Source: a candidate division NC10 bacterium CSP1-5
GTDB lineage: Bacteria; Methylomirabilota; Methylomirabilia; Methylomirabilales; CSP1-5
NCBI GenBank assembly: GCA_001443495.1
Contig: LDXR01000017.1
Coordinates: 3,087 to 67,086 of the forward strand
Length of the DNA stretch: 64,000 nt
Reading direction: 5' to 3'
Made by a program: the position numbers and the translations under genes. The notes under the pieces are model-generated. The model was not told the DNA's origin. It saw nothing but the letters and a program-made list of their open reading frames with translations, and ran no database searches. Within the stretch, counting starts at the first letter, position 1. Every line of letters starts with the position of its first letter. Shown here in pieces: positions 1-64,000 of this stretch.

Positions 1-1
1 G

Positions 2-787
2 ACATCCGCCTTCGGGGACGACAAGGACCGGGTCCTGATCCGGGCCAGTGGAGAGCCCACCTATTTCGTCTCCGACTGCTTCTACCATCGCGAGAAGTTC
101 GAACGCGGATTCGAACGTCTGATCGACGTCTGGGGGGCCGATCACCACGGCTACATCCCGAGAGTCAAGGCAGCGCTCGAAGCCTTGGGCTATCCTTTCG
201 AGGCGCTGCATGTCGTCTTGGTGCAGATGGTTACGGTCCTTCGGGGGGGCATGCCGGTTCCCATGTCGAAGCGGAGCGGGGAGTTCGTCACCTTGGCCGA
301 GGTGATGGCCGAGGTCGGGACCGATGCGGCCCGCTTCATCTTCCTGACCCGCCGCTCGGACAGCCCCCTCGACTTTGACCTCGAGCTCGCCAAGGCCCAG
401 TCCATGGAGAACCCGGTCTACTATGTGCAGTACGCCCACGCGCGCTTGAGCAGCGTCTTGCGGGAGGCGGAAAAGGCGGGGGTCCCCGGCCCCTATCTCG
501 AAGCCCCCCTGGCCCTTTTGGATCAGCCCGAGGAGATTTCACTCTTGAAGCACCTTGCCCTGTACCCCGAGATGGTGGAGGCGGCGGCGGTCACGTATGA
601 GCCGCACCGCATTCCGGCTTACTTGCAGAATTTGGCAGGGGAGTTGCATGGCTATTACAATAAATATCGGATCATCGGTGCGGATCGACCGCTGAGCCAG
701 GCACGCCTCGCGCTGGTTTCGGCGACACGGACGGTGCTGGCGAACGCGCTCACGCTCCTGGGCGTGACGGCACCCCAACGCATGTAG
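2..787 (+). CDS. argS: Arginyl-tRNA synthetase, C-terminal part (5' end outside window)
   Basis: This class I synthetase charges tRNA-Arg in the cytoplasm. Reading frame 2 is open from the window edge, so the gene is truncated only by the window; 261 codons plus stop are visible. The catalytic-core signature GADHHGY is followed by a KMSKS-like loop reading MSKRSG. An all-helical DALR anticodon-binding domain begins at [13 protein letters not shown] and runs to the end. The N-terminal Add-1 domain and HIGH motif lie upstream of the window. The 3' end is followed directly by a heptad-repeat spacer rather than a terminator. The identification is secure from the motif order. Confidence 0.96.
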
Positions 788-794
788 CGAACGG

Positions 795-915
795 ATTACC
801 GACTACCGATGACCGTTGACCGAAAGGGCGAGGGGTGGTATTTCTCGGTCGCGGGTCATCGGTTACAGATCGTCGGTGCACTCTCATTTGTCATCGGACT
901 ACTGTCATCGGTCAT
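795..915. repeat. Inverted heptad-repeat array (CGGTCAT type)
   Basis: The left arm (795-822) is four contiguous 7-mers: attaccg, actaccg, atgaccg, ttgaccg. The right arm (846-915) is ten 7-mers in one phase, including gggtcat, cggttac, ttgtcat, ctgtcat and cggtcat, the reverse complement of the left-arm type. A purine-rich 23-nt spacer separates the arms. The array fills the argS-aminotransferase junction and ends just before the aminotransferase ribosome-binding site. Confidence 0.8.
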
Positions 916-932
916 CGAGTAAGGGGGGAATC

Positions 933-2099
933 ATGCATGACTTTGCACGGATGAAGCGACTGCCCCCCTACATCTTCAGCATCGTCAACGAGCTGAAGAC
1001 CAAGGCGCGGGCGCGGGGAGAGGACATCATCGATTTCGGCATGGGGAACCCGGATCAGCCGACACCGAAGCATATCGTCGACAAGCTGTGTGATGCGGCC
1101 CGGAATCCGAGAAACCATCGCTACTCCGCCTCGCGAGGAATCACCAAGCTCCGGAAGGCGATCGCCGACTGGTACCGCCGCCGGTACAGCGTGGAGATCG
1201 ATCCCGACACCGAGGCGATCGCCACTATCGGAGTCAAGGAGGGGATTTCCCATCTTGCCCTGGCGATCGTGGAACGGGGAGATGTGGCGTTGGTCCCGAG
1301 TCCGACCTATCCCATTCATGCCTATTCGGTGGTGATTGCGGGCGGCGATGTCCGGAACGTCCCCCTGGGACCGGGGATCGACTTCTTCGAGAAGCTGCAG
1401 GAGGCCTACAAGGGGTGCTGGCCGCCGCCCAAGCTCCTCATGGTGAGCTTTCCCCACAACCCCACGACCCAGGTGGTGGACCTCGCCTTCTTCACCAAGC
1501 TGGTCGAGTTCGCCAAAGCGCACGGTTTGATCGTGATCCACGACTTTGCCTACGCCGACCTCACCTTCGACGGATACCGGGCCCCGAGCTTTCTCGGGGT
1601 GCCGGGAGCGCGCGAGGTCGGGGTAGAGTTCTTCAGCCTCTCGAAGAGTTACAACATGCCGGGGTGGCGGGTCGGCTTCGCCGTCGGGAACCGACAGATC
1701 ATCGCCGCGTTAGCCCAGATCAAGAGCTATCTGGATTACGGCCATTTCCAGCCGATACAGATTGCCTCCATCATTGCGCTGAACGGTCCGCAGGATTGCG
1801 TGGACGACATCGTGGCGATGTACAGGGCCCGACGGGACGTGCTGGTGACCGGGCTGAACCGGCTCGGTTGGCCCTGTGAAAAGCCGCTGGGGACCATGTT
1901 TGTCTGGGCCAAGATCCCGGAGGCCTACCGGGCCATGGGCTCCCTGGAGTTTTCGAAGTTCCTGCTAGAAAAGGCCAAGGTGGCGGTCTCACCCGGGATC
2001 GGGTTCGGCAACCTGGGGGACGAGTATGTGCGCTTTGCCCTGGTGGAGAATCAACACCGGACCCGTCAGGCGCTCCAGGGGATCAGGCGGGCGCTCTGA
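933..2099 (+). CDS. Class I/II PLP aminotransferase (AlaC / LL-DAP aminotransferase-like)
   Basis: A 388-residue cytoplasmic PLP-dependent aminotransferase of fold type I. Visible signatures are NPDQPTP near the N-terminus, the [12 protein letters not shown] segment, the cofactor-binding [13 protein letters not shown], and the Schiff-base lysine in [15 protein letters not shown] substrate-carboxylate arginine lies in [12 protein letters not shown]. The ATG at 933 is preferred over upstream in-frame codons because AAGGGGGG precedes it and the heptad array ends before it. Family members act as glutamate-pyruvate transaminases or LL-diaminopimelate aminotransferases, and the sequence alone does not settle the substrate. 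purF follows 57 nt downstream. Confidence 0.9.
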
Positions 2100-2155
2100 G
2101 CGGAGGACGGCCTTTGCCCCTTGCCAGGCGCAGGGACGTTCGGTATAGTGAAGAC

Positions 2156-3571
2156 ATGAGCGTTGAGCGAGACAAGTTCCGGGACGAGTGCGGCGTCTTC
2201 GGCATCTACGGGCATCCGGAGGCGGCTAATCTCACCTATTTGGGCCTCTACGCCTTGCAGCACCGCGGCCAGGAATCGGCGGGGATCGCCTGTTCGGACG
2301 GGAAGACGATCCATGTGGAAAAGGCGATGGGCCTGGTGGCCGACGTCTTCACCGAGGCGCGCCTCCGGCGGCTGCCGGGTGATATCGCCATCGGACACGT
2401 CCGCTATTCCACCACCGGGTCGAGCCAACTCAAGAATGCCCAGCCCTTTTTCGCGGGCACCCATCGGGGCTCCCTGGCGCTCGGTCACAACGGCAACCTG
2501 GTCAACGCCATGAGGGTCCGGGCCGAACTCGAGGCTCGGGGATCCGTCTTCAGCTCGACATCCGACACCGAGGTCATCCTGCATCTGATCGCCCGCTCTC
2601 AGGCCGATAGCTTGATCGATGCGGCCGCCGCGGCGCTATCAGACCTCCACGGGGCCTACTCCTTGGTCCTGATGAACGAGGGACAGCTTCTCGGGATCCG
2701 CGACCCCCGAGGCTTCCGTCCCCTCTCCCTGGGCCGGATCAAGGAGGGCTATGTGCTTGCGTCAGAATCCTGCGCCTTTGACCTGATCGGGGCGACCTTC
2801 GTGCGGGATGTGGATCCCGGAGAGTTTCTCTTGATCGATCAGAGCGGACTGCACTCGTATTTCCCGCTGCCGGTGACCTCCCCCGCCATGTGCATCTTTG
2901 AGCACGTGTACTTTGCACGCCCCGACAGCCTGGTCTTTGGCCAGCACGTCTCTCGAGTCCGGAAAGAGCTGGGACGCCGCCTGGCGCAGGAGGCCCCCGC
3001 CGACGCGGATATCGTCGTTCCCGTCCCCGATTCCGGGATGTACGCCGCCCTGGGCTATGCCCAGGAGGCGGGTCTTTCCTATGAGCAGGGGATGGTGCGA
3101 AACCACTACGTGGGCCGGACCTTCATCGAGCCCAAGGGCTCCATCCGGCACTTCGGTGTCAAGGTCAAGCTCAACGCCGTGCGCGAGGTCCTGGAGGGGA
3201 AGCGGGTCGTGGTGGTGGATGACTCCATCATCCGCGGAACGACGAGCCGAAAGATCGTCGCCATGCTCCGGGCGGCCGGGGCCCGGGAGGTCCATATGCG
3301 GGTCAGCTCTCCGCCCACGAGCTGGCCATGCTACTACGGCATCGATACCCCGACCCGCCGGGAGCTCATTGCTTCGTCACACACGGTGGATGAGATTCGG
3401 AGGTACGTCGGGGCCGATTCCTTGGCGTACCTCAGCCTCAAGGGCCTCCTGGAAGCCGTGGGCAAGGATGACGGGTACTGTGCAGCCTGCTGGACCGGCC
3501 GATATCCCGTGGAGTTTCCGGGCCAGGGGGTGCGGCAGTTGAACCTCTTCGAGCATCGCGAACGCGCATAG
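2156..3571 (+). CDS. purF: Amidophosphoribosyltransferase (glutamine PRPP amidotransferase)
   Basis: This enzyme catalyses the committed step of purine synthesis, PRPP plus glutamine to 5-phosphoribosylamine. The 471-residue product has an 11-residue propeptide before Cys12 in [10 protein letters not shown], the expected N-terminal nucleophile after processing. The PRPP loop [14 protein letters not shown] lies near residue 350. Four cysteines match the Bacillus-type 4Fe-4S ligands: AMCIFE (about 245), WPCYYG (about 391) and CAACWTG (about 442 and 445). The protein is therefore probably the oxygen-sensitive iron-sulfur form. The start was chosen so that the propeptide has normal length. A small conserved gene follows after 9 nt. 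Confidence 0.97.
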
Positions 3572-3580
3572 GAGAGAAAG

Positions 3581-3853
3581 ATGACAACGGCTTCTACGGA
3601 TCCTCACGAGCGGGCGAGGCGGCTCGCGCGGCTCATCGTGGCCGATATCATCCTCTACAATCAGGCCAAGATCGATGAGGGGATCAAGAATGATACTCTC
3701 TTTGATCTCCTCGCAGAGGATATCGAAGTCGCCCGCCGGTACTACGAAAAGCATGTGGACGCTGCCGTGGCCCGGGAGGCGAATTACTTCGACCTGGCCC
3801 TCGTGGATGTCCTGGTCAAGGGAAGGCAGGACATCCCGTCCAAGATCTGGTAG
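3581..3853 (+). CDS. Small conserved hypothetical helical protein
   Basis: A 90-residue soluble protein, predicted almost entirely helical, preceded by GGAGAG at normal spacing. The core RLARLIVADIILYNQAKI followed by an acidic helix (FDLLAEDIEVARRYYEKHV) resembles a short domain I have seen in uncharacterised proteins, often fused to zinc-ribbon or response-regulator domains in other bacteria. That recollection is from memory and not verified. Here the domain stands alone, 9 nt after purF, so the two are probably co-transcribed. No catalytic motif or membrane segment is visible, and the function is unknown. Confidence 0.75.
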   Translation: MTTASTDPHERARRLARLIVADIILYNQAKIDEGIKNDTLFDLLAEDIEVARRYYEKHVDAAVAREANYFDLALVDVLVKGRQDIPSKIW

Positions 3854-3949
3854 GAAGGGTCTCCCGCACTCACGTTCCGCATCTCTTCCACGGACGGCAC
3901 GCGTGTCTCCGCGAACCGGGGGACCTTCCGCGCTCTATCCCAACAGAGA

Positions 3950-3978
3950 TTGCAATCCCCGGTCTCTCCTGCTAGACT
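3950..3978 (+). promoter_or_regulatory. Sigma-70-type promoter for hppA
   Basis: TTGCAA (3950-3955), a 17-nt spacer, then TAGACT (3973-3978). The putative start of transcription would be about 60 nt before the hppA ATG, which has AAAGGAG at 4029-4035. Confidence 0.6.
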
Positions 3979-4044
3979 CTCCCCGCCTGCGACGGGATAC
4001 CATCCGCCATGCATGACTGACCTTCAATAAAGGAGCAGACGACG

Positions 4045-6372
4045 ATGAGCGAGGCCAGTATTGTCCTTCCCCAGTTCGGGCCGACGGAGTGGACCATCCT
4101 GTGGGTGGTCCTTGTCTCATCCTTTATCGCCCTGGGGTATGGTCTGTTGCTGGCGTTTCGGGTCCTTCGGGAAGATCCGGGATCGCCAGCGATGGTCCGG
4201 GTAGCCGCCGCCATCGAGGAGGGGGCCTTTGCCTACCTGGCGCGTCAGGTGAAGACTATGATCTGGTTTGTCATCGCCATCACGATCGGTCTTTTTTTCA
4301 TGTACCGCGGGATGTACGAGGGGTTGGTTCTTCCTCTCGGCGTGTCGCTCGCCTTCCTGATGGGGGTGGCAGCGTCCTACGGCGCCGGTTATGTCGGCAT
4401 GTGGTTGGCCGTGAAGGGAAACGTCCGGACAGCCGCCGCTGCCCTGAAAAGCTTCAAGACATCGCTGGAGATCGCCTTCCGGGCCGGCACGGTGTCCGGG
4501 ATGTTCACCGTCGGCCTCGGCCTCCTCGGTGCCACCATCATCTTCCTCTTGTTCAGAGAAAATGCCATGAAGATCCTGATCGGCTTCGGCTTCGGCGGGT
4601 CGTTGGCCGCCCTCTTTATGCGCATGGGTGGCGGCATTTTCACCAAGGCGGCCGATGTGGGAGCGGACCTAGTGGGCAAGATCGAGAAAGGAATCCCGGA
4701 GGACGACCCGCGCAATCCCGCCACGATCGCGGACAACGTGGGTGACAACGTGGGCGACTGCGCCGGCATGGCGGCCGATGTCTTCGAATCCTACGAGGTT
4801 ACGCTGGTGGCCGCCATCATCCTGGGTGCGGGTGCCATGCTGGACAAGGATTTCGTTCAGGCCTTTGGAGGCGAGGCCACTGCGCTCAAGGTGACATTAG
4901 CGCTGGTCATCTACCCCCTCCTCATCCGGGCCGTGGGGGTCTTCGGCTCGATCATCGGCACCTGGGCCGTGCGGGGGAAAGATGACCCCGCCATGAATCC
5001 CATGAAGCCGATCAACGTCGGATTCTGGGTGGCCGCCCTCACCTCCGTTGTCGGGTTCTTCGGGGTGAGCTGGTGGTACCTCGGGAGCATCACCGCCACG
5101 AAGTACCACAGCGAGGGATTCCCCTTCTGGCTGCGCGTGTCCGTGGCCAATACCATGGGCATCGTCCTGGCCCTGGTGATCCAGTGGATGACGGAGTACT
5201 TCACGGCGACGGATAAAAAGCCGGTGAACGAGATTGCGCACGCCAGCAAAACGGGTCCGGCCACGCTGATCCTCTCCGGGGTTGCCTATGGCCTGGAGTC
5301 GAGCGTCTGGGCCATCCTAGCCATCGCCGCCACTATCTTCGGCTCGTACAGCATCTTTGGGGGGAGCTTCTCGCTGTCCGCCTACGGCATCGCCCTGGCC
5401 GGCCTGGGGCTCTTGGCCACCACCGGCTTCGTCCTGGCCGAGGATACGTTCGGTCCCATCTCGGACAACGCCAGTGGCATCTTCGAAATGTCCGGGGCGC
5501 TGAAGGACAACCCCAAAACCCCGTCCGGGATCGAGGCGCACCGGATCGTGGCCAAGCTGGACGCGGTGGGGAACACGACCAAGGCGCTCACCAAAGGACT
5601 GGCCATTGCCACGGCGGTCATCGCCGCGGTCTCCCTCTTTCGCTCGTTCATTGACGAGGCGCACCTGTATGAGATCGGTATTCAAGTGAACCTCCCGGAG
5701 GTGTTCATCGGGTTCCTCATCGGCGGGGCCGTGCCGTTCCTCTTCTCCTCCTTCGCCATCCAGGCGGTGAGCCGGGCCGCCTTCCTCCTGGTGGAAGAGG
5801 TCCGACGGCAGTTCCGCGAGAAGCCCGGGATCATGGAGTATAAGGAGAAGCCTGACTACGGTCGCTGCGTGGAGATCGTGACGGCCGCCGCCCAGAAAGA
5901 GCTGCTCGGGCCCGGCATCCTCTCGATCGTAAGCCCCATCCTGGTGGCCTTCGCCTTTGGCGCCCCTGCCCTGGGCGGATTCCTGGCCGGCGCGATCCTC
6001 ACCGGGCAGCTGATGGCGGTCTTCCTGTCCAATACCGGTGGGGCCTGGGACAACGCCAAGAAGAAGATCGAGGAGGGCCTCTTCGGTGGGAAGGGGACCG
6101 AATTCCACAAGGCCGCGGTCATCGGCGACACCGTCGGCGATCCGTTCAAGGATACGGCGGGGCCGGCGATCAATCCGATGATCAAGGTCATGAACCTCGT
6201 GGCGATCCTGGTGGCGCCGCTGGCGATTCAGGATATCGCCCCCATAACGCGCTTCATCATTTTTCTGGTTTGTCTGCTCATCCTCGGCTTCTCCGTCGCA
6301 TTCTCCAAGCGGGGTTCTATCGCCAAGGAGCAACCCGCGTCAGGGAGGAAGGTCGTCGAAGCCTCGAAATAG
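4045..6372 (+). CDS. hppA: K+-independent H+-translocating membrane pyrophosphatase
   Basis: This integral membrane pump couples pyrophosphate hydrolysis to proton export. The 775-residue protein is strongly hydrophobic, with a family-typical 16-helix length. Substrate motifs are intact: DVGADLVGKIE, EDDPRNPATIADNVGDNVGD, EDTFGPISDNASGIFEMSG near the middle, and GDTVGDPFKDTAGPA near the C-terminus. In the diagnostic helix the sequence reads GNTTKALTKG. Lys and Thr at these positions mark the K+-independent subfamily, whereas K+-dependent enzymes carry Ala and Gly, so a proton pump rather than a sodium pump is expected. A good promoter and ribosome-binding site precede it; fumC follows after 16 nt. 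Confidence 0.97.
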   Translation: MSEASIVLPQFGPTEWTILWVVLVSSFIALGYGLLLAFRVLREDPGSPAMVRVAAAIEEGAFAYLARQVKTMIWFVIAITIGLFFMYRGMYEGLVLPLGVSLAFLMGVAASYGAGYVGMWLAVKGNVRTAAAALKSFKTSLEIAFRAGTVSGMFTVGLGLLGATIIFLLFRENAMKILIGFGFGGSLAALFMRMGGGIFTKAADVGADLVGKIEKGIPEDDPRNPATIADNVGDNVGDCAGMAADVFESYEVTLVAAIILGAGAMLDKDFVQAFGGEATALKVTLALVIYPLLIRAVGVFGSIIGTWAVRGKDDPAMNPMKPINVGFWVAALTSVVGFFGVSWWYLGSITATKYHSEGFPFWLRVSVANTMGIVLALVIQWMTEYFTATDKKPVNEIAHASKTGPATLILSGVAYGLESSVWAILAIAATIFGSYSIFGGSFSLSAYGIALAGLGLLATTGFVLAEDTFGPISDNASGIFEMSGALKDNPKTPSGIEAHRIVAKLDAVGNTTKALTKGLAIATAVIAAVSLFRSFIDEAHLYEIGIQVNLPEVFIGFLIGGAVPFLFSSFAIQAVSRAAFLLVEEVRRQFREKPGIMEYKEKPDYGRCVEIVTAAAQKELLGPGILSIVSPILVAFAFGAPALGGFLAGAILTGQLMAVFLSNTGGAWDNAKKKIEEGLFGGKGTEFHKAAVIGDTVGDPFKDTAGPAINPMIKVMNLVAILVAPLAIQDIAPITRFIIFLVCLLILGFSVAFSKRGSIAKEQPASGRKVVEASK

Positions 6373-6388
6373 CTTGGGAGGGGGAACA

Positions 6389-7807
6389 ATGGCCGGGGAT
6401 GACTATCGGATTGAACGCGACTCGATGGGAGAAGTCCGGGTTCCAGCCAAGGCCTATTATGGGGCGCAAACGCAGCGCGCCGTCGAGAACTTTCCGGTGA
6501 GCGGGCTCCGCTTCCCCCCGAGCTTTATCCACGCCCTGGGGATGATCAAGCTGTGTGGGGCGAGGGCGAACCTCGACCTCGGGCTGCTAGACCGGAGGAT
6601 CGCCGAGGCCGTGATCAAAGCCGCCCAGGAAGTGGTGGCCGGGACGTGGAACGGGGAGTTCGTCGTCGACATCTTTCAAACCGGCTCCGGCACCTCGACG
6701 AACATGAATGCCAACGAGGTGATCGCGAATCGGGCCATCGAGCTTTTGGGGGGGCAGATCGGTAGCAAACAGCCAGTCCATCCCAATGACCATGTGAACC
6801 TGGGGCAGTCGTCGAACGATGTGATCCCGACCGCCATCCACGTGGCGGCCCTCCAGGAGATCGAGCGGGAACTCCTGCCTTCCCTGCGGAAGCTGCACCA
6901 GGTCCTCCTCGCCAAGGCGGGGGAGTTTGACCGGGTGGTCAAGATTGGCCGGACGCATCTGCAGGATGCGACCCCCGTTCGGCTGGGACAGGAATTCGGC
7001 GGCTATGCCAGGCAGGTGGAGCTTGGCATCGTGCGGATCGAACGGATCCGCCCGTCACTCCACGAACTGGCGTTGGGCGGCACCGCCGTGGGGACCGGGA
7101 TCAACACCCATCCCGAGTTTCCCGGTCGGGTGATCCGGTACCTGGCCGAGATGACCCAGCTCCCGCTGGGTGAGGCCAAGAATCATTTCGAAGCCCAGGG
7201 GAGCCAAGATGCTCTCGTGGAGACGAGCGGGATCCTCAAGACGGTCGCGGTGAGCCTGACGAAGATCGCCAATGATATCCGCTGGCTCGGGTCGGGTCCC
7301 CGTTGCGGCCTCGGCGAGATTGTGCTTCCCGCCATTCAGCCGGGCTCCTCCATCATGCCGGGCAAGGTCAATCCGGTCATCCCCGAGGCTGTCATCCAGG
7401 TGGCGGCCCAGGTGATCGGCAATGACGCCTGCATCACCATCGGGGGCCAGGGAGGGTACTTCGAGCTGAACGTGATGATGCCGGTTATGGCCCATACGCT
7501 CTTGCAGTCCATCGCCCTGCTCTCGAGCGCCTCCCGGATCTTCGTCGATAAGTGCCTGGTGGGAATCCGTGCCGATGAGGCGCGCTGTGCCGAGCTGATC
7601 GAGCAGTCCCTCGCGATGTGCACGGCGCTGGCCCCGGTCATCGGCTATGACAGCGCCGCGAAGATCGCCAAAGAGAGCTATGAGACCGGCAAGACGATAC
7701 GTCAGGTGGCCCTCGAGCACCGGATTCTCCCTGAGGCGGAGCTGAACCGGATTCTGGATCCCTGGCGGATGACCGAGCGGGGGATTGTCGGCCGTGGCGA
7801 GGGGTGA
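6389..7807 (+). CDS. fumC: Fumarate hydratase class II
   Basis: This tetrameric, iron-independent TCA-cycle enzyme interconverts fumarate and malate. The 472-residue product has the three superfamily conserved regions: TGSGTSTNMNANEV, HPNDHVNLGQSSND and the signature GSSIMPGKVNP near residue 318. Histidine and serine catalytic regions appear intact. The ATG at 6389 is supported by GGGAGGGG; an upstream TTG at 6374 is less likely. It probably shares a transcript with hppA. A short membrane-protein gene overlaps its 3' end. Confidence 0.96.
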   Translation: MAGDDYRIERDSMGEVRVPAKAYYGAQTQRAVENFPVSGLRFPPSFIHALGMIKLCGARANLDLGLLDRRIAEAVIKAAQEVVAGTWNGEFVVDIFQTGSGTSTNMNANEVIANRAIELLGGQIGSKQPVHPNDHVNLGQSSNDVIPTAIHVAALQEIERELLPSLRKLHQVLLAKAGEFDRVVKIGRTHLQDATPVRLGQEFGGYARQVELGIVRIERIRPSLHELALGGTAVGTGINTHPEFPGRVIRYLAEMTQLPLGEAKNHFEAQGSQDALVETSGILKTVAVSLTKIANDIRWLGSGPRCGLGEIVLPAIQPGSSIMPGKVNPVIPEAVIQVAAQVIGNDACITIGGQGGYFELNVMMPVMAHTLLQSIALLSSASRIFVDKCLVGIRADEARCAELIEQSLAMCTALAPVIGYDSAAKIAKESYETGKTIRQVALEHRILPEAELNRILDPWRMTERGIVGRGEG

Positions 7808-7982
7808 GGTCTCCCGGGATCGGCGGCGAGAGCGCGCGGCTGTTCTGGCCCTGCTGATCGGGTATGGCGGGTTCGTCGCGGGGACGATCCTCATCCCCAT
7901 CTCGCCCACCCTGGGAGGCATCATCTTCTGGGCTGGGGTCTTTACGATCTTCTGGGCCGGCTGGTCCTCCACCACCAAGTAG
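7794..7982 (+). CDS. Small two-helix membrane protein, unknown
   Basis: About 62 residues, starting at a GTG inside the last codons of fumC in another frame. It has a basic N-terminus (RDRRRERAA) followed by two hydrophobic segments, roughly LALLIGYGGFVAGTILIPI and GGIIFWAGVFTIFWAG. This is a plausible small inner-membrane protein with its N-terminus inside. An alternative TTG start lies at 7785. Translational coupling to fumC is likely because of the overlap. No family is recognised. Confidence 0.5.
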   Translation: MARGEVSRDRRRERAAVLALLIGYGGFVAGTILIPISPTLGGIIFWAGVFTIFWAGWSSTTK

Positions 7983-8508
7983 CGGCCAGCGGGTCGTGTC
8001 CTTCTCGTCTCACCGACTCGGGCGCACTGCAGCGCCCTTGGCCCCTCGCTCCAGGGCTCTCGCGGCGACCCTGTTCGGCGGCTTGCGGCCTGGGTCCCTC
8101 CGTGTTCACGATGCGTGCAACGAACTCGGGCACGGATCGCGCCTCGGTTTCCCAGGCCGTCGCCCGCCGAGGGACCCCGCCGCTTCCGCCAATGTCGCTC
8201 GGGGCCTGCAGGCGCTGTTGCCGTGGCAGGACCCGGGCCGAACCCAAACCAGTTTCCGCCTTCCTCAGGATTTTCTCCCCTCAGCGGCTCGCGGGTGGCG
8301 GAGGCCGAGGCCCGGCCGCCCGCAGGAGAATTTCGCAACCAACACTTCCCAATAAATGGCGCGTTAATTGTCCGAGGACGGACGGGCGAGGCCTCCGACA
8401 GGACCCGCAGAGCCGGAGAGCCAAGAGGCGCGACCCACCTGGTACCCACCAGCAATCTGGACTTCCGTTATGTTTGGATCAGTGCTGACTGGGGCTGTGA
8501 ACGGTAGG
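7983..8508. other. Gene-poor 526-bp spacer between convergent genes
   Basis: No convincing gene is seen. Several frames are open by chance because of high GC, but none has a good start or recognisable protein features. No tRNA-like cloverleaf was noticed. A locally AT-richer stretch at about 8330-8370 stands out from the GC-rich flanks. It lies between the rightward fumC group and the leftward ilvE. Confidence 0.5.
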
Positions 8509-9423
8509 CTAGTAGACGGGCGTGCACCAGTGCTGATATTTCTCGTGCTCGGCCTTGACGACCTGAAAGTAGAGCTGCTGGATCTTGGCCGTGAGGGGAC
8601 CAATCTTGCCGTCGGACAGGGGGCGCCGATCCACCTCGATGATGGGCGAGACCTGGGCCCCGGTTCCACAGAGGAACGCCTCGTCAGAGAGATAGAGCTC
8701 TGATCGTCCCACCGAACGTTCAGTCACCTCCAGACCGAGCTCCTCACGGGACAATTCGATGAGGGTCTGCCGCGTGATCCCCTCGAGGATATCGGCGGAG
8801 AGATCCGGCGTGATCAGGGTGCCGCCCCGGATCAGGAAGATGTTCTCGGCCGATCCTTCGGAGACATGCCCGTCCTGGGTCAACAAGACGGCCTCATCGA
8901 AGCCCTGCTCGATTGCCTCCGTCTTCGCCAGAGCGGAATTGACGTACCCGCCGGTCACCTTGCACCTGGCCGGAATGCTATTGTCGCTGATCCGCCGCCA
9001 CGAGCTGACGCCCACCTTGATCCCCGTGGAGGTGTCGAGATAATCCCCCAGGGGAATCGTATAGACAGCGAAACCGGTCTCGTACCCGACGAGCTTGGGT
9101 CCCAGGCCTTCCGAGCCGATGTACGCCAGGGGTCGAATGTACGCATCCTCCCGATGCTGGTTCTTCCGGAGCAGTTCCAGCGTGATGTCGCAGAGCTCCT
9201 TGACATCCCTTCCCACCCGGAGGCGGAGGACCCGACAATTGCGGAGGAGTCGTTCGTAGTGCTCGGCCATCTTGAAGACAAAGAGTTGCTTCCGGCGGGC
9301 GTTCCAGTATGCGCGGATGCCTTCGAAGATCCCGGTCCCATAGTGGAGGGCATTGGTGCGGATGCTGATCCTGGCTTCGTCGAGCGGGACGAACTGATTG
9401 TTGAAATAGGCAAAAGGCGCCAT
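8509..9423 (-). CDS. ilvE: Branched-chain amino acid aminotransferase
   Basis: This class IV (fold type III) PLP enzyme transaminates leucine, isoleucine and valine. The 304-residue product starts MAPFAYFNNQFVPLDEA, with LHYGTGIFEGIRAY near residue 30. The PLP lysine lies in ARCKVTGGYVNSALAK, and class-IV signature residues follow in DEAVLLTQDGHVSEGSAENIF. The C-terminal EAFLCGTGAQVSPI is also typical. The ATG at 9423 is preceded by GAGGAG. It is transcribed against its neighbours as a single-gene unit. D-amino-acid aminotransferase is an alternative within the fold, but the length and motifs favour IlvE. Confidence 0.95.
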   Translation of the reverse strand: MAPFAYFNNQFVPLDEARISIRTNALHYGTGIFEGIRAYWNARRKQLFVFKMAEHYERLLRNCRVLRLRVGRDVKELCDITLELLRKNQHREDAYIRPLAYIGSEGLGPKLVGYETGFAVYTIPLGDYLDTSTGIKVGVSSWRRISDNSIPARCKVTGGYVNSALAKTEAIEQGFDEAVLLTQDGHVSEGSAENIFLIRGGTLITPDLSADILEGITRQTLIELSREELGLEVTERSVGRSELYLSDEAFLCGTGAQVSPIIEVDRRPLSDGKIGPLTAKIQQLYFQVVKAEHEKYQHWCTPVY

Positions 9424-9468
9424 AGGCAGGCTCCTCGGTCCTCCGAACGGCGATACAGCGTAACAAAC

Positions 9469-9498
9469 AAGGTAGCGAGGGTGCGGGGGGGAAGTCAA
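9469..9498 (-). promoter_or_regulatory. Possible ilvE promoter
   Basis: On the minus strand TTGACT (9498-9493), an 18-nt spacer and TACCTT (9474-9469) lie about 45 nt upstream of the ilvE ATG. The -10 box is weak. Confidence 0.35.
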
Positions 9499-9550
9499 CT
9501 GAATTTTGGCGCTCTGCAGGTCTCTTGGGCCCGATAGTGCCAAAAAGCCC

Positions 9551-9580
9551 TTGACAAGAGGGGGGGGAGGACGCTAGCGT
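9551..9580 (+). promoter_or_regulatory. Possible sigma-70 promoter for the response regulator
   Basis: A perfect TTGACA (9551-9556) is followed, after 18 nt of mostly G, by a weak TAGCGT (9575-9580). The weak -10 makes this less convincing than the sigma-54 site just downstream. Confidence 0.35.
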
Positions 9581-9601
9581 GTCCTCAATAAATTCCGCAA
9601 G

Positions 9602-9618
9602 TTGGAACGCGGCTTGCA
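9602..9618 (+). promoter_or_regulatory. Near-consensus sigma-54 (-24/-12) promoter
   Basis: TTGGAACG, four bases, then TTGCA matches the RpoN consensus YTGGCACG-N4-TTGCW at all but one position, with exact spacing between the GG and GC elements. It lies about 53 nt before the response-regulator ATG. No enhancer-binding protein is encoded in the window. Confidence 0.6.
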
Positions 9619-9670
9619 GGGGTACAACGGAAATTCGTATCAGCGTCCACGGCGCGAAAAGGAGTGCCCC

Positions 9671-10618
9671 ATGAAAGCCCGGATCCTCGTTGCCGACGAT
9701 AGCGCCACCATGCAAAGGGTGGTAGAGCTTGCCCTCAATCGCGTTGGGGTAGAGCTCGTCCAGGCCCGAAGCGCTGAGGAAGCCATGCGCAAGGTCAGAG
9801 ACGTGAAGCCCGACCTGATGCTGATTGACCATTCCATGCCGGATCGGTCAGGCCAGGACCTCTGCGCGACGTTCCGGAAGGACCCTAAATTGAAAGGCAT
9901 TCCGATCATCTTGATGGCGGGGGTCTCGAGTCCCGTCGACGCGGCGGCGGTCCAGCGGGTCGGGGCCAGTGACGTCGTGACCAAACCCTTTGACTCCCAG
10001 ACCCTCATTGGGAAGGTAAAGCAATTCCTGCTTGGCGCGGCTCCCCAGGACGAGGCGGGTCTGATGACGGAGAGGGCCGCGGGACCAGAAGCCCTTGGCG
10101 ACGAGCCTCCAGAAATGTTGGGCGAGGAGATCAGGCTTCCGGCCGATGTCATGACCCAGGTCCAGGCGCCGTCGGACGAGTCCATCCCCACGTACGAGCT
10201 GCCTGTGACAGAAGGGGAGGAGCTTGCGCTGGGGAAGCCGGTCCACGAGGATACGCAGTTCACCTCCGGGGTCAGGGACCTCAGATTCGAGGATATGGCA
10301 GCCGCTGTAGGGGTCGGGAGACCCGGGGCGCGCACCCGAGACGAGCGGACGGGAGAACCAGCGGGGAGGGCGCAGACGGGCCGGGAAGCACCGGCGGTGC
10401 CAGCGGGCCACCAGACCCTGACCGTCCCGCCCGACATGGTCAAGACGTTAGCCCGCGAGGTGGCGGAGCGGGTCGCCACCCTTTTGGTCCGGGAGCTCAG
10501 GGCAGACCTCCTCGACCGGGTGAATAAGGTCCTTTGGGAGGTGGTCCCCGACCTGGCCGAGCAGTTAATCAGTCAGGAACTCCAACGGATCCGGGAGCTC
10601 GTCGAGGGGAAGCAGTAA
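9671..10618 (+). CDS. Response regulator with REC domain and C-terminal helical tail
   Basis: The 315-residue protein begins with a CheY-like receiver (residues about 1-125). It has the acidic pair in VADDSATMQRV, the phospho-acceptor Asp near residue 52 in LMLIDHSMPD, and the conserved lysine in VTKPFD. A low-complexity linker of about 110 residues follows, rich in Glu, Pro, Gly and Arg. The conserved C-terminal helix contains DRVNKVLWEVVPDLAEQLI. There is no DNA-binding or GGDEF domain. Similar receivers with this tail occur in deltaproteobacteria, and the output is unknown. ATG 9671 follows AAAGGAGTG. A terminator separates it from valS. Confidence 0.85.
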   Translation: MKARILVADDSATMQRVVELALNRVGVELVQARSAEEAMRKVRDVKPDLMLIDHSMPDRSGQDLCATFRKDPKLKGIPIILMAGVSSPVDAAAVQRVGASDVVTKPFDSQTLIGKVKQFLLGAAPQDEAGLMTERAAGPEALGDEPPEMLGEEIRLPADVMTQVQAPSDESIPTYELPVTEGEELALGKPVHEDTQFTSGVRDLRFEDMAAAVGVGRPGARTRDERTGEPAGRAQTGREAPAVPAGHQTLTVPPDMVKTLAREVAERVATLLVRELRADLLDRVNKVLWEVVPDLAEQLISQELQRIRELVEGKQ

Positions 10619-10634
10619 GCAGGGCGACCGTTCC

Positions 10635-10674
10635 GGGGTGGGAGGGAGATCCCCTCGCACCCCGATTTTTTATT
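10635..10674 (+). terminator. Rho-independent terminator after the response regulator
   Basis: The inverted repeat GGGGTGGGAGGG / CCCTCGCACCCC (10635-10663) is followed by a T-rich run (10666-10674). It sits between the regulator stop and the valS start. Confidence 0.7.
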
Positions 10675-10685
10675 TGGAGGCTCGA

Positions 10686-13448
10686 GTGAGCGAGCGGAGT
10701 GGCCACGGCTACGATCCTCGCGATGTGGAGCCCCGCTGGTACGCCCTCTGGGAACGTCAGGGCTTCTTCCACGCCGATCCTGGCTCCCCACGGGCTCCCT
10801 ATACCATCGTCATTCCCCCTCCGAACATCACCGGCTCCCTCCACATGGGGCACGCGCTGAACAATACTCTCCAGGATGTTCTCATCCGGTGGCGCAGAAT
10901 GGCGGGCGATAACACCCTGTGGATGCCCGGGACGGATCATGCGGGCATCGCGACCCAGAACGTGGTAGAGCGTCAGCTGCTCGCCGAGGGACTCACCCGA
11001 CAGCAGATCGGACGGGAGGCCTTCGTCGCCCGGGTCTGGCGGTGGCGGGAGCAGTCGGGAGGGACCATCATCAACCAGCTTAAGAAGCTGGGGGCCTCCT
11101 GCGACTGGGTCCGCGAAGTCTTTACCATGGATGGGCCACGCCAGAAGGCGGTGCTGGAAGTCTTTGCCCGTCTCTGGGAGGATGGGCTCTTGTACCGGGC
11201 GGAGCGGCTGGTGAACTGGTGCCCGCGCTGCGAAACCGCGCTGGCCGATATCGAGGTCGTGCATGAGGAGATCGACGGCACCCTGTGGCACATCCGGTAT
11301 CCCTTCGCGGCGGATCCCAAGAGTGGAGTGGTGGTCGCCACCACGCGGCCCGAGACGATGCTGGCGGACACGGCCGTCGCCGTGCACCCGGAGGACCCCC
11401 GCTATGCGAAGGCTGTCGGCAAGCACGTCATCCTCCCGCTGGTGGGCCGGAAGCTGCCCGTGATCGCGGATCCATATGTGTCGCGCGAGTTCGGGACCGG
11501 AGCCCTCAAGATCACTCCCGGCCACGACTTCAACGACTCCGAGATGGGCCAACGGCACGGTCTGCGCGTCATCGCTACCCTCTTGCCGGACGGAACGCTG
11601 AATGAAGAGTTCCTCACCGACGCCAGCGGGGAGGTGCGCCAACGCCTGCAGCCGCTGATTGGTCTGGACCGCTTCGAAGTCCGGCGGAGGGTGCTTGATG
11701 ACCTCCGCCGAGAGGGCGTCCTGCTCAAGGAGGAGCCGTACCGGTACGCATTGGGCCGGTGCTATCGGTGCCAGACTGTCGTCGAGCCGTTCCCCACGCC
11801 GCAATGGTTCATCCGGACGAAGCCGCTGGCCGAGCCGGCCATCCGCGTGGTCGAAGAGGGCCGCGTGCGCATCATCCCGCCGCAGTGGGAAAAAAACTAC
11901 TTCGAGTGGATGCAAAACATCAAGGACTGGTGCATCTCCCGGCAAATCTGGTGGGGGCACCAGATTCCGGCCTGGTACTGCGGGTCGTGCGATGTCGGCA
12001 ATATCGTTCCGGCTGCAGAGGGAGGATATTCCATCGGCCGCGACGCCCGGCCGATCGTGGCCCGCGAGAGGCCGACAGGGTGTCCGCGCTGCGGGGGCCA
12101 GGAGCTCGTGCAAGATCCCGACGTCCTCGACACCTGGTTCAGCTCCGCCCTCTGGCCCTTCTCGACCCTCGGCTGGCCGGAGCAGACCAAGGAGCTGCAG
12201 GTCTTTTACCCCACGACCGTTCTGGTCACCGCGTTTGACATCCTCTTCTTTTGGGTCGCGCGGATGATCATGATGGGGCTGAAATGCATGGAGGACGTCC
12301 CCTTCCACCAGGTCTATATCCATGCCCTGGTCCGGGATCCGGAGGGGCAGAAGATGTCCAAGTCCAAGGGGAACGTCATCGACCCGCTCGTCGTGATCGA
12401 GCGGTACGGCGCCGACGCCCTGCGATGTACCCTCACCGCCCTGATTGCCCAGGGACGAGATGTCAGGCTCTCGGAAGAACGGATCGAGGGGTATCAACAC
12501 TTCTGTAACAAGATCTGGAACGCCTTTCGCTTCGTGGGTCTCCATCTCAGTCCGGACGATGCCGAGGCCCTCAAGAGGGAAGGGCCGCCGCCCCCGGCGG
12601 ACCTTGCAGATCGGTGGATCGTGAGCCGCCTGCAGGAGGTGATTGCGTCGGTGACCCAGGCGTTGGAGACCTTCCGGTTCAGCGATGCCGCCTCCCACCT
12701 CTATCAGTTCCTCTGGCACGAGTATTGCGACTGGTATCTGGAGTTCGTCAAGGTCAGGCTCACCACGGACGGAGACCAAGCAGCGGCCAGGACCGGTCGT
12801 CTCCTCCTGGTCCATGTGTTGGAGGTGTCGCTCAGGCTGCTGCATCCCATCATGCCCTTTATCACCGAGGAGATCTGGCAGCATCTGCCCCATCCGTCGG
12901 GAGCTCCCTCGAGCGTGATGATCGCCCCCTGGCCCGTTGCAGAGCCGTCCCGTGTTGATCCGGAGGCCGTGCGAAAGATGGACCGGGTCATGGCAGTGAT
13001 CCGGGCCATCCGGAACATCCGATCCGAGGTGCGGATTCCAACCAATGCCTCGCCGATGGTACTGGTGAAGATCGGGCAAGAGGAGGATGCGTCACTCCTC
13101 GCAAGCGCTGAGACCTACGTTCGGCAGTTAGCCCGGGCGAGGGAGGTGCGGGTCGGGCGGACCCTCGAGCGGCCCCGCCGTTCAGCGGTAGCCGTAACTG
13201 CCGGGATGGAGATCTACATCCCCCTCGAGGGGCTGATCGATATCGCAGCGGAGGCGCAGCGCGTCGACCGAGAGCTCCAGAAGGTAGCACAGGAGCTCGA
13301 GCGGGTGAACCGCAAGCTCAGCAACAGAGACTTTCTCGCCCGGGCACCGGCAGAGGTGGTGGCCAAGGAGCGGGAGACCCAGCGGGAGTTGGGGGAGGCC
13401 TCGGAGAAACTCGCGAGGCACCTCGGCGTGCTGCGAGATGAACGGTAA
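10686..13448 (+). CDS. valS: Valyl-tRNA synthetase
   Basis: A 920-residue class I aminoacyl-tRNA synthetase. The HIGH element appears as HMGH in PPNITGSLHMGHAL (about residue 52) and the KMSKS loop as GQKMSKSKGNVIDP (about residue 555). The CP1 editing domain carries the TTRPETMLADTAVAV segment. Two Cys-x2-Cys pairs (WCPRCE and CYRCQT) are suggestive of zinc binding. The C-terminal 65 residues form the coiled coil typical of ValRS. The GTG at 10686 was chosen because TTGGAGG precedes it and an upstream ATG would lie in the terminator hairpin. Confidence 0.97.
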   Translation: MSERSGHGYDPRDVEPRWYALWERQGFFHADPGSPRAPYTIVIPPPNITGSLHMGHALNNTLQDVLIRWRRMAGDNTLWMPGTDHAGIATQNVVERQLLAEGLTRQQIGREAFVARVWRWREQSGGTIINQLKKLGASCDWVREVFTMDGPRQKAVLEVFARLWEDGLLYRAERLVNWCPRCETALADIEVVHEEIDGTLWHIRYPFAADPKSGVVVATTRPETMLADTAVAVHPEDPRYAKAVGKHVILPLVGRKLPVIADPYVSREFGTGALKITPGHDFNDSEMGQRHGLRVIATLLPDGTLNEEFLTDASGEVRQRLQPLIGLDRFEVRRRVLDDLRREGVLLKEEPYRYALGRCYRCQTVVEPFPTPQWFIRTKPLAEPAIRVVEEGRVRIIPPQWEKNYFEWMQNIKDWCISRQIWWGHQIPAWYCGSCDVGNIVPAAEGGYSIGRDARPIVARERPTGCPRCGGQELVQDPDVLDTWFSSALWPFSTLGWPEQTKELQVFYPTTVLVTAFDILFFWVARMIMMGLKCMEDVPFHQVYIHALVRDPEGQKMSKSKGNVIDPLVVIERYGADALRCTLTALIAQGRDVRLSEERIEGYQHFCNKIWNAFRFVGLHLSPDDAEALKREGPPPPADLADRWIVSRLQEVIASVTQALETFRFSDAASHLYQFLWHEYCDWYLEFVKVRLTTDGDQAAARTGRLLLVHVLEVSLRLLHPIMPFITEEIWQHLPHPSGAPSSVMIAPWPVAEPSRVDPEAVRKMDRVMAVIRAIRNIRSEVRIPTNASPMVLVKIGQEEDASLLASAETYVRQLARAREVRVGRTLERPRRSAVAVTAGMEIYIPLEGLIDIAAEAQRVDRELQKVAQELERVNRKLSNRDFLARAPAEVVAKERETQRELGEASEKLARHLGVLRDER

Positions 13449-13462
13449 CCGCGCTAACGCTA

Positions 13463-13551
13463 AGCTGTCAGCGGTCAGCCGTCGGCTGTCAGCAATTTCC
13501 GGAGGGGAAATGGTATCCGTGCGGACTGCCGATAGCTGCCAGCCGACAGCT
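13463..13551. repeat. Inverted heptad-repeat array (RGCNGTC type)
   Basis: The left arm (13463-13490) reads agctgtc, agcggtc, agccgtc, ggctgtc. The right arm (13524-13551) is its reverse complement in the same 7-bp phase: gactgcc, gatagct, gccagcc, gacagct. The 33-nt spacer contains GGAGGGG. The right arm abuts the coaX start codon. Confidence 0.8.
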
Positions 13552-13553
13552 TC

Positions 13554-14393
13554 ATGGTAGCTATGTTGCTCGCGATCGACATCGGCAACACCAACATCGT
13601 GCTCGGGCTCTTTCGGGAGCGGGAGCTCTTGCACCATTGGCGCGTCGGCACGCGGCGGGACGGCACAGCCGACGAGTACGGGATTCTTCTCAAGAATCTC
13701 TTCGAGGTGGTGGGGATCCATCCCTCCGCTGTGAGCGGCGTGATCATCGCATCGGTGGTCCCGCCGCTCCAGCCCGTCTTTGAAGAGTTGACCAGCGCCC
13801 ACTTCCGTTTGGGTCCGGTCGTGGTGGGACCCGGGATCCGGACCGGGATGCCCATCCTCTACGACAATCCGCGCGAGGTGGGGGCGGACCGCATCGTGAA
13901 TGCGGTCGCGGCCTATGAGACGTACGGCGGCCCGGCGATCGTGGTCGATTTTGGCACGGCCACCACGTTCGATGCGATCTCCGCAAAGGGAGAGTATCTC
14001 GGGGGCGTGATCGCGCCCGGAATCGGGATATCGGCTGAGGCCCTCTTTGAGCGGGCCGCCAAGTTGCCGCGGGTTGAAATCGTGCGCCCCAAAGCGGTCA
14101 TTGGGAAGAATACCGTGGGCAGCATGCAGTCGGGCCTGTTCTACGGATATCTCAGTCTCGTGGACGGGATTGTGCGCCGGATGGTCCAGGAGATGGAGCG
14201 GGAACCGGCGGTCATCGGCACGGGCGGCCTGGCCCATCTGATCCTGGCGAGTCCGAGACGGTCCAGCACATTGACGCCTTCCTCACCCTCAAGGGCCTCC
14301 AGATCGTCTACGACCGCAACCGCTAACCCTACGCATAGAGAATTAACTGAGCGGCTCCCACTTCCGTCAACGCCGGGATATACAGCGGGCTAA
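13554..14393 (+). CDS. coaX: Type III pantothenate kinase with frameshifted C-terminus
   Basis: CoaX phosphorylates pantothenate in the first step of CoA synthesis. DIGNTN near the N-terminus, [21 protein letters not shown] and [11 protein letters not shown] are all present. After GGLAHLIL (about 14246) the frame turns into Ser/Arg/Thr-rich sequence and runs to 14393. The other frame restores the family C-terminus, [20 protein letters not shown], ending at TAA 14324-14326. One missing base near 14248-14249 would explain this. The intact product would be about 255-258 residues. The start may be ATG 13554 or 13563, and neither has a clear ribosome-binding site. Confidence 0.85.
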
Positions 14394-14428
14394 TATCTGG
14401 ATATACTGCCGCCCCAGACGGTATATCC
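14376..14428. promoter_or_regulatory. Operator-like array of GGATATAC octamers
   Basis: The octamer GGATATAC occurs at 14376-14383 and 14399-14406, and inverted as GTATATCC at 14421-14428. Start-to-start distances are 23 and 22 bp, close to two helical turns. The array lies just upstream of a TTGACA box and is AT-rich relative to its surroundings. Confidence 0.5.
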
Positions 14429-14442
14429 GCGGGACGAGGGGC

Positions 14443-14471
14443 TTGACAAAAGGCCCCAAGTGGCTGATATT
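14443..14471 (+). promoter_or_regulatory. Promoter candidate for the accessory gene pair
   Basis: TTGACA (14443-14448), 17 nt, GATATT (14466-14471). It lies immediately downstream of the octamer array and about 120 nt before the first likely start codon. Confidence 0.5.
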
Positions 14472-14598
14472 ACGGCTGTTTTCGGTAGGAAGGGATACCA
14501 CCGGGAACGGGATAGACTGCGCAGCCTATCCCGGATGTCAGACGGTTCACTTAATTGTTCGGCGCACCAGCGGTGGCATCAGGAGGCATGAGGGCTAC

Positions 14599-15225
14599 AT
14601 GGGTTGGTTGTCCAGACTCGCTGGGCTTACTGAGCACCTCAAACTTGACGTTCTGATGAAGTTCGACATCGGGAGCGGGCAAGGTGTCGCGGCCCTTCGC
14701 TGGATCGTCACGCGGCCACACGCCTCACTGTCGGATGAACAGAGCAGGATCGCACTCGTCGCATTGCTATACGCGCGAACCTTGGTCAACCACCAAGAGA
14801 CCCGTGGTGAGCTGTTCGACCGCATGGCACACGCCGCGCGGCGTGCACTGCAAGGCGATGGCAATCTGACTTTCGAACCGTGGAAGCTCCACGTCGCAGG
14901 CAAGGACTTCTCGATCTGGCCTTGGGTCCTCACGGAGCCGGGGCGGGTCACCGACGCTAGGACCTACACGGCCACGCTCCAGTCAACGTCTGGCGGCTCG
15001 CTGGCAATTCACTTGAAGATGGCGCTCGGACAGGTGCGAATCCTTGCCCCATCCTCAGCGTTGATCGCAGCGTTTGGGCTGGCGAGAGCCCTCAACGACA
15101 CCGACTGCACCCGCTTGGCCGAAGTCCTTCTAGGAATCAACGCGCACTACCGGTCATCTGACAGCATCAGCCTGGGTTCGGAACGAAGCGCACTGGCAAC
15201 GGCTATGCCTGCGCTGGTGCGGTAG
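14599..15225 (+). CDS. Hypothetical protein of accessory island
   Basis: A 208-residue protein starting MGWLSRLAGLTEHLKLDVL, with GAGGGC upstream. An open frame extends back to 14443, but the promoter occupies that stretch. There is no signal peptide or strong membrane segment. A short hydrophobic stretch (SSALIAAFGLARAL) lies near the C-terminus. I recognise no family. It lies 8 nt before a four-helix membrane protein, so the two probably form one transcription unit and may work together. Confidence 0.65.
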   Translation: MGWLSRLAGLTEHLKLDVLMKFDIGSGQGVAALRWIVTRPHASLSDEQSRIALVALLYARTLVNHQETRGELFDRMAHAARRALQGDGNLTFEPWKLHVAGKDFSIWPWVLTEPGRVTDARTYTATLQSTSGGSLAIHLKMALGQVRILAPSSALIAAFGLARALNDTDCTRLAEVLLGINAHYRSSDSISLGSERSALATAMPALVR

Positions 15226-15233
15226 GAGGACGG

Positions 15234-15728
15234 ATGACAATCAGCGAACACGAACGCGCGCTCCGCCTGTCGATGGCGCACGACATGGGCCGCGTTTTCG
15301 GGCGAATCACCTTCAGGATAGCGCCCGCGCTACTCCTTGTTTTCGGGTATGGGATCGTCAACCTCGTCAGCCTGGGGACTGCCCCAAGACACTATTGGCA
15401 AACGTACGTCCCGCTCGTCGGTGCTGGTGCCTCGCTCTTGTCCTGCATCTTCTACCCGATGGCAATGTTCTACGGCCGAAGCTGGCTCTCGGCATCGATG
15501 GCGATCACCGGATTCATCCCATACGTCTTCGCGCTCTTCGTGATGGTCGTTTTCGGCGGCATACGGCTCTACGGCTTGCTCTCTGGATTCTCGATTTTCG
15601 GTCTTCTGGGCGGCCTCTTCTGGCTCATCGTCGGCTACGCCATCCTGTACAACTTCTGGGTCTTCACCGAGGTAGTCGCGAGTGCTGCCAAGGCGCGAAC
15701 GCGTGTGCTTGAGTCGCTTGAGAACTGA
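15234..15728 (+). CDS. Four-helix membrane protein of accessory island
   Basis: A 164-residue inner-membrane protein with TAGGAGGACGG before its ATG. A polar 25-residue N-terminus precedes four hydrophobic segments, around residues 30-50, 60-78, 85-108 and 115-145. It ends in a short polar helix. No family signature is recognised. Its tight spacing after the 208-residue protein suggests translational coupling. A REP-type hairpin starts 25 nt after its stop. Confidence 0.65.
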   Translation: MTISEHERALRLSMAHDMGRVFGRITFRIAPALLLVFGYGIVNLVSLGTAPRHYWQTYVPLVGAGASLLSCIFYPMAMFYGRSWLSASMAITGFIPYVFALFVMVVFGGIRLYGLLSGFSIFGLLGGLFWLIVGYAILYNFWVFTEVVASAAKARTRVLESLEN

Positions 15729-15753
15729 AGCTCGCGCTCGGACTTGAGGGCGG

Positions 15754-15776
15754 AAAAAGGTGTCAGGAACCTTTTT
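15754..15776. repeat. REP-type hairpin, left copy
   Basis: AAAAAGGT / ACCTTTTT stem with loop GTCAGGA. The right copy beyond the transposase gene has the complementary loop TCCTGAC, so the two copies are in inverted orientation. Confidence 0.75.
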
Positions 15777-15815
15777 TATTGACGGGGAGGGTGGGTGAAG
15801 CTAGGCTAGGGTCCC

Positions 15816-16511
15816 ATGGGACGTCCGTTACGTGCCGCTGTCGGCGGCGTGATCTACCACGTGTTGAACCGGGCGAATGGCGGGCTGCAGCTCTTTGAGA
15901 AAGCCGGGGACTACGGGGCGTTCGAGCGGGTCTTCGAGGAGGCTCACGAGCGGATCCCGATGCGGACCCTAGCGTATTGCCTCATGCCGAATCATTGGCA
16001 TCTGGTGCTGTGGCCACGGCGTGACGGCGACCTCTCGCAGTTTCTGGCGTGGGTGACGCTGACGCACACGCAACGCTGGCATGCGCACCGCAAGACGACG
16101 GGCCAGGGGCATGTGTACCAGGGCCGGTTCAAGGCATTTCCTCTGCAAAGGGATGAGCATTTCCTGGCAGTATGCCGGTATGTGGAGCGGAATCCCTTGA
16201 GGGCGGGGTTCGTAGTGAGAGCCGAAGAGTGGCGGTGGTCAAGCCTGTGGTGGCGGAGGGCTGGCGCCGCTTCGAAGCGGCGCTGGTTGGCCGAGTGGCC
16301 TATTCCACGGCCAGCGCGGTGGGTGAACTGGGTGAACGAGCCGCAGACGGGCACGGAACTTGAAGCACTGCGCCGGTGTGTCACGCGGGGGCAGCCCTTC
16401 GGCTCGGAGGCATGGGTGCGGCGCACGGCGCTCCGCTTGGGCCTCGAAGTGACGTTACGCCCTCGCGGGCGCCCGACAAGGGAGGGTAGGGGGCCACGAA
16501 AAGGTTCCTGA
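15816..16511 (+). CDS. REP-associated tyrosine transposase (RAYT, Y1/IS200-like)
   Basis: A 231-residue HUH-superfamily endonuclease of the REP-associated branch. It begins MGRPLRAAVGGVIYHVLNR and carries the metal-binding histidine pair in CLMPNHWHLVLW. The Y1 helix region lies around AVCRYVERNPLRAGFV, followed by the typical WRWSS. Such proteins cleave and join single-stranded REP hairpins. The flanking hairpins at 15754-15776 and 16499-16519 are the expected substrates, and the gene's stop codon (16509-16511) lies inside the right one. The C-terminal 60 residues are arginine-rich and less conserved. Confidence 0.9.
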   Translation: MGRPLRAAVGGVIYHVLNRANGGLQLFEKAGDYGAFERVFEEAHERIPMRTLAYCLMPNHWHLVLWPRRDGDLSQFLAWVTLTHTQRWHAHRKTTGQGHVYQGRFKAFPLQRDEHFLAVCRYVERNPLRAGFVVRAEEWRWSSLWWRRAGAASKRRWLAEWPIPRPARWVNWVNEPQTGTELEALRRCVTRGQPFGSEAWVRRTALRLGLEVTLRPRGRPTREGRGPRKGS

Positions 16512-16519
16512 CACCTTTT
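16499..16519. repeat. REP-type hairpin, right copy
   Basis: AAAAGGT / ACCTTTT stem with loop TCCTGAC. It contains the stop codon of the transposase gene and runs directly into a tandem repeat. Confidence 0.75.
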
Positions 16520-16573
16520 CCGCCTCCTTTTCCGCCTGCACCTTTTCCGCCCACCTTTTCCGCCCTTTCCGCC
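16514..16573. repeat. Tandem CCTTTTCCGCC repeats
   Basis: Four copies of the 11-mer CCTTTTCCGCC (16514-16524, 16526-16536, 16541-16551, 16554-16564) plus a shortened fifth (16565-16573), with 1-4 nt between most copies. The first copy shares bases with the right REP hairpin. Confidence 0.85.
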
Positions 16574-16695
16574 TTCCTGCTGCTGACGTGGGGGACGCGA
16601 GGGGTCCGGACCACTCGCCTGGCAGCTCGCGGTCCGGGTCGGCATCGTGGTCGCGCAGCAGAGCGGCAGATCCGTTCGACTGAGGAAGACGAGAC

Positions 16696-17499
16696 ATGAT
16701 CGGAGCCGTTGCCGGAGACATCATTGGATCGGTATATGAGCGCTGCCCGATCAAGACCAAGGACTTCCCGCTTTTTCACCCTGATTGTCACTTCACCGAC
16801 GACACAGTGCTGACTCTGGCCATTGCCGATGCCATTCTCACAGGTCGCTCATACTTGCGCTCGGTCCTGGAGATTGGCCGGCGTTATCCCGGCGCCGGGT
16901 ATAGCGGCACATTCAGGCGCTGGCTACATTCCGAGAATCCCCAGCCCTACAGCAGTTGGGGAAACGGCGCAGCGATGCGCGTTAGTCCCGTGGGCTTCGC
17001 CTTCTCGACAGATAACGAGGTGCTGCAGCAAGCAGCCGAGACCGCCCGGATCTCACACAGCCACCCAGAAGGCATCAAAGGAGCGGAGGCGACGGCTCTT
17101 GCAGTGTTTCTCGCCCGAACATCCCGCGACAAGCAGCAGATCAGACAAGAGATTACGGATCGGTTCGGATACGACTTGAACCGAACCGTTGAGGACATCC
17201 GTCCGAAGTACTCTTTTGATGTCTCCTGTCAGGGGACAGTACCCGAGGCCATCATTGCGTTCCTCGATTCCATCTCATACGAGGATGCCGTACGCAATGC
17301 CATCTCACTTGGCGGCGATAGCGACACCCTAGCCTGCATAACGGGTGGCATTGCGGAAGCATTCTACGGCGGCATACCCCCCGACATCCCAACCCGGGTG
17401 CAGCAGTGCCTCACTCCAGACTTGTGGCGGGTGGTCGAGGAATTCTGCCAGAAGTACGGGACAGAGAAGTCGAACCAAGGAGTGCAGGCGACGCCGTGA
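16696..17499 (+). CDS. ADP-ribosylglycohydrolase (DraG family)
   Basis: A 267-residue protein of the ARH/DraG fold, which removes ADP-ribose from proteins or small substrates using two magnesium ions. Visible metal and catalytic motifs are GAVAGDIIGSVYE at the N-terminus, CHFTDDTVLTLAIADAIL (about residue 35) and GGDSDTLACITGGIAEAFYG near residue 215. The last residues, NQGVQATP, are encoded by the left half of an attC-like palindrome and are probably not part of the fold. No ADP-ribosyltransferase is visible in the window, so the substrate is unknown. Confidence 0.88.
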   Translation: MIGAVAGDIIGSVYERCPIKTKDFPLFHPDCHFTDDTVLTLAIADAILTGRSYLRSVLEIGRRYPGAGYSGTFRRWLHSENPQPYSSWGNGAAMRVSPVGFAFSTDNEVLQQAAETARISHSHPEGIKGAEATALAVFLARTSRDKQQIRQEITDRFGYDLNRTVEDIRPKYSFDVSCQGTVPEAIIAFLDSISYEDAVRNAISLGGDSDTLACITGGIAEAFYGGIPPDIPTRVQQCLTPDLWRVVEEFCQKYGTEKSNQGVQATP

Positions 17500-17524
17500 C
17501 CCGCGCGCCTGACTCTTGTTGGGG
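17469..17524. other. attC-like imperfect palindrome
   Basis: The left half contains gAACcaaggagtgcaggcg and the right half cgcctgactcttGTTgggg. They pair imperfectly around a central segment with unpaired bases, as in integron attC sites (R''-L''...L'-R'). The ends only approximate the RYYYAAC and GTTRRRY consensus. It covers the end of the preceding gene and the gap to the next one, the normal place for attC. No integron integrase is in the window. Confidence 0.45.
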
Positions 17525-17543
17525 GAGGGACGAGGGTCGGACA

Positions 17544-18074
17544 TTGATATTCTTATTTGGACGTGGTGGACCATTAGGGGCGCTGACTGCTCTTGTCGCT
17601 CTGGCGATTCCCGTCATCGGGTTGACAGCGCAGCGGGACGCGAAGTCCTACGAAACGATTAATGAGTTTGCGACTCGGGGCTGGGCTTTCGACTTAGGAA
17701 CGTCTCTCACGGATCTCAAGGCGGTTGGAAACGTCCAGCGTGAAGTCGTTTCAACGGTGAAGAACCGGCATGACGAAAACCAAATCGACGAGGTTCGTGA
17801 GCTATATTACGACGGGCTGTACGTCAGGGCGTATTTCCCAGCAAAGGATCACAAGCGCCTCTTCCTTGAGGAGGTTGAGATAACAAGCGCGAGGTTTCGA
17901 GTCAAGCACGGTCTCAACGTGGGCGCCTCAGTCACCGAGCTGCAGCGCGTGCTCGGGCAACCAGACGAAGTCAAGGGGGACGTTTATTCGTATTTCGGTG
18001 AGGCTGATACCGTCCACTTCGTCGTCAGGGGTGGTGTCATTATCAAGGTCAAGTGGGAACTCTATCTTGATTGA
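17544..18074 (+). CDS. Membrane-anchored hypothetical protein
   Basis: About 176 residues from a TTG start at 17544; the frame is open further upstream, but that stretch overlaps the attC-like palindrome. The N-terminus has a hydrophobic anchor (LGALTALVALAIPVIGL), and the rest is probably periplasmic. The C-terminal half, VGASVTELQRVLGQPDEV onward, faintly resembles the SmpA/BamE-type fold (a conserved G..V..LLG.P pattern). That resemblance is weak and is inference only. Nothing else identifies a function. Confidence 0.55.
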   Translation: MIFLFGRGGPLGALTALVALAIPVIGLTAQRDAKSYETINEFATRGWAFDLGTSLTDLKAVGNVQREVVSTVKNRHDENQIDEVRELYYDGLYVRAYFPAKDHKRLFLEEVEITSARFRVKHGLNVGASVTELQRVLGQPDEVKGDVYSYFGEADTVHFVVRGGVIIKVKWELYLD

Positions 18075-18083
18075 AGCATTGGG

Positions 18084-18111
18084 TTGACAGAGGAAGAAAT
18101 AGTGCTAGAAT
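18084..18111 (+). promoter_or_regulatory. Strong sigma-70 promoter for rplM-rpsI
   Basis: TTGACA (18084-18089), a 16-nt spacer and TAGAAT (18106-18111), followed by a leader of about 30 nt before the rplM ATG. Confidence 0.75.
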
Positions 18112-18147
18112 AAGTGGGTTTTCCAGGAGGCCAAAGGGGGCATTTGG

Positions 18148-18588
18148 ATGTTGGCGGGGCGGACATATAGCGCGAAGCCGGGCGAGGTCGAACGGCACTG
18201 GTATGTCGTCGATGCGCAGGGCAAGGTCTTGGGACGGCTTGCCAGCGAGGTGGCGATGGTCCTTCGGGGCAAGCGGAAGCCCCAGTTCACCCCCCATGTC
18301 GACACCGGCGACTTTGTGATCGTCGTCAACGCCCAGAAGGTCCTGCTCACCGGCAAGAAATTACGGCAGAAGATCTATTACCATTCCTCGCGGTACCCCG
18401 GAGGGCTGAAGGCGACAGCCGCGGGTGACCTGCTGAAGAAGCATCCTGAGCGCCTGATCCAGCGTGCGGTCCGGGGCATGCTTCCCAAGAGCAAGTTAGG
18501 GGATGCCCTCTACCGGAAGCTCAAGGTGTACGCCGGTGAGAAGCATCCGCACGAGGCCCAGAAACCTGTTCCCTTAGCGGTTCGGTGA
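18148..18588 (+). CDS. rplM: 50S ribosomal protein L13
   Basis: A 146-residue L13, an early 23S rRNA-binding protein of the large subunit. The N-terminal [20 protein letters not shown], the VLRGKRKP segment and the C-terminal [20 protein letters not shown] are all canonical. ATG 18148 has AAAGGGGG upstream. The leader is short, behind a near-consensus promoter. rpsI follows directly, the usual L13-S9 operon. Confidence 0.98.
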
Positions 18589-18596
18589 GGAGCGTC

Positions 18597-18995
18597 GTGG
18601 CCAATACCACAGGGGGCTATTACGGGACCGGAAGACGGAAGAGCGCGGTGGCCCGGGTCCGACTGAAACCGGGGGAGGGCCGGATCGTGGTCAACCGCCG
18701 GCCGATGGACGAGTATTTTGGCCGGGCCACCCTTCGCATGGTGATCGCCCAACCCCTGAAGATCGTCGGCGTGGAGGGAAAGTATGATGTCATCGCCGAC
18801 GTCCGGGGGGGCGGCAGTACGGGGCAGGCGGAGGCGATTCGACACGGGATCTCTCGGGCCCTGCTGGCACTGGATGGGGGACACCGTCCTCCCCTTCGGC
18901 AAGCGGGCCTGCTCACCAGGGATCCCCGCGTCAAAGAGCGCAAGAAGTACGGACAACGGGGGGCCCGCGCACGATTCCAGTTCTCCAAACGCTAG
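18597..18995 (+). CDS. rpsI: 30S ribosomal protein S9
   Basis: A 132-residue S9 located at the head of the small subunit, with its basic C-terminal tail reaching toward the P-site t[19 protein letters not shown] is at the N-terminus, [19 protein letters not shown] in the middle, and the terminal RARFQFSKR carries the conserved lysine-arginine end. GTG 18597 is chosen because GTGAGGAG lies just before it; an in-frame GTG at 18585 overlapping the rplM stop is the alternative. A terminator follows. Confidence 0.97.
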
Positions 18996-19010
18996 CCGGA
19001 GCATGGGTGC

Positions 19011-19047
19011 GAAAAAGGAGGGTCACCCGGGTGACCTTCCTTTTTTT
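19011..19047. terminator. Rho-independent terminator after rpsI
   Basis: AAGGAGGGTCACC / GGTGACCTTCCTT hairpin preceded by A5 and followed by T7, so it could act in both directions. Confidence 0.85.
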
Positions 19048-19082
19048 ATCCCTCGATGTCTCAGAGGGAAAGGATTGTCGGG

Positions 19083-20126
19083 ATGAAGCAAAAGGTGGCC
19101 GTCGCCGGGGCCAGCGGGTACACCGGTGCGGAACTCCTCAGGCTCTTGGTTCGGCATCCGGCGGTAGACGTAGTGGCGGCGACGTCTGAGACTTACGCCG
19201 GCAAGCCGGTAAGAGCGGCCCTGCCCGGCCTCTCTGGATTCGTGGACCTCTCCTTCGACACCCTGGATACGACGAGGCTCGCCTCGGTCGCAGAGATCGT
19301 CTTTCTGGCCTTGCCGCATACTGCCTCGGCTACGCCAGCCGCCGCTCTCCTCCAGGCCGGGTGCCGCGTAATCGATCTCAGCGCCGACTTTCGGCTCCGG
19401 GACCCTGGGGTCTACGAACGGTGGTATCGGGTGGCCCATCCGGTGCCCCACCTCCTTACAGAGGCGGTGTGTGGCCTGCCGGAGCTTTACCGGGACAGTA
19501 TCCGACAGGCCCGATTGGTCGCTGTCCCCGGTTGTTATCCAACAGCGGCCCTTCTGGGTCTGCAGCCACTCGTGCGTGCGAGAAAAATCGCCTTGGACTC
19601 GATCATCGTGAATGCGGCCTCTGGGATCTCCGGAGCGGGGCGCAAGCTCGATCTGCCCCTTCACTTTTCCGAGGCGAACGAGAACTTCAAGGCCTATGCG
19701 GTTGCCTCCCACCGCCACACGCCCGAGATGGAGCAAGAGCTTTCGCGGCTCGCAGGGCAGGAGGTGGTTCTCTCTTTTACGCCCCATCTGGCCCCGATGA
19801 CCCGCGGCATCCTGAGCACCATCTACGCGACCTTGACCTCCCCGATGGTAGTGGAGAGCCTGCACGAGCTCTTTCACCACGCGTATAAGGGAGAGCCCTT
19901 CCTCAGGGTCCTGCCTCCGGGGACCTTTCCCGAGACCAAGCAGGTCTGGGGCTCGAATTACTGCGACATCGGAGTTGCGGTGGATTCGCGCGCGGGGAGG
20001 GCCATCGTCATCACGGCGCTCGATAATCTGGTCAAGGGGGCGGCAGGCCAGGCGATCCAGGCGATGAACCTGATGGTCGGGCTGGACGAGACCCTCGGGA
20101 TCGCCGCCCCCCCGCTCTTCCCGTAG
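19083..20126 (+). CDS. argC: N-acetyl-gamma-glutamyl-phosphate reductase
   Basis: The third enzyme of arginine synthesis, reducing N-acetylglutamyl phosphate with NADPH. The 347-residue product has the N-terminal Rossmann motif VAVAGASGYTGAELLRLL and the catalytic cysteine near residue 150 in VAVPGCYPTAALLGL. The histidine region SHRHTPEM and the C-terminal DNLVKGAAGQAIQAMNL are also present. ATG 19083 matches the family start, and an in-frame codon at 19056 would sit against the terminator. The gene is followed by a heptad array and argJ. Confidence 0.97.
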   Translation: MKQKVAVAGASGYTGAELLRLLVRHPAVDVVAATSETYAGKPVRAALPGLSGFVDLSFDTLDTTRLASVAEIVFLALPHTASATPAAALLQAGCRVIDLSADFRLRDPGVYERWYRVAHPVPHLLTEAVCGLPELYRDSIRQARLVAVPGCYPTAALLGLQPLVRARKIALDSIIVNAASGISGAGRKLDLPLHFSEANENFKAYAVASHRHTPEMEQELSRLAGQEVVLSFTPHLAPMTRGILSTIYATLTSPMVVESLHELFHHAYKGEPFLRVLPPGTFPETKQVWGSNYCDIGVAVDSRAGRAIVITALDNLVKGAAGQAIQAMNLMVGLDETLGIAAPPLFP

Positions 20127-20135
20127 GACGCAATC

Positions 20136-20212
20136 CGACGACGGATGACCGATAGTGACTGGTGGCTAACCACGACGTATGAACCCTGAACCCTGAACCA
20201 TGAACCATGAAC
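20136..20212. repeat. Heptad-repeat array (ATGAACC / CTGAACC type) overlapping the argJ start
   Basis: Eleven contiguous 7-mers in one phase. They start with cgacgac, ggatgac, cgatagt, pass through ggctaac and tatgaac, and end with two cctgaac and two catgaac units. The argJ ATG lies in the tenth unit. Unlike the other arrays, no clear inverted arm is seen. Confidence 0.8.
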
Positions 20213-21420
20213 GCTTTGTAGAGCTGGAGGGGGGGATCACGGCCGTCCGTGGCGTGCGGGCGGCGGGGGTGCACTGCGGCATCAAGAAGGCGAAGCCGGA
20301 CCTTGCCCTCATCCGGACCGCGGAGCCGAGCCCGGTGGCAGGGGTCTTCACCACCAACCGGGTCAAGGCGGCTCCGGTCCTCTGGTGCCAAAGGCGTCTA
20401 CAGGAGGGCACGCGCCTGTCGGCGATTGTGGTCAACAGCGGCAATGCCAACGCCTGCACCGGCCTTCAGGGGCTCCAGGATGCCGAGAGGATGGCCCAGC
20501 TCACCGCTGCCGCCGTGGGGTGTCCGGTGGAGGAAACCTTTGTGTGCTCTACGGGAATTATCGGCCGGACACTCCCGATAGACCGCGTCGCCTGGGGAAT
20601 TCGCGAGGCGGCCGCTCGGCTTCGGGGGGACGGGGGACCCGAGGCTGCCCGGGCGATCATGACGACCGACACGGTCCCGAAGGAGGCGGCGGTTGCAGTG
20701 GATGTGGAGGGACGTCGAGTCCACGTGGGGGGCATGACAAAGGGCGCGGGGATGATCGCCCCCCGCATGGCCACCATGCTCGGCTTTCTCGCCACTGATG
20801 CCGTCCTTCAGGCGCCTGAACTTCAGGCGCTCCTCGTCGAGGCGGTTGACCGGTCCTTTCACTGCATCACGGTGGATGGAGATACCAGTACTAACGATAC
20901 AGTCCTCTGCTTTGCTACCGGCAAAGCCGGCGGCCCCCCGCTTCACCCGGGGGCGCCAGGATGGACAGCCTTCCGAGAGGCTCTCGTGGAGGTCGCCCGG
21001 ACCCTGGCGAAGAAGATCGTGGCCGACGGCGAGGGGGCGACCAAGCTCGTGACGGTTCAGGTGGCCGGGGCCCCCTCTTCCGCGGCGGCGCGGCGCATTG
21101 CCTTTGGGGTCGCCAATTCCCCTCTGGTGAAGACCACCTTTTTCGCTCAGGACTGCAACTGGGGACGGATCATGGCAGCCATCGGGGCTTCCGGGGTCGA
21201 TGTGGACCCGGAGGCGATCAATATCAGGATCGGAGAGGTGCCCGTGGTTTCAGGCGGGGTCGGTCTCGGCTTGGAGGCCGAGGAGGCAGCCCACAAGGCT
21301 ATGACCCTGCGCGAGTTTGTCGTGGCGATCGATCTCAACCTGGGAGAGGGAGCGGCGGTCATCTGGACCACCGATCTGGGCTACGAGTATGTGCGGGCGA
21401 ACGTTACCTATCGCAGCTAA
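20200..21420 (+). CDS. argJ: Bifunctional ornithine acetyltransferase / N-acetylglutamate synthase
   Basis: ArgJ transfers the acetyl group from N-acetylornithine to glutamate, recycling it in arginine synthesis. The 406-residue precursor self-cleaves before the nucleophilic threonine in KGAGMIAPRMATML (about residue 191). The oxyanion region GNANACTGLQG, a substrate segment DGDTSTNDT and the C-terminal TDLGYEYVRANVTYRS are intact. The whole N-terminal pentapeptide MNHER is encoded by the heptad array, and no Shine-Dalgarno sequence is visible upstream. Whether it also accepts acetyl-CoA (bifunctional form) cannot be read from the sequence. Confidence 0.95.
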   Translation: MNHERFVELEGGITAVRGVRAAGVHCGIKKAKPDLALIRTAEPSPVAGVFTTNRVKAAPVLWCQRRLQEGTRLSAIVVNSGNANACTGLQGLQDAERMAQLTAAAVGCPVEETFVCSTGIIGRTLPIDRVAWGIREAAARLRGDGGPEAARAIMTTDTVPKEAAVAVDVEGRRVHVGGMTKGAGMIAPRMATMLGFLATDAVLQAPELQALLVEAVDRSFHCITVDGDTSTNDTVLCFATGKAGGPPLHPGAPGWTAFREALVEVARTLAKKIVADGEGATKLVTVQVAGAPSSAAARRIAFGVANSPLVKTTFFAQDCNWGRIMAAIGASGVDVDPEAINIRIGEVPVVSGGVGLGLEAEEAAHKAMTLREFVVAIDLNLGEGAAVIWTTDLGYEYVRANVTYRS

Positions 21421-21444
21421 CGGGCGATCACCGATAACCGCCCG
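21421..21444. terminator. Stem-loop directly after argJ
   Basis: CGGGCG / CGCCCG stem (21421-21426 and 21439-21444) with a loop containing two heptad-like units, gatcacc and gataacc. It is followed by AGTTT rather than a long T run, so it is a weak terminator candidate. Confidence 0.4.
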
Positions 21445-21471
21445 AGTTTCTAGCCCAGCACCAACGGTAGC

Positions 21472-21501
21472 TTGTCAGATAGGCTCTGGATGTGATATGA
21501 A
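21472..21501 (+). promoter_or_regulatory. Possible rpsB promoter
   Basis: TTGTCA (21472-21477), 18 nt, TATGAA (21496-21501). It would give a leader of about 115 nt before rpsB. Confidence 0.4.
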
Positions 21502-21541
21502 AAAGTGGGTTACGGTAGGCCACACTACACACGCCTTCGGA

Positions 21542-21582
21542 TCTTCCGGCCGGTGTTTGCGTTGGGCAAATGGCCCGGAAGA
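21542..21582 (+). promoter_or_regulatory. Structured rpsB leader hairpin
   Basis: The outer stem TCTTCCGG / CCGGAAGA (21542-21549, 21575-21582) encloses a perfect inner stem TTTGC / GCAAA with loop GTTGG. It lies 42 nt before rpsB. Autoregulation by S2 through its mRNA leader is known in enterobacteria; a similar role here is inference. Confidence 0.45.
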
Positions 21583-21624
21583 GGTGAAGAGGGCGGCGGA
21601 TGAACCGGTGGAGAGGAGGCATCT

Positions 21625-22410
21625 ATGCCGGATGTGACAATGAAAGAGCTCTTGGAAGCGGGGGTTCACTTCGGACACCAGACCAAGCGCTGGAACCCGA
21701 AGATGAGGAAGTATCTCTTCGGGGAGCGGAACGGCATCTATATCATCGACCTCCAGAAGACCATCGAGAAGTTCAACGAGGCGTGCCGGTTCGTCGGGGA
21801 ACTCGCCGGGCGCGGAGATTCGGTGCTCTTTGTGGGGACCAAGCGGCAGGCGGCGGATTCTGTCAAAGAAGGGGCGGAACGGAGCGGGATGTTTTACGTG
21901 CATCATCGCTGGCTCGGCGGGACCTTGACGAATTTCCAGACCATCCGGAAGAGCATCAACCGGCTCAAGCAACTGGAGCAGATGCAGTCGGATGGCAGCG
22001 TCGAGAGCCTCCCGAAAAAGGAGGCGCTGCATCTCGGCCGCGAGATCGAAAAGTTGAACCGGACGCTGGCGGGGATCAAGGAAATGAATCGGCTGCCCGG
22101 GGCCGTCGTGGTCGTCGATACCAAGCGGGAGCGGATCGCCGTTCGGGAGGCCCGACGCCTTGGTATCCCCGTGGTGGCCCTGGTGGACACCAATTGTGAT
22201 CCAGAGGAGATTGACTATCCGATCCCGGGCAATGATGATGCCATCCGCTCCATCAAGCTGATCACGTCTCGATTGGCCGACGCGGTTCTGGAGGGGCGGG
22301 GGGCCGTTGACCGGGGTCTGGAACGAGAGATGCTCGAGGGGGCCGAGGCGGTCAATGAGGGCTCGGTCGAGACGCTGCCGGCCGTTGAGGAGGAGGCCGA
22401 AGTCCTGTAA
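21625..22410 (+). CDS. rpsB: 30S ribosomal protein S2
   Basis: A 261-residue S2, a late-assembling small-subunit protein that bridges head and body. [28 protein letters not shown], the [10 protein letters not shown] motif and [20 protein letters not shown] are canonical. AGAGGAGG lies before ATG 21625. A glutamate-rich C-terminal tail (about 30 residues) extends past the fold. It heads the rpsB-tsf-pyrH-frr group. Confidence 0.98.
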
Positions 22411-22473
22411 GGTATCGACAGGTAACGGCAGGCCGTCTGCGAGGGCTTGGACGGCCGGAATGGGAAACCACTG

Positions 22474-23066
22474 ATGGAGATCGCGGCGTCGCAGGTCAAG
22501 GAGCTCCGAATCAAAACCGGGGCGGGCGTGATGGAGTGCAAGTCAGCCCTGGCGGAGGCTCGGGGAGATTTCGAACGGGCAGTCGCCATCCTCCGGGAGC
22601 GGGGGATGGCGAACGCGGCCCGGAAGGCGGGGCGGACGGCGACCGATGGGCTGATCGTCGCCTACGTCCATCCCGGCGGCCGGATCGGGGTGTTGATCGA
22701 GGTGAACTGCGAGACCGATTTTGTGGCCCGGACCGAACAATTCCAGGCCTTGACCAAGGATCTGGCGATGCATGTGGCGGCCATGAATCCCCTCTACCTT
22801 CGGCGGGAGGAGGTGCCCGAGACGGTGCTCGCCGAGGAGCGGCGAATCTTGCAAGTGCAGGCAGCGGGCAGCAGCAAGGTGCCCGAAGTCGTCGAGCGGA
22901 TTGTGCAGGGCCGGCTGGAGAAATTCTTCGTCGAGACGTGTTTGATGAACCAGCCCTTTGTCAAGGACCCGGGGCGGACAGTCGAACAGGTCATCCAGGA
23001 GGCCATCAGCACGATTGGGGAAAACATCGTGGTCCGACGCTTCTGCCGATACCAACTCGGCGAGGC

Positions 23067-23094
<28 letters not shown>
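22474..23094 (+). CDS. tsf: Elongation factor Ts
   Basis: The guanine-nucleotide exchange factor for EF-Tu. The 206-residue product is the short form lacking part of the E. coli dimerisation region. The N-terminal VKELRIKTGAGVMECKSAL (UBA-like) and the exchange motif ETDFVAR are present. ATG 22474 is chosen because the family begins here; in-frame codons upstream are unsupported. The final residues DDNSPMS and the stop are encoded within a heptad array, so the C-terminal end has been shaped by the repeat. Confidence 0.96.
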
Positions 23095-23920
<826 letters not shown>

Positions 23921-23923
23921 GCC

Positions 23924-24481
23924 ATGGTCAAGGATGTGCTGGATCGGACAGAAGCGACCATGAAGAAGGGGGTCGAGTCGGTAGGGCGAGACTTTGCCGG
24001 GGTCCGAACCGGTCGCGCCTCTGCGGCGCTCCTGCAAGGGATCACCGTGGAATGTTATGGGACCATGACTCCGCTCCAGCAGGTGGCCACCGTGGCGGCC
24101 CCCGAGACCCGTCTGATCACCATCCAGCCCTGGGATCCGAACCTGGTCGCGGCCATCGAAAAAGCGATTCTGAAATCAGGCCTGGGGATCACTCCCTCGA
24201 GCGACGGGCGGGTGATCCGGATCGCCATCCCACCCCTCACCGAAGAGCGGCGAAAGGAGTTGGTCCGGGTGGTGCGGCGCATCGCGGAAGAGGGGCGGGT
24301 CGCCATTCGGAATGTCCGGCGCGACGCCAACGAAAAGCTCAAGGCCCTCGAGAAGCAGAAGAAAATCACCGAAGATGATCTCAAGAAGAGTGTCGAATCA
24401 GTCCAGAAGCTCACCGACAAGTACATCAAGGAACTCGAGATGGCCTTGACCACCAAGGAGAAGGAGATCCTTGAGTTCTGA
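23924..24481 (+). CDS. frr: Ribosome recycling factor
   Basis: RRF splits post-termination ribosomes together with EF-G. The 185-residue protein has the expected two-domain layout. Its long helical domain includes FAGVRTGRASAALL at the N-terminus and the C-terminal three-helix section ITEDDLKKSVESVQKLTDKY. The hinge PETRLITIQPWD is conserved. The ATG lies 3 nt after the pyrH stop, indicating co-translation. uppS, which often follows frr, is not present here; cdsA comes next. Confidence 0.97.
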   Translation: MVKDVLDRTEATMKKGVESVGRDFAGVRTGRASAALLQGITVECYGTMTPLQQVATVAAPETRLITIQPWDPNLVAAIEKAILKSGLGITPSSDGRVIRIAIPPLTEERRKELVRVVRRIAEEGRVAIRNVRRDANEKLKALEKQKKITEDDLKKSVESVQKLTDKYIKELEMALTTKEKEILEF

Positions 24482-24627
24482 CAGACGTCCCCCAGTGGCC
24501 AGGCGTGGCTCTTGAACGCTTTCATCCATCCCTCCCCCGACGATCTTTTTTCTTTTCCCCTGCCCAGTTGCAGAGATGCCTCCCGGGACCTCCGGTGGGC
24601 CGAGTTGTCTCTCGTGGGGATCTGACC

Positions 24628-25422
24628 GTGCACGGCAGAAGGCTCCTGAGCGCCCTGATCCTCCTTTTCCCCTTTCTCCTCCTCGTCATCTACGGCGGGG
24701 AAAGGGGATTTATCCTGCTGGCGATGGTGGCCGCGGTGATCAGCCTGTGGGAGTTCACCCGGCTGGTGGATCCCTCCGTTCCCTGGCGGGCGGTGGCCCT
24801 GCTGGGGGCGGCGGGGCTTGTCGGGGCGACCTCATTGGGTGGCATGGAATGGCTCGGTCCGGGCATGCTCCTCTTGCTGTTGCTGGAGCTTTCCCGTGTC
24901 GTCGGAGGTGGAGAGGACATGGAGGCCAACCTTCGTCGCGCCACCCTCTGTATTGTCGGGGTCCTGTATGTCGCCGGTCCCCTGAGCTCCGCCGTGGCCC
25001 TCAGAGGGATGCCGGAGGGCGTACGATACATCCTTCTCGCGTGCAGCATCGTCTGGATTGGAGATACCGCCGCATTCTACGTCGGATCACGCCTGGGGCG
25101 CCGGCCCTTAGCCCCGCGACTCAGCCCCAAGAAATCTGTCGAAGGGAGTGTGGCCGGACTGGTGGCGAGCATGCTCGCGTCCTGGATGGGTACGCGCGCC
25201 TTGGGCATGCCGGTCCCCTTTCTCTTCAGTCTCCTTCTGGGGGCCGTGATCGGGGGTGCGGGACAGCTGGGAGATTTGGTCGAGTCTGGCATCAAACGCG
25301 CTTTCCATGTGAAAGACACGGGTGATCTCATCCCCGGGCATGGAGGGATGCTCGACAGGATGGATAGCCTCCTCTTCGCACTCCCTATATTCTACCTCTG
25401 GGTCAAGATGGGATGGATCTAG
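24628..25422 (+). CDS. cdsA: Phosphatidate cytidylyltransferase
   Basis: This integral membrane enzyme makes CDP-diacylglycerol from phosphatidate and CTP. The product is about 264 residues with 7-8 hydrophobic segments. The family signature is complete near the C-terminus: PKKSVEGSVAGLVAS, then LVESGIKRAFHVKDTG and LIPGHGGMLDRMDS. GTG 24628 follows GTGGGGATC. The frame is open back to 24505, but that part would be an arginine- and phenylalanine-rich leader of no known kind. The 3' end overlaps lnt by 10 nt. Confidence 0.94.
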   Translation: MHGRRLLSALILLFPFLLLVIYGGERGFILLAMVAAVISLWEFTRLVDPSVPWRAVALLGAAGLVGATSLGGMEWLGPGMLLLLLLELSRVVGGGEDMEANLRRATLCIVGVLYVAGPLSSAVALRGMPEGVRYILLACSIVWIGDTAAFYVGSRLGRRPLAPRLSPKKSVEGSVAGLVASMLASWMGTRALGMPVPFLFSLLLGAVIGGAGQLGDLVESGIKRAFHVKDTGDLIPGHGGMLDRMDSLLFALPIFYLWVKMGWI

Positions 25423-26978
25423 CGACGGTACGAGAGAGCCCTCTCGCTTGGCGCCTGATGGTCTCGCGGGGAGGCCTGGCCGCCTTGAGCGGCGTTCTCC
25501 TTGCACTGAGCTTTCCCAAGTTTGACTTGGCCCCTCTCGCCTTCGTGGCCCTCATCCCCCTCCTGGTGGGGCTGGACGGCGTCTCTGCCCTGCAGGGCAT
25601 GTATCTGGGGATCATCGCAGGGGTAGTCTTCTCGCTCATGAGCGTCCCCTGGGTCGTTCATACGATGACCACGTACGGAGGGCTCCCCGTCCCTCTCGGT
25701 GTCGTGCTTCTTGTCGCACTTTCCCTCTACCTTGCGCTCTACGTGGGGGTCTTTGCGTTCGGGGTCACGCGACTGTCACCCGAAAGCGGTCTCGTGTATC
25801 TCGTGGGCGCTGCGACTCTATGGGTCGGCCTCGAATATCTGCGTACCTTCCTCCTGACCGGCTTTCCCTGGAATCTCCTGGGGTATACCCAGTACAGGAG
25901 CCTTTCGATCATCCAGATCGCATCAATCACAGGCGTATACGGGGTCTCATTTCTCTTGGTCCTGGTCAATGCCGCGGTGGCGCTGGCCTGCCTTCACGTG
26001 CGACAGAGCGCGCGGCAGGCCTTGATGCCTGTGCTGGGGGTGGGCGTGCTCCTGATCGGGGCAGTGGTGTTCGGCATGGGACGGAGGGTGTCGGCAGAGA
26101 TCCCCCGCAGGGAGATCCGGGTATCGGTCGTCCAGGGGAATATCGAGCAGGGGATCAAGTGGGACCCGGGATTCGCGGGCCGGACGATCGGCATTTATGA
26201 TCGTCTGACCCGCAGGGCAGACCGGGGGTCGGACCTCATCGTGTGGCCAGAGACCGCCGTTCCTTTTTTCCTCCGGGAGGGGGGGCCGTTGACACGACGG
26301 GTCCTCGACCTCGCGATGGAGGCGCAGGCGCATCTCTTGGTCGGAAGCCCGGATCGCGAGAGCGACGCCTCGCCTCGCTACTACAACAGCGCCTTCCTCA
26401 TCTCGCCGGCGGGGGAGATTGTGCAGAAATATGATAAGATGCATCTGGTCCCCTTTGGGGAATACGTTCCGTTATCATCGCTCCTCTTTTTCGTGCACAA
26501 AATGGCGACCGGGATCGGCGATTTTAGCGCCGGAGAGACGTTCACGGTCTTCGAGACCCCGGGCGGACGCTTTGGGGTTCTGATCTGCTTTGAAACCATC
26601 TTTCCCGATCAGGTTCGCCGGTACGTTCTCGCCGGGGCCGACTTCCTGGTGAATATCACCAATGACGCCTGGTTCGGGGACTCCGCCGCCCCGTATCAGC
26701 ATCTGAGTATGGCTGCGCTGCGGGCGGTGGAAAACGGGGTCTACTTGGTGCGGGCGGCGAACACCGGGATCTCCGCCCTGGTCGCCCCGTCGGGCCAGAT
26801 CCTGGAGCAGTCAGACCTCTTTGTCGAGGCCGTCCTGTCGGCAACGATGGCTCCCCGGCCAGGGGGAACGTTCTATACGAGACGCGGGGATCTGCTCGCC
26901 TGGAGCTCTGTTCTCATCAGCCTCTTCCTCCTGGCCTTTAGGAGGCGGACGGGGCGCAAGGAAAGGAGGACACGATGA
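25413..26978 (+). CDS. lnt: Apolipoprotein N-acyltransferase
   Basis: Lnt adds the third acyl chain to lipoproteins in the inner membrane, a step needed for Lol sorting. The 521-residue protein has an N-terminal membrane part (about 6 helices, residues 15-215) and a nitrilase-like periplasmic domain. The catalytic triad is visible: Glu in VWPETAVPFF (about 278), Lys in KYDKMHLVPFGEYVP (about 342) and Cys in GVLICFETIFPD (about 391). A final membrane helix precedes the basic C-terminus. The start overlaps cdsA, and the stop overlaps the prfB ATG in an ATGA arrangement. Confidence 0.96.
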   Translation: MDLATVRESPLAWRLMVSRGGLAALSGVLLALSFPKFDLAPLAFVALIPLLVGLDGVSALQGMYLGIIAGVVFSLMSVPWVVHTMTTYGGLPVPLGVVLLVALSLYLALYVGVFAFGVTRLSPESGLVYLVGAATLWVGLEYLRTFLLTGFPWNLLGYTQYRSLSIIQIASITGVYGVSFLLVLVNAAVALACLHVRQSARQALMPVLGVGVLLIGAVVFGMGRRVSAEIPRREIRVSVVQGNIEQGIKWDPGFAGRTIGIYDRLTRRADRGSDLIVWPETAVPFFLREGGPLTRRVLDLAMEAQAHLLVGSPDRESDASPRYYNSAFLISPAGEIVQKYDKMHLVPFGEYVPLSSLLFFVHKMATGIGDFSAGETFTVFETPGGRFGVLICFETIFPDQVRRYVLAGADFLVNITNDAWFGDSAAPYQHLSMAALRAVENGVYLVRAANTGISALVAPSGQILEQSDLFVEAVLSATMAPRPGGTFYTRRGDLLAWSSVLISLFLLAFRRRTGRKERRTR

Positions 26979-28082
26979 CGGTCGAACTCGGTAAGCGACT
27001 CGAGACGGCGGTGGCGAAAATCCAAAACCTCTGGGCCTATCTTTGACCTGCCGGCGAAGGCACAGCGGGCTACACAGTTAGAGCAGATCGCCCAGGGCCC
27101 TGACTTTTGGAAGGAACCGGATCGAGCCCAGCGGCTTCTCAGGGAGCTCGGGGAGCTGAAGGAGACACTGTCACTCCACACTGCGCTCAGGAGTGAGGTC
27201 GAAGATCAGCGAACGCTGTTGGAACTGGCCCGGGAGGCGGACGATGAGGAGGCCCTCAAGGAGGTCGAGGGAGCGGTCAAGACGTTGGAGCAACGGATCA
27301 GCGATCTAGAGCTCCGCGCGGTCCTCTCTGGCCCACACGACCGGGGCAATGCCATCCTCTCGATCAATCCGGGGGCGGGCGGGACCGAGTCCCAGGACTG
27401 GGCCCAGATGCTGCTGCGGATGTACGCGCGCTGGTGCGACGGCAGAGGCTTCAAGACGCAGATCCTCGATCTCCAGCCGGGGGAGGAAGCGGGGATCAAG
27501 GGGGCGGTCGTTTCTGTCGTCGGTCCCTATGCGTACGGCACCCTCAAGGCCGAGGTGGGGGTTCATCGGCTCGTGCGGATTTCACCCTATGATGCCAGCC
27601 ACCGACGGCACACCTCCTTTGCCTCGGTGGCGGTCCTGCCCGAGGTGGAGGAGGTCGAGGTCGTGATTAACGAGAAGGACCTGAAGATCGAGACCTTCCG
27701 GGCGAGCGGGCATGGGGGACAACACGTGAACGTGACCGACTCGGCCGTCCGGATCACCCACCTCCCGACCGGGACCACAGTCTCGTGCCAGAATGAGCGT
27801 TCCCAGCACAAGAACAAGGCCCTCGCCATGAAGGTGCTCCGATCCCGACTGTATGAACATTTCCGGGAGAAACAGGAGCGGGAGATGCAGGCGTTGGCCG
27901 GTGAAAAAAAGGAGATCGCCTGGGGATCGCAGATTCGATCCTATATCCTCGCGCCGTATCAGCTCGTGAAGGACCATCGCACAGGCGTGGAGACGGGGAA
28001 CGTCGAGGCGGTGCTGAGTGGGGCGATCGATCCTTTCGTGAACGCCTATCTGTTTCAGCCCGCTCGCCGCCTTTCACCTTGA
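26975..28082 (+). CDS. prfB: Peptide chain release factor 2 (programmed +1 frameshift)
   Basis: RF2 terminates translation at UGA and UAA. Translation starts at ATG 26975 (AAAGGAGG upstream), reads 23 codons, meets CTT TGA C (27041-27047), and continues in the +1 frame from GAC 27045. The product is about 368 residues, the normal length. GGQ lies in SGHGGQHVNV (about residue 246). The codon-recognition tripeptide region reads RISPYDASHRRHTSF, that is SPY where E. coli has SPF. The coiled-coil first domain is present. The frameshift is the classic RF2 autoregulatory device and not a sequencing error. Confidence 0.96.
27041..27047 (+). promoter_or_regulatory. RF2 programmed frameshift site
   Basis: CTTTGAC with codon 24 as in-frame TGA. 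Slippage on CTT lets RF2 shortage raise RF2 synthesis. The internal Shine-Dalgarno-like element upstream is only TGGG, weaker than the usual AGGGGG. Confidence 0.9.
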
Positions 28083-28143
28083 CAGACTTGAAGGTTCCTC
28101 TTTACACTTTTGCGAATACGACCACGGGACAGTGGAGGTCGGA

Positions 28144-29631
28144 GTGGAGGAGAGCAGTCCGCTGATCCGGGAGCGGCAGGGGAAGCTCGAGAAGCTGCGT
28201 CGGATGGGGATCGACCCGTACGGCTTGCGTTGGGAAGTCACCGCGCTGGCCGGTGACCTTCAGCAACAGCACCGCGACGCATCGACCGCCTTTTTCGATT
28301 CCGAGGTGGTGGCCGTCAGCCTGGCCGGTCGGCTGATGACACTGCGCGACCACGGCAAGACGACCTTCGCCGATCTCAAGGACCGCACCGGCCAGATCCA
28401 GATATACTTGCGCGAGGACCGGCTCGGTAACGAGGCGTACAGCCTCCTGAAATGGACAGATATCGGCGATTTTCTGGGGGTCACGGGCCGCCTCTTTCGG
28501 ACCCGCACCGGCGAGCTCACCGTGGTAGTTGAAGAGTTCCGTCTGTTGACCAAGTCTCTCCGCCCTCTGCCAGAGAAGTGGCATGGCCTCGTCGACGTGG
28601 AGACTCGCTACCGGCAGCGGTATCTCGACTTGGTGGCAAACCCGGAGGTGGCGACGGTCTTTCAGCGTCGCTCGCTGCTGATCCGCGAGGTCCGGCAGTT
28701 CTTCGACCAGCGGGGATTCCTCGAGGTGGAGACCCCCATGATGCAGGCCGTGGCGGGGGGTGCCGCTGCTCGGCCTTTCATCACCCACCATAACGCGCTG
28801 GACATGGATCTCTATCTGCGCATCGCCCCGGAGCTCTACCTGAAACGCCTGTTGGTGGGCGGGCTGGAGCGGGTATACGAAATCAACCGCAACTTTCGGA
28901 ACGAGGGGATCGATACGCGCCACAATCCCGAGTTCACCATGCTGGAGTTCTATCAAGCGTACGCGGATTATCATGATTTGATGACCCTGACCGAGGAACT
29001 TCTCCCTCATCTCTGTCGGGTTCTTCTCGGCGGGGAGGAGCTCACGTACCAGGGCGCGCGGATCAATCTCTCTCCCCCCTGGCCCCGATTGACGGTCGTG
29101 GAGGCGCTCCGGAAGGTGGGCGGAATCCGGGAGGAGGATCTGGAAGGTGCCGAGAGGCTGCGGGCCGTGGCTGCCCAGCGCGGCGTTCCGGTACAGGCGG
29201 GGTGGGGACGGGGCAAGCTTGTCGACGCGTTGATGGCGCATTTGGTGGAGCCCCACTTGGTCCAGCCGACGTTCCTCCTCGACTTCCCCCTCGAGCTTTC
29301 CCCCCTGGCCAGGAGTCGGCCGGACGATCCTCGACTGGCCCAGCGGTTCGAGCTCTTCGTAGCAGGGCTCGAGCTGGCGAACGCCTATACGGAGCTGAAC
29401 GATCCTCAGGAACAGCGTCAGCGCCTCGAGGAACAGCTGCGGGCGCGAGAGGGTGGAGATGAGGAGGCTCACCGGATGGATGAGGATTTCGTCCGCGCCC
29501 TCGAGTACGGGATGCCGCCGGCGGCGGGCGAGGGGATCGGGATCGACCGTCTGGTCATGCTTGTCACCGATTCACCCTCCATCCGCGACGTCGTCCTGTT
29601 TCCGCAGCTCCGTCCGAAGGAGCAGGGATGA
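28144..29631 (+). CDS. lysS: Lysyl-tRNA synthetase, class II
   Basis: A 495-residue class IIb synthetase. The N-terminal OB-fold anticodon-binding domain includes GRLMTLRDHGKTTFADLKD. Motif 2 lies in YEINRNFRNEGIDTRHNPEF and motif 3 in GEGIGIDRLVMLVTD near the C-terminus. GTG 28144 follows GGAGGTCGGA at good spacing; GTG 28132 in the same frame is the alternative. It is flanked by prfB and lolC, and its stop overlaps the lolC start. Confidence 0.96.
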   Translation: MEESSPLIRERQGKLEKLRRMGIDPYGLRWEVTALAGDLQQQHRDASTAFFDSEVVAVSLAGRLMTLRDHGKTTFADLKDRTGQIQIYLREDRLGNEAYSLLKWTDIGDFLGVTGRLFRTRTGELTVVVEEFRLLTKSLRPLPEKWHGLVDVETRYRQRYLDLVANPEVATVFQRRSLLIREVRQFFDQRGFLEVETPMMQAVAGGAAARPFITHHNALDMDLYLRIAPELYLKRLLVGGLERVYEINRNFRNEGIDTRHNPEFTMLEFYQAYADYHDLMTLTEELLPHLCRVLLGGEELTYQGARINLSPPWPRLTVVEALRKVGGIREEDLEGAERLRAVAAQRGVPVQAGWGRGKLVDALMAHLVEPHLVQPTFLLDFPLELSPLARSRPDDPRLAQRFELFVAGLELANAYTELNDPQEQRQRLEEQLRAREGGDEEAHRMDEDFVRALEYGMPPAAGEGIGIDRLVMLVTDSPSIRDVVLFPQLRPKEQG

Positions 29632-30893
29632 GCCTGCGTCGACAGATGCCTTACGAGATTCTGATCGGGTTCAGGTATCTGAAGTCGAAGCGGCGAGAAG
29701 CCGTGATCTCCCTGATCACGCTGATCTCAAGCGGCGGGGTGGCCCTGGGCGTCATGGCCCTCATCGTCGTCCTCTCGGTTATGAGCGGCTTCGAGAGGGA
29801 TCTCCGGGCCAAGATCCTGGGAACCACTGCCCATGTAGTCTTGCTCAAGTTCGGCGAGGGAGGGGTGACTAACGCGGGTGAGCTCCTGCCCCGTGTCGAG
29901 TCGCTCCCGCATGTGATCGGGGCTGCTCCCTTCACCCTCCATCAGGTCATGCTCACGTCTCGCCAGGGGGTGATGGGGGCCGTCCTCCGGGGGATTGATC
30001 CCCAGCAGGAGGGGAAGGTCACCGAGCTGGCACGAAACATGAAAGAAGGGACCCTGGATGCCCTCCGTCGGGTCGATGATGGGATCATCCTCGGCAAGTC
30101 GTTGGCGGCCAGCCTGGGGGTCCGCATCGGAGATGCGGTGAATGTCGTCTCTCCCGTCGGGGGGGGCGTGACGCCCCTCGGGATGGTTCCCCGGGTCAAG
30201 CAGTTTACCCTGGCTGGGATTTTCGAGGCCGGGATGTACGAATACGACGCAGGGCTGGCCTACATCCCCATTCCGGCCGCCCAGGCCTTCTTCCGGATGG
30301 GCACCGCCGTTACCGGGGTGGAGATCAAGATCGACGATATCTACGAGGCCGCTCGGGTGGCCGGCCGGGTCCAGGAGGAGCTCGGGTTTCCCTTTTACAC
30401 CCGGACCTGGATGGAAATGCACAAGAACCTCTTCTCGGCCCTGAAGCTCGAGAAGACGGTGATGTTTATCATCCTCGTGATGATCGTCTTGGTGGCCGCC
30501 TTTGGCATTGTCAGCACGCTCACGATGGTGGTGATGGAGAAGACCAGGGAGATCGCTATCCTGAAGTCGATGGGGGCCACAGCGGCCGGTATCATGAAGA
30601 TCTTCATGGTGGAGGGGATTGTGATCGGGACAGCCGGGACCCTCCTCGGGCTCTTGGGCGGACTCGCCGTGACGGTCAATCTGGACACGATCGTCCCCTT
30701 CATCGAGCGCCTCTTCGGGATCAACGCCTTTCCCGGCGACGTCTATTTCCTGGATAAATTGCCGCACCAGGTGAATGTCCCGGACGTGGTCGCGGTGGTG
30801 ACGGTAAGCCTGGTCATCAGCTTCCTCGCTACCGTGTATCCGTCCTGGCAGGCTTCGCGTCTGGACCCGGTGGAGGCCCTCAGGTATGAATGA
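29628..30893 (+). CDS. lolC: Lipoprotein-releasing ABC permease (LolC/E family)
   Basis: This membrane subunit of the LolCDE complex extracts lipoproteins from the inner membrane for LolA. The 421-residue protein has the MacB/FtsX-like layout. One N-terminal transmembrane helix (ISSGGVALGVMALIVVLSVM) precedes a periplasmic domain of about 220 residues and three C-terminal helices. The cytoplasmic MEKTREIAILKSMGAT coupling segment is conserved. Only one permease gene is present, so a LolF-like homodimer or a distant second gene is expected. ATG overlaps the lysS stop and the 3' end overlaps lolD by 8 nt. Confidence 0.93.
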   Translation: MSLRRQMPYEILIGFRYLKSKRREAVISLITLISSGGVALGVMALIVVLSVMSGFERDLRAKILGTTAHVVLLKFGEGGVTNAGELLPRVESLPHVIGAAPFTLHQVMLTSRQGVMGAVLRGIDPQQEGKVTELARNMKEGTLDALRRVDDGIILGKSLAASLGVRIGDAVNVVSPVGGGVTPLGMVPRVKQFTLAGIFEAGMYEYDAGLAYIPIPAAQAFFRMGTAVTGVEIKIDDIYEAARVAGRVQEELGFPFYTRTWMEMHKNLFSALKLEKTVMFIILVMIVLVAAFGIVSTLTMVVMEKTREIAILKSMGATAAGIMKIFMVEGIVIGTAGTLLGLLGGLAVTVNLDTIVPFIERLFGINAFPGDVYFLDKLPHQVNVPDVVAVVTVSLVISFLATVYPSWQASRLDPVEALRYE

Positions 30894-31605
30894 ATTCATC
30901 GAGGTCCGCGATCTTCGGAAGTCCTTCCGGATGGGGGGGGAGGCGCTCCACATCTTGAAGGGGGTCAATCTCAGGGTCCGGCGGGGGGAATTCCTCGCCA
31001 TCGTGGGCCCCTCAGGGGTGGGGAAGAGCACCCTGCTTCATATCCTGGGGGGGCTGGACCGCCCCACCGCAGGTCACGTATACTACCAGGGCGTCGAGAT
31101 CTCCCGCCTGCCCGAGGGGGAGCTGGCGGCGTTCCGGAATCGCACGATCGGTTTCGTCTTCCAGTTCCACCATCTCTTGCCGGAGTTTTCGGCCCTGGAG
31201 AATACCATGATGCCGGGCCTGATTGGACGACAGGGTTGGGAGAACGCCGAGGAGAAGGCGCGAGGAATGTTGAAGCGCGTGGGGCTTGCAGACCGGTTCA
31301 GGCACAGGCCAGGGGAGCTGTCCGGGGGTGAGCAGCAGCGGGTGGCCATTGCCCGGGCATTGGTTCTGTCCCCCACCGTCCTTCTTGCTGATGAGCCGAC
31401 CGGGAATCTGGACTCGAAGACCGGTGAGGCTATCTTTGATCTCCTCCGGGAACTCAATCGGGAGCAGGGACTCACGGTGATCCTCGTCACCCACAATGAG
31501 TGGTTTGCGCGGCAGACCGATCGGATGCTTCGGATGGCGGACGGTCAGCTGGGGGAAGTCGGGCCCGGAAGGGAGTCGGGGGTCAGGGACGCCGGCACCC
31601 GATGA
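30886..31605 (+). CDS. lolD: Lipoprotein-releasing ABC ATPase
   Basis: A 239-residue ATP-binding subunit that powers LolC/E. The Walker A GPSGVGKSTLLH (about residue 41), Q-loop FVFQFHHLLPEFSALEN, signature LSGGEQQRVAIARAL (about 145), Walker B VLLADEPTGNLD (about 166) and H-loop VTHNEWFA are all intact. FQFHHLLPEF is the characteristic LolD variant. It is translationally coupled to lolC. A glycine- and arginine-rich tail of about 18 residues follows the fold. Confidence 0.96.
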   Translation: MNEFIEVRDLRKSFRMGGEALHILKGVNLRVRRGEFLAIVGPSGVGKSTLLHILGGLDRPTAGHVYYQGVEISRLPEGELAAFRNRTIGFVFQFHHLLPEFSALENTMMPGLIGRQGWENAEEKARGMLKRVGLADRFRHRPGELSGGEQQRVAIARALVLSPTVLLADEPTGNLDSKTGEAIFDLLRELNREQGLTVILVTHNEWFARQTDRMLRMADGQLGEVGPGRESGVRDAGTR

Positions 31606-31656
31606 GGGCGGTCATCCACACCATAAGGCGCGGAGCAGGAGTGCCAAAATCTTTCG

Positions 31657-31685
31657 TTGCTGGTCGGAGAGAAAGCTGCTATACT
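31657..31685 (+). promoter_or_regulatory. clpC promoter
   Basis: TTGCTG (31657-31662), 17 nt, TATACT (31680-31685). It gives a leader of about 30 nt before the clpC ATG. No CIRCE or CtsR-type operator was noticed. Confidence 0.6.
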
Positions 31686-31722
31686 CGGCCTAGTTGCCAT
31701 ACATCCGGGAGAGGGGATGGGT

Positions 31723-34155
31723 ATGTTTGAGCGTTTTACCGAACGGGCGCGGAAGGTAATCATCCTGGCCCGGGAAGAGGCGATCCGTCTCGGACACAAC
31801 TTTGTCGGGACGGAGCATCTCCTCCTCGGTCTTGTCCGGGAGGGGGATGGTCTCGCAATGGCCATCCTGAAGAAGCTCACCGTGAACCTCTCGACCCTGA
31901 AGGGAGAGGTGGAAAAGATCGTCTCCGTCGGGACCCAGGTGAGCCCCGCGGGCGAGGTCCCCTTCACCCCCCAGGCCAAGAAGGTCCTCGAATACGCTAT
32001 CTCCGAAGCCCGGTCCATGGGGCATAACTATATCGGCACCGAGCATCTCCTCCTGGGGCTCGTCCGCGAAGGGGAGGGGATTGCATCGCTCGTCCTCCGG
32101 GACGTGGGAGTGACGGTCGCAGCCGCCAAGGCTCAGGCGCAAGAGCTGTTAGGCGAGCAGGCCACCAAGGCCGCTGGCACCGGTCGGACGCCCGCCCTCG
32201 ACGAGTTTGGAGTCGAACTGACCAACATGGCGCGTCAGGGAAAACTCGATCCCGTCATCGGTCGGGAGGCGGAGATCGAACGGGTCATTCAGATCCTGTC
32301 CCGGCGGACCAAGAATAATCCGGTCCTTATCGGAGAGGCCGGCGTGGGCAAGACGGCCATTGTGGAGGGATTGGCCCAGCGGATCGTCGCCTCCGATGTG
32401 CCGGAGACCCTCCTGCGCAAGCGCGTGGTGCAGCTCGACCTCCCCGGAATGGTTGCAGGTACCAAGTACCGGGGCCAGTTCGAAGAGCGGCTTAAGGCGG
32501 TCATCAAAGAGATCCAGCAGACGGGGAATGTCATTATCTTTATCGACGAGCTGCATACCCTGGTCGGGGCCGGGGCGGCCGAAGGCGCGATCGATGCCTC
32601 GAACATGCTCAAGCCGGCCTTGGCCCGCGGCGAGATCCAGGTGATTGGCGCCACCACCATGGATGAGTACCGCAAGTATGTGGAGAAGGATCGGGCGCTG
32701 GAGCGGCGCTTCCAGACGATCTTTGTCGGCCAGCCGAGTGTGGACGAGACCATCCGGATCCTCCGCGAGATCAAGGACCTCTACGAAGCCCATCATTCCG
32801 CCGTCATCACCGAAGAAGCCGTGGTGGCGGCTGCCCGGCTGTCACACCGCTATATTGCTGACCGCTTTCTGCCCGACAAGGCGATCGACGTCATGGACGA
32901 GGCAGGCTCCCGCGCCCGCCTGAAGTCGCTGATGCTCCCGGAGGACATCCGGGAGATGGAGAATGAGGTGGAGCGCCTCCGTCAGCAGAAAGAAGATGCC
33001 ATCAGGACGCAGGCCTTTGAGGTGGCTGCACGCCTCCGAGATGCCGAGCGGAGACTTCGAGCAGAGCTTGAAGAAAGAAGGAATAAATGGAAGGAATTCA
33101 AGACAAAAGAGAAGATCATAGTCAACGATGAAGACATCGCGTACATCGTCTCTAAGTGGACGGGCATTCCGCTGTACCAAATTGAAGAGGCCGAGGCCCA
33201 GAGGCTGCTCCGGATGGAGGAGGATCTCGGCAAGCGCGTCGTGGGGCAGGAGGAGGCGATCCGAGCAGTGACGCGGGCCATCCGGCGCTCCCGCTCCGGC
33301 TTGAAGAATCCCCGGAGGCCGGTGGGTTCTTTCATATTCCTCGGCCCGACGGGGGTGGGAAAGACGGAGCTGGCCAAGGCGTTGGCGGAGTTCCTCTTTG
33401 GAACCGAAGATGCCATCGTCCGCGTCGATATGTCGGAGTATATGGAGCGCTTCGCCGTCTCGCGACTCATCGGGGCCCCCCCGGGCTATATCGGCTATGA
33501 TGACAGCGGCCAGCTCACGGAAAAGGTGCGTCGCCGCCCCTTTTCGGTGATCCTTCTGGACGAGATCGAGAAGGCCCACCCGGAGGTGTTCAACCTCCTC
33601 CTGCAGATCTTTGAAGACGGCCACCTGACCGACAGCTACGGTCGACAGGTGGACTTCAAAAACACGATCCTGATTATGACCAGCAATATCGGGGCACGGC
33701 AGATCACCATGCATGCCCCCATGGGCTTCACCACGGGGAGCCAGGAACAGAGCTACGCCAAGATGAAGGAGACGGTCCTGGCGGAGCTGAAGAAGACCTT
33801 TAACCCCGAGTTCATGAACCGGATTGATGAGGTGATCGTTTTCCACCCCCTTGCGAAGGAGCACATGCGGAAGATCGCCGACCTGATGCTGCAGCGACTC
33901 CAGTCGCAGCTCGATGAAAAACGGATCACGCTGATGATGTCCGATGACGCCAAGGAGTTCCTCATCGACAAGGGATACGACCCGCAGTTCGGGGCGAGAC
34001 CTCTGCGCCGGGCCATCCAGCGCTACGTGGAGGACCTCTTGGCCGAAGAGATGCTTCGAGGAGGCCTCACCGAGGGGAGCACGGTTCGCGTGAAGGCAGG
34101 GGTCGACGTGCTCACAGCGGAAGAGGTGACCAATCTTCTCGGGCAGACCAGCTGA
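31723..34155 (+). CDS. clpC: ATP-dependent Clp protease ATPase subunit ClpC
   Basis: This Hsp100 unfoldase feeds substrates to ClpP. The 810-residue product has two N-terminal Clp repeats (residues about 1-145). AAA-1 carries Walker [14 protein letters not shown] (about 205), the middle region holds a UVR-like coiled coil (about 415-450), and AAA-2 carries [14 protein letters not shown] (about 541). Walker B elements VIIFIDELH and [14 protein letters not shown] are present. ATG 31723 is preferred over 31717 because of the spacing to GGGAGAGGGG. It is a single-gene unit bounded by its own promoter and terminator; no mcsA, mcsB or ctsR is nearby. Confidence 0.96.
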
Positions 34156-34175
34156 GTGACCCAGATCCCACCACG

Positions 34176-34197
34176 AGGGTCCGACAGGACCCTTTTT
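34176..34197 (+). terminator. Rho-independent terminator after clpC
   Basis: AGGGTCC / GGACCCT stem with loop GACA, followed by five T residues. Confidence 0.85.
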
Positions 34198-34199
34198 GG

Positions 34200-34228
34200 T
34201 TTACTTCCCCCCCCTGCAGTGGTATAAG
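34200..34228 (+). promoter_or_regulatory. Possible bamA promoter
   Basis: TTTACT (34200-34205), 17 nt, TATAAG (34223-34228), about 60 nt before the bamA ATG. No extracytoplasmic-stress (sigma-E type) motif is obvious. Confidence 0.5.
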
Positions 34229-34289
34229 TCGCGCGGTGTCTTGAGAGGCCGAGGGTCCATTTCCATCTTACAGGAGAGGTTGTCGATAG

Positions 34290-36569
34290 ATGGAGCGAAC
34301 CCTACGGACGGTCTTTTTTTTGTCGTCTGCCTTCCTCTTGATCCAGACGTGTCCCACCGTTGCGTGGGGTCAGCAGGTACCCACGGTCAAAGAGATCAAT
34401 ATTCGAGGGAATCAGAAGGTCGAGTCTGATGCCATCCGTCAACGCATTCAGACGCGCGTTGGTGATCCTTTTTCGCCCGAGAAGATCCGTGGGGATGTCG
34501 AGCGCCTGTTCAAGATGGGCTTCTTCGATGATGTCATGGTCGAGGCGGAGGAGCTGGAAGGAGGACTGCGCCTGATCTACGCGGTCACGGAGAAACCCAG
34601 CATTCGGTCGATTCGGATTGTCGGGGCCAAGGAGATTGAAGAAAAGGACGTTCGTGACCGCATCGACGTTGCCGCCGGGACGGTGTTCGACCCCCAAGCC
34701 CTCGGTCGGAATGCCGAAAAGATCCGGGCCCACTACGAAGGGGAGGGATTCTATGTCGCCCAGGTGGTGGGAAGGTCCGAGAAGGTCTCGGACCGGGAGG
34801 TGGACCTCGTCTTTGAGATCGAGGAGGGGGCGAAGTTTTACGTGAGGGACATTACCTTCGTGGGCAACAAGGGGCTCAGTGCCGGGACGATCAAAGGGGT
34901 GATGGCGACGAAGGAGCGGTTTTTCATTTGGTTTCTTCGGCCTGGGGTCCTCAAACGGCCGGACCTCGACCAAGACGTGGAGCGGATCAAGGCGCTGTAT
35001 CTCGACCGAGGGTATCTGCAGGTGAAGGTTGCAGAGCCGGAGATTCAGATCGATAAGGCGGCGAATCGCCTGGACATCATGTTCCGGATCGAGGAGGGCC
35101 TCCGGTTCCGCACGGGAACGGTCAGCGTGCAGGGAAGCACCATCTTCACTCCAGAGGAACTCGTGGCCAGCCTCAAACTGCCCCGGGAGGAGTTCTTCGG
35201 TCGCGATGTCCTCCGCAAGGACCTGCTGGCCCTGTCTGAAAAATATTCCGAGCTGGGATACGTCTTTGCAGATGTCGTTCCGGTCACCCGGGTACGAGCG
35301 GATGAGTCGGTTGTCGACGTAAACTTCGAGATTACCGAGGGGATAAAGGCCTATGTGGAGCGGATCGAGATTCGGGGGAATACGAAGACGCGTGACGGGG
35401 TGATCCGGAGACATCTGGAGTTAGCCGAGGGGGATGTATACAACGGCAAGCTCCTTCGGGAAGCACGGACAGCACTGAGCCGCCTCGGGTACTTCGAATC
35501 GGTGGATGTCAAGAGCAGCCAAGGGTCTGCACCCGAGCAACTCGTGCTCGGAATCGACGTGAAGGAAAAGCCCACAGGTCGGTTGGGAGTCGGTGGGGGG
35601 TTCAGCACCTCCGGGGGAGCCATCGGGACTGTCTTCTTGACCGAGGATAATCTCTTCGGGCTCGGGAAGCGGATCCGTCTCGCGGCGCAGTTGGGGACCA
35701 TCAGCAGTGGTCTGAACCTTCGGTACGATGATCCCTTCTTCTTGGACTCCGACTATTCCTTCAGCCTGGCTGCCTTCGACCGGACCTCGGACTTCGACGA
35801 TTTTACCGAAGAGCGGCGCGGAGCCGAAATCGGATTTGGCCGTCGATTCTTCAAGTATAATTTCGTGAGTATCGGGTACCTGTATGAGGTGGTTGATATC
35901 TCTGACGTCAGCCCGACCGCCTCGAGTCTCATCAGAAATGAGCAGGGGACCTCGTCGACCAGCTCCATCAACCTCGGGCTGGTCCGAGACACGCGCGATA
36001 ATCCCAGCAACCCCACGAGGGGGTACCGCGTCAGCCTGAATAATGAGTGGGCGGGCGGCCCGCTGGGAGCGGACAACGATTTTTACAAGATCATTCTGGA
36101 TGCCCGATATCACTTTCCCATTTTCGAAGACCAGGAGATCATTGGGTCGATCCGGGGGCGCGGTGGGTTCGTCGAGACCTACGGGGATACTGATCAAGTC
36201 CCGCTCCAGGAGCGGTTCTTCCTCGGAGGACCCACCAACTTTCGCGGGAGTGGTTTCCGGAAACTGAGCCCCCGGGACCCGGTGACCGGGGAGCGGGTCG
36301 GAGGGAACCAGTTTTACCTCTTCACCACGGAGGTAGGATTCCCCATCTTCAAGGAGTTTATCGATCTCCGGGGGGCCGTCTTTTTTGATGCCGCGCAAAC
36401 CATGGGTCAGGACGAGGCGATCAACTTTGACCCGGAATATGCCTTTGGGTTTGGGCTGGGCCTGGTGACCCCCTTCGGCCCGGTCCGGGTCGACCTCGGA
36501 TATAACCCCGATCCGCGCGCGGACAATGACAATTTTGTCATCCATTTCAACCTGGGACGCGTGTTCTAG
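34290..36569 (+). CDS. bamA: Outer membrane protein assembly factor BamA
   Basis: The essential Omp85 protein that inserts beta-barrels into the outer membrane. The 759-residue precursor has a signal peptide (hydrophobic stretch to about residue 27, cut after VAWGQ). Five POTRA domains follow (about 30-345), the first starting VKEINIRGNQKV. A 16-strand barrel fills the rest, ending in the C-terminal aromatic signal FNLGRVF. The conserved barrel loop is seen as GGPTNFRGSGFRKL, a variant of the usual VRGF. ACAGGAGAGG precedes the start. It opens the envelope cluster. Confidence 0.96.
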   Translation: MERTLRTVFFLSSAFLLIQTCPTVAWGQQVPTVKEINIRGNQKVESDAIRQRIQTRVGDPFSPEKIRGDVERLFKMGFFDDVMVEAEELEGGLRLIYAVTEKPSIRSIRIVGAKEIEEKDVRDRIDVAAGTVFDPQALGRNAEKIRAHYEGEGFYVAQVVGRSEKVSDREVDLVFEIEEGAKFYVRDITFVGNKGLSAGTIKGVMATKERFFIWFLRPGVLKRPDLDQDVERIKALYLDRGYLQVKVAEPEIQIDKAANRLDIMFRIEEGLRFRTGTVSVQGSTIFTPEELVASLKLPREEFFGRDVLRKDLLALSEKYSELGYVFADVVPVTRVRADESVVDVNFEITEGIKAYVERIEIRGNTKTRDGVIRRHLELAEGDVYNGKLLREARTALSRLGYFESVDVKSSQGSAPEQLVLGIDVKEKPTGRLGVGGGFSTSGGAIGTVFLTEDNLFGLGKRIRLAAQLGTISSGLNLRYDDPFFLDSDYSFSLAAFDRTSDFDDFTEERRGAEIGFGRRFFKYNFVSIGYLYEVVDISDVSPTASSLIRNEQGTSSTSSINLGLVRDTRDNPSNPTRGYRVSLNNEWAGGPLGADNDFYKIILDARYHFPIFEDQEIIGSIRGRGGFVETYGDTDQVPLQERFFLGGPTNFRGSGFRKLSPRDPVTGERVGGNQFYLFTTEVGFPIFKEFIDLRGAVFFDAAQTMGQDEAINFDPEYAFGFGLGLVTPFGPVRVDLGYNPDPRADNDNFVIHFNLGRVF

Positions 36570-36592
36570 GTGAAAGCTGGGAGGTGAAGGAA

Positions 36593-37132
36593 ATGCGAAT
36601 GAGGCGGGGGACCTTGAGGGGACTGCCGCTGTTGGTGCTGGCCGCACTCGCCGTCGGAGTGGATGCGGCTCCGGTGGGTGCCCAGGCGGTCAAGATCGGT
36701 CTTGTAGACCTGCAGAGGGTCCTGTTGGAGTCCAAGAAGGGGAAGGACGCCCTGGCAAAGCTCAAGACCGACAGGGACGCGAAGCAGCGAGACCTTGATG
36801 CCCAAGAAAAGAAGGTCCGCCAGACGGAAACCGATTTCGAGAAGCAACGCTCCGTGCTGAGTGAAGACGCCAGGAGGGAGAAGGAGAAGGTGATGCAGAA
36901 GGCGCGGCGAGATCTGGCTCGGATCGTGGACGACCTGAATCGCGAGTTCGGCGAGCGCGAGCGAGATCTGCGAGAGCGGTTGGTCCGGGAGATTACCACC
37001 GTGGTGCGGGAATACGGCAAGAAGAACGGGTACGTGCTGATCCTAGAGGTGCGGGCCGCGGGGGTGATGCACAGCAGTGAGGGGGCCGATATCAGCAAGG
37101 AAGTTATCGCCGTCTACGATGCCGGGAAATAA
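36593..37132 (+). CDS. skp: Periplasmic chaperone Skp/OmpH
   Basis: A periplasmic trimeric holdase that carries outer-membrane proteins to BamA. The roughly 179-residue precursor has a signal peptide (MRMRRGTLRGLPLLVLAAL, cleaved after the GAQA region). KIGLVDLQRVLLESKKGKDA follows, then a long charged coiled coil of about 80 residues and the C-terminal beta segment GYVLILEVRAAGVMH. GGGAGGTGAAGG precedes ATG 36593. The neighbouring lpxD found in many genomes is missing. Confidence 0.92.
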   Translation: MRMRRGTLRGLPLLVLAALAVGVDAAPVGAQAVKIGLVDLQRVLLESKKGKDALAKLKTDRDAKQRDLDAQEKKVRQTETDFEKQRSVLSEDARREKEKVMQKARRDLARIVDDLNREFGERERDLRERLVREITTVVREYGKKNGYVLILEVRAAGVMHSSEGADISKEVIAVYDAGK

Positions 37133-37288
37133 TTGATTGAGAGACCGCCGCACCGGCAGGGGCGGGGCTTCGCCGAGAGAATCCTCTTATTTGCTTGCTT
37201 CTCAAGCGCCTTCGTGATATGACAGCTCGGCTGTCTGGGCGCTGGGTCCGGGTGCGGTGGGGCCAGCGGCGATTATGAGGTCGGGGCG

Positions 37289-37747
37289 ATGGCAGAAGAC
37301 GTCATGGACATCCCGGAGATTCAGAGGCACATTCCACACCGCTATCCCTTTCTGCTTGTGGATCGGATTCTGGAGGTCGAGAAGGGCCGCCGGATTGTGG
37401 GAGTCAAGAATGTGACCATGAACGAGCCCTTTTTCGCCGGCCACTTCCCCGGGCGGCCTATCATGCCGGGAGTTCTTCTCATCGAGGGCATGGCACAGGT
37501 GGGAGGGGTCCTGTGGAGCAAGACGATCGATCTGCCTCGAGAGGACGTCTCCCGGTATTTCTATTTTGCCGCAATCGACAAGGTGAAGTTCCGCCGGCCG
37601 GTGTATCCCGGCGACCAGGTGCGGTATGAGCTCCAGATCCTGCATCTCAAGAGTCGACTCTGCAAGATGCGGGGTCATGCCTATGTAGACGGCCAATTGG
37701 TGGTGGAAGCGGAACTGCTCTCGATGCTCGTGGAGCACGAGCAGTGA
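37289..37747 (+). CDS. fabZ: 3-hydroxyacyl-ACP dehydratase FabZ
   Basis: This hot-dog-fold dehydratase of fatty-acid elongation also balances 3-hydroxyacyl-ACP between phospholipid and lipid A. The 152-residue product has HRYPFLLVDRI, the catalytic histidine in FAGHFPGRPIMPG (about residue 51) and the catalytic glutamate in LLIEGMAQ. The start at 37289 gives a 5-residue lead before MDIPEIQ; ATG 37304 is possible. The stop overlaps the lpxA GTG. Confidence 0.96.
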   Translation: MAEDVMDIPEIQRHIPHRYPFLLVDRILEVEKGRRIVGVKNVTMNEPFFAGHFPGRPIMPGVLLIEGMAQVGGVLWSKTIDLPREDVSRYFYFAAIDKVKFRRPVYPGDQVRYELQILHLKSRLCKMRGHAYVDGQLVVEAELLSMLVEHEQ

Positions 37748-38577
37748 ACCTGCCGACTCGAAAAAAACGGGGCAGTCGAATTGCGTCTGGAAGGGACCCC
37801 TCGGTCCACCTCCATCCGACGGCGATCGTGTCCCCGTCCGCCAAGATCGGGCCGGGGGTGATCGTGGGTCCCTACGCCGTCATTGGGGACCATGTGAGCA
37901 TCGGGGAAGGGACTAGCGTCGGGTCCCACGTGATCGTCGATGGATGGACGGAGATCGGCCGGGGGTGTCGGATCTTTTCCCATGCCGTCCTCGGCACCGA
38001 GCCACAGGATCTCAAATTTCAGGGTGAGAAGAGCAGTCTGGTGATCGGCGATCACGTAGTCATCCGGGAGTTCACGACCATCCATCGCGGGACCGCGGGG
38101 GGCGGCGGCAAGACGGTGATCGGCAATCATGTGTTGATCATGGCTTCCACGCATGTGGCCCATGATTGCATCCTGGGGGACGGAGCCATCCTCGCGACCG
38201 GTGCCGGACTGGGCGGTCATGTCGCCGTCGAGGAATCTGCGGTGATTGGAGGCCTCGTCGGTGTGCACCAGTTTTGCCGTATCGGGAAGTATGCCCTCGT
38301 CGGTGGCTGCTCGGCCGTGAGGCAAGATGTCATTCCTTTTTCCAAGGTCTCAGGGGACGGCCCGAAGCTGTACGGGCTCAACACCGTCGGTCTTCGCCGT
38401 CACAACCACCCGAAGGAGACGATCCGCAGTTTGCGGAAGGCCTACCGGCTCCTCTTCCAGTCCGGGCTCAATACCTCCCAGGCCGTCGCGCGCATCCAGG
38501 AGGAGATCTGGGACTGCGTGGAGGTGCAGCACCTCGTCCAGTTCATCAAGACCTCGGAACGGGGCGTGGCCCGATGA
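37744..38577 (+). CDS. lpxA: Acyl-ACP--UDP-N-acetylglucosamine O-acyltransferase
   Basis: The first enzyme of lipid A synthesis. The 277-residue protein has an N-terminal extension of about 20 basic residues. A left-handed beta-helix of hexapeptide repeats (VHLHPTAIVSPSAKIGPG onward) and a C-terminal helical domain follow. The catalytic histidine lies in STHVAHDC (about residue 139). The acyl-binding VIGGLVGVHQFCRIG is conserved. GTG overlaps the fabZ stop (GTGA), so the two are co-translated. Confidence 0.95.
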   Translation: MNLPTRKKRGSRIASGRDPSVHLHPTAIVSPSAKIGPGVIVGPYAVIGDHVSIGEGTSVGSHVIVDGWTEIGRGCRIFSHAVLGTEPQDLKFQGEKSSLVIGDHVVIREFTTIHRGTAGGGGKTVIGNHVLIMASTHVAHDCILGDGAILATGAGLGGHVAVEESAVIGGLVGVHQFCRIGKYALVGGCSAVRQDVIPFSKVSGDGPKLYGLNTVGLRRHNHPKETIRSLRKAYRLLFQSGLNTSQAVARIQEEIWDCVEVQHLVQFIKTSERGVAR

Positions 38578-38664
38578 GGGTCTCCTCACCATCGAGCCCC
38601 GAGGCGTCCTCTCCGTCCCGACGGCCTGCTGACCGGTGACCCCGAACAGCTGAGCAGGTGAGTT

Positions 38665-39465
38665 ATGTCTCGGATCGGGATCATTGCGGGCTCCGGTCCC
38701 CTTCCCCTCTTGGCCGCCCGTGAGGCCAAGGCGGCCGGGCGGATGGTGACCGTGGTCGCCATCCGCGAAGAGGCGGACCCCGCGGTCGAGGCGGTGGCGG
38801 ATCGCCTCCACTGGGTCGGAGTCGGCCAACTGGGGGCGCTCATCCGGGCTCTGAAGCGCGATGGGGTGAGCGAGGCCATCATGGTCGGCAAGGTGCGGAT
38901 GAGTCACCTCTTCAGCCAGGTCCGTCCGGATGTCCGGGGAGCGCTACTCTATCTCCGCCTGAAGGATCGCCGGGGCGATTCCATCATGGAAGCGGTAGCC
39001 CAGGAGCTCGAGCGCGCCGGGATCACCCTCCTCGAGTGTACCCGGTTTCTGGCTGGGGTCTTGGTCGAAAAGGGGGTCCTGACCCGGCGGGCTCCGACGG
39101 AGCGGGAATGGGAGGACATTCGATTCGGTCGGGAGGTCGCAAGCACCCTGGCGCACGTGAAGGTCGGGCAGACGGTGGTGGTAAAGCACGGCGCGGTCCT
39201 CGCGGTCGAAGCGGTCGAGGGGACCGACGCCGCGGTGCGGCGAGGGGGGGAGCTGGGACGGGAAGGGGTGGTGGTCGTCAAGGTGTGCCGGCCCCAGCAC
39301 GATTTTCGGTTTGATGTCCCCGTCATCGGCCCGATGACCATTGCGGTGCTGCGCGAGGTGCGAGGGACGGCGCTGGCGGTAGAGGCGAACCGCACCCTGC
39401 TCCTGGATCGGGAACAGACCCTTGGTCTCGCGGATGAGGCCGGCATCGCGGTCGTGGCCGACTGA
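38665..39465 (+). CDS. lpxI: UDP-2,3-diacylglucosamine pyrophosphatase LpxI
   Basis: LpxI hydrolyses UDP-2,3-diacylglucosamine to lipid X. It is the alternative to LpxH, used by many bacteria outside the gamma- and betaproteobacteria. The 266-residue product starts RIGIIAGSGPLPLLAAREA, contains the signature VGKVRMSHLF, and has the C-terminal domain with FDVPVIGPMTIAVLRE. An aspartate-containing KDRRGDSIMEAVA segment lies at mid-protein. The gap before it (38578-38664) contains a degenerate 7-bp periodicity. No lpxH is present in the window. Confidence 0.93.
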   Translation: MSRIGIIAGSGPLPLLAAREAKAAGRMVTVVAIREEADPAVEAVADRLHWVGVGQLGALIRALKRDGVSEAIMVGKVRMSHLFSQVRPDVRGALLYLRLKDRRGDSIMEAVAQELERAGITLLECTRFLAGVLVEKGVLTRRAPTEREWEDIRFGREVASTLAHVKVGQTVVVKHGAVLAVEAVEGTDAAVRRGGELGREGVVVVKVCRPQHDFRFDVPVIGPMTIAVLREVRGTALAVEANRTLLLDREQTLGLADEAGIAVVAD

Positions 39466-39467
39466 GA

Positions 39468-39496
39468 GGGTTCAGAGTTGAACTATGAACCCTGAA
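39468..39496. repeat. Short inverted heptad element overlapping the next start codon
   Basis: GGGTTCA (39468-39474) pairs with TGAACCC (39486-39492), and the whole segment is in 7-bp phase (ggttcag, agttgaa, ctatgaa, ccctgaa). The ATG of the Gfo/Idh gene (39485) lies in the right arm. Confidence 0.65.
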
Positions 39497-40432
39497 CGAA
39501 AGATACGGGTGGCGGTCATCGGGGTGGGGCATGTGGGTCAGCACCACGCCCGGATCTACCGGGAACTCCCTGGAGCCGAGCTGGTCGGCGTCGTCGACAT
39601 CGATCGCGCTAAGCTCCAGGAGTTGAGCGAATCCCTGGGCGTGGCCGCATGTGAGGATTACCGGGATATGTTCGGCCGGGTGGACGCCGTCAGCGTCGCC
39701 GTCCCCACGGTTCTCCACGCCCCTATCGCCCGCGACTGTCTGGAGCGCGGCCTTGACGTCCTCGTCGAAAAGCCCCTGGCCGAAACCTTGGAAGAGGCGG
39801 AGGAACTCACGGATCTGGCCAGGCGACGGGGACGGATTCTCCAGGTGGGCCATGTGGAGCGGTTTAACGGGGCGGTCCGCGCTCTTCAACGGATGGTCAA
39901 GGCGCCGGGTTTCATTGAGTGTCATCGCCTCAGTCCCTTCCCGCAGCGTAGCACCGATGTGGACGTGATCCTCGATCTCATGATCCACGATATCGACATC
40001 ATCCTCAGCCTGGTGAAGTCTCCGGTCACCCAGGTGCGCGCGGTCGGGGTGCCGGTCCTGACCGATCGCGTGGACATTGCCAATGCCAGGATTGAGTTCG
40101 CGTCAGGATGTGTGGCCAACGTGACCGCCAGCCGGGTGAGCGTTGAACGCGTCCGCAAGATCCGCGTCTTTCAGCCGGACACGTATATCTCCCTCGACTA
40201 TGCGAGTCAAGAGATCAGCCTCTACCGTCGCCTGCCGGGAAACCCTACGTTTCATCCCCCCCAGCCTCCCCGGATCGTCAGGGAGGAGGTGGTCGTCGAG
40301 AAAGAAGAACCCCTCCGCCTACAGCTCGCGAGCTACCTCAGGTCGGTCCGGGAGCGGACGCGGCCAGAGGTCTCGGGGGAAGAGGCGGTAGAGGCTCTCC
40401 GGGCCGCGTCCCAGATCCTGGCCAAAATTTGA
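39485..40432 (+). CDS. Gfo/Idh/MocA-family oxidoreductase in the lipid A cluster
   Basis: A 315-residue NAD(P)-dependent sugar dehydrogenase. An N-terminal Rossmann fold, VAVIGVGHVGQHHARIYREL, is followed by the family motif VEKPLAE and the catalytic-region lysine. A C-terminal alpha/beta domain has HDIDIILSLV. It sits between lpxI and lpxB, an arrangement I associate with deltaproteobacterial genomes. UDP-GlcNAc 3-dehydrogenase (GnnA), which with an aminotransferase (GnnB) makes 3-amino precursors for amide-linked lipid A, belongs to this family. No GnnB partner is visible, so that assignment is only a hypothesis. Confidence 0.88.
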   Translation: MNPERKIRVAVIGVGHVGQHHARIYRELPGAELVGVVDIDRAKLQELSESLGVAACEDYRDMFGRVDAVSVAVPTVLHAPIARDCLERGLDVLVEKPLAETLEEAEELTDLARRRGRILQVGHVERFNGAVRALQRMVKAPGFIECHRLSPFPQRSTDVDVILDLMIHDIDIILSLVKSPVTQVRAVGVPVLTDRVDIANARIEFASGCVANVTASRVSVERVRKIRVFQPDTYISLDYASQEISLYRRLPGNPTFHPPQPPRIVREEVVVEKEEPLRLQLASYLRSVRERTRPEVSGEEAVEALRAASQILAKI

Positions 40433-40434
40433 CA

Positions 40435-41592
40435 ATGAATAAGAAAATATTCATCGTGGCCGGGGAGGCCTCCGGAGACCTCCACGCCGCCGATCTCGCG
40501 CGGGCCCTCCTCTCCCTCGACCCGGAGGTCACCCTCTTGGGGATGGGGGGGGAACAGATGCGGCGGGCTGGTGTCACCCTTCACGTCGATGCCGGCGAGT
40601 TGGCCGCCGTCGGGATCACCGAAGCACTCTCGGGCATTGTGGCGGTCCTGCGCGCCTTGGCACGGCTCCGGTCGGCCCTCGACGCGGAAAATCCCGCCCT
40701 CCTCCTCCTGATCGACTTCCCCGATTTCAATTTTTGGTTGGCGCGGGCTTCCCGACGGAGGGGGATTCCGGTGCTGTACTATATCAGCCCGCAGGTCTGG
40801 GCCTGGCGCAAAGGGAGGATCCGGACGCTGAAGCGGCTGGTGAAAAAGATGCTGGTCATCTTCTCCTTTGAGGAGGTCCTGTATCGCCAGGCGGGGGTTC
40901 CCGTCACTTTTGTCGGCCACCCCATGCTGGACCGTCTGCGAGACATTCCGAGTCGAGAAGAGGCTCGTCGCCGCATGGGGTATGATCCTTCGGATCGGAT
41001 CATTGGCCTCCTCCCGGGGAGCCGTGAGGGAGAGGTCCGACACCACCTCCCGGTTCTCAAAGCGGCCGCTGCCCAGATTGTTCAAGCTGAGCCCCCGGTC
41101 CGGTTTCTTCTGGGTGTGGCCGATTCACTCCCCCCGCGACTGGTCGAGACGCTCCTTCAGGGGAGTGATTTACCGATTCGACTGCTCCGAGGCCAGACGT
41201 ACGAGATCATGCGAGCGGCAGACCTGGTGATCGCGGCATCGGGAACGGCGACACTCGAGGCAGGGCTTCTCGGGACCCCCATGGTCATCATCTATCGGGT
41301 CTCCCGTCTCACTTGGTGGGTGGGCAGGCTCTTGGTGGATGTTCCCGCCGTAGGGATGGTAAACTTAGTTGCAGGAAGGCGCGTGGTACCCGAGCTGCTG
41401 CAGTGGGACTGTACCCCTGAGCGGGTGGCCAAGATCGCCCTGGAGCTCTTGCAGAGCCCTGAGGCCCTTGGGTCGATCCGTGAGGAGCTCCAGAAGATTC
41501 GGAGAAAGCTCGGAGAGGAGGGGGCCTCTCTTCGCGCAGCCCGGGAGGTCCTCAAGACGCTGTATGAGGTGGAGGCCAGGAGTCGGAGGTGA
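40435..41592 (+). CDS. lpxB: Lipid-A-disaccharide synthase
   Basis: This GT-B family 19 glycosyltransferase joins UDP-diacylglucosamine and lipid X into the disaccharide. The 385-residue product begins KKIFIVAGEASGDLHAADL. It contains DFPDFNFWLARASRRRGIP, YYISPQVWAWRKGRI, the glycine-rich LLPGSREGEV and the nucleotide-sugar site ASGTATLEAGLLGTPMVI. ATG 40435 begins 3 nt after the preceding stop codon. Its stop overlaps the start of the next acyltransferase. Confidence 0.97.
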   Translation: MNKKIFIVAGEASGDLHAADLARALLSLDPEVTLLGMGGEQMRRAGVTLHVDAGELAAVGITEALSGIVAVLRALARLRSALDAENPALLLLIDFPDFNFWLARASRRRGIPVLYYISPQVWAWRKGRIRTLKRLVKKMLVIFSFEEVLYRQAGVPVTFVGHPMLDRLRDIPSREEARRRMGYDPSDRIIGLLPGSREGEVRHHLPVLKAAAAQIVQAEPPVRFLLGVADSLPPRLVETLLQGSDLPIRLLRGQTYEIMRAADLVIAASGTATLEAGLLGTPMVIIYRVSRLTWWVGRLLVDVPAVGMVNLVAGRRVVPELLQWDCTPERVAKIALELLQSPEALGSIREELQKIRRKLGEEGASLRAAREVLKTLYEVEARSRR

Positions 41593-42320
41593 AGCGAGCC
41601 TGGAAGGGTCTTCGGACCAATCCGGTTGTCATCGCCGTCCTCACCCGGCTGGTGGTGTTCCTGCTCGGGGGTCTCTTCCGGTCCCTGCGAATGAGCTATG
41701 TGGGGCGCGAGGTGCTCGACGAAATTATCCGCGCCGAGGGGAGACGGGTCATGGCAACTTTCTGGCATGGCCGGCTCCTCATGATGCCCTTTGCGTATCG
41801 TGAAGGTCCGTGGGCAATTATGGTGAGTCGACACCCGGATGCGGAGGTTATCAGCCGGGTGGCAGAGCGATTCGGCATTCAACCGGTACGGGGTTCGGCC
41901 CGCCGAGGCGGTGCCCGGGCCCTTCGCGGGATGGTGCGAGCCTCCCGAAGAGGGTATCATCTGGCGATCACCCCAGATGGGCCTCTCGGCCCGAGGGAGC
42001 AGGTGAAGACCGGAACGATCGAGCTCGCCCGGCTGGCTGGGACCCCGATCATTCCGATGGCCTTTGCCGCGTCGCACGGAAGGTTCGAGCGCAGTTGGGA
42101 CCGGCTTCTGATCCCGTATCCCTTTGGCCGGGGGGTGTTTGTGTACGGAGAACCGGTCGTGGTTTCTCCGACGGCCGGCCCCGAGGAGGTGGAGAAGGCG
42201 CGCGCCGTCCTCGAGGAGGGTCTTCGTCAGGTGACGGCGGTGGCTGATGCGTACTTCAAAGAATCAGCAGTCGGCCATCAGCCATCAGCCGTCGGCGCAA
42301 GATCCGAGAGGAGCCTTTGA
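41589..42320 (+). CDS. DUF374 family lysophospholipid acyltransferase-like protein
   Basis: A 243-residue membrane-associated protein of the LPLAT superfamily, DUF374 branch. An N-terminal hydrophobic helix is followed by TFWHGRLLMMPFAYR, SRHPDAEVISRVAERFGI, VRGSARRGGARALRGM and the acceptor-loop TPDGPLGPREQVKTG. Relatives sit between lpxB and waaA in many genomes and are presumed to acylate lipid A or a Kdo-lipid intermediate, which is not proven. The final residues ESAVGHQPSAVGARSERSL are encoded by a heptad array and form an unnatural tail. GTG overlaps the lpxB stop. Confidence 0.88.
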   Translation: MKRAWKGLRTNPVVIAVLTRLVVFLLGGLFRSLRMSYVGREVLDEIIRAEGRRVMATFWHGRLLMMPFAYREGPWAIMVSRHPDAEVISRVAERFGIQPVRGSARRGGARALRGMVRASRRGYHLAITPDGPLGPREQVKTGTIELARLAGTPIIPMAFAASHGRFERSWDRLLIPYPFGRGVFVYGEPVVVSPTAGPEEVEKARAVLEEGLRQVTAVADAYFKESAVGHQPSAVGARSERSL

Positions 42321-42341
42321 TGCTGACTGCTGATCGCTGAA
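42264..42341. repeat. Inverted heptad-repeat array reaching into the acyltransferase gene
   Basis: The left arm (42264-42298) is tcagcag, tcggcca, tcagcca, tcagccg, tcggcgc, inside the coding sequence. The right arm (42321-42341) is tgctgac, tgctgat, cgctgaa, beyond the stop. A direct repeat ATCCGAGAG lies at 42302-42310 and 42342-42350. Confidence 0.8.
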
Positions 42342-42358
42342 ATCCGAGAGTGGATCTC

Positions 42359-43630
42359 ATGAGGGCCCTGTACAGCATCGGTCTCTTCCTGGCGTTGCTC
42401 ACCCATCTGCCTCGCATTCTCCGCCGAGGTGGCCGGCGCGGTCCGTTCGGGCTAGCGGAGCGGTTAGGCCGATACCCTGAATCGCTCACCATCAGGCTTC
42501 GAGAGAAACGCCCGCTCTGGCTCCATGCGGTTTCGGTGGGGGAAGCGGTGGTGGGAGGCATTCTACTTTCACGACTGCGCGCGAGGCGGTCGGGACTGCC
42601 CTTCCTCGTCTCAACGGTCACCGCCACGGGACGGGAGGTGGCTCGAGAGCGAATCCCCCAAGCGGAGGCGCACATCTACTTTCCTCTGGACTTTCCCGGA
42701 CCCGTGGCCCGCGCCCTGACGGCCGTCAAGCCCAGGCTCGTCCTCCTGACGGAGGGCGAGATATGGCCAAACTTTCTTGAGGCCTGCCACCTCCGAGACG
42801 TGCCGGTCCTCCTGGTGAACGGCCGGGTCTCAGATCGGTCTTTCCGGCGCTGCCAGCTTGTCACGCCGCTCTACCGGCGGGTGCTCAAGCGCATCGCGCT
42901 CTTCTGCATGCAGGGCGAGGGGGATGCACGCCGCATTTTGACGTTGGGGGCCGATCCGGAGCGCGTGGTCGTCACGGGCAACATCAAGTATGATGACGAG
43001 GAGGCGAATGACCAGTTTCCCGCGCGTCTTGCCCCTGTCGCGCGTCTCGTGGACGGTCGGCCGGTCTGGGTGGCCGGGAGTACCCATCGGGGAGAGGAGG
43101 GCCCTGTCCTCCAGGCCTTTCACGAGATCAAGACAGCGGTCCCCGGTTCGATCCTGGTCCTTGCCCCGCGCCACCCGGAGCGGATTCCCGAGGTCGAGAT
43201 GCTCCTCCGGGAGGCAGGCCTTCCCTTCGTTCGCCGGAGCGCGCTTACCGGAGGCGCTGCCGAGCTTCCGTCAGTCGTCCTGGTCGATACCATGGGAGAG
43301 TTGAGTCACCTCTATGCCCTGGCCACGGTGGCTTTCGTGGGCGGCAGCCTGGTCCCGGTGGGCGGGCATAACATCCTGGAACCCGCCCGATATCGGCGGC
43401 CGATCCTGTTTGGGCCGCACATGGACAACTTTGGCGAGGTGGCTGAGGCCTTCCTCGGTGAGGGAACGCCTCACCAGGTTCGTGATGCCCCCGAGCTGGC
43501 GGCACGGGTCCTCAACCTCTTCCGCGACCCTGCTGCGGCACACCGGATGGGGGAGGCCGCCTATCGGGTACTGACCCGCAACCGGGGGGCGGCCGAGCGG
43601 ACCGTCACGCTGATCGAGCGGTATCTGTGA
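42359..43630 (+). CDS. waaA: 3-deoxy-D-manno-octulosonic acid (Kdo) transferase
   Basis: This inner-membrane GT family 30 enzyme adds Kdo to lipid IVA. The product is about 423 residues with an N-terminal hydrophobic anchor (LYSIGLFLALLTHL). WLHAVSVGEAVVG carries the conserved acceptor-side glutamate. TEGEIWPNFLEAC, VTGNIKYDD, and a C-terminal donor site with FVGGSLVPVGGHNILEPA follow. ATG 42359 is chosen with GAGAGTGG upstream; GTG 42350 is the alternative. Whether it adds one or two Kdo units cannot be read here. The stop overlaps the lpxK GTG. Confidence 0.95.
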   Translation: MRALYSIGLFLALLTHLPRILRRGGRRGPFGLAERLGRYPESLTIRLREKRPLWLHAVSVGEAVVGGILLSRLRARRSGLPFLVSTVTATGREVARERIPQAEAHIYFPLDFPGPVARALTAVKPRLVLLTEGEIWPNFLEACHLRDVPVLLVNGRVSDRSFRRCQLVTPLYRRVLKRIALFCMQGEGDARRILTLGADPERVVVTGNIKYDDEEANDQFPARLAPVARLVDGRPVWVAGSTHRGEEGPVLQAFHEIKTAVPGSILVLAPRHPERIPEVEMLLREAGLPFVRRSALTGGAAELPSVVLVDTMGELSHLYALATVAFVGGSLVPVGGHNILEPARYRRPILFGPHMDNFGEVAEAFLGEGTPHQVRDAPELAARVLNLFRDPAAAHRMGEAAYRVLTRNRGAAERTVTLIERYL

Positions 43631-44718
43631 ATCCGAATATTCACCGACACTATCGCCAGTGGGTCGCCGGTCACGGTCGGCGGGGCCGCCCGGTGCGCGC
43701 TCTCCTGCGTGTGGCGTCCTGGGCCTACGGCCTGGGTGTCGGGTGGCGTCGCGGCCTGTACGGCGTCGGTCTGCTCAGACGGGTCCGCCCGCCCGTACCG
43801 GTTATCAGCATCGGCAATATCACCGCCGGAGGGACCGGGAAGACCCCCTTGACGATCCACCTCGGGCAGGAGCTCCGGGACCGGGGACTTCGAGCGGCGG
43901 TAGTGACGAGGGGCTACGGGGGGACGAGGGAGGGGAGGACGGTCGTTGTCTCGGACGGCCAGACCGTGAGAGCGGGCTATCCCGATGTCGGGGATGAGGC
44001 ACTCCTTCTCGCGCGGAAGTTGCCCGGGGTTGTCGTCCTCATGTCCGCTGATCGGGTCAAGGGGTGCCGGGTGGCCGTTCGCGAGTTCGGCGCTCAGGTG
44101 ATCCTCTTGGATGACGGCTTCCAACATCTTCGGGTCGCGCGGGACCTGGACATCGTTCTTCTGGATAGAGAAAATCCTTTCGGATACGGTTATCTCCTTC
44201 CTCGGGGACTCCTCCGGGAGCCCGTACGTGCCATACGACGGGCAGATCTCCTGGTGATGACCGGGGTGGGCGACCCTGGGGAGCCCACGGACGCGCTCTC
44301 TCACTCCCGCGACATCACGCGGGTGCCTATCCTCCATGCGGTCTACACCCCGACGGTCTTCACCGATGTCATGAGCGGTCAGACGGTCGCCGAGGAAGAC
44401 CTCCGCGGTCAAAGATTCGTCGCCTTCTCCGGGATCGCGAACCCGTCGGCCTTCGACCGGACGCTCGCGTCCCTCGGGAAGGTACCGAAGCGTCATCTCA
44501 TCTATCCCGACCATCACCCGTACAGCGCGGCGGACATCGCCACGATCGCAGAGTGCATGAAGGAGGTTGGGGCGACGGTCGCCCTGACGACTGAGAAGGA
44601 TGCGGTTCGCATTGAAAAACTCCCGGTCCCATTTCCCGTTCTTGCAGTTGGGGTGAGCCTCACCCTTACGAGCGGCCAGCCGGAGCTGAAGCGTTTCCTG
44701 GACACCCTGTTTCCGTAG
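43627..44718 (+). CDS. lpxK: Tetraacyldisaccharide 4'-kinase
   Basis: LpxK phosphorylates the 4' position of the lipid A disaccharide at the inner-membrane face. The 363-residue protein has an N-terminal amphipathic segment and the P-loop ISIGNITAGGTGKTP (about residue 67). The conserved TRGYGG and DEALLLARKL lead to the catalytic-core DDGFQHLRVARDLDIVL. The C-terminal TTEKDAVRI motif is present. The GTG start overlaps the waaA stop. Order waaA-lpxK follows the usual pathway cluster. Confidence 0.95.
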   Translation: MNPNIHRHYRQWVAGHGRRGRPVRALLRVASWAYGLGVGWRRGLYGVGLLRRVRPPVPVISIGNITAGGTGKTPLTIHLGQELRDRGLRAAVVTRGYGGTREGRTVVVSDGQTVRAGYPDVGDEALLLARKLPGVVVLMSADRVKGCRVAVREFGAQVILLDDGFQHLRVARDLDIVLLDRENPFGYGYLLPRGLLREPVRAIRRADLLVMTGVGDPGEPTDALSHSRDITRVPILHAVYTPTVFTDVMSGQTVAEEDLRGQRFVAFSGIANPSAFDRTLASLGKVPKRHLIYPDHHPYSAADIATIAECMKEVGATVALTTEKDAVRIEKLPVPFPVLAVGVSLTLTSGQPELKRFLDTLFP

Positions 44719-44739
44719 CGGAATGGGCGAGAGGCGGCG

Positions 44740-45819
44740 ATGAGGGTGATCGAGCGGACGGGGGTCGATCCAGCCGGGGTTCGCCGGATCCTGATCCGGG
44801 GAGTGAACTGGGTCGGCGACGCGGTGATGACCACGCCTGCCATCGCCGGCATCCGCAAGACCTTCCCTCGCGCGCAGATCTCTCTCCTCGTGAAGCCGTG
44901 GGTTGCCGGGGTCTTTGCGGGGAACCCACACATCGACGAGATACTCATCTACGACGGGGAAGGCCGTCACAGGGGCGTAACAGGACTCCTCCAGCTGGCC
45001 CGAGAGCTTCGGGAGTCCCGGTTCGAACTGGCCATCCTGCTTCAGAACGCCTTTGAAGCGGCCCTCCTTGCCTTCCTAGCCAGAATCCCCCACCGAATTG
45101 GCTACAACACCCAGGGGAGGGGTCTGCTCCTGACCACGGCGGTGGCTCAGGATCGATCGACGAGAAAGCTTCATTACGCCGACTACTACCTGGCTCTCCT
45201 TGGCGCGCTCGGGTGGGCACAGGAAAAGCGCGAGCCGTCCCTATTTCTCAGCAGCCAAACGGAGGAGCGGGCCGAGGCCTTGCTCGCGGAGGAGGGGGTG
45301 GGGCCGCAGGACACCCTTGTGGCCTTCAATCCCGGCTCGATCTATGGCTCGGCCAGGCGCTGGCCCGAGGAGCGGTTCGCAGCGCTGGCCGATCGCCTGG
45401 TCGAGGACCTCGGGGTAAAGGTACTTCTTACCGGGGCGAAAGTCGACGGGGCGGTGGCGAGGGCGGTTCGGTCGTATGCCCGCTATCCACAGCATGTGAT
45501 TGACCTGATCGGCCGAACGGACATTCAGCTTCTGGCGGCGGTGCTGAGACGCTGCGCTGTCTTTGTGACTATCGATACAGGGTCGATGCACATCGGCGCA
45601 GCCGTGGGCGTTCCGCTGGTGGCGATCTTTGGACCGACCAATGAGAAGACCGCCTTTCCGCTGGGAAGGCACGTGCTCCTCAGGCATCCGGTCCCATGCA
45701 GCCCCTGCCTTCTGAGAGAATGCCCGATTGACCACCGGTGCATGACTGGGATTTCAGTGGATCAGGTTTTATCCTCTGTAATAGGTGTTTATGACTTTAA
45801 TGATAAAGTTGTACATTAA
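44740..45819 (+). CDS. waaF: Lipopolysaccharide heptosyltransferase (WaaF-like)
   Basis: A GT family 9 ADP-heptose transferase that builds the inner LPS core. The 359-residue protein has ILIRGVNWVGDAVMTTPAI at the N-terminus and FNPGSIYGSARRWPEERF in the middle. The donor-site SMHIGAAVGVPLVAIFGPTNE is followed by a Cys-rich end (PCSPCLLRECP). The last 20 codons become strikingly AT-rich compared with the rest of the gene. waaC is not in the window. gmhB, which makes the heptose precursor, follows. Confidence 0.93.
   Translation: MRVIERTGVDPAGVRRILIRGVNWVGDAVMTTPAIAGIRKTFPRAQISLLVKPWVAGVFAGNPHIDEILIYDGEGRHRGVTGLLQLARELRESRFELAILLQNAFEAALLAFLARIPHRIGYNTQGRGLLLTTAVAQDRSTRKLHYADYYLALLGALGWAQEKREPSLFLSSQTEERAEALLAEEGVGPQDTLVAFNPGSIYGSARRWPEERFAALADRLVEDLGVKVLLTGAKVDGAVARAVRSYARYPQHVIDLIGRTDIQLLAAVLRRCAVFVTIDTGSMHIGAAVGVPLVAIFGPTNEKTAFPLGRHVLLRHPVPCSPCLLRECPIDHRCMTGISVDQVLSSVIGVYDFNDKVVH
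45794..45809. promoter_or_regulatory. AT-rich palindrome at the waaF-gmhB junction
   Basis: ACTTTA-ATGA-TAAAGT (45794-45809) lies in an AT-rich patch (about 45770-45835) that is unlike the surrounding GC-rich DNA. It could be an operator or part of a promoter for gmhB. Confidence 0.4.
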
Positions 45820-45832
45820 GTTGTGACACCAA

Positions 45833-46402
45833 ATGATAAGGGGCTCGCCGGCAGTCTTTCTCGATCGAGACGGGACCATCAACGAGGACTCAGGGTATCT
45901 GGCTGATCCTTCGGGCCTCCGACTTTTGTCGGGGGCCGGGCTGGGGCTCCGGCTGCTTCAGGAGGGGGGCTTTCGGCTGGTGGTGGTGAGCAACCAATCG
46001 GGGATCGCCCGGGGGTATTTGACGGAAGCAAGGCTTGCCGAGATCCACCAAAGGCTCGAGAGCCTGCTTGGGACAGAGGGGGTCACGTTGAGCGGCGTAT
46101 ATTACTGCCCCCACCACCCGGAGGGGGCTCCCCCGTTTCGACAGGTGTGTCATTGTCGCAAGCCTCAGGGGGGATTGGTGGAGCGCGCGGCGCGGGAGCA
46201 CAAAATTGACTTGAGCCGCTCGTATGTCGTCGGAGACCAGCTCGTCGATATCGAGCTGGCGCGGCAGTCGGGGATGACGGCCATCCTCGTGCTTACCGGG
46301 CAGGGGAGGCTCGCGTTAGAGTCGGGAACCGTTGAGGCGGATCATGTCGCCACCGATCTCGCGGCCGCGGCCCGTTGGATTCTCGGGAGGCACGTCGGAT
46401 GA
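45833..46402 (+). CDS. gmhB: D-glycero-D-manno-heptose-1,7-bisphosphate 7-phosphatase
   Basis: A 189-residue HAD-superfamily phosphatase in ADP-heptose synthesis. The nucleophile motif reads FLDRDGTINEDSGY. VVSNQSGIARG follows, then the zinc-binding loop CPHHPEGAPPFRQVCHCRKP, the lysine in that loop, and the acidic motif VVGDQLVDIELARQSG. No good ribosome-binding site precedes the ATG, which lies 13 nt after the waaF stop. Other heptose genes (gmhA, hldE) are not in the window. Confidence 0.94.
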   Translation: MIRGSPAVFLDRDGTINEDSGYLADPSGLRLLSGAGLGLRLLQEGGFRLVVVSNQSGIARGYLTEARLAEIHQRLESLLGTEGVTLSGVYYCPHHPEGAPPFRQVCHCRKPQGGLVERAAREHKIDLSRSYVVGDQLVDIELARQSGMTAILVLTGQGRLALESGTVEADHVATDLAAAARWILGRHVG

Positions 46403-46433
46403 GCCAACAGGATATCCGGGCGCTGCGAAGAAG

Positions 46434-46528
46434 GTTCACGGTTCAGGGTTCATAGTTCATAGACGGAGATGGGAGAGGAATGGTTGGTCCGCCATTGACC
46501 ATGAACCACCAACCATGAACCCCGAACG
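46434..46528. repeat. Inverted heptad-repeat array (GTTCAYG / ATGAACC type)
   Basis: The left arm (46434-46461) is gttcacg, gttcagg, gttcata, gttcata. A 32-nt purine-rich spacer follows. The right arm (46494-46528) is attgacc, atgaacc, accaacc, atgaacc, ccgaacg. It lies between gmhB and the Memo-family gene. Confidence 0.85.
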
Positions 46529-46537
46529 AGGGTTGAA

Positions 46538-47341
46538 GTGGTACGCCGACCGGCGGTCGCAGATCTCTTCTACGCGGGAAACGCCAAGGCGCTCCACCCT
46601 CAGGTTGAGGATTTGCTCCCTCGAGGGGAAGAGAGGACCGCGGCGATGGGCGTGGTAGTCCCCCATGCTGGATATATCTATTCGGGTGCGGTGGCCGGGG
46701 CAGTCTACGCCCGGCTGGACCCTCCCGAGTCGTGTGTCGTCCTGGGCCCAAACCATACGGGTCTCGGGGCCGCTGCCGCCATTATGACCTCTGGGACCTG
46801 GGAGACGCCTTTGGGGGAAGTGACGATCGATACCGAGCTGGCCCGGGCCATCCTCGATCGATCCCGGGTGCTCGAGGAAGACGATCGGGCCCATCGGAAG
46901 GAGCACGCGATCGAGGTCCAACTGCCGTTCCTCCAGATTCTGTTCCCCGATCTGTCGTTTGTGCCTATTTCCTTGATGAGTCATGAATACGGGGCGTGCC
47001 GCGATGTCGGACAAGCCCTCGCCGAGGCCATCCAGGCTTCGGGAAAGCAGGTGCTGCTCATTGCCAGCACCGATATGAGCCACTACATCTCCCGGGAGCT
47101 GGCCGAGCGAAAGGATCGGATGGCTATCGACGCGATACTGGATCTGGACCCGGAGCGGCTCCACGCCACTGTGCTGCGGGAACGGATCAGCATGTGCGGT
47201 TTTCACCCGACCACCGCCATGCTGGTCGCCGCGAAGACACTCGGGGCGTCCCGGGGCGAGTTGGTCCGCTACGCCACCTCCGGCGACGTCACCAAGGATC
47301 ATGCCTCCGTCGTCGGCTATGCCGGCCTGATTATTCGGTAG
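46538..47341 (+). CDS. MEMO1-family protein (AmmeMemoRadiSam system protein B)
   Basis: A 267-residue protein of the Memo superfamily, structurally related to class III extradiol dioxygenases. The start is a GTG; VRRPAVADLFYAG is the usual N-terminus. Metal-site histidines are visible in VVPHAGYIYSG and TDMSHYIS, with GPNHTGLG between them. In many genomes it accompanies an AMMECR1 protein and a radical SAM enzyme; neither is in this window. Its biochemical role in bacteria is not established. Confidence 0.9.
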   Translation: MVRRPAVADLFYAGNAKALHPQVEDLLPRGEERTAAMGVVVPHAGYIYSGAVAGAVYARLDPPESCVVLGPNHTGLGAAAAIMTSGTWETPLGEVTIDTELARAILDRSRVLEEDDRAHRKEHAIEVQLPFLQILFPDLSFVPISLMSHEYGACRDVGQALAEAIQASGKQVLLIASTDMSHYISRELAERKDRMAIDAILDLDPERLHATVLRERISMCGFHPTTAMLVAAKTLGASRGELVRYATSGDVTKDHASVVGYAGLIIR

Positions 47342-47411
47342 GGACACGCTGGCGAGGCCGCGGCCATCGGACTCCAATAATACAAGTCAAGGTTTGGTTG
47401 ACGTGCGCGGA

Positions 47412-48059
47412 TCACTGACGCGGCGTGGAGTGGGGGTCAGATTTTGTCGTGAGGTACATGACGAGGATGTACAGGGCCGCCAGGACGAGCACCAGCCCGG
47501 CGATCCAATGGAACCGCGAGACCAGAACATTGACCATCTCGGAGGGATTATCGAGGAGCTGCGGCCGGTCCCCGATGACCTGGGCGCCGAACCAGGCCAG
47601 GATGCCGCACCAGATGGCCGACCCGATAATGGTCATGACGCTATAGACCGTGAAGTTCATCCGGACCAGCCCGGCCGGTATGCCGATCAGATGCCGAACC
47701 ACAGGGAGCAGTCGGGCAAAGAACACGCTGCCGGCCTCGTACCGGGCCAGCCAGCGTTCGGCGCGGAGCAACTTCGCCTCAGCAACGAAAAAGTACCTGC
47801 CATACCGGATCACGAGCGGCCGTCCCACCCAGCGGGCGACCCAATAGGTCGCCGCGGCGCCAAGGTAGCTCCCCACCGTCCCGGCCAGTACTACCCCCCA
47901 AAGGCTGTACCGTCCCTGCTCGGCCCAGTAGGCAGCCGGAGGGATCACCAGCTCACTGGGGACCGGGAAGATAGAGCTCTCCATGGCCATCAAAAGAATG
48001 ATCCCCGGATAGCCCCAGTCGTGGACCCACTGAAACCAGATCACGATCAACGCATGCAT
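47412..48059 (-). CDS. DedA family membrane protein
   Basis: A 215-residue polytopic protein of the DedA/SNARE-associated family, implicated in undecaprenyl-phosphate or phospholipid flipping and membrane-potential homeostasis. Signatures include AMESSIFPVPSELVIPPA (the acidic E-x-x-x-P-x-P-x-E loop) and FFARLLPVVRHLIGIPAGL with its conserved arginine. Four to five hydrophobic helices are visible. ATG 48059 gives the normal length; the frame is open well upstream, but that part is arginine-rich noise. It converges with the Memo gene. Confidence 0.93.
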   Translation of the reverse strand: MHALIVIWFQWVHDWGYPGIILLMAMESSIFPVPSELVIPPAAYWAEQGRYSLWGVVLAGTVGSYLGAAATYWVARWVGRPLVIRYGRYFFVAEAKLLRAERWLARYEAGSVFFARLLPVVRHLIGIPAGLVRMNFTVYSVMTIIGSAIWCGILAWFGAQVIGDRPQLLDNPSEMVNVLVSRFHWIAGLVLVLAALYILVMYLTTKSDPHSTPRQ

Positions 48060-48239
48060 GAACCGTGAATCTACCTCACCCCGCCGATCTGCGCAAGCCA
48101 AGTCACAGAAGGGCCGCACCTCGAAGATCCATTGAAAGTGCCTCGTCGTTTCCTTATGATTGAGGGACCTGAGCCCGAACAAAGTGGGGACGTGATTCTT
48201 GTGCCGTGCGTTGTTCACACATAGCAAAGGAGGTGTGAA

Positions 48240-48560
48240 ATGGCCACGAGGAAGCCAGTGAGGCCGAAAAGGACGAGCGCGAGTAAGGCCCGAAGACGTG
48301 CGGGTACGAAGGGGGCGAAGGCGGCCAGGAAGCCTGCCAAGCGACCGGCAGCCAAGCCTGCTAAATGGTATGCGTATTGCGTCATCAAGCAGCCGCCCCA
48401 TGATTACAGCCCCATCTACGGATACTTACCGTGGTCCGGGCCACATCGGGCATCGCGCGCTCTGGCGGACGCTGATGCAAGAGCCCACAATGCGAATCCA
48501 GGACACCAGGCCCTTGTGCTCCAGGCCAAAACAAAGGCGACAGCGAGGAAAAGGAGCTAA
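48240..48560 (+). CDS. Small basic Lys/Ala-rich protein
   Basis: A 106-residue protein with AAAGGAGGTG before its ATG, one of the best ribosome-binding sites in the window. The first 40 residues are lysine, arginine, alanine and proline only, resembling the histone-H1-like tails of some bacterial nucleoid proteins. A compact section follows (WYAYCVIKQPPHDYSPIYGY, then an Ala/His-rich helix), and the protein ends TKATARKRS. Nucleic-acid binding is plausible from charge alone. I recognise no family. Confidence 0.65.
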   Translation: MATRKPVRPKRTSASKARRRAGTKGAKAARKPAKRPAAKPAKWYAYCVIKQPPHDYSPIYGYLPWSGPHRASRALADADARAHNANPGHQALVLQAKTKATARKRS

Positions 48561-48623
48561 CCGGAGAATGATGCGAGGAGCTGCAAATGAGGCAACCCGT
48601 GGACAAGAGAGAGGGGAGGGCTG

Positions 48624-49988
48624 ATGGAACAGCTCGCCCGCTACCCGCTGGTGAAGACACTGATTGAGCGCCGCTCGCGCCGATTTGGTAAGGGGATGTG
48701 CCTGAACGGGGGACCCCTCGCCTATGCCAGCGCCTACTCCCCAGAGCCGCTGAGTCTCGAAGAAGAAGCGGCGTTGGCCTTTGCTGCCTGCGGCATTACC
48801 GGGTACGCCCTCGCCGAGCTTCCGTACGAGACCGGCGAGGTGCCGGAGGCGGGGGGTGGCAACATTATGATCGGCTTCATCGGCCGCACCGTGGCCAGCG
48901 GCCATGCCTTGCACTATGTGACCGTCTTTGTCGTCAATGATGATGGTGTGTGGATGCTCAAGCGCCCTCAGGATTATCGACAAACCGAAATCGCGAGCCT
49001 GATCCAAGCTGCACATGAATGCAAGTTCGTCGAGCTGTACGAAAAGAGCCGGGTCCGTATCGCCGACCGGCGCCTGGATGTGCCACGCCAAAAACCCTTC
49101 GTGCCGCCATTCAACAAGTGGTCAGCCAATCTGCCAGGTACGACCTACTTTTTATGCGTCAACGAGTTCACCGCCGACTACATCAATGTGATGCTGGCGG
49201 CTTTCGGCGAGGAGTTCGGCTACTTCGTGGTGGACGAGCGCAACCGCTTCGAACCGGCGGGCATCGCCAAGTTCGCCGTCTCTCGGGGCGGTCACCTCCA
49301 GGACGATCCCAAACACGGCCTCGTGGCAACACTCGGTTTCTTCGAAACGTGGCTCTACGAATTCGCGGCCATCGAACAAGGCGGAATCCTCCAGAACCTA
49401 GGCCTGATGAGCCAGGCTCTTGGGCTAGGGGGCTTCCCCCATTTCGCGGCCCATCCGTTCATCTGGTTTCAGACCCTCGGGTTTCGCATGGAAGAGATCC
49501 CCTTTTCGCGGACGATCGGTGCCGGGCCAGTGACCAGACGGCTCCTGTGGCTGCTCAGGAAGGACGTGCCTGTTCCGACAGCGGTGGGGTTGGAGCGGGA
49601 CGGTGAGGTGCTTATCAAGCCGTACTGCCCGCCCTACTACCGCAACATGGAGGAGGCGGTCCTGGCCTTTGTGGACTTCAAATACGGGGAGGGCACGGGC
49701 ATTTTTCGCGACGGCGGGGCGGTGACGGGATGGAGGGATGGCGCCGCGGTGCAGGCCGCCATTCCGCGGTACTCCGACAGGGCCATCGCAGCAACGATCG
49801 CCTACTGCGAGTACGTGTATAACCGCTACGGGCGTTTCCCCGCCCACAGCGGTCCTTTCCGTACCATCCTTGCCTATCAGGCCCATCACCTGGATCCGGA
49901 TTTCTATGAAAGGTTCTACGGGCCCGCAGCGCTCACCGATACCCAGCGTGACCATCGGGCGGCCTGGCATCGCCACGCCGGCGCGTGA
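48624..49988 (+). CDS. Nitroreductase-like protein of unknown function
   Basis: A 454-residue soluble protein. The opening YPLVKTLIERRSRRFGKGM followed by LNGGPLAYAS and FAACGITGYAL recalls the flavin-binding start of nitroreductase-fold proteins, where an SRR motif contacts FMN. The later section QALGLGGFPHFAAHPF GWFQ-like region also fits a helix near the flavin. I recall similar uncharacterised proteins in soil bacteria, but that is from memory. GAGAGGGGAGGG precedes the ATG. No signal peptide is present. FMN binding should be treated as a prediction. Confidence 0.6.
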   Translation: MEQLARYPLVKTLIERRSRRFGKGMCLNGGPLAYASAYSPEPLSLEEEAALAFAACGITGYALAELPYETGEVPEAGGGNIMIGFIGRTVASGHALHYVTVFVVNDDGVWMLKRPQDYRQTEIASLIQAAHECKFVELYEKSRVRIADRRLDVPRQKPFVPPFNKWSANLPGTTYFLCVNEFTADYINVMLAAFGEEFGYFVVDERNRFEPAGIAKFAVSRGGHLQDDPKHGLVATLGFFETWLYEFAAIEQGGILQNLGLMSQALGLGGFPHFAAHPFIWFQTLGFRMEEIPFSRTIGAGPVTRRLLWLLRKDVPVPTAVGLERDGEVLIKPYCPPYYRNMEEAVLAFVDFKYGEGTGIFRDGGAVTGWRDGAAVQAAIPRYSDRAIAATIAYCEYVYNRYGRFPAHSGPFRTILAYQAHHLDPDFYERFYGPAALTDTQRDHRAAWHRHAGA

Positions 49989-50050
49989 AAGGGGTGGGAC
50001 GCGTGTGGGTCCGAAACTTGCACCGGGGGAGTGCGGGAGATAGAACCCCC

Positions 50051-51088
50051 ATGAAGGCTTGGTGGAGAAGAGGGCCTAAAGCCAAGACGATCACCCTGGC
50101 CCTGCAGGGTGGTGGCGCCCACGGCGCATATACCTGGGGCGTGCTCGACCGGCTCCTCGCGGATCCGCGCATTGTCATCGAGGGCGTCAGCGCGACCAGC
50201 GCTGGGGCGATGAACGCGGCGGTCCTGGCCCAGGGGCTGATGACCGGCGGCACGCAAGGTGGCCGTGCCGCTCTCGAGTCCTTCTGGCACGGTGTCAGCG
50301 GCGCCGCCCAGACAGCTCCTTTTCAATCGACGTGGCTGAGCCGTTGGTTGGGGAGCTGGAACATGGGCTGCTTCCCTGCCACCTTGGCTCTTGACGTCGT
50401 GCCCCCCATGTTTTCACCCTACAAGCTGAACCCGTTTAATCTGAATCCGTTACGCGACCTGCTGGTCAAGACGATCGATTTCGACCGCCTCAAGGACTGC
50501 AGCCCGGTCAAGCTCTTCATCTCGGCGAGCAACGTGCGTAGCGGCAGGATCAAGGTCTTCGAAACCCGGGAGCTGTCCGCAGACGTGCTGATGGCTTCGG
50601 CGTCCCTGCCGCTCCTCTTCCGGGCGGTCGAGATCGACGGCGAGGCCTACTGGGACGGCGGATATATGGGGAATCCGGCGATCTTTCCCCTCATCTACGA
50701 CTGCGAATCCCGGGACGTGCTGATCGTCCGCGTTACCCCGATCCGGCGAGAGGAGGTGCCCAAGACTGCGCGGGAGATTCTGAATCGGATAAACGAGATC
50801 AGCTTCAATTCCTCTCTCATGCGCGAGATGCGGGCCATTGCCTTTGTCACCCGCCTGATCGACGAGGGCGTGGTGAAGAAACGAAGACTGAAGCGCATCC
50901 TCGTCCACGACATCGACGCCGAGCCGTACATGGCTCAGCTTGCCTTTTCCAGCAAGCTCGATCCTCATTGGCACTTCCTCATGCACTTGCGGGACATCGG
51001 ACGCGAGAGCGCCGATCGGTGGATCCAGACCAACTTCGATAAGGTGGGCGTCGAGTCCTCGATAGATCTCCGGGCGGAATTCCTGTAA
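50051..51088 (+). CDS. Patatin-like phospholipase
   Basis: A 345-residue patatin-fold hydrolase with a Ser-Asp dyad. The oxyanion loop reads ALQGGGAHGAYTWGVLDRLL. The nucleophile elbow is SATSAGAMNAAV, so the first glycine of the usual GxSxG is alanine here. The catalytic aspartate is in DGGYMGNPAIFPL. Relatives act as lipases or as depolymerase-like esterases. ATG 50051 gives MKAWWRRGPKAKT; an in-frame GTG at 49985 would add 22 residues. It follows the nitroreductase-like gene by about 60 nt. Confidence 0.9.
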   Translation: MKAWWRRGPKAKTITLALQGGGAHGAYTWGVLDRLLADPRIVIEGVSATSAGAMNAAVLAQGLMTGGTQGGRAALESFWHGVSGAAQTAPFQSTWLSRWLGSWNMGCFPATLALDVVPPMFSPYKLNPFNLNPLRDLLVKTIDFDRLKDCSPVKLFISASNVRSGRIKVFETRELSADVLMASASLPLLFRAVEIDGEAYWDGGYMGNPAIFPLIYDCESRDVLIVRVTPIRREEVPKTAREILNRINEISFNSSLMREMRAIAFVTRLIDEGVVKKRRLKRILVHDIDAEPYMAQLAFSSKLDPHWHFLMHLRDIGRESADRWIQTNFDKVGVESSIDLRAEFL

Positions 51089-51172
51089 GGTACGCCAATT
51101 GGCCCACGAACGCCGGCTCTACTGAACGGCGAACGCCTTTTCGGCCGCCCATGAAGGGGTTTTTGCTGGGAG

Positions 51173-51607
51173 GTGCGTAACATTCGGCTGCTTTTCGTAT
51201 GTATGGGCAATATCTGTCGAAGTCCGATGGCCGCCGGTCTCGCCCAGCGCATGCTTGAGGGGCGCGGCGAGGCCGAGAGCGCCGGCATTGCACCCTTCGG
51301 GCACCGGGCCGCCGCTGAGACCATTCGCCTGATGCGGCAGGAGGGGATCGATCTCTCTGATCATAAACCACGACAGGTTTTGGATGTGTGTTTCGAAGAC
51401 TACGACTATGTCGTGTCGCTGGACCCCTACGTTCACAGGCACTTGAAGGAACGCTGCGGGGTCGCGCCGATGAAGCTTGTCTCATGGGAGATTGACGATC
51501 CGTACGGACAGGGCATGGACACCTACCAGAAGAGTTTCGAATCGATTCGGTCCCATCTGGAAGATTTTCTCGCCCAACTCGGGCTTCCCTTTGGAGGAGA
51601 CCGCTAA
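51173..51607 (+). CDS. Low-molecular-weight protein tyrosine phosphatase
   Basis: A 144-residue cysteine phosphatase. The P-loop CMGNICRS (C-x5-R, Cys10) is near the N-terminus, and the general-acid loop is DDPYGQGMDTYQ. The length is normal for the family. These enzymes often counteract tyrosine kinases that control exopolysaccharide, but no such kinase is in the window. Arsenate reductase is a related alternative; the DPYGQ loop favours the phosphatase. The start is GTG, with GGGAGG before it. Confidence 0.92.
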   Translation: MRNIRLLFVCMGNICRSPMAAGLAQRMLEGRGEAESAGIAPFGHRAAAETIRLMRQEGIDLSDHKPRQVLDVCFEDYDYVVSLDPYVHRHLKERCGVAPMKLVSWEIDDPYGQGMDTYQKSFESIRSHLEDFLAQLGLPFGGDR

Positions 51608-51611
51608 GGGT

Positions 51612-52127
51612 ATGACACGCTGGGTGAAGGTGGGTGTCCTGTGGGTTCTGGCGGCGGGAGCGTTGGGGATCGCCGCCGGGCGATTGAATGCCTGGCTCCT
51701 CGATAATGTCAACCTCGTCTTTCACGAGGCGGGCCACGTCCTCTTTGCTCTCGGAGGCGAATTCATCGGGATCTTGGGGGGTAGCGTGATGCAGGTCCTG
51801 ATTCCCGTAGTCTGTGGCGTGGCCCTCCTGCAGCGGGGTGACCCCTTTGGTGTGGCCCTGTGCGGCTTGTGGACGGGCCAGAGCATGGTCAATGTAGCCG
51901 TCTATGTCGGCGACGCACGGCAACTGGCCCTGCCCCTCTTAGGGGGCGAGCACGTCATTCACGACTGGAACTACCTCTTGGGAAAACTTGGCCTCCTCGA
52001 GTGGGACCGATTCCTGGCCGGAATGATCACACTGATGGCTGTGCTGACGATCCTCGCCTCGGCAGCGCTCGGGACGCTCACCCTCCTCTCGGATCACAGA
52101 TCCCGAAGCATCGCGGTCCAAGAATAG
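51612..52127 (+). CDS. HEAGH membrane protein (putative metalloprotease-like)
   Basis: A 171-residue polytopic membrane protein. The first helix (WVKVGVLWVLAAGALGIAAG) is followed by FHEAGHVLFALGGEFIGILGG, which contains a zinc-binding HExxH (His38, Glu39, His42). Three more hydrophobic segments follow, with a conserved-looking GGEHVIHDWNYLLGKLGLL. The HEAGH within a membrane segment recalls site-2 proteases, though the second metal-ligand motif (NPDG-type) is not seen, so protease activity is uncertain. It begins 4 nt after the phosphatase gene, so co-translation is likely. Confidence 0.7.
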   Translation: MTRWVKVGVLWVLAAGALGIAAGRLNAWLLDNVNLVFHEAGHVLFALGGEFIGILGGSVMQVLIPVVCGVALLQRGDPFGVALCGLWTGQSMVNVAVYVGDARQLALPLLGGEHVIHDWNYLLGKLGLLEWDRFLAGMITLMAVLTILASAALGTLTLLSDHRSRSIAVQE

Positions 52128-52215
52128 GCAGGACGCAGACCGATTCCTCCGTGTCCCGTTGAAAGACAGACCACTCGATGGTATCATGGAATCCTTGAGA
52201 GAGGAGGTCATCAGC

Positions 52216-53211
52216 ATGCGATACAGCACAAGCGTTCTTGTCGGGGCGCTCATCCTCATCATGGGTCAGGCCGCTTGGGCCGGGGGGTCGAACTACGGGA
52301 TCACGCCAGGGGCGAAAACGTCCATCGAGGGCAAGATCTCGGAATGGCCGGTGCCCACACCCCGCTTCGCGCGTGACCCCGCTCCGGGACCTGACGGCAA
52401 CATCTACATCGCGGTGATGTCCGGGAATAAGATTGCGCGCTTCGACCCCCGCTCGAAGACCTTCACAGAGTGGGATCTCCCGAAGGGGGCGCAGCCGCAC
52501 GGCCTGTTCGTGGACGCGGGCGGCCATGTCTGGTACACGGGAAACGGCAACGGCACCATCGGCCGGCTCGATCCGTCTACGGGCAAGGTGGTGGAGTACA
52601 AGGCGCCATCGGGAGGCGATCCGCACACGCTCGTCACCGATGGGCAGGGGGTAATCTGGTTTACGGTGCAGCGCGGAAGCCGCATCGGGCGCCTGGACAC
52701 CCGCACGGGAAAGATCACCGAGTATCCGACCGCCGGTCGTCCGTACGGCATCGCGCTTGATCAGGCGGGGAATGTCTGGTTCTGCCAGATCGGCGCCGGA
52801 AAGCTGGGGAAGCTCGACCCAAAGACGGGCGCCATGACCGAACTGGCGCTGGATCCGGACTCGCAGCCGCGTCGCATGGCGACGGCTCCGGACGGGTCCC
52901 TGTGGGTCACCCTGTACGGCAAGGGGACGCTGATTCGCGTCGACCCCCGCGCCGGGAAGGTGCTCAAAGAGTACCCACTGCCCGCGGGCCGGAGCGGGGG
53001 GCCGTATGCGGTGACGATGGACGGGGCGGGCGTGGTCTGGGCCAACGAGATTCACGCGAACACCGTGGTGCGGCTGGATCCCAAGACGGAGCAGATCCGA
53101 GCGTTCCCATTACCCTCGGGCGACGTCGGTGTCCGCAAGATGATCGTGGATGCCCAGGGACGGCTCTGGTATATGGGGAGCCACAACGGCCGCCTCGGCG
53201 TCATCGAGTAG
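52216..53211 (+). CDS. Secreted Vgb-like beta-propeller protein
   Basis: A 331-residue exported protein. A signal peptide (TSVLVGALILIMGQAAWA, cut after AWAGG) precedes seven propeller blades. The blades carry the repeated pattern of IGRLDPSTGKV, LDTRTGKITEY and VRLDPKTEQIR. The fold matches virginiamycin B lyase (streptogramin lyase), but such propellers are common and mostly unrelated to antibiotic breakdown. GAGGAGGTC precedes ATG 52216. The next gene begins one base after its stop. Confidence 0.88.
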   Translation: MRYSTSVLVGALILIMGQAAWAGGSNYGITPGAKTSIEGKISEWPVPTPRFARDPAPGPDGNIYIAVMSGNKIARFDPRSKTFTEWDLPKGAQPHGLFVDAGGHVWYTGNGNGTIGRLDPSTGKVVEYKAPSGGDPHTLVTDGQGVIWFTVQRGSRIGRLDTRTGKITEYPTAGRPYGIALDQAGNVWFCQIGAGKLGKLDPKTGAMTELALDPDSQPRRMATAPDGSLWVTLYGKGTLIRVDPRAGKVLKEYPLPAGRSGGPYAVTMDGAGVVWANEIHANTVVRLDPKTEQIRAFPLPSGDVGVRKMIVDAQGRLWYMGSHNGRLGVIE

Positions 53212-54213
53212 GTGCCGTCGGTGGGGTATCGGGTTGAGCGACAGGTGGCGGTGGAAGCCGTCCGGCAGGCGTGCCATCTCTGCGAATCGGTCCGGGCGTC
53301 GCTCATCTCGCAGGGGACGATAGCGAAAGCGGACCGGTCTCCGGTCACGGTAGCCGATTTCGGTGCCCAGGCCGTCGTCAACCTGGCCCTGCGTATCGCC
53401 TTTCCAGACGATCCCATCATGGCCGAAGAGGATGCCGCGTTCCTCCGGACCTCCTCGGGCGCGGCCCTCAGAGCCAGCCTCTGTCGCCACGTTCGGGCCG
53501 TTGTGCCGGGCGTGGCTGACGATACGGTGCTCTCCGCCATCGACCAGGGGGCGTGGGAGGGCGGACCCGCCGGCCGCTACTGGGCCCTCGACCCAATTGA
53601 CGGGACCAAGGGATTTCTTCGCGGTGAGCAGTATGCGATTGCCCTCGCGCTGATCGAGGATGGCGAGGTGGTCCTGGGGGTCCTCGGCTGTCCGAACCTC
53701 CCCGCCGATCCCAGCTATCCTGACGGACGCAAGGGTTGCCTGTTTAGCGCTGTCAATGGACACGGTGCGACGATGCAGTGGATCGACGACTCCACGGTAC
53801 GGAAGATCACGGTGACGGAGATTACGGATCCCACGGCAGCTTCGTTCTGCGAGTCGGTCGAGGACTCTCATTCGTCGCACCGAAACGCCGCACGCGTCGC
53901 GTCCCTCCTTGGGATGGCCGCTCCGCCCCTACGCATCGATAGCCAGTGTAAGTACGCGGTACTTGCACGCGGTGACGTCTCGGTCTACCTGCGACTGCCT
54001 ACCCAGGCCGACTACGAGGAGAAGAACTGGGATCACGCCGCCGGCTGGATCATCGTCAAGGAGGCGGGAGGGGAAGTGAGCGACGTCCAGGGTCAGCCGC
54101 TGGACTTCTCCCTCGGGCGGACCTTGCGCCGTAACAGAGGCGTGGTAGCAACCAACGGCAGGCTCCACGCGCACGTCATCGCCGCCCTTGGACGCGTTCT
54201 CGGGTCCGGCTGA
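53212..54213 (+). CDS. 3'(2'),5'-bisphosphate nucleotidase / inositol-phosphatase family protein
   Basis: A 333-residue protein of the lithium-sensitive phosphatase superfamily. Metal ligands are complete: EED in IMAEEDAAF (about residue 72), DPIDGTKGF (about 127) and WDHAAG (about 273). The length and the KGFLRGEQYAIALALIE segment resemble Hal2/CysQ enzymes that hydrolyse PAP, so this is the best guess. Inositol-1-monophosphatase is an alternative. The start is GTG immediately after the propeller gene, suggesting coupling. Confidence 0.88.
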   Translation: MPSVGYRVERQVAVEAVRQACHLCESVRASLISQGTIAKADRSPVTVADFGAQAVVNLALRIAFPDDPIMAEEDAAFLRTSSGAALRASLCRHVRAVVPGVADDTVLSAIDQGAWEGGPAGRYWALDPIDGTKGFLRGEQYAIALALIEDGEVVLGVLGCPNLPADPSYPDGRKGCLFSAVNGHGATMQWIDDSTVRKITVTEITDPTAASFCESVEDSHSSHRNAARVASLLGMAAPPLRIDSQCKYAVLARGDVSVYLRLPTQADYEEKNWDHAAGWIIVKEAGGEVSDVQGQPLDFSLGRTLRRNRGVVATNGRLHAHVIAALGRVLGSG

Positions 54214-54215
54214 AG

Positions 54216-54986
54216 TCAGCAGTCGTGTCCGGGGTTGCGGGATTCCGCAGTGGAGGGGTTCCGCGAGGGAGATGCGCTCGATTGCTGGCCCGGGCGTGGG
54301 GTTGCCTCCGACACGGGGCGGCGGCTCCGCCGCTGGGCGATCCATTTTCCGATCACGATGACTGCCAGGGTGAACGCGGCCTCAACGAGTCGCCTGATCA
54401 CCCAGTGCTCCATGCCCAGGAGCAGGGCGGCCTTCGTGTCATTCACGACCATGTGACCCGCGGTCCACCCCAGAACGCCCGCGCCGACGTACACCAGCCC
54501 GGGGTAGCGATCCATCAGGCGGGCAATCCAGCCGGCGCAAAACATGATAATGGGGATGCTGAGGCCCAGCCCGAAGAGGATAAGGCCGAAATCCCCGCCA
54601 GAGGCCCCACCGATCGCCAGGATATTGTCGGTGCTCATGATGAAATCGGCGACGGCGATGATCCAGATCGCGTGCCAGAAGTCCTTGGCCGCCTGGCCGT
54701 GGGATTCATCGACCGCTTTCTGATCGAGCAGGAGCTTGACGGCGATCCAGCCGACCAGGAGGCCACCGATGGCGCTCAGGAAGGGGATTCGCAGGAGTTG
54801 GGCAACGGCGAAGGTGACGGCGACCCGGATAAAGACCGCGAGTCCGGCACCGGTGATGATGGCGACGCGGCGCTGAGTCGGCGGGAGGGTCCTGGCGGCC
54901 ATTGCGATGATGAGCGCGTTGTCCCCAGCCAGGACGATATCGATGAGCGTGATCGACGCGAAACGCAGGACATACTCGAGGTCCAT
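54216..54986 (-). CDS. TerC family membrane protein
   Basis: A 256-residue polytopic protein of the TerC/YjbE/YkoY group. Two acidic membrane motifs are seen: DIVLAGDNALIIAMA in helix 1 and DFIMSTDNILAIGG near residue 115. These aspartates are thought to bind the exported ion. Members of this family export manganese or support metalation of secreted enzymes. The last 40 residues are serine-, proline- and arginine-rich and cytoplasmic. It lies downstream of a metal ABC permease on the same strand, which supports a manganese or zinc role by context. Confidence 0.92.
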   Translation of the reverse strand: MDLEYVLRFASITLIDIVLAGDNALIIAMAARTLPPTQRRVAIITGAGLAVFIRVAVTFAVAQLLRIPFLSAIGGLLVGWIAVKLLLDQKAVDESHGQAAKDFWHAIWIIAVADFIMSTDNILAIGGASGGDFGLILFGLGLSIPIIMFCAGWIARLMDRYPGLVYVGAGVLGWTAGHMVVNDTKAALLLGMEHWVIRRLVEAAFTLAVIVIGKWIAQRRSRRPVSEATPRPGQQSSASPSRNPSTAESRNPGHDC

Positions 54987-55053
54987 TCGACCCCTCAGGC
55001 GGAGTTACCCGCCCTCCAAACCCTCTTACTCATAATCGATACCCTGCCGATTG

Positions 55054-56385
55054 TCAAATGAATAGCGACGAAGGCTTGCCCCCCTTCGAGCGAAGGTATC
55101 TAAACCGCCGGAACGACATCCAGAGTAAACCGGCGCCAATCACGGCAGCGGGAACACCCAGGATAAAGCGCTGCCGGACCCTCGCCCTCTCCCTTAACGT
55201 CCCGAGGACCATCCGATCCCCCCAGGCGATCTCCGTGCGACCTGCCAGGGTCTGCAAGAGACGGCCCTTCATCTCTGCGGAAATCTCCATCTCCCCCCAT
55301 GTGACCTTTAGGTGCATGTCTTGAAGGCGCTTGAGCTCCGCCTCGGCCCTCCGGATCGAGTCGATGGAATGCAGATAGGTCTCTCGTTCCACCCGAGACA
55401 GAAAGGCCAGATTGATTTCAGGAACGGCCCTGTCAGCGAGGTCGAGCCAGAGATGGCTCCCCCGTGGATGGATCATGAGGTAGAGGGCTGCCAGCAGCAG
55501 GAGAACGGAACCGCCCATGACCGTTCCCCATAAGTAGCGATGACCTTCTCCGGCGCGGATGCGGCTCAGGTGGCGGGGGAGGATCCTGGCGATGGCGCTG
55601 AGGATGAGGATGAGACCGAAGGTGCAGACAACCGTCGCACCCGTCGGAAGATCCCACACGTAGGAGCCACTGAGACCGACCACGCTGGCGGCGAATCCCA
55701 AGACCCAGCCGATAGCAAGGCGAGGGCCGACGCGGACCGAGAAAAAGGATCCGCAGACCGCAGGGACGATGAGGTACGAGAAGACCAGGAGGACCCCGGC
55801 GATCTGCACGGAACTGGTGACCACAAAGCCGAAAGAGATGTAAAAGAGGAAATCCCAGAAACGGATCCAGAGTCCTTGCCGGTCGGCCTCCTGAGGGTCA
55901 AGGCTGATGAGGAGAAACCGATGACGGAAGACCCAGTGAAAAAGGCCGATGCCGCCATAGAGAAGGAGGAGGGTAAAGGTCTCTTGGGCGGAGACGGTCA
56001 GGATACTGCCCACCAGGATGTACTTGATGTGCTCGGCTCCATGGGGGGCACGGTCCACGGCTAGCACGGCTGCACCCGCGGAGACGGCATAGACGATGCC
56101 GATGATCGCCTCCTGGGGTATCCTCCCGCCCTTCATCCTGGACAGGGAGAAGATGGCCGCCCCGAGAAAGGTGAAGGCTAACGAGGTAAAGTAGGCCGCC
56201 GTGCTTTGCAGGCCGTATCCCGCCAGGAAGGCAAAGGTGACCCCCAGGGCCGCGATCTGGGCTAACGCGAGATCCACAAAGATCACTCCCCGCTCGATGA
56301 CGTGAAGACCCAGGTACGCGTGGATCCCGGTGAGGAGGAGGCACGCGAAGAAGGGGACGGTGAGAAGCTCGAGTGCCTGGTTCAT
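55054..56385 (-). CDS. Zinc/manganese ABC permease with long C-terminal extension
   Basis: A 443-residue membrane protein. Residues 1-270 are the ABC-3 permease domain (ZnuB/MntB-like), with GIHAYLGLHVIERGVIFVDLALAQIAALG at the start split over two helices and VASFFS-type core helices. The remaining 170 residues add a helix (GTVMGGSVLLLLAALYLMI), a charged, probably periplasmic helical section with IRRAEAELKRLQDMHLKV, and a last membrane helix. Ordinary ABC-3 permeases end near residue 270-290, so this is an unusual fusion. The start overlaps the stop of the substrate-binding gene by 4 nt (ATGA). Confidence 0.88.
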   Translation of the reverse strand: MNQALELLTVPFFACLLLTGIHAYLGLHVIERGVIFVDLALAQIAALGVTFAFLAGYGLQSTAAYFTSLAFTFLGAAIFSLSRMKGGRIPQEAIIGIVYAVSAGAAVLAVDRAPHGAEHIKYILVGSILTVSAQETFTLLLLYGGIGLFHWVFRHRFLLISLDPQEADRQGLWIRFWDFLFYISFGFVVTSSVQIAGVLLVFSYLIVPAVCGSFFSVRVGPRLAIGWVLGFAASVVGLSGSYVWDLPTGATVVCTFGLILILSAIARILPRHLSRIRAGEGHRYLWGTVMGGSVLLLLAALYLMIHPRGSHLWLDLADRAVPEINLAFLSRVERETYLHSIDSIRRAEAELKRLQDMHLKVTWGEMEISAEMKGRLLQTLAGRTEIAWGDRMVLGTLRERARVRQRFILGVPAAVIGAGLLWMSFRRFRYLRSKGGKPSSLFI

Positions 56386-57356
56386 CTGCCGCTCTCTTGC
56401 CTCTTGGGAATGCCGGCCTCCCGAAAGGCGCTTACGAGCCGGGAGATGTCATAGTCAAAGAGCGCGATGTAGTCGGCGATCCCCTCGGCGCCACCCACCG
56501 ACGGGGAAAGCTTTACAACAGCCGCCCCCGTCTTCTCGGCCAACAGGCGAGGAACGGAGTCACTGAAGTAGGGCTCCATCACGATGATCTTCACCTGGTG
56601 GTGTGACATCCGCTCGATGAGGGAGCCGATATGGGCGGGGGAGGGGGGAACGCCGGGGTTCGCTTCCACAAAGCCCACTACCTCAAGGCCGAAGCGTTTC
56701 GCAAAATAGGGCCAACTGTTATGGTAGGAGACGACGCGGGTACCATGATAGGGGGCTGTCTCCCGAAGCCAGCGCTCCAGCGCCCGGTCCACGCGATCCA
56801 GAAAGGTTGCCCGGTTTTGACCGAAGCGGTCGGCATCACCAGGGGAGAGGCGGCTGAGTGCCTTGAGGATATTGGCGGTGATGGGGCGCGCATTGGCGGG
56901 GTCAAGCCAGTAGTGGGTATTCCCGAAGCCGTGGATATGTCCCGGCGTTCGCCCCGCGCGTGGGACCTCAGTCTCCAGAAGCGGGACATCTCGGGAAGCA
57001 TCGAGATGACCCTCGCCCCCGGGGAAAAGACGCGCGTTACCCGCTCGCTGCAAGAGTCTCCCGGCCCAGGGCTCGTGGTCGAGCCCGATCCGGACAAAGA
57101 GCTCCGCTCCTTTCAGCTTGACGAGATGGCTCGGCCGGATCTCGAGGTCGTGGGGGTCTTTGTCACCGGTCGCGACGCTCTCCACATCCACGCGGTCTCC
57201 ACCGACGGCCTCGACGAGGGCCTTGAGATCGGGAGTGGTGGTCACCACGCGGATCTTCTTCCCTGTCTCAGGGATCCCCCAGCTTGGCCAAAATATCCAG
57301 CAGGTTAGAAGGAGGATTGCAGCCTTCGTAACGAGTTTCAAGAGAAGGCTTTGCAT
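56382..57356 (-). CDS. Metal ABC transporter substrate-binding protein (ZnuA-like)
   Basis: A 324-residue periplasmic cluster A-I binding protein. A signal anchor (LVTKAAILLLTCWIFWPSW) precedes RVVTTTPDLKALVEAVGGD. Metal-ligand candidates are the histidine in DKDPHDLEIRPS, the histidine in GNTHYWLDPANA, the glutamate in VEANPGVPPSP and the acid in VMEPYFSD. There is no His-rich loop, so manganese or iron is as likely as zinc. It is co-translated with the permease. No ATPase gene is adjacent or elsewhere in the window. Confidence 0.9.
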   Translation of the reverse strand: MQSLLLKLVTKAAILLLTCWIFWPSWGIPETGKKIRVVTTTPDLKALVEAVGGDRVDVESVATGDKDPHDLEIRPSHLVKLKGAELFVRIGLDHEPWAGRLLQRAGNARLFPGGEGHLDASRDVPLLETEVPRAGRTPGHIHGFGNTHYWLDPANARPITANILKALSRLSPGDADRFGQNRATFLDRVDRALERWLRETAPYHGTRVVSYHNSWPYFAKRFGLEVVGFVEANPGVPPSPAHIGSLIERMSHHQVKIIVMEPYFSDSVPRLLAEKTGAAVVKLSPSVGGAEGIADYIALFDYDISRLVSAFREAGIPKRQESGR

Positions 57357-57428
57357 CTGCTGAACGAGAAAATCGGGCGGCCTCGGGACCGTCCCGCTGG
57401 CCGCCCTCTGGGTTCATGGTGGCGGACG

Positions 57429-58514
57429 TTACATCTTCGTCGCGAAGTTCTTCTTCGGGACCATGCAATGGACCCCCTTCCGGATGTCCACCACCTGGGT
57501 CACCCGACAATCCACCAGGATCGAGGTGAGGGAGTAGGCCTCGTAGGGTGTGACCTTGAACTTCTCCACCATGAAATCCACGGTCTCCTTCGCCGCGAGC
57601 TTGAAAGCCTCGTTTAGGTCCTCGTGGAAGCCCATCAGGATCCAGTGGGTTGCGGTCTCCGCCCGGGGCCACGTCAGCTTCATATCCTTCCGGACGATGG
57701 GCTGCAGCACGATCTCCCGGAACGCGCACTCAATCGCCGTCAGGTTCACCTCGTTGTTCCCCTGCCGGCAGTGGGCGTCTCCCACCCAGACCAGCCCCCC
57801 CTTCAGGAGGACCGGCACGTAAAGAATGGAACCCTCCTGGAGCTCATTCAGGTCCAAATTTGAGGCGTTCTTCCAGGGGCGGAGGGTGCTGACCGGAGCC
57901 GTCTTCTCTTTTGCGCCCCCTTTTCTCGGAGAGGGGTCGTCCGGATCGATGCCGACCGCCAATATTCCCGGGAAGGGTTGCAGATCGACGATAATCCCGG
58001 GCTTAAACTCGGCCTGCTTCTTCTCCCAGTCCAAGTAGAAATACCGTACGAAGCCCTCTGGGAAGAACTCCTGGAGCCCGCCGACCTTGGGGAACTCTTT
58101 CCCCGGGAGGTTGAAATTGACGCCAAAGGCCTTGGGCACGATCTTCTTGATCCGGATCTCCATCACGTCCCCGGGCTCGGCCCCCTCGACATAGACCGGT
58201 CCCGTGACCGAATGAGGCCCGCCACCCGGGTTGGCGAGCCGGAGCTTCACGATCTCCTCCATCGTGGTTCCAGGGTTGATCTGGTTGTGGGCATGCATCA
58301 TCGTCTCAATCGCCACCAACTCCCCCGACTTCATGGTCAGCTTGGACGGCTCCTTGGGGTCGAGCCAACCCCACTGGGTGGTCTCCAGCGTGGCGGGGAG
58401 GATGTGGAGCTTCTGTCCCTCGAGGGTAACCGTCCGCTGCTGGGCCATGGCATAGAGCCCGATCGAGACGACTCCGACAACGAGCGCTATGATGACGACA
58501 CTCTTCTTCCGCAT
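57429..58514 (-). CDS. Exported acetamidase/formamidase-family protein
   Basis: A 361-residue protein with an N-terminal signal sequence (SVVIIALVVGVVSIGLYAMAQQ). The rest is the FmdA/AmdA fold: SGELVAIETMMHAHNQI, NPGGGPHSVTGPVYVEGAEPG, and GDAHCRQGNNEVNLTAIEC near residue 250. The last of these is the region where family members have GDxHxxQGxGE. Most relatives are cytoplasmic amidases for short amides; an exported member suggests a different substrate or role. ATG 58514 is preferred over GTG 58517 because AAGGAGG lies 8 nt upstream. Confidence 0.85.
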   Translation of the reverse strand: MRKKSVVIIALVVGVVSIGLYAMAQQRTVTLEGQKLHILPATLETTQWGWLDPKEPSKLTMKSGELVAIETMMHAHNQINPGTTMEEIVKLRLANPGGGPHSVTGPVYVEGAEPGDVMEIRIKKIVPKAFGVNFNLPGKEFPKVGGLQEFFPEGFVRYFYLDWEKKQAEFKPGIIVDLQPFPGILAVGIDPDDPSPRKGGAKEKTAPVSTLRPWKNASNLDLNELQEGSILYVPVLLKGGLVWVGDAHCRQGNNEVNLTAIECAFREIVLQPIVRKDMKLTWPRAETATHWILMGFHEDLNEAFKLAAKETVDFMVEKFKVTPYEAYSLTSILVDCRVTQVVDIRKGVHCMVPKKNFATKM

Positions 58515-58763
58515 CACCCTTGCCTCCTTATTACTAACTCTGAGACGTCACCACTAGCTGGTCCTTCATTCTTGGGCAAACCCGCCTTCAATGTCTCGGG
58601 CCTCGTGATCATCACCTCCCTTCGGTGCTTTGAGGTATCTAGGGACAGTATGTACCAGCAGATGAACGATGAACCTTGGGAGACTGAACGGCAACAATGT
58701 GGTAGCCTTCCCTTATCGCAGCCCCTCCCCGATGTCAACGGCTTTTTCAAACCCTCTTTGCTA

Positions 58764-58793
58764 TTGACACGGCGATTGCGGATGCCGTATGGA
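58764..58793 (+). promoter_or_regulatory. Promoter placing the transcript start at the ggt ATG
   Basis: TTGACA (58764-58769), 18 nt, TATGGA (58788-58793). Transcription would begin near 58800, right at the ATG at 58801, suggesting a leaderless mRNA. Confidence 0.45.
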
Positions 58794-58800
58794 ATCTCGT

Positions 58801-60453
58801 ATGCACAGACCCCTCCGTTCGTTCCGACCGACCATCCTGGCACCGAAGGCCATGGTTACCTCTCCCCATTATCTTGCCTCCGAGGCGGGGGTGTCGGTGC
58901 TGCGCGACGGCGGGAATGCCGTTGAGGCGGCGATCGCCACGGCCGCTGTCCTCTGCGTCGTCTATCCGCATATGACCAGTATCGGGGGCGACAACTTCTG
59001 GCTTATCTATGATGCTCGGCGCCGGCAGCTCCACGGGCTGAACGCGAGCGGTCGTGCGGGAGGGCGCTGCACGATCGAGTTGTATCGAGAGCGAGGGCAC
59101 ACCCGGGCCATCCCATCACGGGGCGTCTTAGCCGCGAATACGGTGCCGGGGGCCGTGGACGGCTGGTGGGAGGCGTACCGGTACAGTCGGCGGGTCCTCA
59201 ACGGTCGAATCCGGTGGGCCACGCTCCTCGACGAGGCTATCCGCTATGCGGAAAAAGGGTTCCCCGTCGCCGCAGTCCTGGAGAGCGCGACCCGCGAGAA
59301 CCTCGAGTCCCATGACGCCGAGCTCCACCATCTACAGCGCTTCGAAGGCTTTCGCCGCATCTTCTTGAAACAGGGCCGCGCCTTCAGGGCAGGCGAGGTG
59401 ATGGTGCAGAAGGATCTGGGCCGGACGCTCCGAGAGCTCGCCCGAGGGGGTCGTAATGCCTTCTATGCTGGACCAATCGCACGGGAGATCGTCCGATTCT
59501 TGGCGCGGGAAGCCGGGGTCCTGACCCGTGAGGACTTTGCGGGGCATCGCTCCGAGTGGGTGAGACCCCTGGGCGTTCCGTACCGCGGCTACCGCATCTT
59601 CAGCCTGCCGCCGAACAGCCAGGGGCTCGCCTTTCTCATGCTCATGGGGGTCTTATCGCACTTTGATCTCCGCTCTTTCGGAGACAGCTCGGTTGAATAC
59701 TTGCACCTGATCGTTGAGACAACAAAGAGGGTCTTCCAAGACCGGGACCGGTGGGTGACCGATCCACGATTCGTCAAGGCTCCGATCTCCCGACTTCTCA
59801 GTCGTCCCTACCTCCAAGAGATCGCCCGGACGGTCGCCCGGGGCGGGCACATCGGGGGCCTCGGAGGCGCGCCGTCGGGAGGGGATACCGTGTGGCTCGG
59901 CGTCGTGGACGAAGCGGGGAATGCGGTCTCGTTGATTCAGAGCATCTATTTCGAGTTCGGTTCTGGCATTGTTGCGGGTGAGACTGGCGTCATCTTACAG
60001 AATCGGGGGAGCTTCTTCTCCCTCGATCCCACCCATGTCAACGCGTTAGCCCCCAAGAAGCGGACCTTCCACACCCTGATGCCTGCCATGGTCTTGCGCG
60101 GTGGCCGACCCTATCTGGTCCTCGGGACGATGGGAGGGCAGGGCCAGCCTCAGACTCTCGCCGCCATCGCCACTCGGATCATCGATTTTGGCCTGGAGGT
60201 CCAAGAGGCCATTGAGGCGGCGCGGTGGATGTACGGGCGTTCCTGGGTCTTGCCCGAACTCGCGCTGTACTTGGAAGGACGATTCCCAGAGGACATTTTC
60301 AGGAGCCTCGAGCAGCGGGGGCATGTCATTCGGCGGCTTCCCGCTTGGAATGAATGGCTGGGGCAGGCTCAGGCGATTCGGATCGATCCGAAATCAGGCG
60401 TACGTGAGGGTGGCGCCGATCCCCGCGGCGATGGCCTTGCCATCGGCTTCTAG
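58801..60453 (+). CDS. Gamma-glutamyltransferase family protein
   Basis: A 550-residue Ntn-hydrolase that self-cleaves into large and small subunits. MVTSPHYLASEAGVSVLRDG and GGNAVEAAIATAAVLC mark the large subunit. The nucleophilic threonine is in SGGDTVWLGVVDEAGN (about residue 362). The usual GHTTH at the cleavage site reads GDTVW here. There is no signal peptide, so it is probably cytoplasmic, unlike E. coli Ggt. An in-frame ATG at 58789 exists but overlaps the proposed -10 box. Family members also include cephalosporin acylases, so the substrate is open. Confidence 0.9.
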   Translation: MHRPLRSFRPTILAPKAMVTSPHYLASEAGVSVLRDGGNAVEAAIATAAVLCVVYPHMTSIGGDNFWLIYDARRRQLHGLNASGRAGGRCTIELYRERGHTRAIPSRGVLAANTVPGAVDGWWEAYRYSRRVLNGRIRWATLLDEAIRYAEKGFPVAAVLESATRENLESHDAELHHLQRFEGFRRIFLKQGRAFRAGEVMVQKDLGRTLRELARGGRNAFYAGPIAREIVRFLAREAGVLTREDFAGHRSEWVRPLGVPYRGYRIFSLPPNSQGLAFLMLMGVLSHFDLRSFGDSSVEYLHLIVETTKRVFQDRDRWVTDPRFVKAPISRLLSRPYLQEIARTVARGGHIGGLGGAPSGGDTVWLGVVDEAGNAVSLIQSIYFEFGSGIVAGETGVILQNRGSFFSLDPTHVNALAPKKRTFHTLMPAMVLRGGRPYLVLGTMGGQGQPQTLAAIATRIIDFGLEVQEAIEAARWMYGRSWVLPELALYLEGRFPEDIFRSLEQRGHVIRRLPAWNEWLGQAQAIRIDPKSGVREGGADPRGDGLAIGF

Positions 60454-60540
60454 CGCTGGCAAGCTGGCACGCCAGGCTCCCCGCATTCTCCTGCACTGGG
60501 GAAATGGGGTCAGAGAACAGTTCTCTTCCCGGAGGGACTG

Positions 60541-60975
60541 ATGAAAGCGAAGGTCCTGCAATCCCGTGAGGGGCAATACATCAATGTCATCGGCGACAAC
60601 CAGTACATCAAGCTAACAGGCGAGGAGACCGGGGGCGCCTATACGCTCATCGAGGAGATCAACCCTCCGGGTGTCGGCATCCCTCTGCATGTTCACGAGA
60701 ACGAGGATGAGACATTCCACGTCGTGGAAGGGCAGGTGGAATTCACGCTGGACGGAAAGCCCATGAAGGCCGGCGCCGGTACGACCGTCTATCTGCCGCG
60801 CCGCGTGCCGCACGCCTTCAAAGTAGTGGGGCAGACGCCGGCGAGGGTGCTCGTGTTGCTGTCCCCCTCCGGGTTGGAAAGGATGTTCCGAGAGCTGGCG
60901 CAGCTACCGCCGGGGCCTCCGGACATGGAAAAGGTGGTTGCCATCTGCGGTCGGTACGGCATCCGGTTCTTGTAG
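60541..60975 (+). CDS. Single-domain cupin protein
   Basis: A 144-residue cupin_2 protein. The first metal motif PLHVHENEDETFHVVEGQVEF supplies two histidines, a glutamate and a third histidine. The second motif is VPHAFKVVGQTPARVLVL. It has a normal fold for quercetinase-like or sugar-binding cupins, but nothing fixes the substrate. CGGAGGG precedes the ATG. It is transcribed in the same direction as ggt and about 90 nt after it. Confidence 0.88.
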   Translation: MKAKVLQSREGQYINVIGDNQYIKLTGEETGGAYTLIEEINPPGVGIPLHVHENEDETFHVVEGQVEFTLDGKPMKAGAGTTVYLPRRVPHAFKVVGQTPARVLVLLSPSGLERMFRELAQLPPGPPDMEKVVAICGRYGIRFL

Positions 60976-60981
60976 GGGGCA

Positions 60982-61161
60982 TCAGCGAAATGGGGCCGCG
61001 GGGACTTTTCTTTGAGGGTCGCCCATGAAGCTGGCGCTGATCGGGGCCTCCTCCTGGATGATCTCTTGTCGGATAAACTTATAGCCGAGCTGCCGGGCCG
61101 CCTCCATCCCGATGAAGGTCCCCAAACTTCCCATTTGTCTGGTCATGGCGATGATCGGCAT
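60982..61161 (-). pseudogene. Truncated cytidylate-kinase-like gene
   Basis: A 59-codon frame begins MPIIAMTRQMGSLGT and continues IGMEAARQLGYKFIRQEII. It matches the P-loop region and first helix of the cytidylate-kinase-like (AAA_26) family, which are normally 200 residues or more. After about 40 residues the similarity stops and the frame ends at 60982. The normal GSxGK P-loop is altered to GSLGTF. It follows tctA by 18 nt on the same strand and looks like the remnant of a third gene. Confidence 0.55.
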
Positions 61162-61179
61162 AGCGTTCCTGGCGCCGCG

Positions 61180-62712
61180 CTAATCGCCTCCCGCCTTCTT
61201 CACCTCTTCCACCTTGAAGGTCCGTCCGACCCGCCGGGCGAGCGGCCGGATCGCCGGGAGCAGGAAGAGGAATATCGTCAAGATCATGAATCCGGCGGCG
61301 ATCGGTCGGGTGAAAAAGATGGCGAGAGACCCGCCGGAGAGGATCAGGCTCTGCCGCAGGGCCTCCTCGGTCATGTCCCCCAGGACCAGGGCGATGACCA
61401 GCGGCGCCAGCGGGTACTTCAACTTCTTGAAGACGTAGCCGATCACGCCGTACACCAGCAAGAGCCAGATGTCCAGCATGGTGTTCTTCACCGCGTACGC
61501 GCCGATGGCGCTGAGGAGGATGATCAGGGGCGTCAAGATGGCGTAGGGCGTTTTGAGGATGGCGGCGAAGACGGGGAGCATGGAGAGGCAAAAGACGACG
61601 CCCATCACATTGCCGATGTACATGCTCGCGATAAAACCCCAGACAAAATCTTTTTGCTCGACGAAGAGCATCGGACCGGGTTGGAGGCCCCAGATGTAGA
61701 GACCGCCTAGGATGACGGCGGCGGTGGGGGAGCCGGGAATCCCCAAGGTAATCAGGGGGAGGAGGGCGCCGATCCCGGCCGCATGCGCAGCCGATTCCGT
61801 CGCGATCACCCCCTCGGGGACTCCGGTCCCGAACTTTTCCGGGTGCTTGGAGTACTGCTTGGCGATTCCGTAGCTCATGAAAGACGCCGGGGTCGCGCCG
61901 GTCCCCGGCATGACCCCGATCCAGAATCCCAGGATCGTCCCGGTGATCCAGGTGAACAGATTCCTCCACAGGGTTTTGATCGTCACCCAGATATCCTTCA
62001 AGCCGATTCTGCCCTGGACGCCCTTGAACTCCAACGCCTCCTCCGCGGCCAAGAGGATCTCACCGACCCCGAAGAGGCCGATCGAGGCCGTGATGAAGCT
62101 GAACCCGCTCAATAACGTGATGGAGCCGAAGTTGAGGCGGGGCCGTCCCGTCACGATGTCGAGCCCGACGCTGGCCAGGAGGAAGCCGACACATGCCGAG
62201 CCGATGGTCTTGGCGGCCGAGCCGCCGCCGAGCCCGGTGAAAGTGCTGAAGGCTAACGTGAGGACCGCGAAGTTCTCGGCCGGGCCGAACTTCAGGGCCA
62301 GTTCAGCTAGGGGAGGCGCGAAGAAGGTGAAGAGGATGATAGAGACAAGGGCGGCAAAGAAGCCGGGGATGAAGGCGGCGGCAAGGGCCTGTCCTGCCTT
62401 CCCCTGTTTTGCCATCGGGTAGCCGTCGAACATCGTCGCCACCGACCAGGGCTCGCCCGGGATGTTGAAGAGGATGGAGGTGATGGCGCCGCCGAAGAGG
62501 GCCCCCCAGTAGATACAGGAGAGGAAAACGATGGCCGACGTGGTGGACATGGTGAAGGTGAGGGGCAGGAGGATCGCCACGCCGCTGGTTCCGCCGAGAC
62601 CGGGGATGACGCCGATAATCACACCGAGGAAGATCCCGAAGGCGGCGATCATTAGGTTGAACGGAGAGATGGCAATGTTGAAGCCGTGAATGAGATTTGC
62701 CAGGGCTTCCAT
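61180..62712 (-). CDS. tctA: Tripartite tricarboxylate transporter large permease TctA
   Basis: A 510-residue secondary transporter subunit with about 12 membrane helices. The family signature GVIPGLGGTSGVAILLPLTF is near the N-terminus, and the mirrored GVMPGTGATPASFMSYGIAK appears near residue 265. This internal duplication is typical. It works with the small permease TctB and the periplasmic TctC. The substrate (citrate, tartrate, other carboxylates or aromatics) cannot be predicted. TTAGGGAGGG precedes the ATG. Confidence 0.95.
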   Translation of the reverse strand: MEALANLIHGFNIAISPFNLMIAAFGIFLGVIIGVIPGLGGTSGVAILLPLTFTMSTTSAIVFLSCIYWGALFGGAITSILFNIPGEPWSVATMFDGYPMAKQGKAGQALAAAFIPGFFAALVSIILFTFFAPPLAELALKFGPAENFAVLTLAFSTFTGLGGGSAAKTIGSACVGFLLASVGLDIVTGRPRLNFGSITLLSGFSFITASIGLFGVGEILLAAEEALEFKGVQGRIGLKDIWVTIKTLWRNLFTWITGTILGFWIGVMPGTGATPASFMSYGIAKQYSKHPEKFGTGVPEGVIATESAAHAAGIGALLPLITLGIPGSPTAAVILGGLYIWGLQPGPMLFVEQKDFVWGFIASMYIGNVMGVVFCLSMLPVFAAILKTPYAILTPLIILLSAIGAYAVKNTMLDIWLLLVYGVIGYVFKKLKYPLAPLVIALVLGDMTEEALRQSLILSGGSLAIFFTRPIAAGFMILTIFLFLLPAIRPLARRVGRTFKVEEVKKAGGD

Positions 62713-62727
62713 CGTGGGATTCCCTCC

Positions 62728-63204
62728 CTAAAAGGGGAGGTACTCGCCAAACATCCCCTTGGGCATAGGGATGAGAAACCACCGCTCAAGAATCAGAAAG
62801 GCGGCTACGGGAAAGAGCAGGCTGGCCGCGAGGCTCCCAACCCAGGAATGCCGGCCCATCCACCGCATGAAAAAGGCGAGGTAGAGCGCCGAGGTGAGGT
62901 AAAAGCCCGTCACCTCGATGAGGACGACGGCACCGACCATGGGCAGGAAGACGGCCATGACCGGCCTGAGGCTTTTCTTGGAAACGAAAGGCTTCCTGGC
63001 GGTCTCACCTGCAGGATCCATCCGGATCGCCTTGGCCAGGATCACCACGCTGCAGGCGCCGAGGATGAGCGAAAGCCAGAAGGGGAAGAACCCGGCTCGA
63101 GGTCCCGAGGGGCCCCAGCCAAATCCGAGGCGCACTGCCTCCACGGTCCCGATGCCGGCGAAGGTGAGGAGTGCCAGGGCGCAGATGATCTCGGCCTTTT
63201 TCAT
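62728..63204 (-). CDS. tctB: Tripartite tricarboxylate transporter small permease TctB
   Basis: A 158-residue membrane protein with four hydrophobic helices, the TctB fold. It starts MKKAEIICALALLTFAGIG, and GPRAGFFPFWLSLILGACSV is the usual second helix region. An in-frame ATG at 63231 is less likely because it would place the helix later than normal. It lies 15 nt before tctA. The family is poorly conserved, so the call rests on both topology and position between tctC and tctA. Confidence 0.92.
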   Translation of the reverse strand: MKKAEIICALALLTFAGIGTVEAVRLGFGWGPSGPRAGFFPFWLSLILGACSVVILAKAIRMDPAGETARKPFVSKKSLRPVMAVFLPMVGAVVLIEVTGFYLTSALYLAFFMRWMGRHSWVGSLAASLLFPVAAFLILERWFLIPMPKGMFGEYLPF

Positions 63205-63233
63205 GGTATGCGCTCGGCATCTGCTCAGCACAA

Positions 63234-63266
63234 GACCGGGCCGCCCCGACGCGGAGCGGCCCGGTC
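63234..63266 (-). terminator. Perfect 11-bp stem-loop between tctC and tctB
   Basis: GACCGGGCCGC (63234-63244) pairs perfectly with GCGGCCCGGTC (63256-63266). No long T run follows on the minus strand. It is more like an mRNA-stabilising or partial-termination hairpin that would raise the binding protein over the permeases. Confidence 0.6.
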
Positions 63267-63288
63267 CATCATGTGATGCCCAGGTCGT

Positions 63289-64000
63289 CTACTTGAGCCA
63301 GCCGGCCTTGGTCATGACGTCCTTATGCAGTTCGTTGTATCCGTCCAGCCACTTGGCGAATTCAGGTCCCGTCATAAAGGTCGGGGAGAGGACGTTCTTG
63401 CCCAGGAATTCCTGGAACTCCTTCAGCTCGAAGACCTTCTTCATCAGGCCCGTGTAGTACTCCTGGGCCTCTTTGGGCATCTTGGGGGGACCGAAGATCC
63501 CGCGGATCATCTCGTAGGTGATGGGGTAGCCCAGCTCCTTCATCGTAGGCATGTCCTTGTAGGGCGTGCCCGCATGCCGATTCTCGGCGAAGGTGGAGAG
63601 GGGCTTGAGCTTGTCTGGGTAGTGGGGGAGGCCTTCGCTCGGGTTATTGACGGTCGCGTCGACGTGTTTCCCGACGAGGTTGGCCGCCACGGTCCCGCCC
63701 CCCTTGAAGGGGACGTACGCAATCGGCTTGCATGCTGCCCGCTGTTCGAAGAAGGCGAAGATCAGCTCATCCTCCTGCTTGGTCCCCGTGCCTGCCACCT
63801 TGAGGCCCCGCTTCTTGCACTCGGCCACGACGTCCGCCACCGACTTCCACGGGGAATCGTTGTTCACCCAGAACCAGAAGTTGTCGAGGGCGAGGAGGGA
63901 GATCGGCGTGAAGGTCTTGTAGTTGAAGGGCAGCTTCTGGATGAGAGGGGTCATGATGAAGCTCGAAAGAGTGATCATGATGGTGTGGGCATCCCCCTCT
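63289..64000 (-). CDS. tctC: Tripartite tricarboxylate transporter substrate-binding protein TctC (N-terminus outside window)
   Basis: About 237 residues of a periplasmic binding protein; the 5' end and signal peptide are beyond the window edge. The visible start, GDAHTIMITLSSF, is from the first lobe. PISLLALDNFWFWVNNDSPW and VPFKGGGTVAANLVGKHVDA (which contacts the ligand) are typical, as is the C-terminal half with PTMKELGYPITYEM and GIFGPPKMPKEAQEYY. Its very abundant family captures carboxylates for TctAB. The frame is open to the last base. Confidence 0.94.
   Translation of the reverse strand, partial: EGDAHTIMITLSSFIMTPLIQKLPFNYKTFTPISLLALDNFWFWVNNDSPWKSVADVVAECKKRGLKVAGTGTKQEDELIFAFFEQRAACKPIAYVPFKGGGTVAANLVGKHVDATVNNPSEGLPHYPDKLKPLSTFAENRHAGTPYKDMPTMKELGYPITYEMIRGIFGPPKMPKEAQEYYTGLMKKVFELKEFQEFLGKNVLSPTFMTGPEFAKWLDGYNELHKDVMTKAGWLK

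Follow-up and report, generated by a model that had tools for sequence, protein, structure and literature searches.

In many prokaryotes, heptamers are the commonest kind of tandem repeat between genes (Mrazek et al. 2007, as cited in PMC4679880 and PMC4692102; Mori et al. 2018, PMC6344855), and Mori et al. state that there is 'no clear clue' to their function. Xanthomonas genomes each carry 70-75 convergent inverted pairs of GGGAATC / GGGANTN heptads, which lie near the end of the upstream gene, are rare between divergent genes and usually accompany the same genes in relatives, with extensive variation in length and sequence; no role in regulation emerged (Rehm et al. 2015, PMC4692102). TAACTGA direct repeats are described in Beggiatoaceae, cyanobacteria and Bacteroidetes, alongside cyanobacterial tandem heptanucleotides (MacGregor 2015, PMC4679880), and the class-3 sites and H4 elements of Geobacter metallireducens are tandem runs of four or five heptanucleotides, present between genes in dozens of copies (PMC2700814). 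The omega protein of plasmid pSM19035 binds cooperatively to unspaced heptads, whether direct or inverted (PMC9499535).

Taken together, the Xanthomonas, Mori et al., TAACTGA and Geobacter cases mean that this kind of repeat is already known and still lacks an explanation. An earlier note on the DNA studied here had described inverted heptad arrays at gene junctions and named no family for them. Heptameric intergenic repeats, convergent pairs included, have in fact been published (PMC4692102, PMC6344855, PMC4679880, PMC2700814), although without a mechanism. Here we describe how such arrays are built, placed and replaced in the host genome and its congeners.

Tandem 7-bp units in intergenic DNA

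Segments were scored by identity at lag p, with a score of at least 12 taken as an array and Markov shuffles as the control, in 456 kb of sampled stretches from the host genome that include the window (the whole 64-kb stretch of DNA analysed). At period 7, 36 arrays were found versus none in the shuffles, the control proposed in the earlier note. Other fundamental periods gave 0-7 arrays (seven each at periods 8 and 9, none at periods 5 and 10), and the period-14 signal is a harmonic. A strict test on the window alone gave five period-7 arrays and 0-1 for each other period in the range 4-21. Period 7 is the sole non-coding period with strong enrichment. The second ground for refutation in the earlier note, a lack of such arrays elsewhere in the genome, does not apply either, as they are found genome-wide and in relatives. 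At a score of at least 11, 36 arrays are intergenic and nine coding; the tandem 7-bp units are above chance and mostly outside genes, which places them among the intergenic heptamer repeats (LSSR/STRR type).

Several unit families coexist in the host genome (GTTCANN, GTCAGCN, GTCCGAN, GACCGAN, GTGATTN and GGACTGA), and the GTCCAAN and TTCGAAN families were seen in congeners. Among the matches listed, TGAACCN in four exact copies occurs in Methylomirabilota, Desulfobacterota, Bacteroidota, Acidobacteriota, Verrucomicrobiota, Planctomycetota, Chloroflexota, Elusimicrobia, Omnitrophota and others. The sample holds about 100 GTTCA-to-GTTCA distances of up to 24 bp, 76 of which are 7 bp and 13 of which are 14 or 21 bp. 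PHO boxes, direct repeats that contain GTTCA and have a period of 11 bp, are ruled out by this spacing of 7, 14 and 21. A stop-codon role (TGA in all frames) was also rejected: about five of the eight families carry a stop, against a probability of 0.50 for a random heptamer, either strand, and stop codons are therefore not enriched.

Seven junctions in the window

In the window, the junctions are flanked by housekeeping genes (argS, valS-coaX, argC-argJ, tsf-pyrH, a run for LPS biosynthesis, a gmhB-like and a MEMO-like gene). Phased 7-bp runs had been reported at seven junctions, six of which pass; the seventh, at 39468-39496, is a small hairpin below threshold and half coding. The features, none of which has an assigned strand, are as follows, with period-7 scores.

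791-822: J1 left arm, GACCGAT-type heptads, 3 bp past the argS stop codon; score 12.5
846-918: J1 right arm, GGTCATC-type, degenerate, the reverse complement of the left unit; read from the sequence
13463-13493: J2 left arm, GTCAGCN heptads in the valS/coaX gap; score 11.5; fold z -3.8
13522-13551: J2 right arm, GCTGACN-type heptads; read from the sequence
20136-20153: J3 left remnant, GATGACC-type, 3' of argC; read from the sequence; common to congener G002, replaced in G005
20180-20212: J3 right arm, TGAACCN heptads, reaching into the argJ start codon; score 23.5
23067-23106: J4 GTCCGAT heptads over the tsf 3' end; score 9; common to G005
23122-23148: J4 left arm, GTTCAC heptads; score 15
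23169-23192: J4 right arm, TGAACC heptads, ahead of pyrH; score 12
39468-39496: J5 short hairpin GGGTTCA..TGAACCC, below the array threshold; the right half already belongs to the coding sequence of the next gene, at its start
42264-42296: J6 left arm, ATCAGCC heptads within the 3' end of the upstream ORF; score 11.5 (scored part 42271-42296)
42321-42340: J6 right arm, GCTGACT-type heptads, an inverted pair with the left; fold z -3.9
46433-46462: J7 left arm, GGTTCAN heptads; score 15.5
46492-46527: J7 right arm, TGAACCN heptads; score 9

The polarity of the J1 right arm is that of other loci of its family. The two arms of J3 (20136-20212) come from different families, and J4 holds three scored arrays that span 23081-23192.

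Facing pairs of one polarity

In the 456-kb sample, 15 of 20 adjacent array pairs no more than 80 bp apart are inverted and none is direct, in agreement with the inverted arms noted earlier; two nearby arrays in convergent orientation are thus found here as in the Xanthomonas type. The element is built of two arrays of the same family that face each other across a spacer of 10-40 bp, between co-directional genes. In 52 GTTCA pairs of the genus, a median of 22.5 bp separates the full heptads of the two arms, the two linker bases vary around a conserved five-base core, and a search across the loops found no strong common motif. The spacer had been described as 20-33 nt long and purine-rich: its length is indeed roughly 20-30 nt, but only some spacers are purine-rich.

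The order of the two arms is fixed. Within 80 bp, GTTCANN units occur as GTTCA-then-TGAAC in 39 cases and in the reverse order in none (24:0 for the part from loci of other phyla), with one relaxed exception, L116. One polarity was also seen, on smaller numbers, in the GTCAGC, GTCCGA, GACCGA, GTGATT and GTCCAA families. A pattern search across the genus found 27 palindromic sites in the host genome and 16-26 per congener, and none with the reversed pattern as a control. In addition, a period-8 family, GCTRGNAN, has the convergent geometry and polarity of the heptad families at 5/5 loci found, which indicates that each family sets its own step and that 7 nt is not a fixed constant.

Arrays occupy 25/154 co-directional gaps, 0/13 divergent gaps and 1/10 convergent gaps. 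About half of them start no more than 5 bp past the stop codon of the upstream gene, and for many the distance from their end to the next start is 8-14 bp, where exact starts are approximate because genes were called by codon usage. An array spans from just past the stop codon to just ahead of the next ribosome-binding region.

Growth and turnover of the arrays

In long arrays from other phyla, unit-to-unit identity falls from 0.90 at one unit, a lag at which the decay is partly due to ascertainment, to 0.80 at eight units, versus a flat ~0.83 at all distances when the unit order is shuffled. The same trend was seen within the genus. In some arrays (e.g. L115:1145-1266), the word changes wholly while the 7-bp phase is kept. 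The decay and the phase-keeping change of word therefore fit error-prone copying from the neighbouring unit.

We compared orthologous junctions in congeners, with flanking genes at 90-98% identity to those of the host in G005 and G002 and at ~77% in G001, G003 and G006. Junction identity was below 0.7 in 17/25 array pairs versus 0/41 array-free pairs (66 ortholog pairs; Fisher p ~4e-10, where pairs that share a junction are not independent and represent 15 array and 24 array-free junctions), with flank identities of 93.8 and 94.0, respectively. At orthologous slots, families are swapped on both arms together. The junction that we take, from reading the sequence, to be rpmJ-rpsM has GTTCA plus GTGATTG/CACCAAT in the host, GACGACC/GGTCATC in G002 and GTCAGCC/GCTGACT in G005. 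In the argC-argJ gap, the GATGACC plus TGAACC of the host correspond to a pair of GTCAGCN arms in G005 and to TTCGAAN in G006, and C14:13989-14057 has GTGGTTG in the host versus GTTCATG in G005. The orthologs of J5 are full arrays, of GTCAGCN in G005, GTGATTN in G001 and G002, and GTTCATG in G004.

Smaller changes come in whole units. Exactly one 7-bp unit separates G003 from G006 at J4, G002 differs from the host by one 7-bp unit at J7, and C14:11363-11474 differs from G002 by 14 bp (two units). The alignment of orthologous junctions, which the earlier note had advised, thus revealed gain and loss of units. The whole J7 element was inherited intact in G005 and G002, and deletions at junctions 38 and 55 in G002 left one or two units. 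Mosaic slots with two or three families (J3, J4 and J5 of G002) suggest stepwise addition and loss. No empty slot with a clean boundary, which would show a creation event, was found in these comparisons. With single-unit indels, neighbour-like units and en bloc replacement of families at orthologous slots, the earlier suggestion of an expanding element class is supported.

The same suggestion had included a mobile element. Small non-autonomous elements of REP/REPIN or MITE type, with a RAYT or another transposase to mobilise them, would suit arrays that are dispersed, palindromic and at gene ends, slots that are nested mosaics of several elements, and the single RAYT-like gene inside the window. 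This RAYT gene, however, is flanked by its own repeat and not by heptads, and the array-rich congener G001 (92% complete), with 23 TGAACCN matches, gave no Y1_Tnp match. When one newly replaced hairpin was searched in seven congeneric genomes (incomplete assemblies), no full-length copy was found but only ~33-bp arm matches, which speaks against classical copy-paste; in the sampled DNA, the loops of replaced elements are unique and matches elsewhere are confined to the arms. The arrays are not the near-identical dispersed copies, loop included and linked to a RAYT, that REP/REPIN elements are, and we regard mobility of this kind as very unlikely.

Turnover also bears on the second proposal of the earlier note, a protein that binds phased 7-bp units. 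Operator- or centromere-like arrays bound by ribbon-helix-helix (RHH) or similar proteins, as WATCACW is by omega/ParB of pSM19035, would be in line with the cooperative binding of unspaced heptads described above, with the AATCACT units of WATCACW type in the GTGATTN family (C14:1019-1050), and with five kept core bases beside two variable linker bases. Yet when close species are compared, at least six unit families replace one another at orthologous housekeeping junctions, and units change wholly at one junction while the flanks remain 94-98% identical. Similarity decays along the arrays instead of holding to a single consensus, and the divergent, promoter-bearing gaps hold none. The arrays therefore do not hold to a single consensus placed over promoters, as operators for a cognate binder would: the full change of unit between species and the avoidance of divergent junctions leave binding by one regulator unsupported, and we give the operator reading little chance.

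Relation between the arms

Another explanation is that the arms pair in the mRNA as intercistronic hairpins, which shield upstream transcripts or set downstream translation, and that selection keeps any hairpin. The placement between co-directional genes, directly past the stop codon, and the change of family on both arms together would be as expected. In addition, the arm-loop-arm sequences fold better than dinucleotide shuffles, with a median z of about -4 for most families, although this is what any inverted arrays must do. Of the whole junctions, J4 (folded without the last 7 bases of its right arm) and J7 fold no better than shuffles, and J1 only weakly better.

The match between the arms is at odds with tuned pairing. 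The arm-to-arm heptad match is 0.752 in the natural register versus ~0.775 at +/-1 heptad, and the best arm pairing is no better than when heptad order is shuffled. Shuffling the order of the heptads even strengthens the fold: relative to it, the native arms have a minimum free energy weaker by 1.75 +/- 0.52 kcal/mol. The linker bases pair at chance level, with no match at position 2 and only p=0.035 at position 1. Mismatched heptads and linkers in register rule out that one arm is an inverted duplication of the other. A copied arm, or mRNA pairing tuned by selection, would give heptads that match in register, which is not what is seen.

RNA energy does not explain the polarity either: swapping it leaves the folding energy unchanged, and the native order is better in just 23/44 cases, so that energy was ruled out as its cause. 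Compared across arm pairs, pairing is not kept by compensatory changes as in a structured RNA, and the window gave no match to Rfam families. We therefore consider intercistronic RNA hairpins an unlikely explanation, though a less remote one than operators or mobile elements.

How the arrays may arise

We put forward, with about even confidence, that the arrays are DNA-level self-renewing spacers, maintained by copying of units and by en bloc replacement in intercistronic slots that tolerate them. A replication- or repair-linked process would make and renew the arrays. The last unit would be copied with errors, such that the units drift while the phase stays, and the process would act at either flank of the slot with one common 5'-to-3' sense. 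Such same-sense extension of both ends would explain why the arms have the same unit in opposite orientation and yet are not copies of each other. Now and then, a whole slot would be replaced by a facing pair of another family. Accumulation in intercistronic gaps would then reflect that insertion is tolerated there and not that a regulator reads the arrays.

A simpler alternative is neutral replication slippage that prefers steps of 7 nt and involves no trans-acting specificity (a Mrazek-type hypothesis). Whole-unit indels, the decay of similarity with distance, the intergenic bias and the wide taxonomic spread all fit slippage. It does not predict facing arms of one family, a fixed polarity, words that recur over loci and phyla or the replacement of both arms, and the period-8 family exists. 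Slippage alone is accordingly improbable to a high degree in our view. The same points bear on self-renewing spacers: plain slippage as their only engine leaves the genome-wide recurrent words, TGAACCN in many phyla and the fixed polarity unaccounted for, and a period-8 family of the same geometry argues against a fixed 7-nt step of the polymerase.

A more speculative reading, to which we assign only a slim chance, is a DNA-writing activity, dedicated or moonlighting, that extends broken or gapped intercistronic ends with family-specific words in one 5'-to-3' sense; joining of the ends would leave convergent, uncopied arms. If this were true, the recurrence of words and polarity from phylum to phylum would point to a general bacterial process that is as yet undescribed. 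Repeats written by a telomerase-like enzyme or reverse transcriptase were ruled out, since the host genome (99.7% complete) gave no match to RVT_1 (PF00078). The arrays may have a selected function, and it is unlikely that they serve a single regulator as operators, act as fine-tuned hairpins in RNA or belong to the RAYT/REP elements. In summary, the orthologous gaps look like hot spots where widespread DNA repeats are made and replaced.

Comparison with known systems

The commonest intergenic tandem repeats of bacteria are heptamers, which have been without an explanation since 2007. Slot-specific switching, cross-phylum polarity and unmatched arms set sharp constraints on any explanation. 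Jointly, they are more than most current proposals can satisfy, be it slippage alone, a single binding protein, a fine-tuned RNA hairpin or REP-like transposition. Because turnover within the genus is fast, the process should be observable in strain pairs.

Like the Xanthomonas GGGANTN repeats, the arrays are intergenic heptads with a conserved core and variable bases, in convergent pairs near the end of the upstream gene. In contrast, Xanthomonas has one unit family, which forms G-quadruplexes, whereas several families coexist here and orthologous slots switch between them; none is G4-like, and G-tracts are absent from the GTTCANN, GTCAGCN, GTCCGAN, GACCGAN and GTGATTN units. The surveys of prokaryotic heptamers treat single arrays, and the portions available to us do not describe pairing, polarity or slot turnover.

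The TAACTGA repeats share with the arrays intergenic heptads, 7-nt indels between strains and the occurrence of one unit in distant phyla, but they have one strict unit, are oriented toward start codons and are nearly all direct (1/170 inverted). Some tandem heptanucleotides of Geobacter are likewise drawn as hairpin pairs (PMC2700814); they are read there as sites of a global regulator or as regulatory RNA elements, and the excerpts available to us do not describe replacement within the genus. The parS sites of pSM19035, read by the RHH protein omega/ParB, also consist of 7-bp units in direct or inverted arrays; unlike the arrays here, they hold to one consensus (WATCACW) over plasmid-gene promoters, with no family switching (PMC9499535). 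Within the literature compared, to the extent that its text was available, what is new here is the switching of slots among multiple families, a polarity shared across phyla and arms that face each other without matching.

Heptad arms in coding sequence and related repeat families

Two heptad arms reach into coding sequence:

Window 23067-23106, heptad arm overlapping the tsf 3' end
Window 42264-42296, heptad arm overlapping the 3' end of the ORF preceding the Kdo transferase gene

Since both overlap the 3' ends of upstream genes, array growth alters protein C-termini. The only GTTCA-type pair seen in reversed polarity, with TGAAC first and a 5-bp gap, lies in a Gemmatimonadaceae locus (L116:336-404).

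GCTRGNAN is a period-8 sister of the heptad families, forming convergent pairs of fixed polarity in CSP1-5 (C2:166876-166960 and C2:282069-282130) and at loci L227, L230 and L100. Further non-heptad units include the 8-mers AAGGGWTG and the 9-mers AACCCAAGA.

Other dispersed elements

Window 15816-16511, REP-associated tyrosine transposase (RAYT)-like gene (PF01797 above cut-off, NF047646 slightly below)
Window 15755-15780 and 16498-16565, inverted repeats GGTGTCAGGAACCTTTTT / AAAAGGTTCCTGACACCTTTT and CCTTTTCCGCC, on either side of this gene

The gene is the sole PF01797 match in the genome, and the flanking repeats are probably its own REP set.

Besides the heptad arrays, ACTTCGGCGAGCTCAGTCGAGCCGTC is another dispersed palindromic element, found in the congeneric genomes:

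L224 (G002) near 2241-2254, ACTTCGGCGAGCTCAGTCGAGCCGTC palindrome
G002 tsf-pyrH gap (J4), G005 junction 57 and G001 argC-argJ gap (J3), further sites

In G002, an inserted ACTTCGGCGAGCTCAGTCGAGCCGTC interrupts a heptad arm that is unbroken in G005 and CSP1-5.

Comparison with the omega parS unit

Among the GTGATTN/AATCACN heptads of CSP1-5, C14:1019-1050 contains an AATCACT unit, which by sequence match fits WATCACW, the omega parS unit of pSM19035 (PMC9499535).
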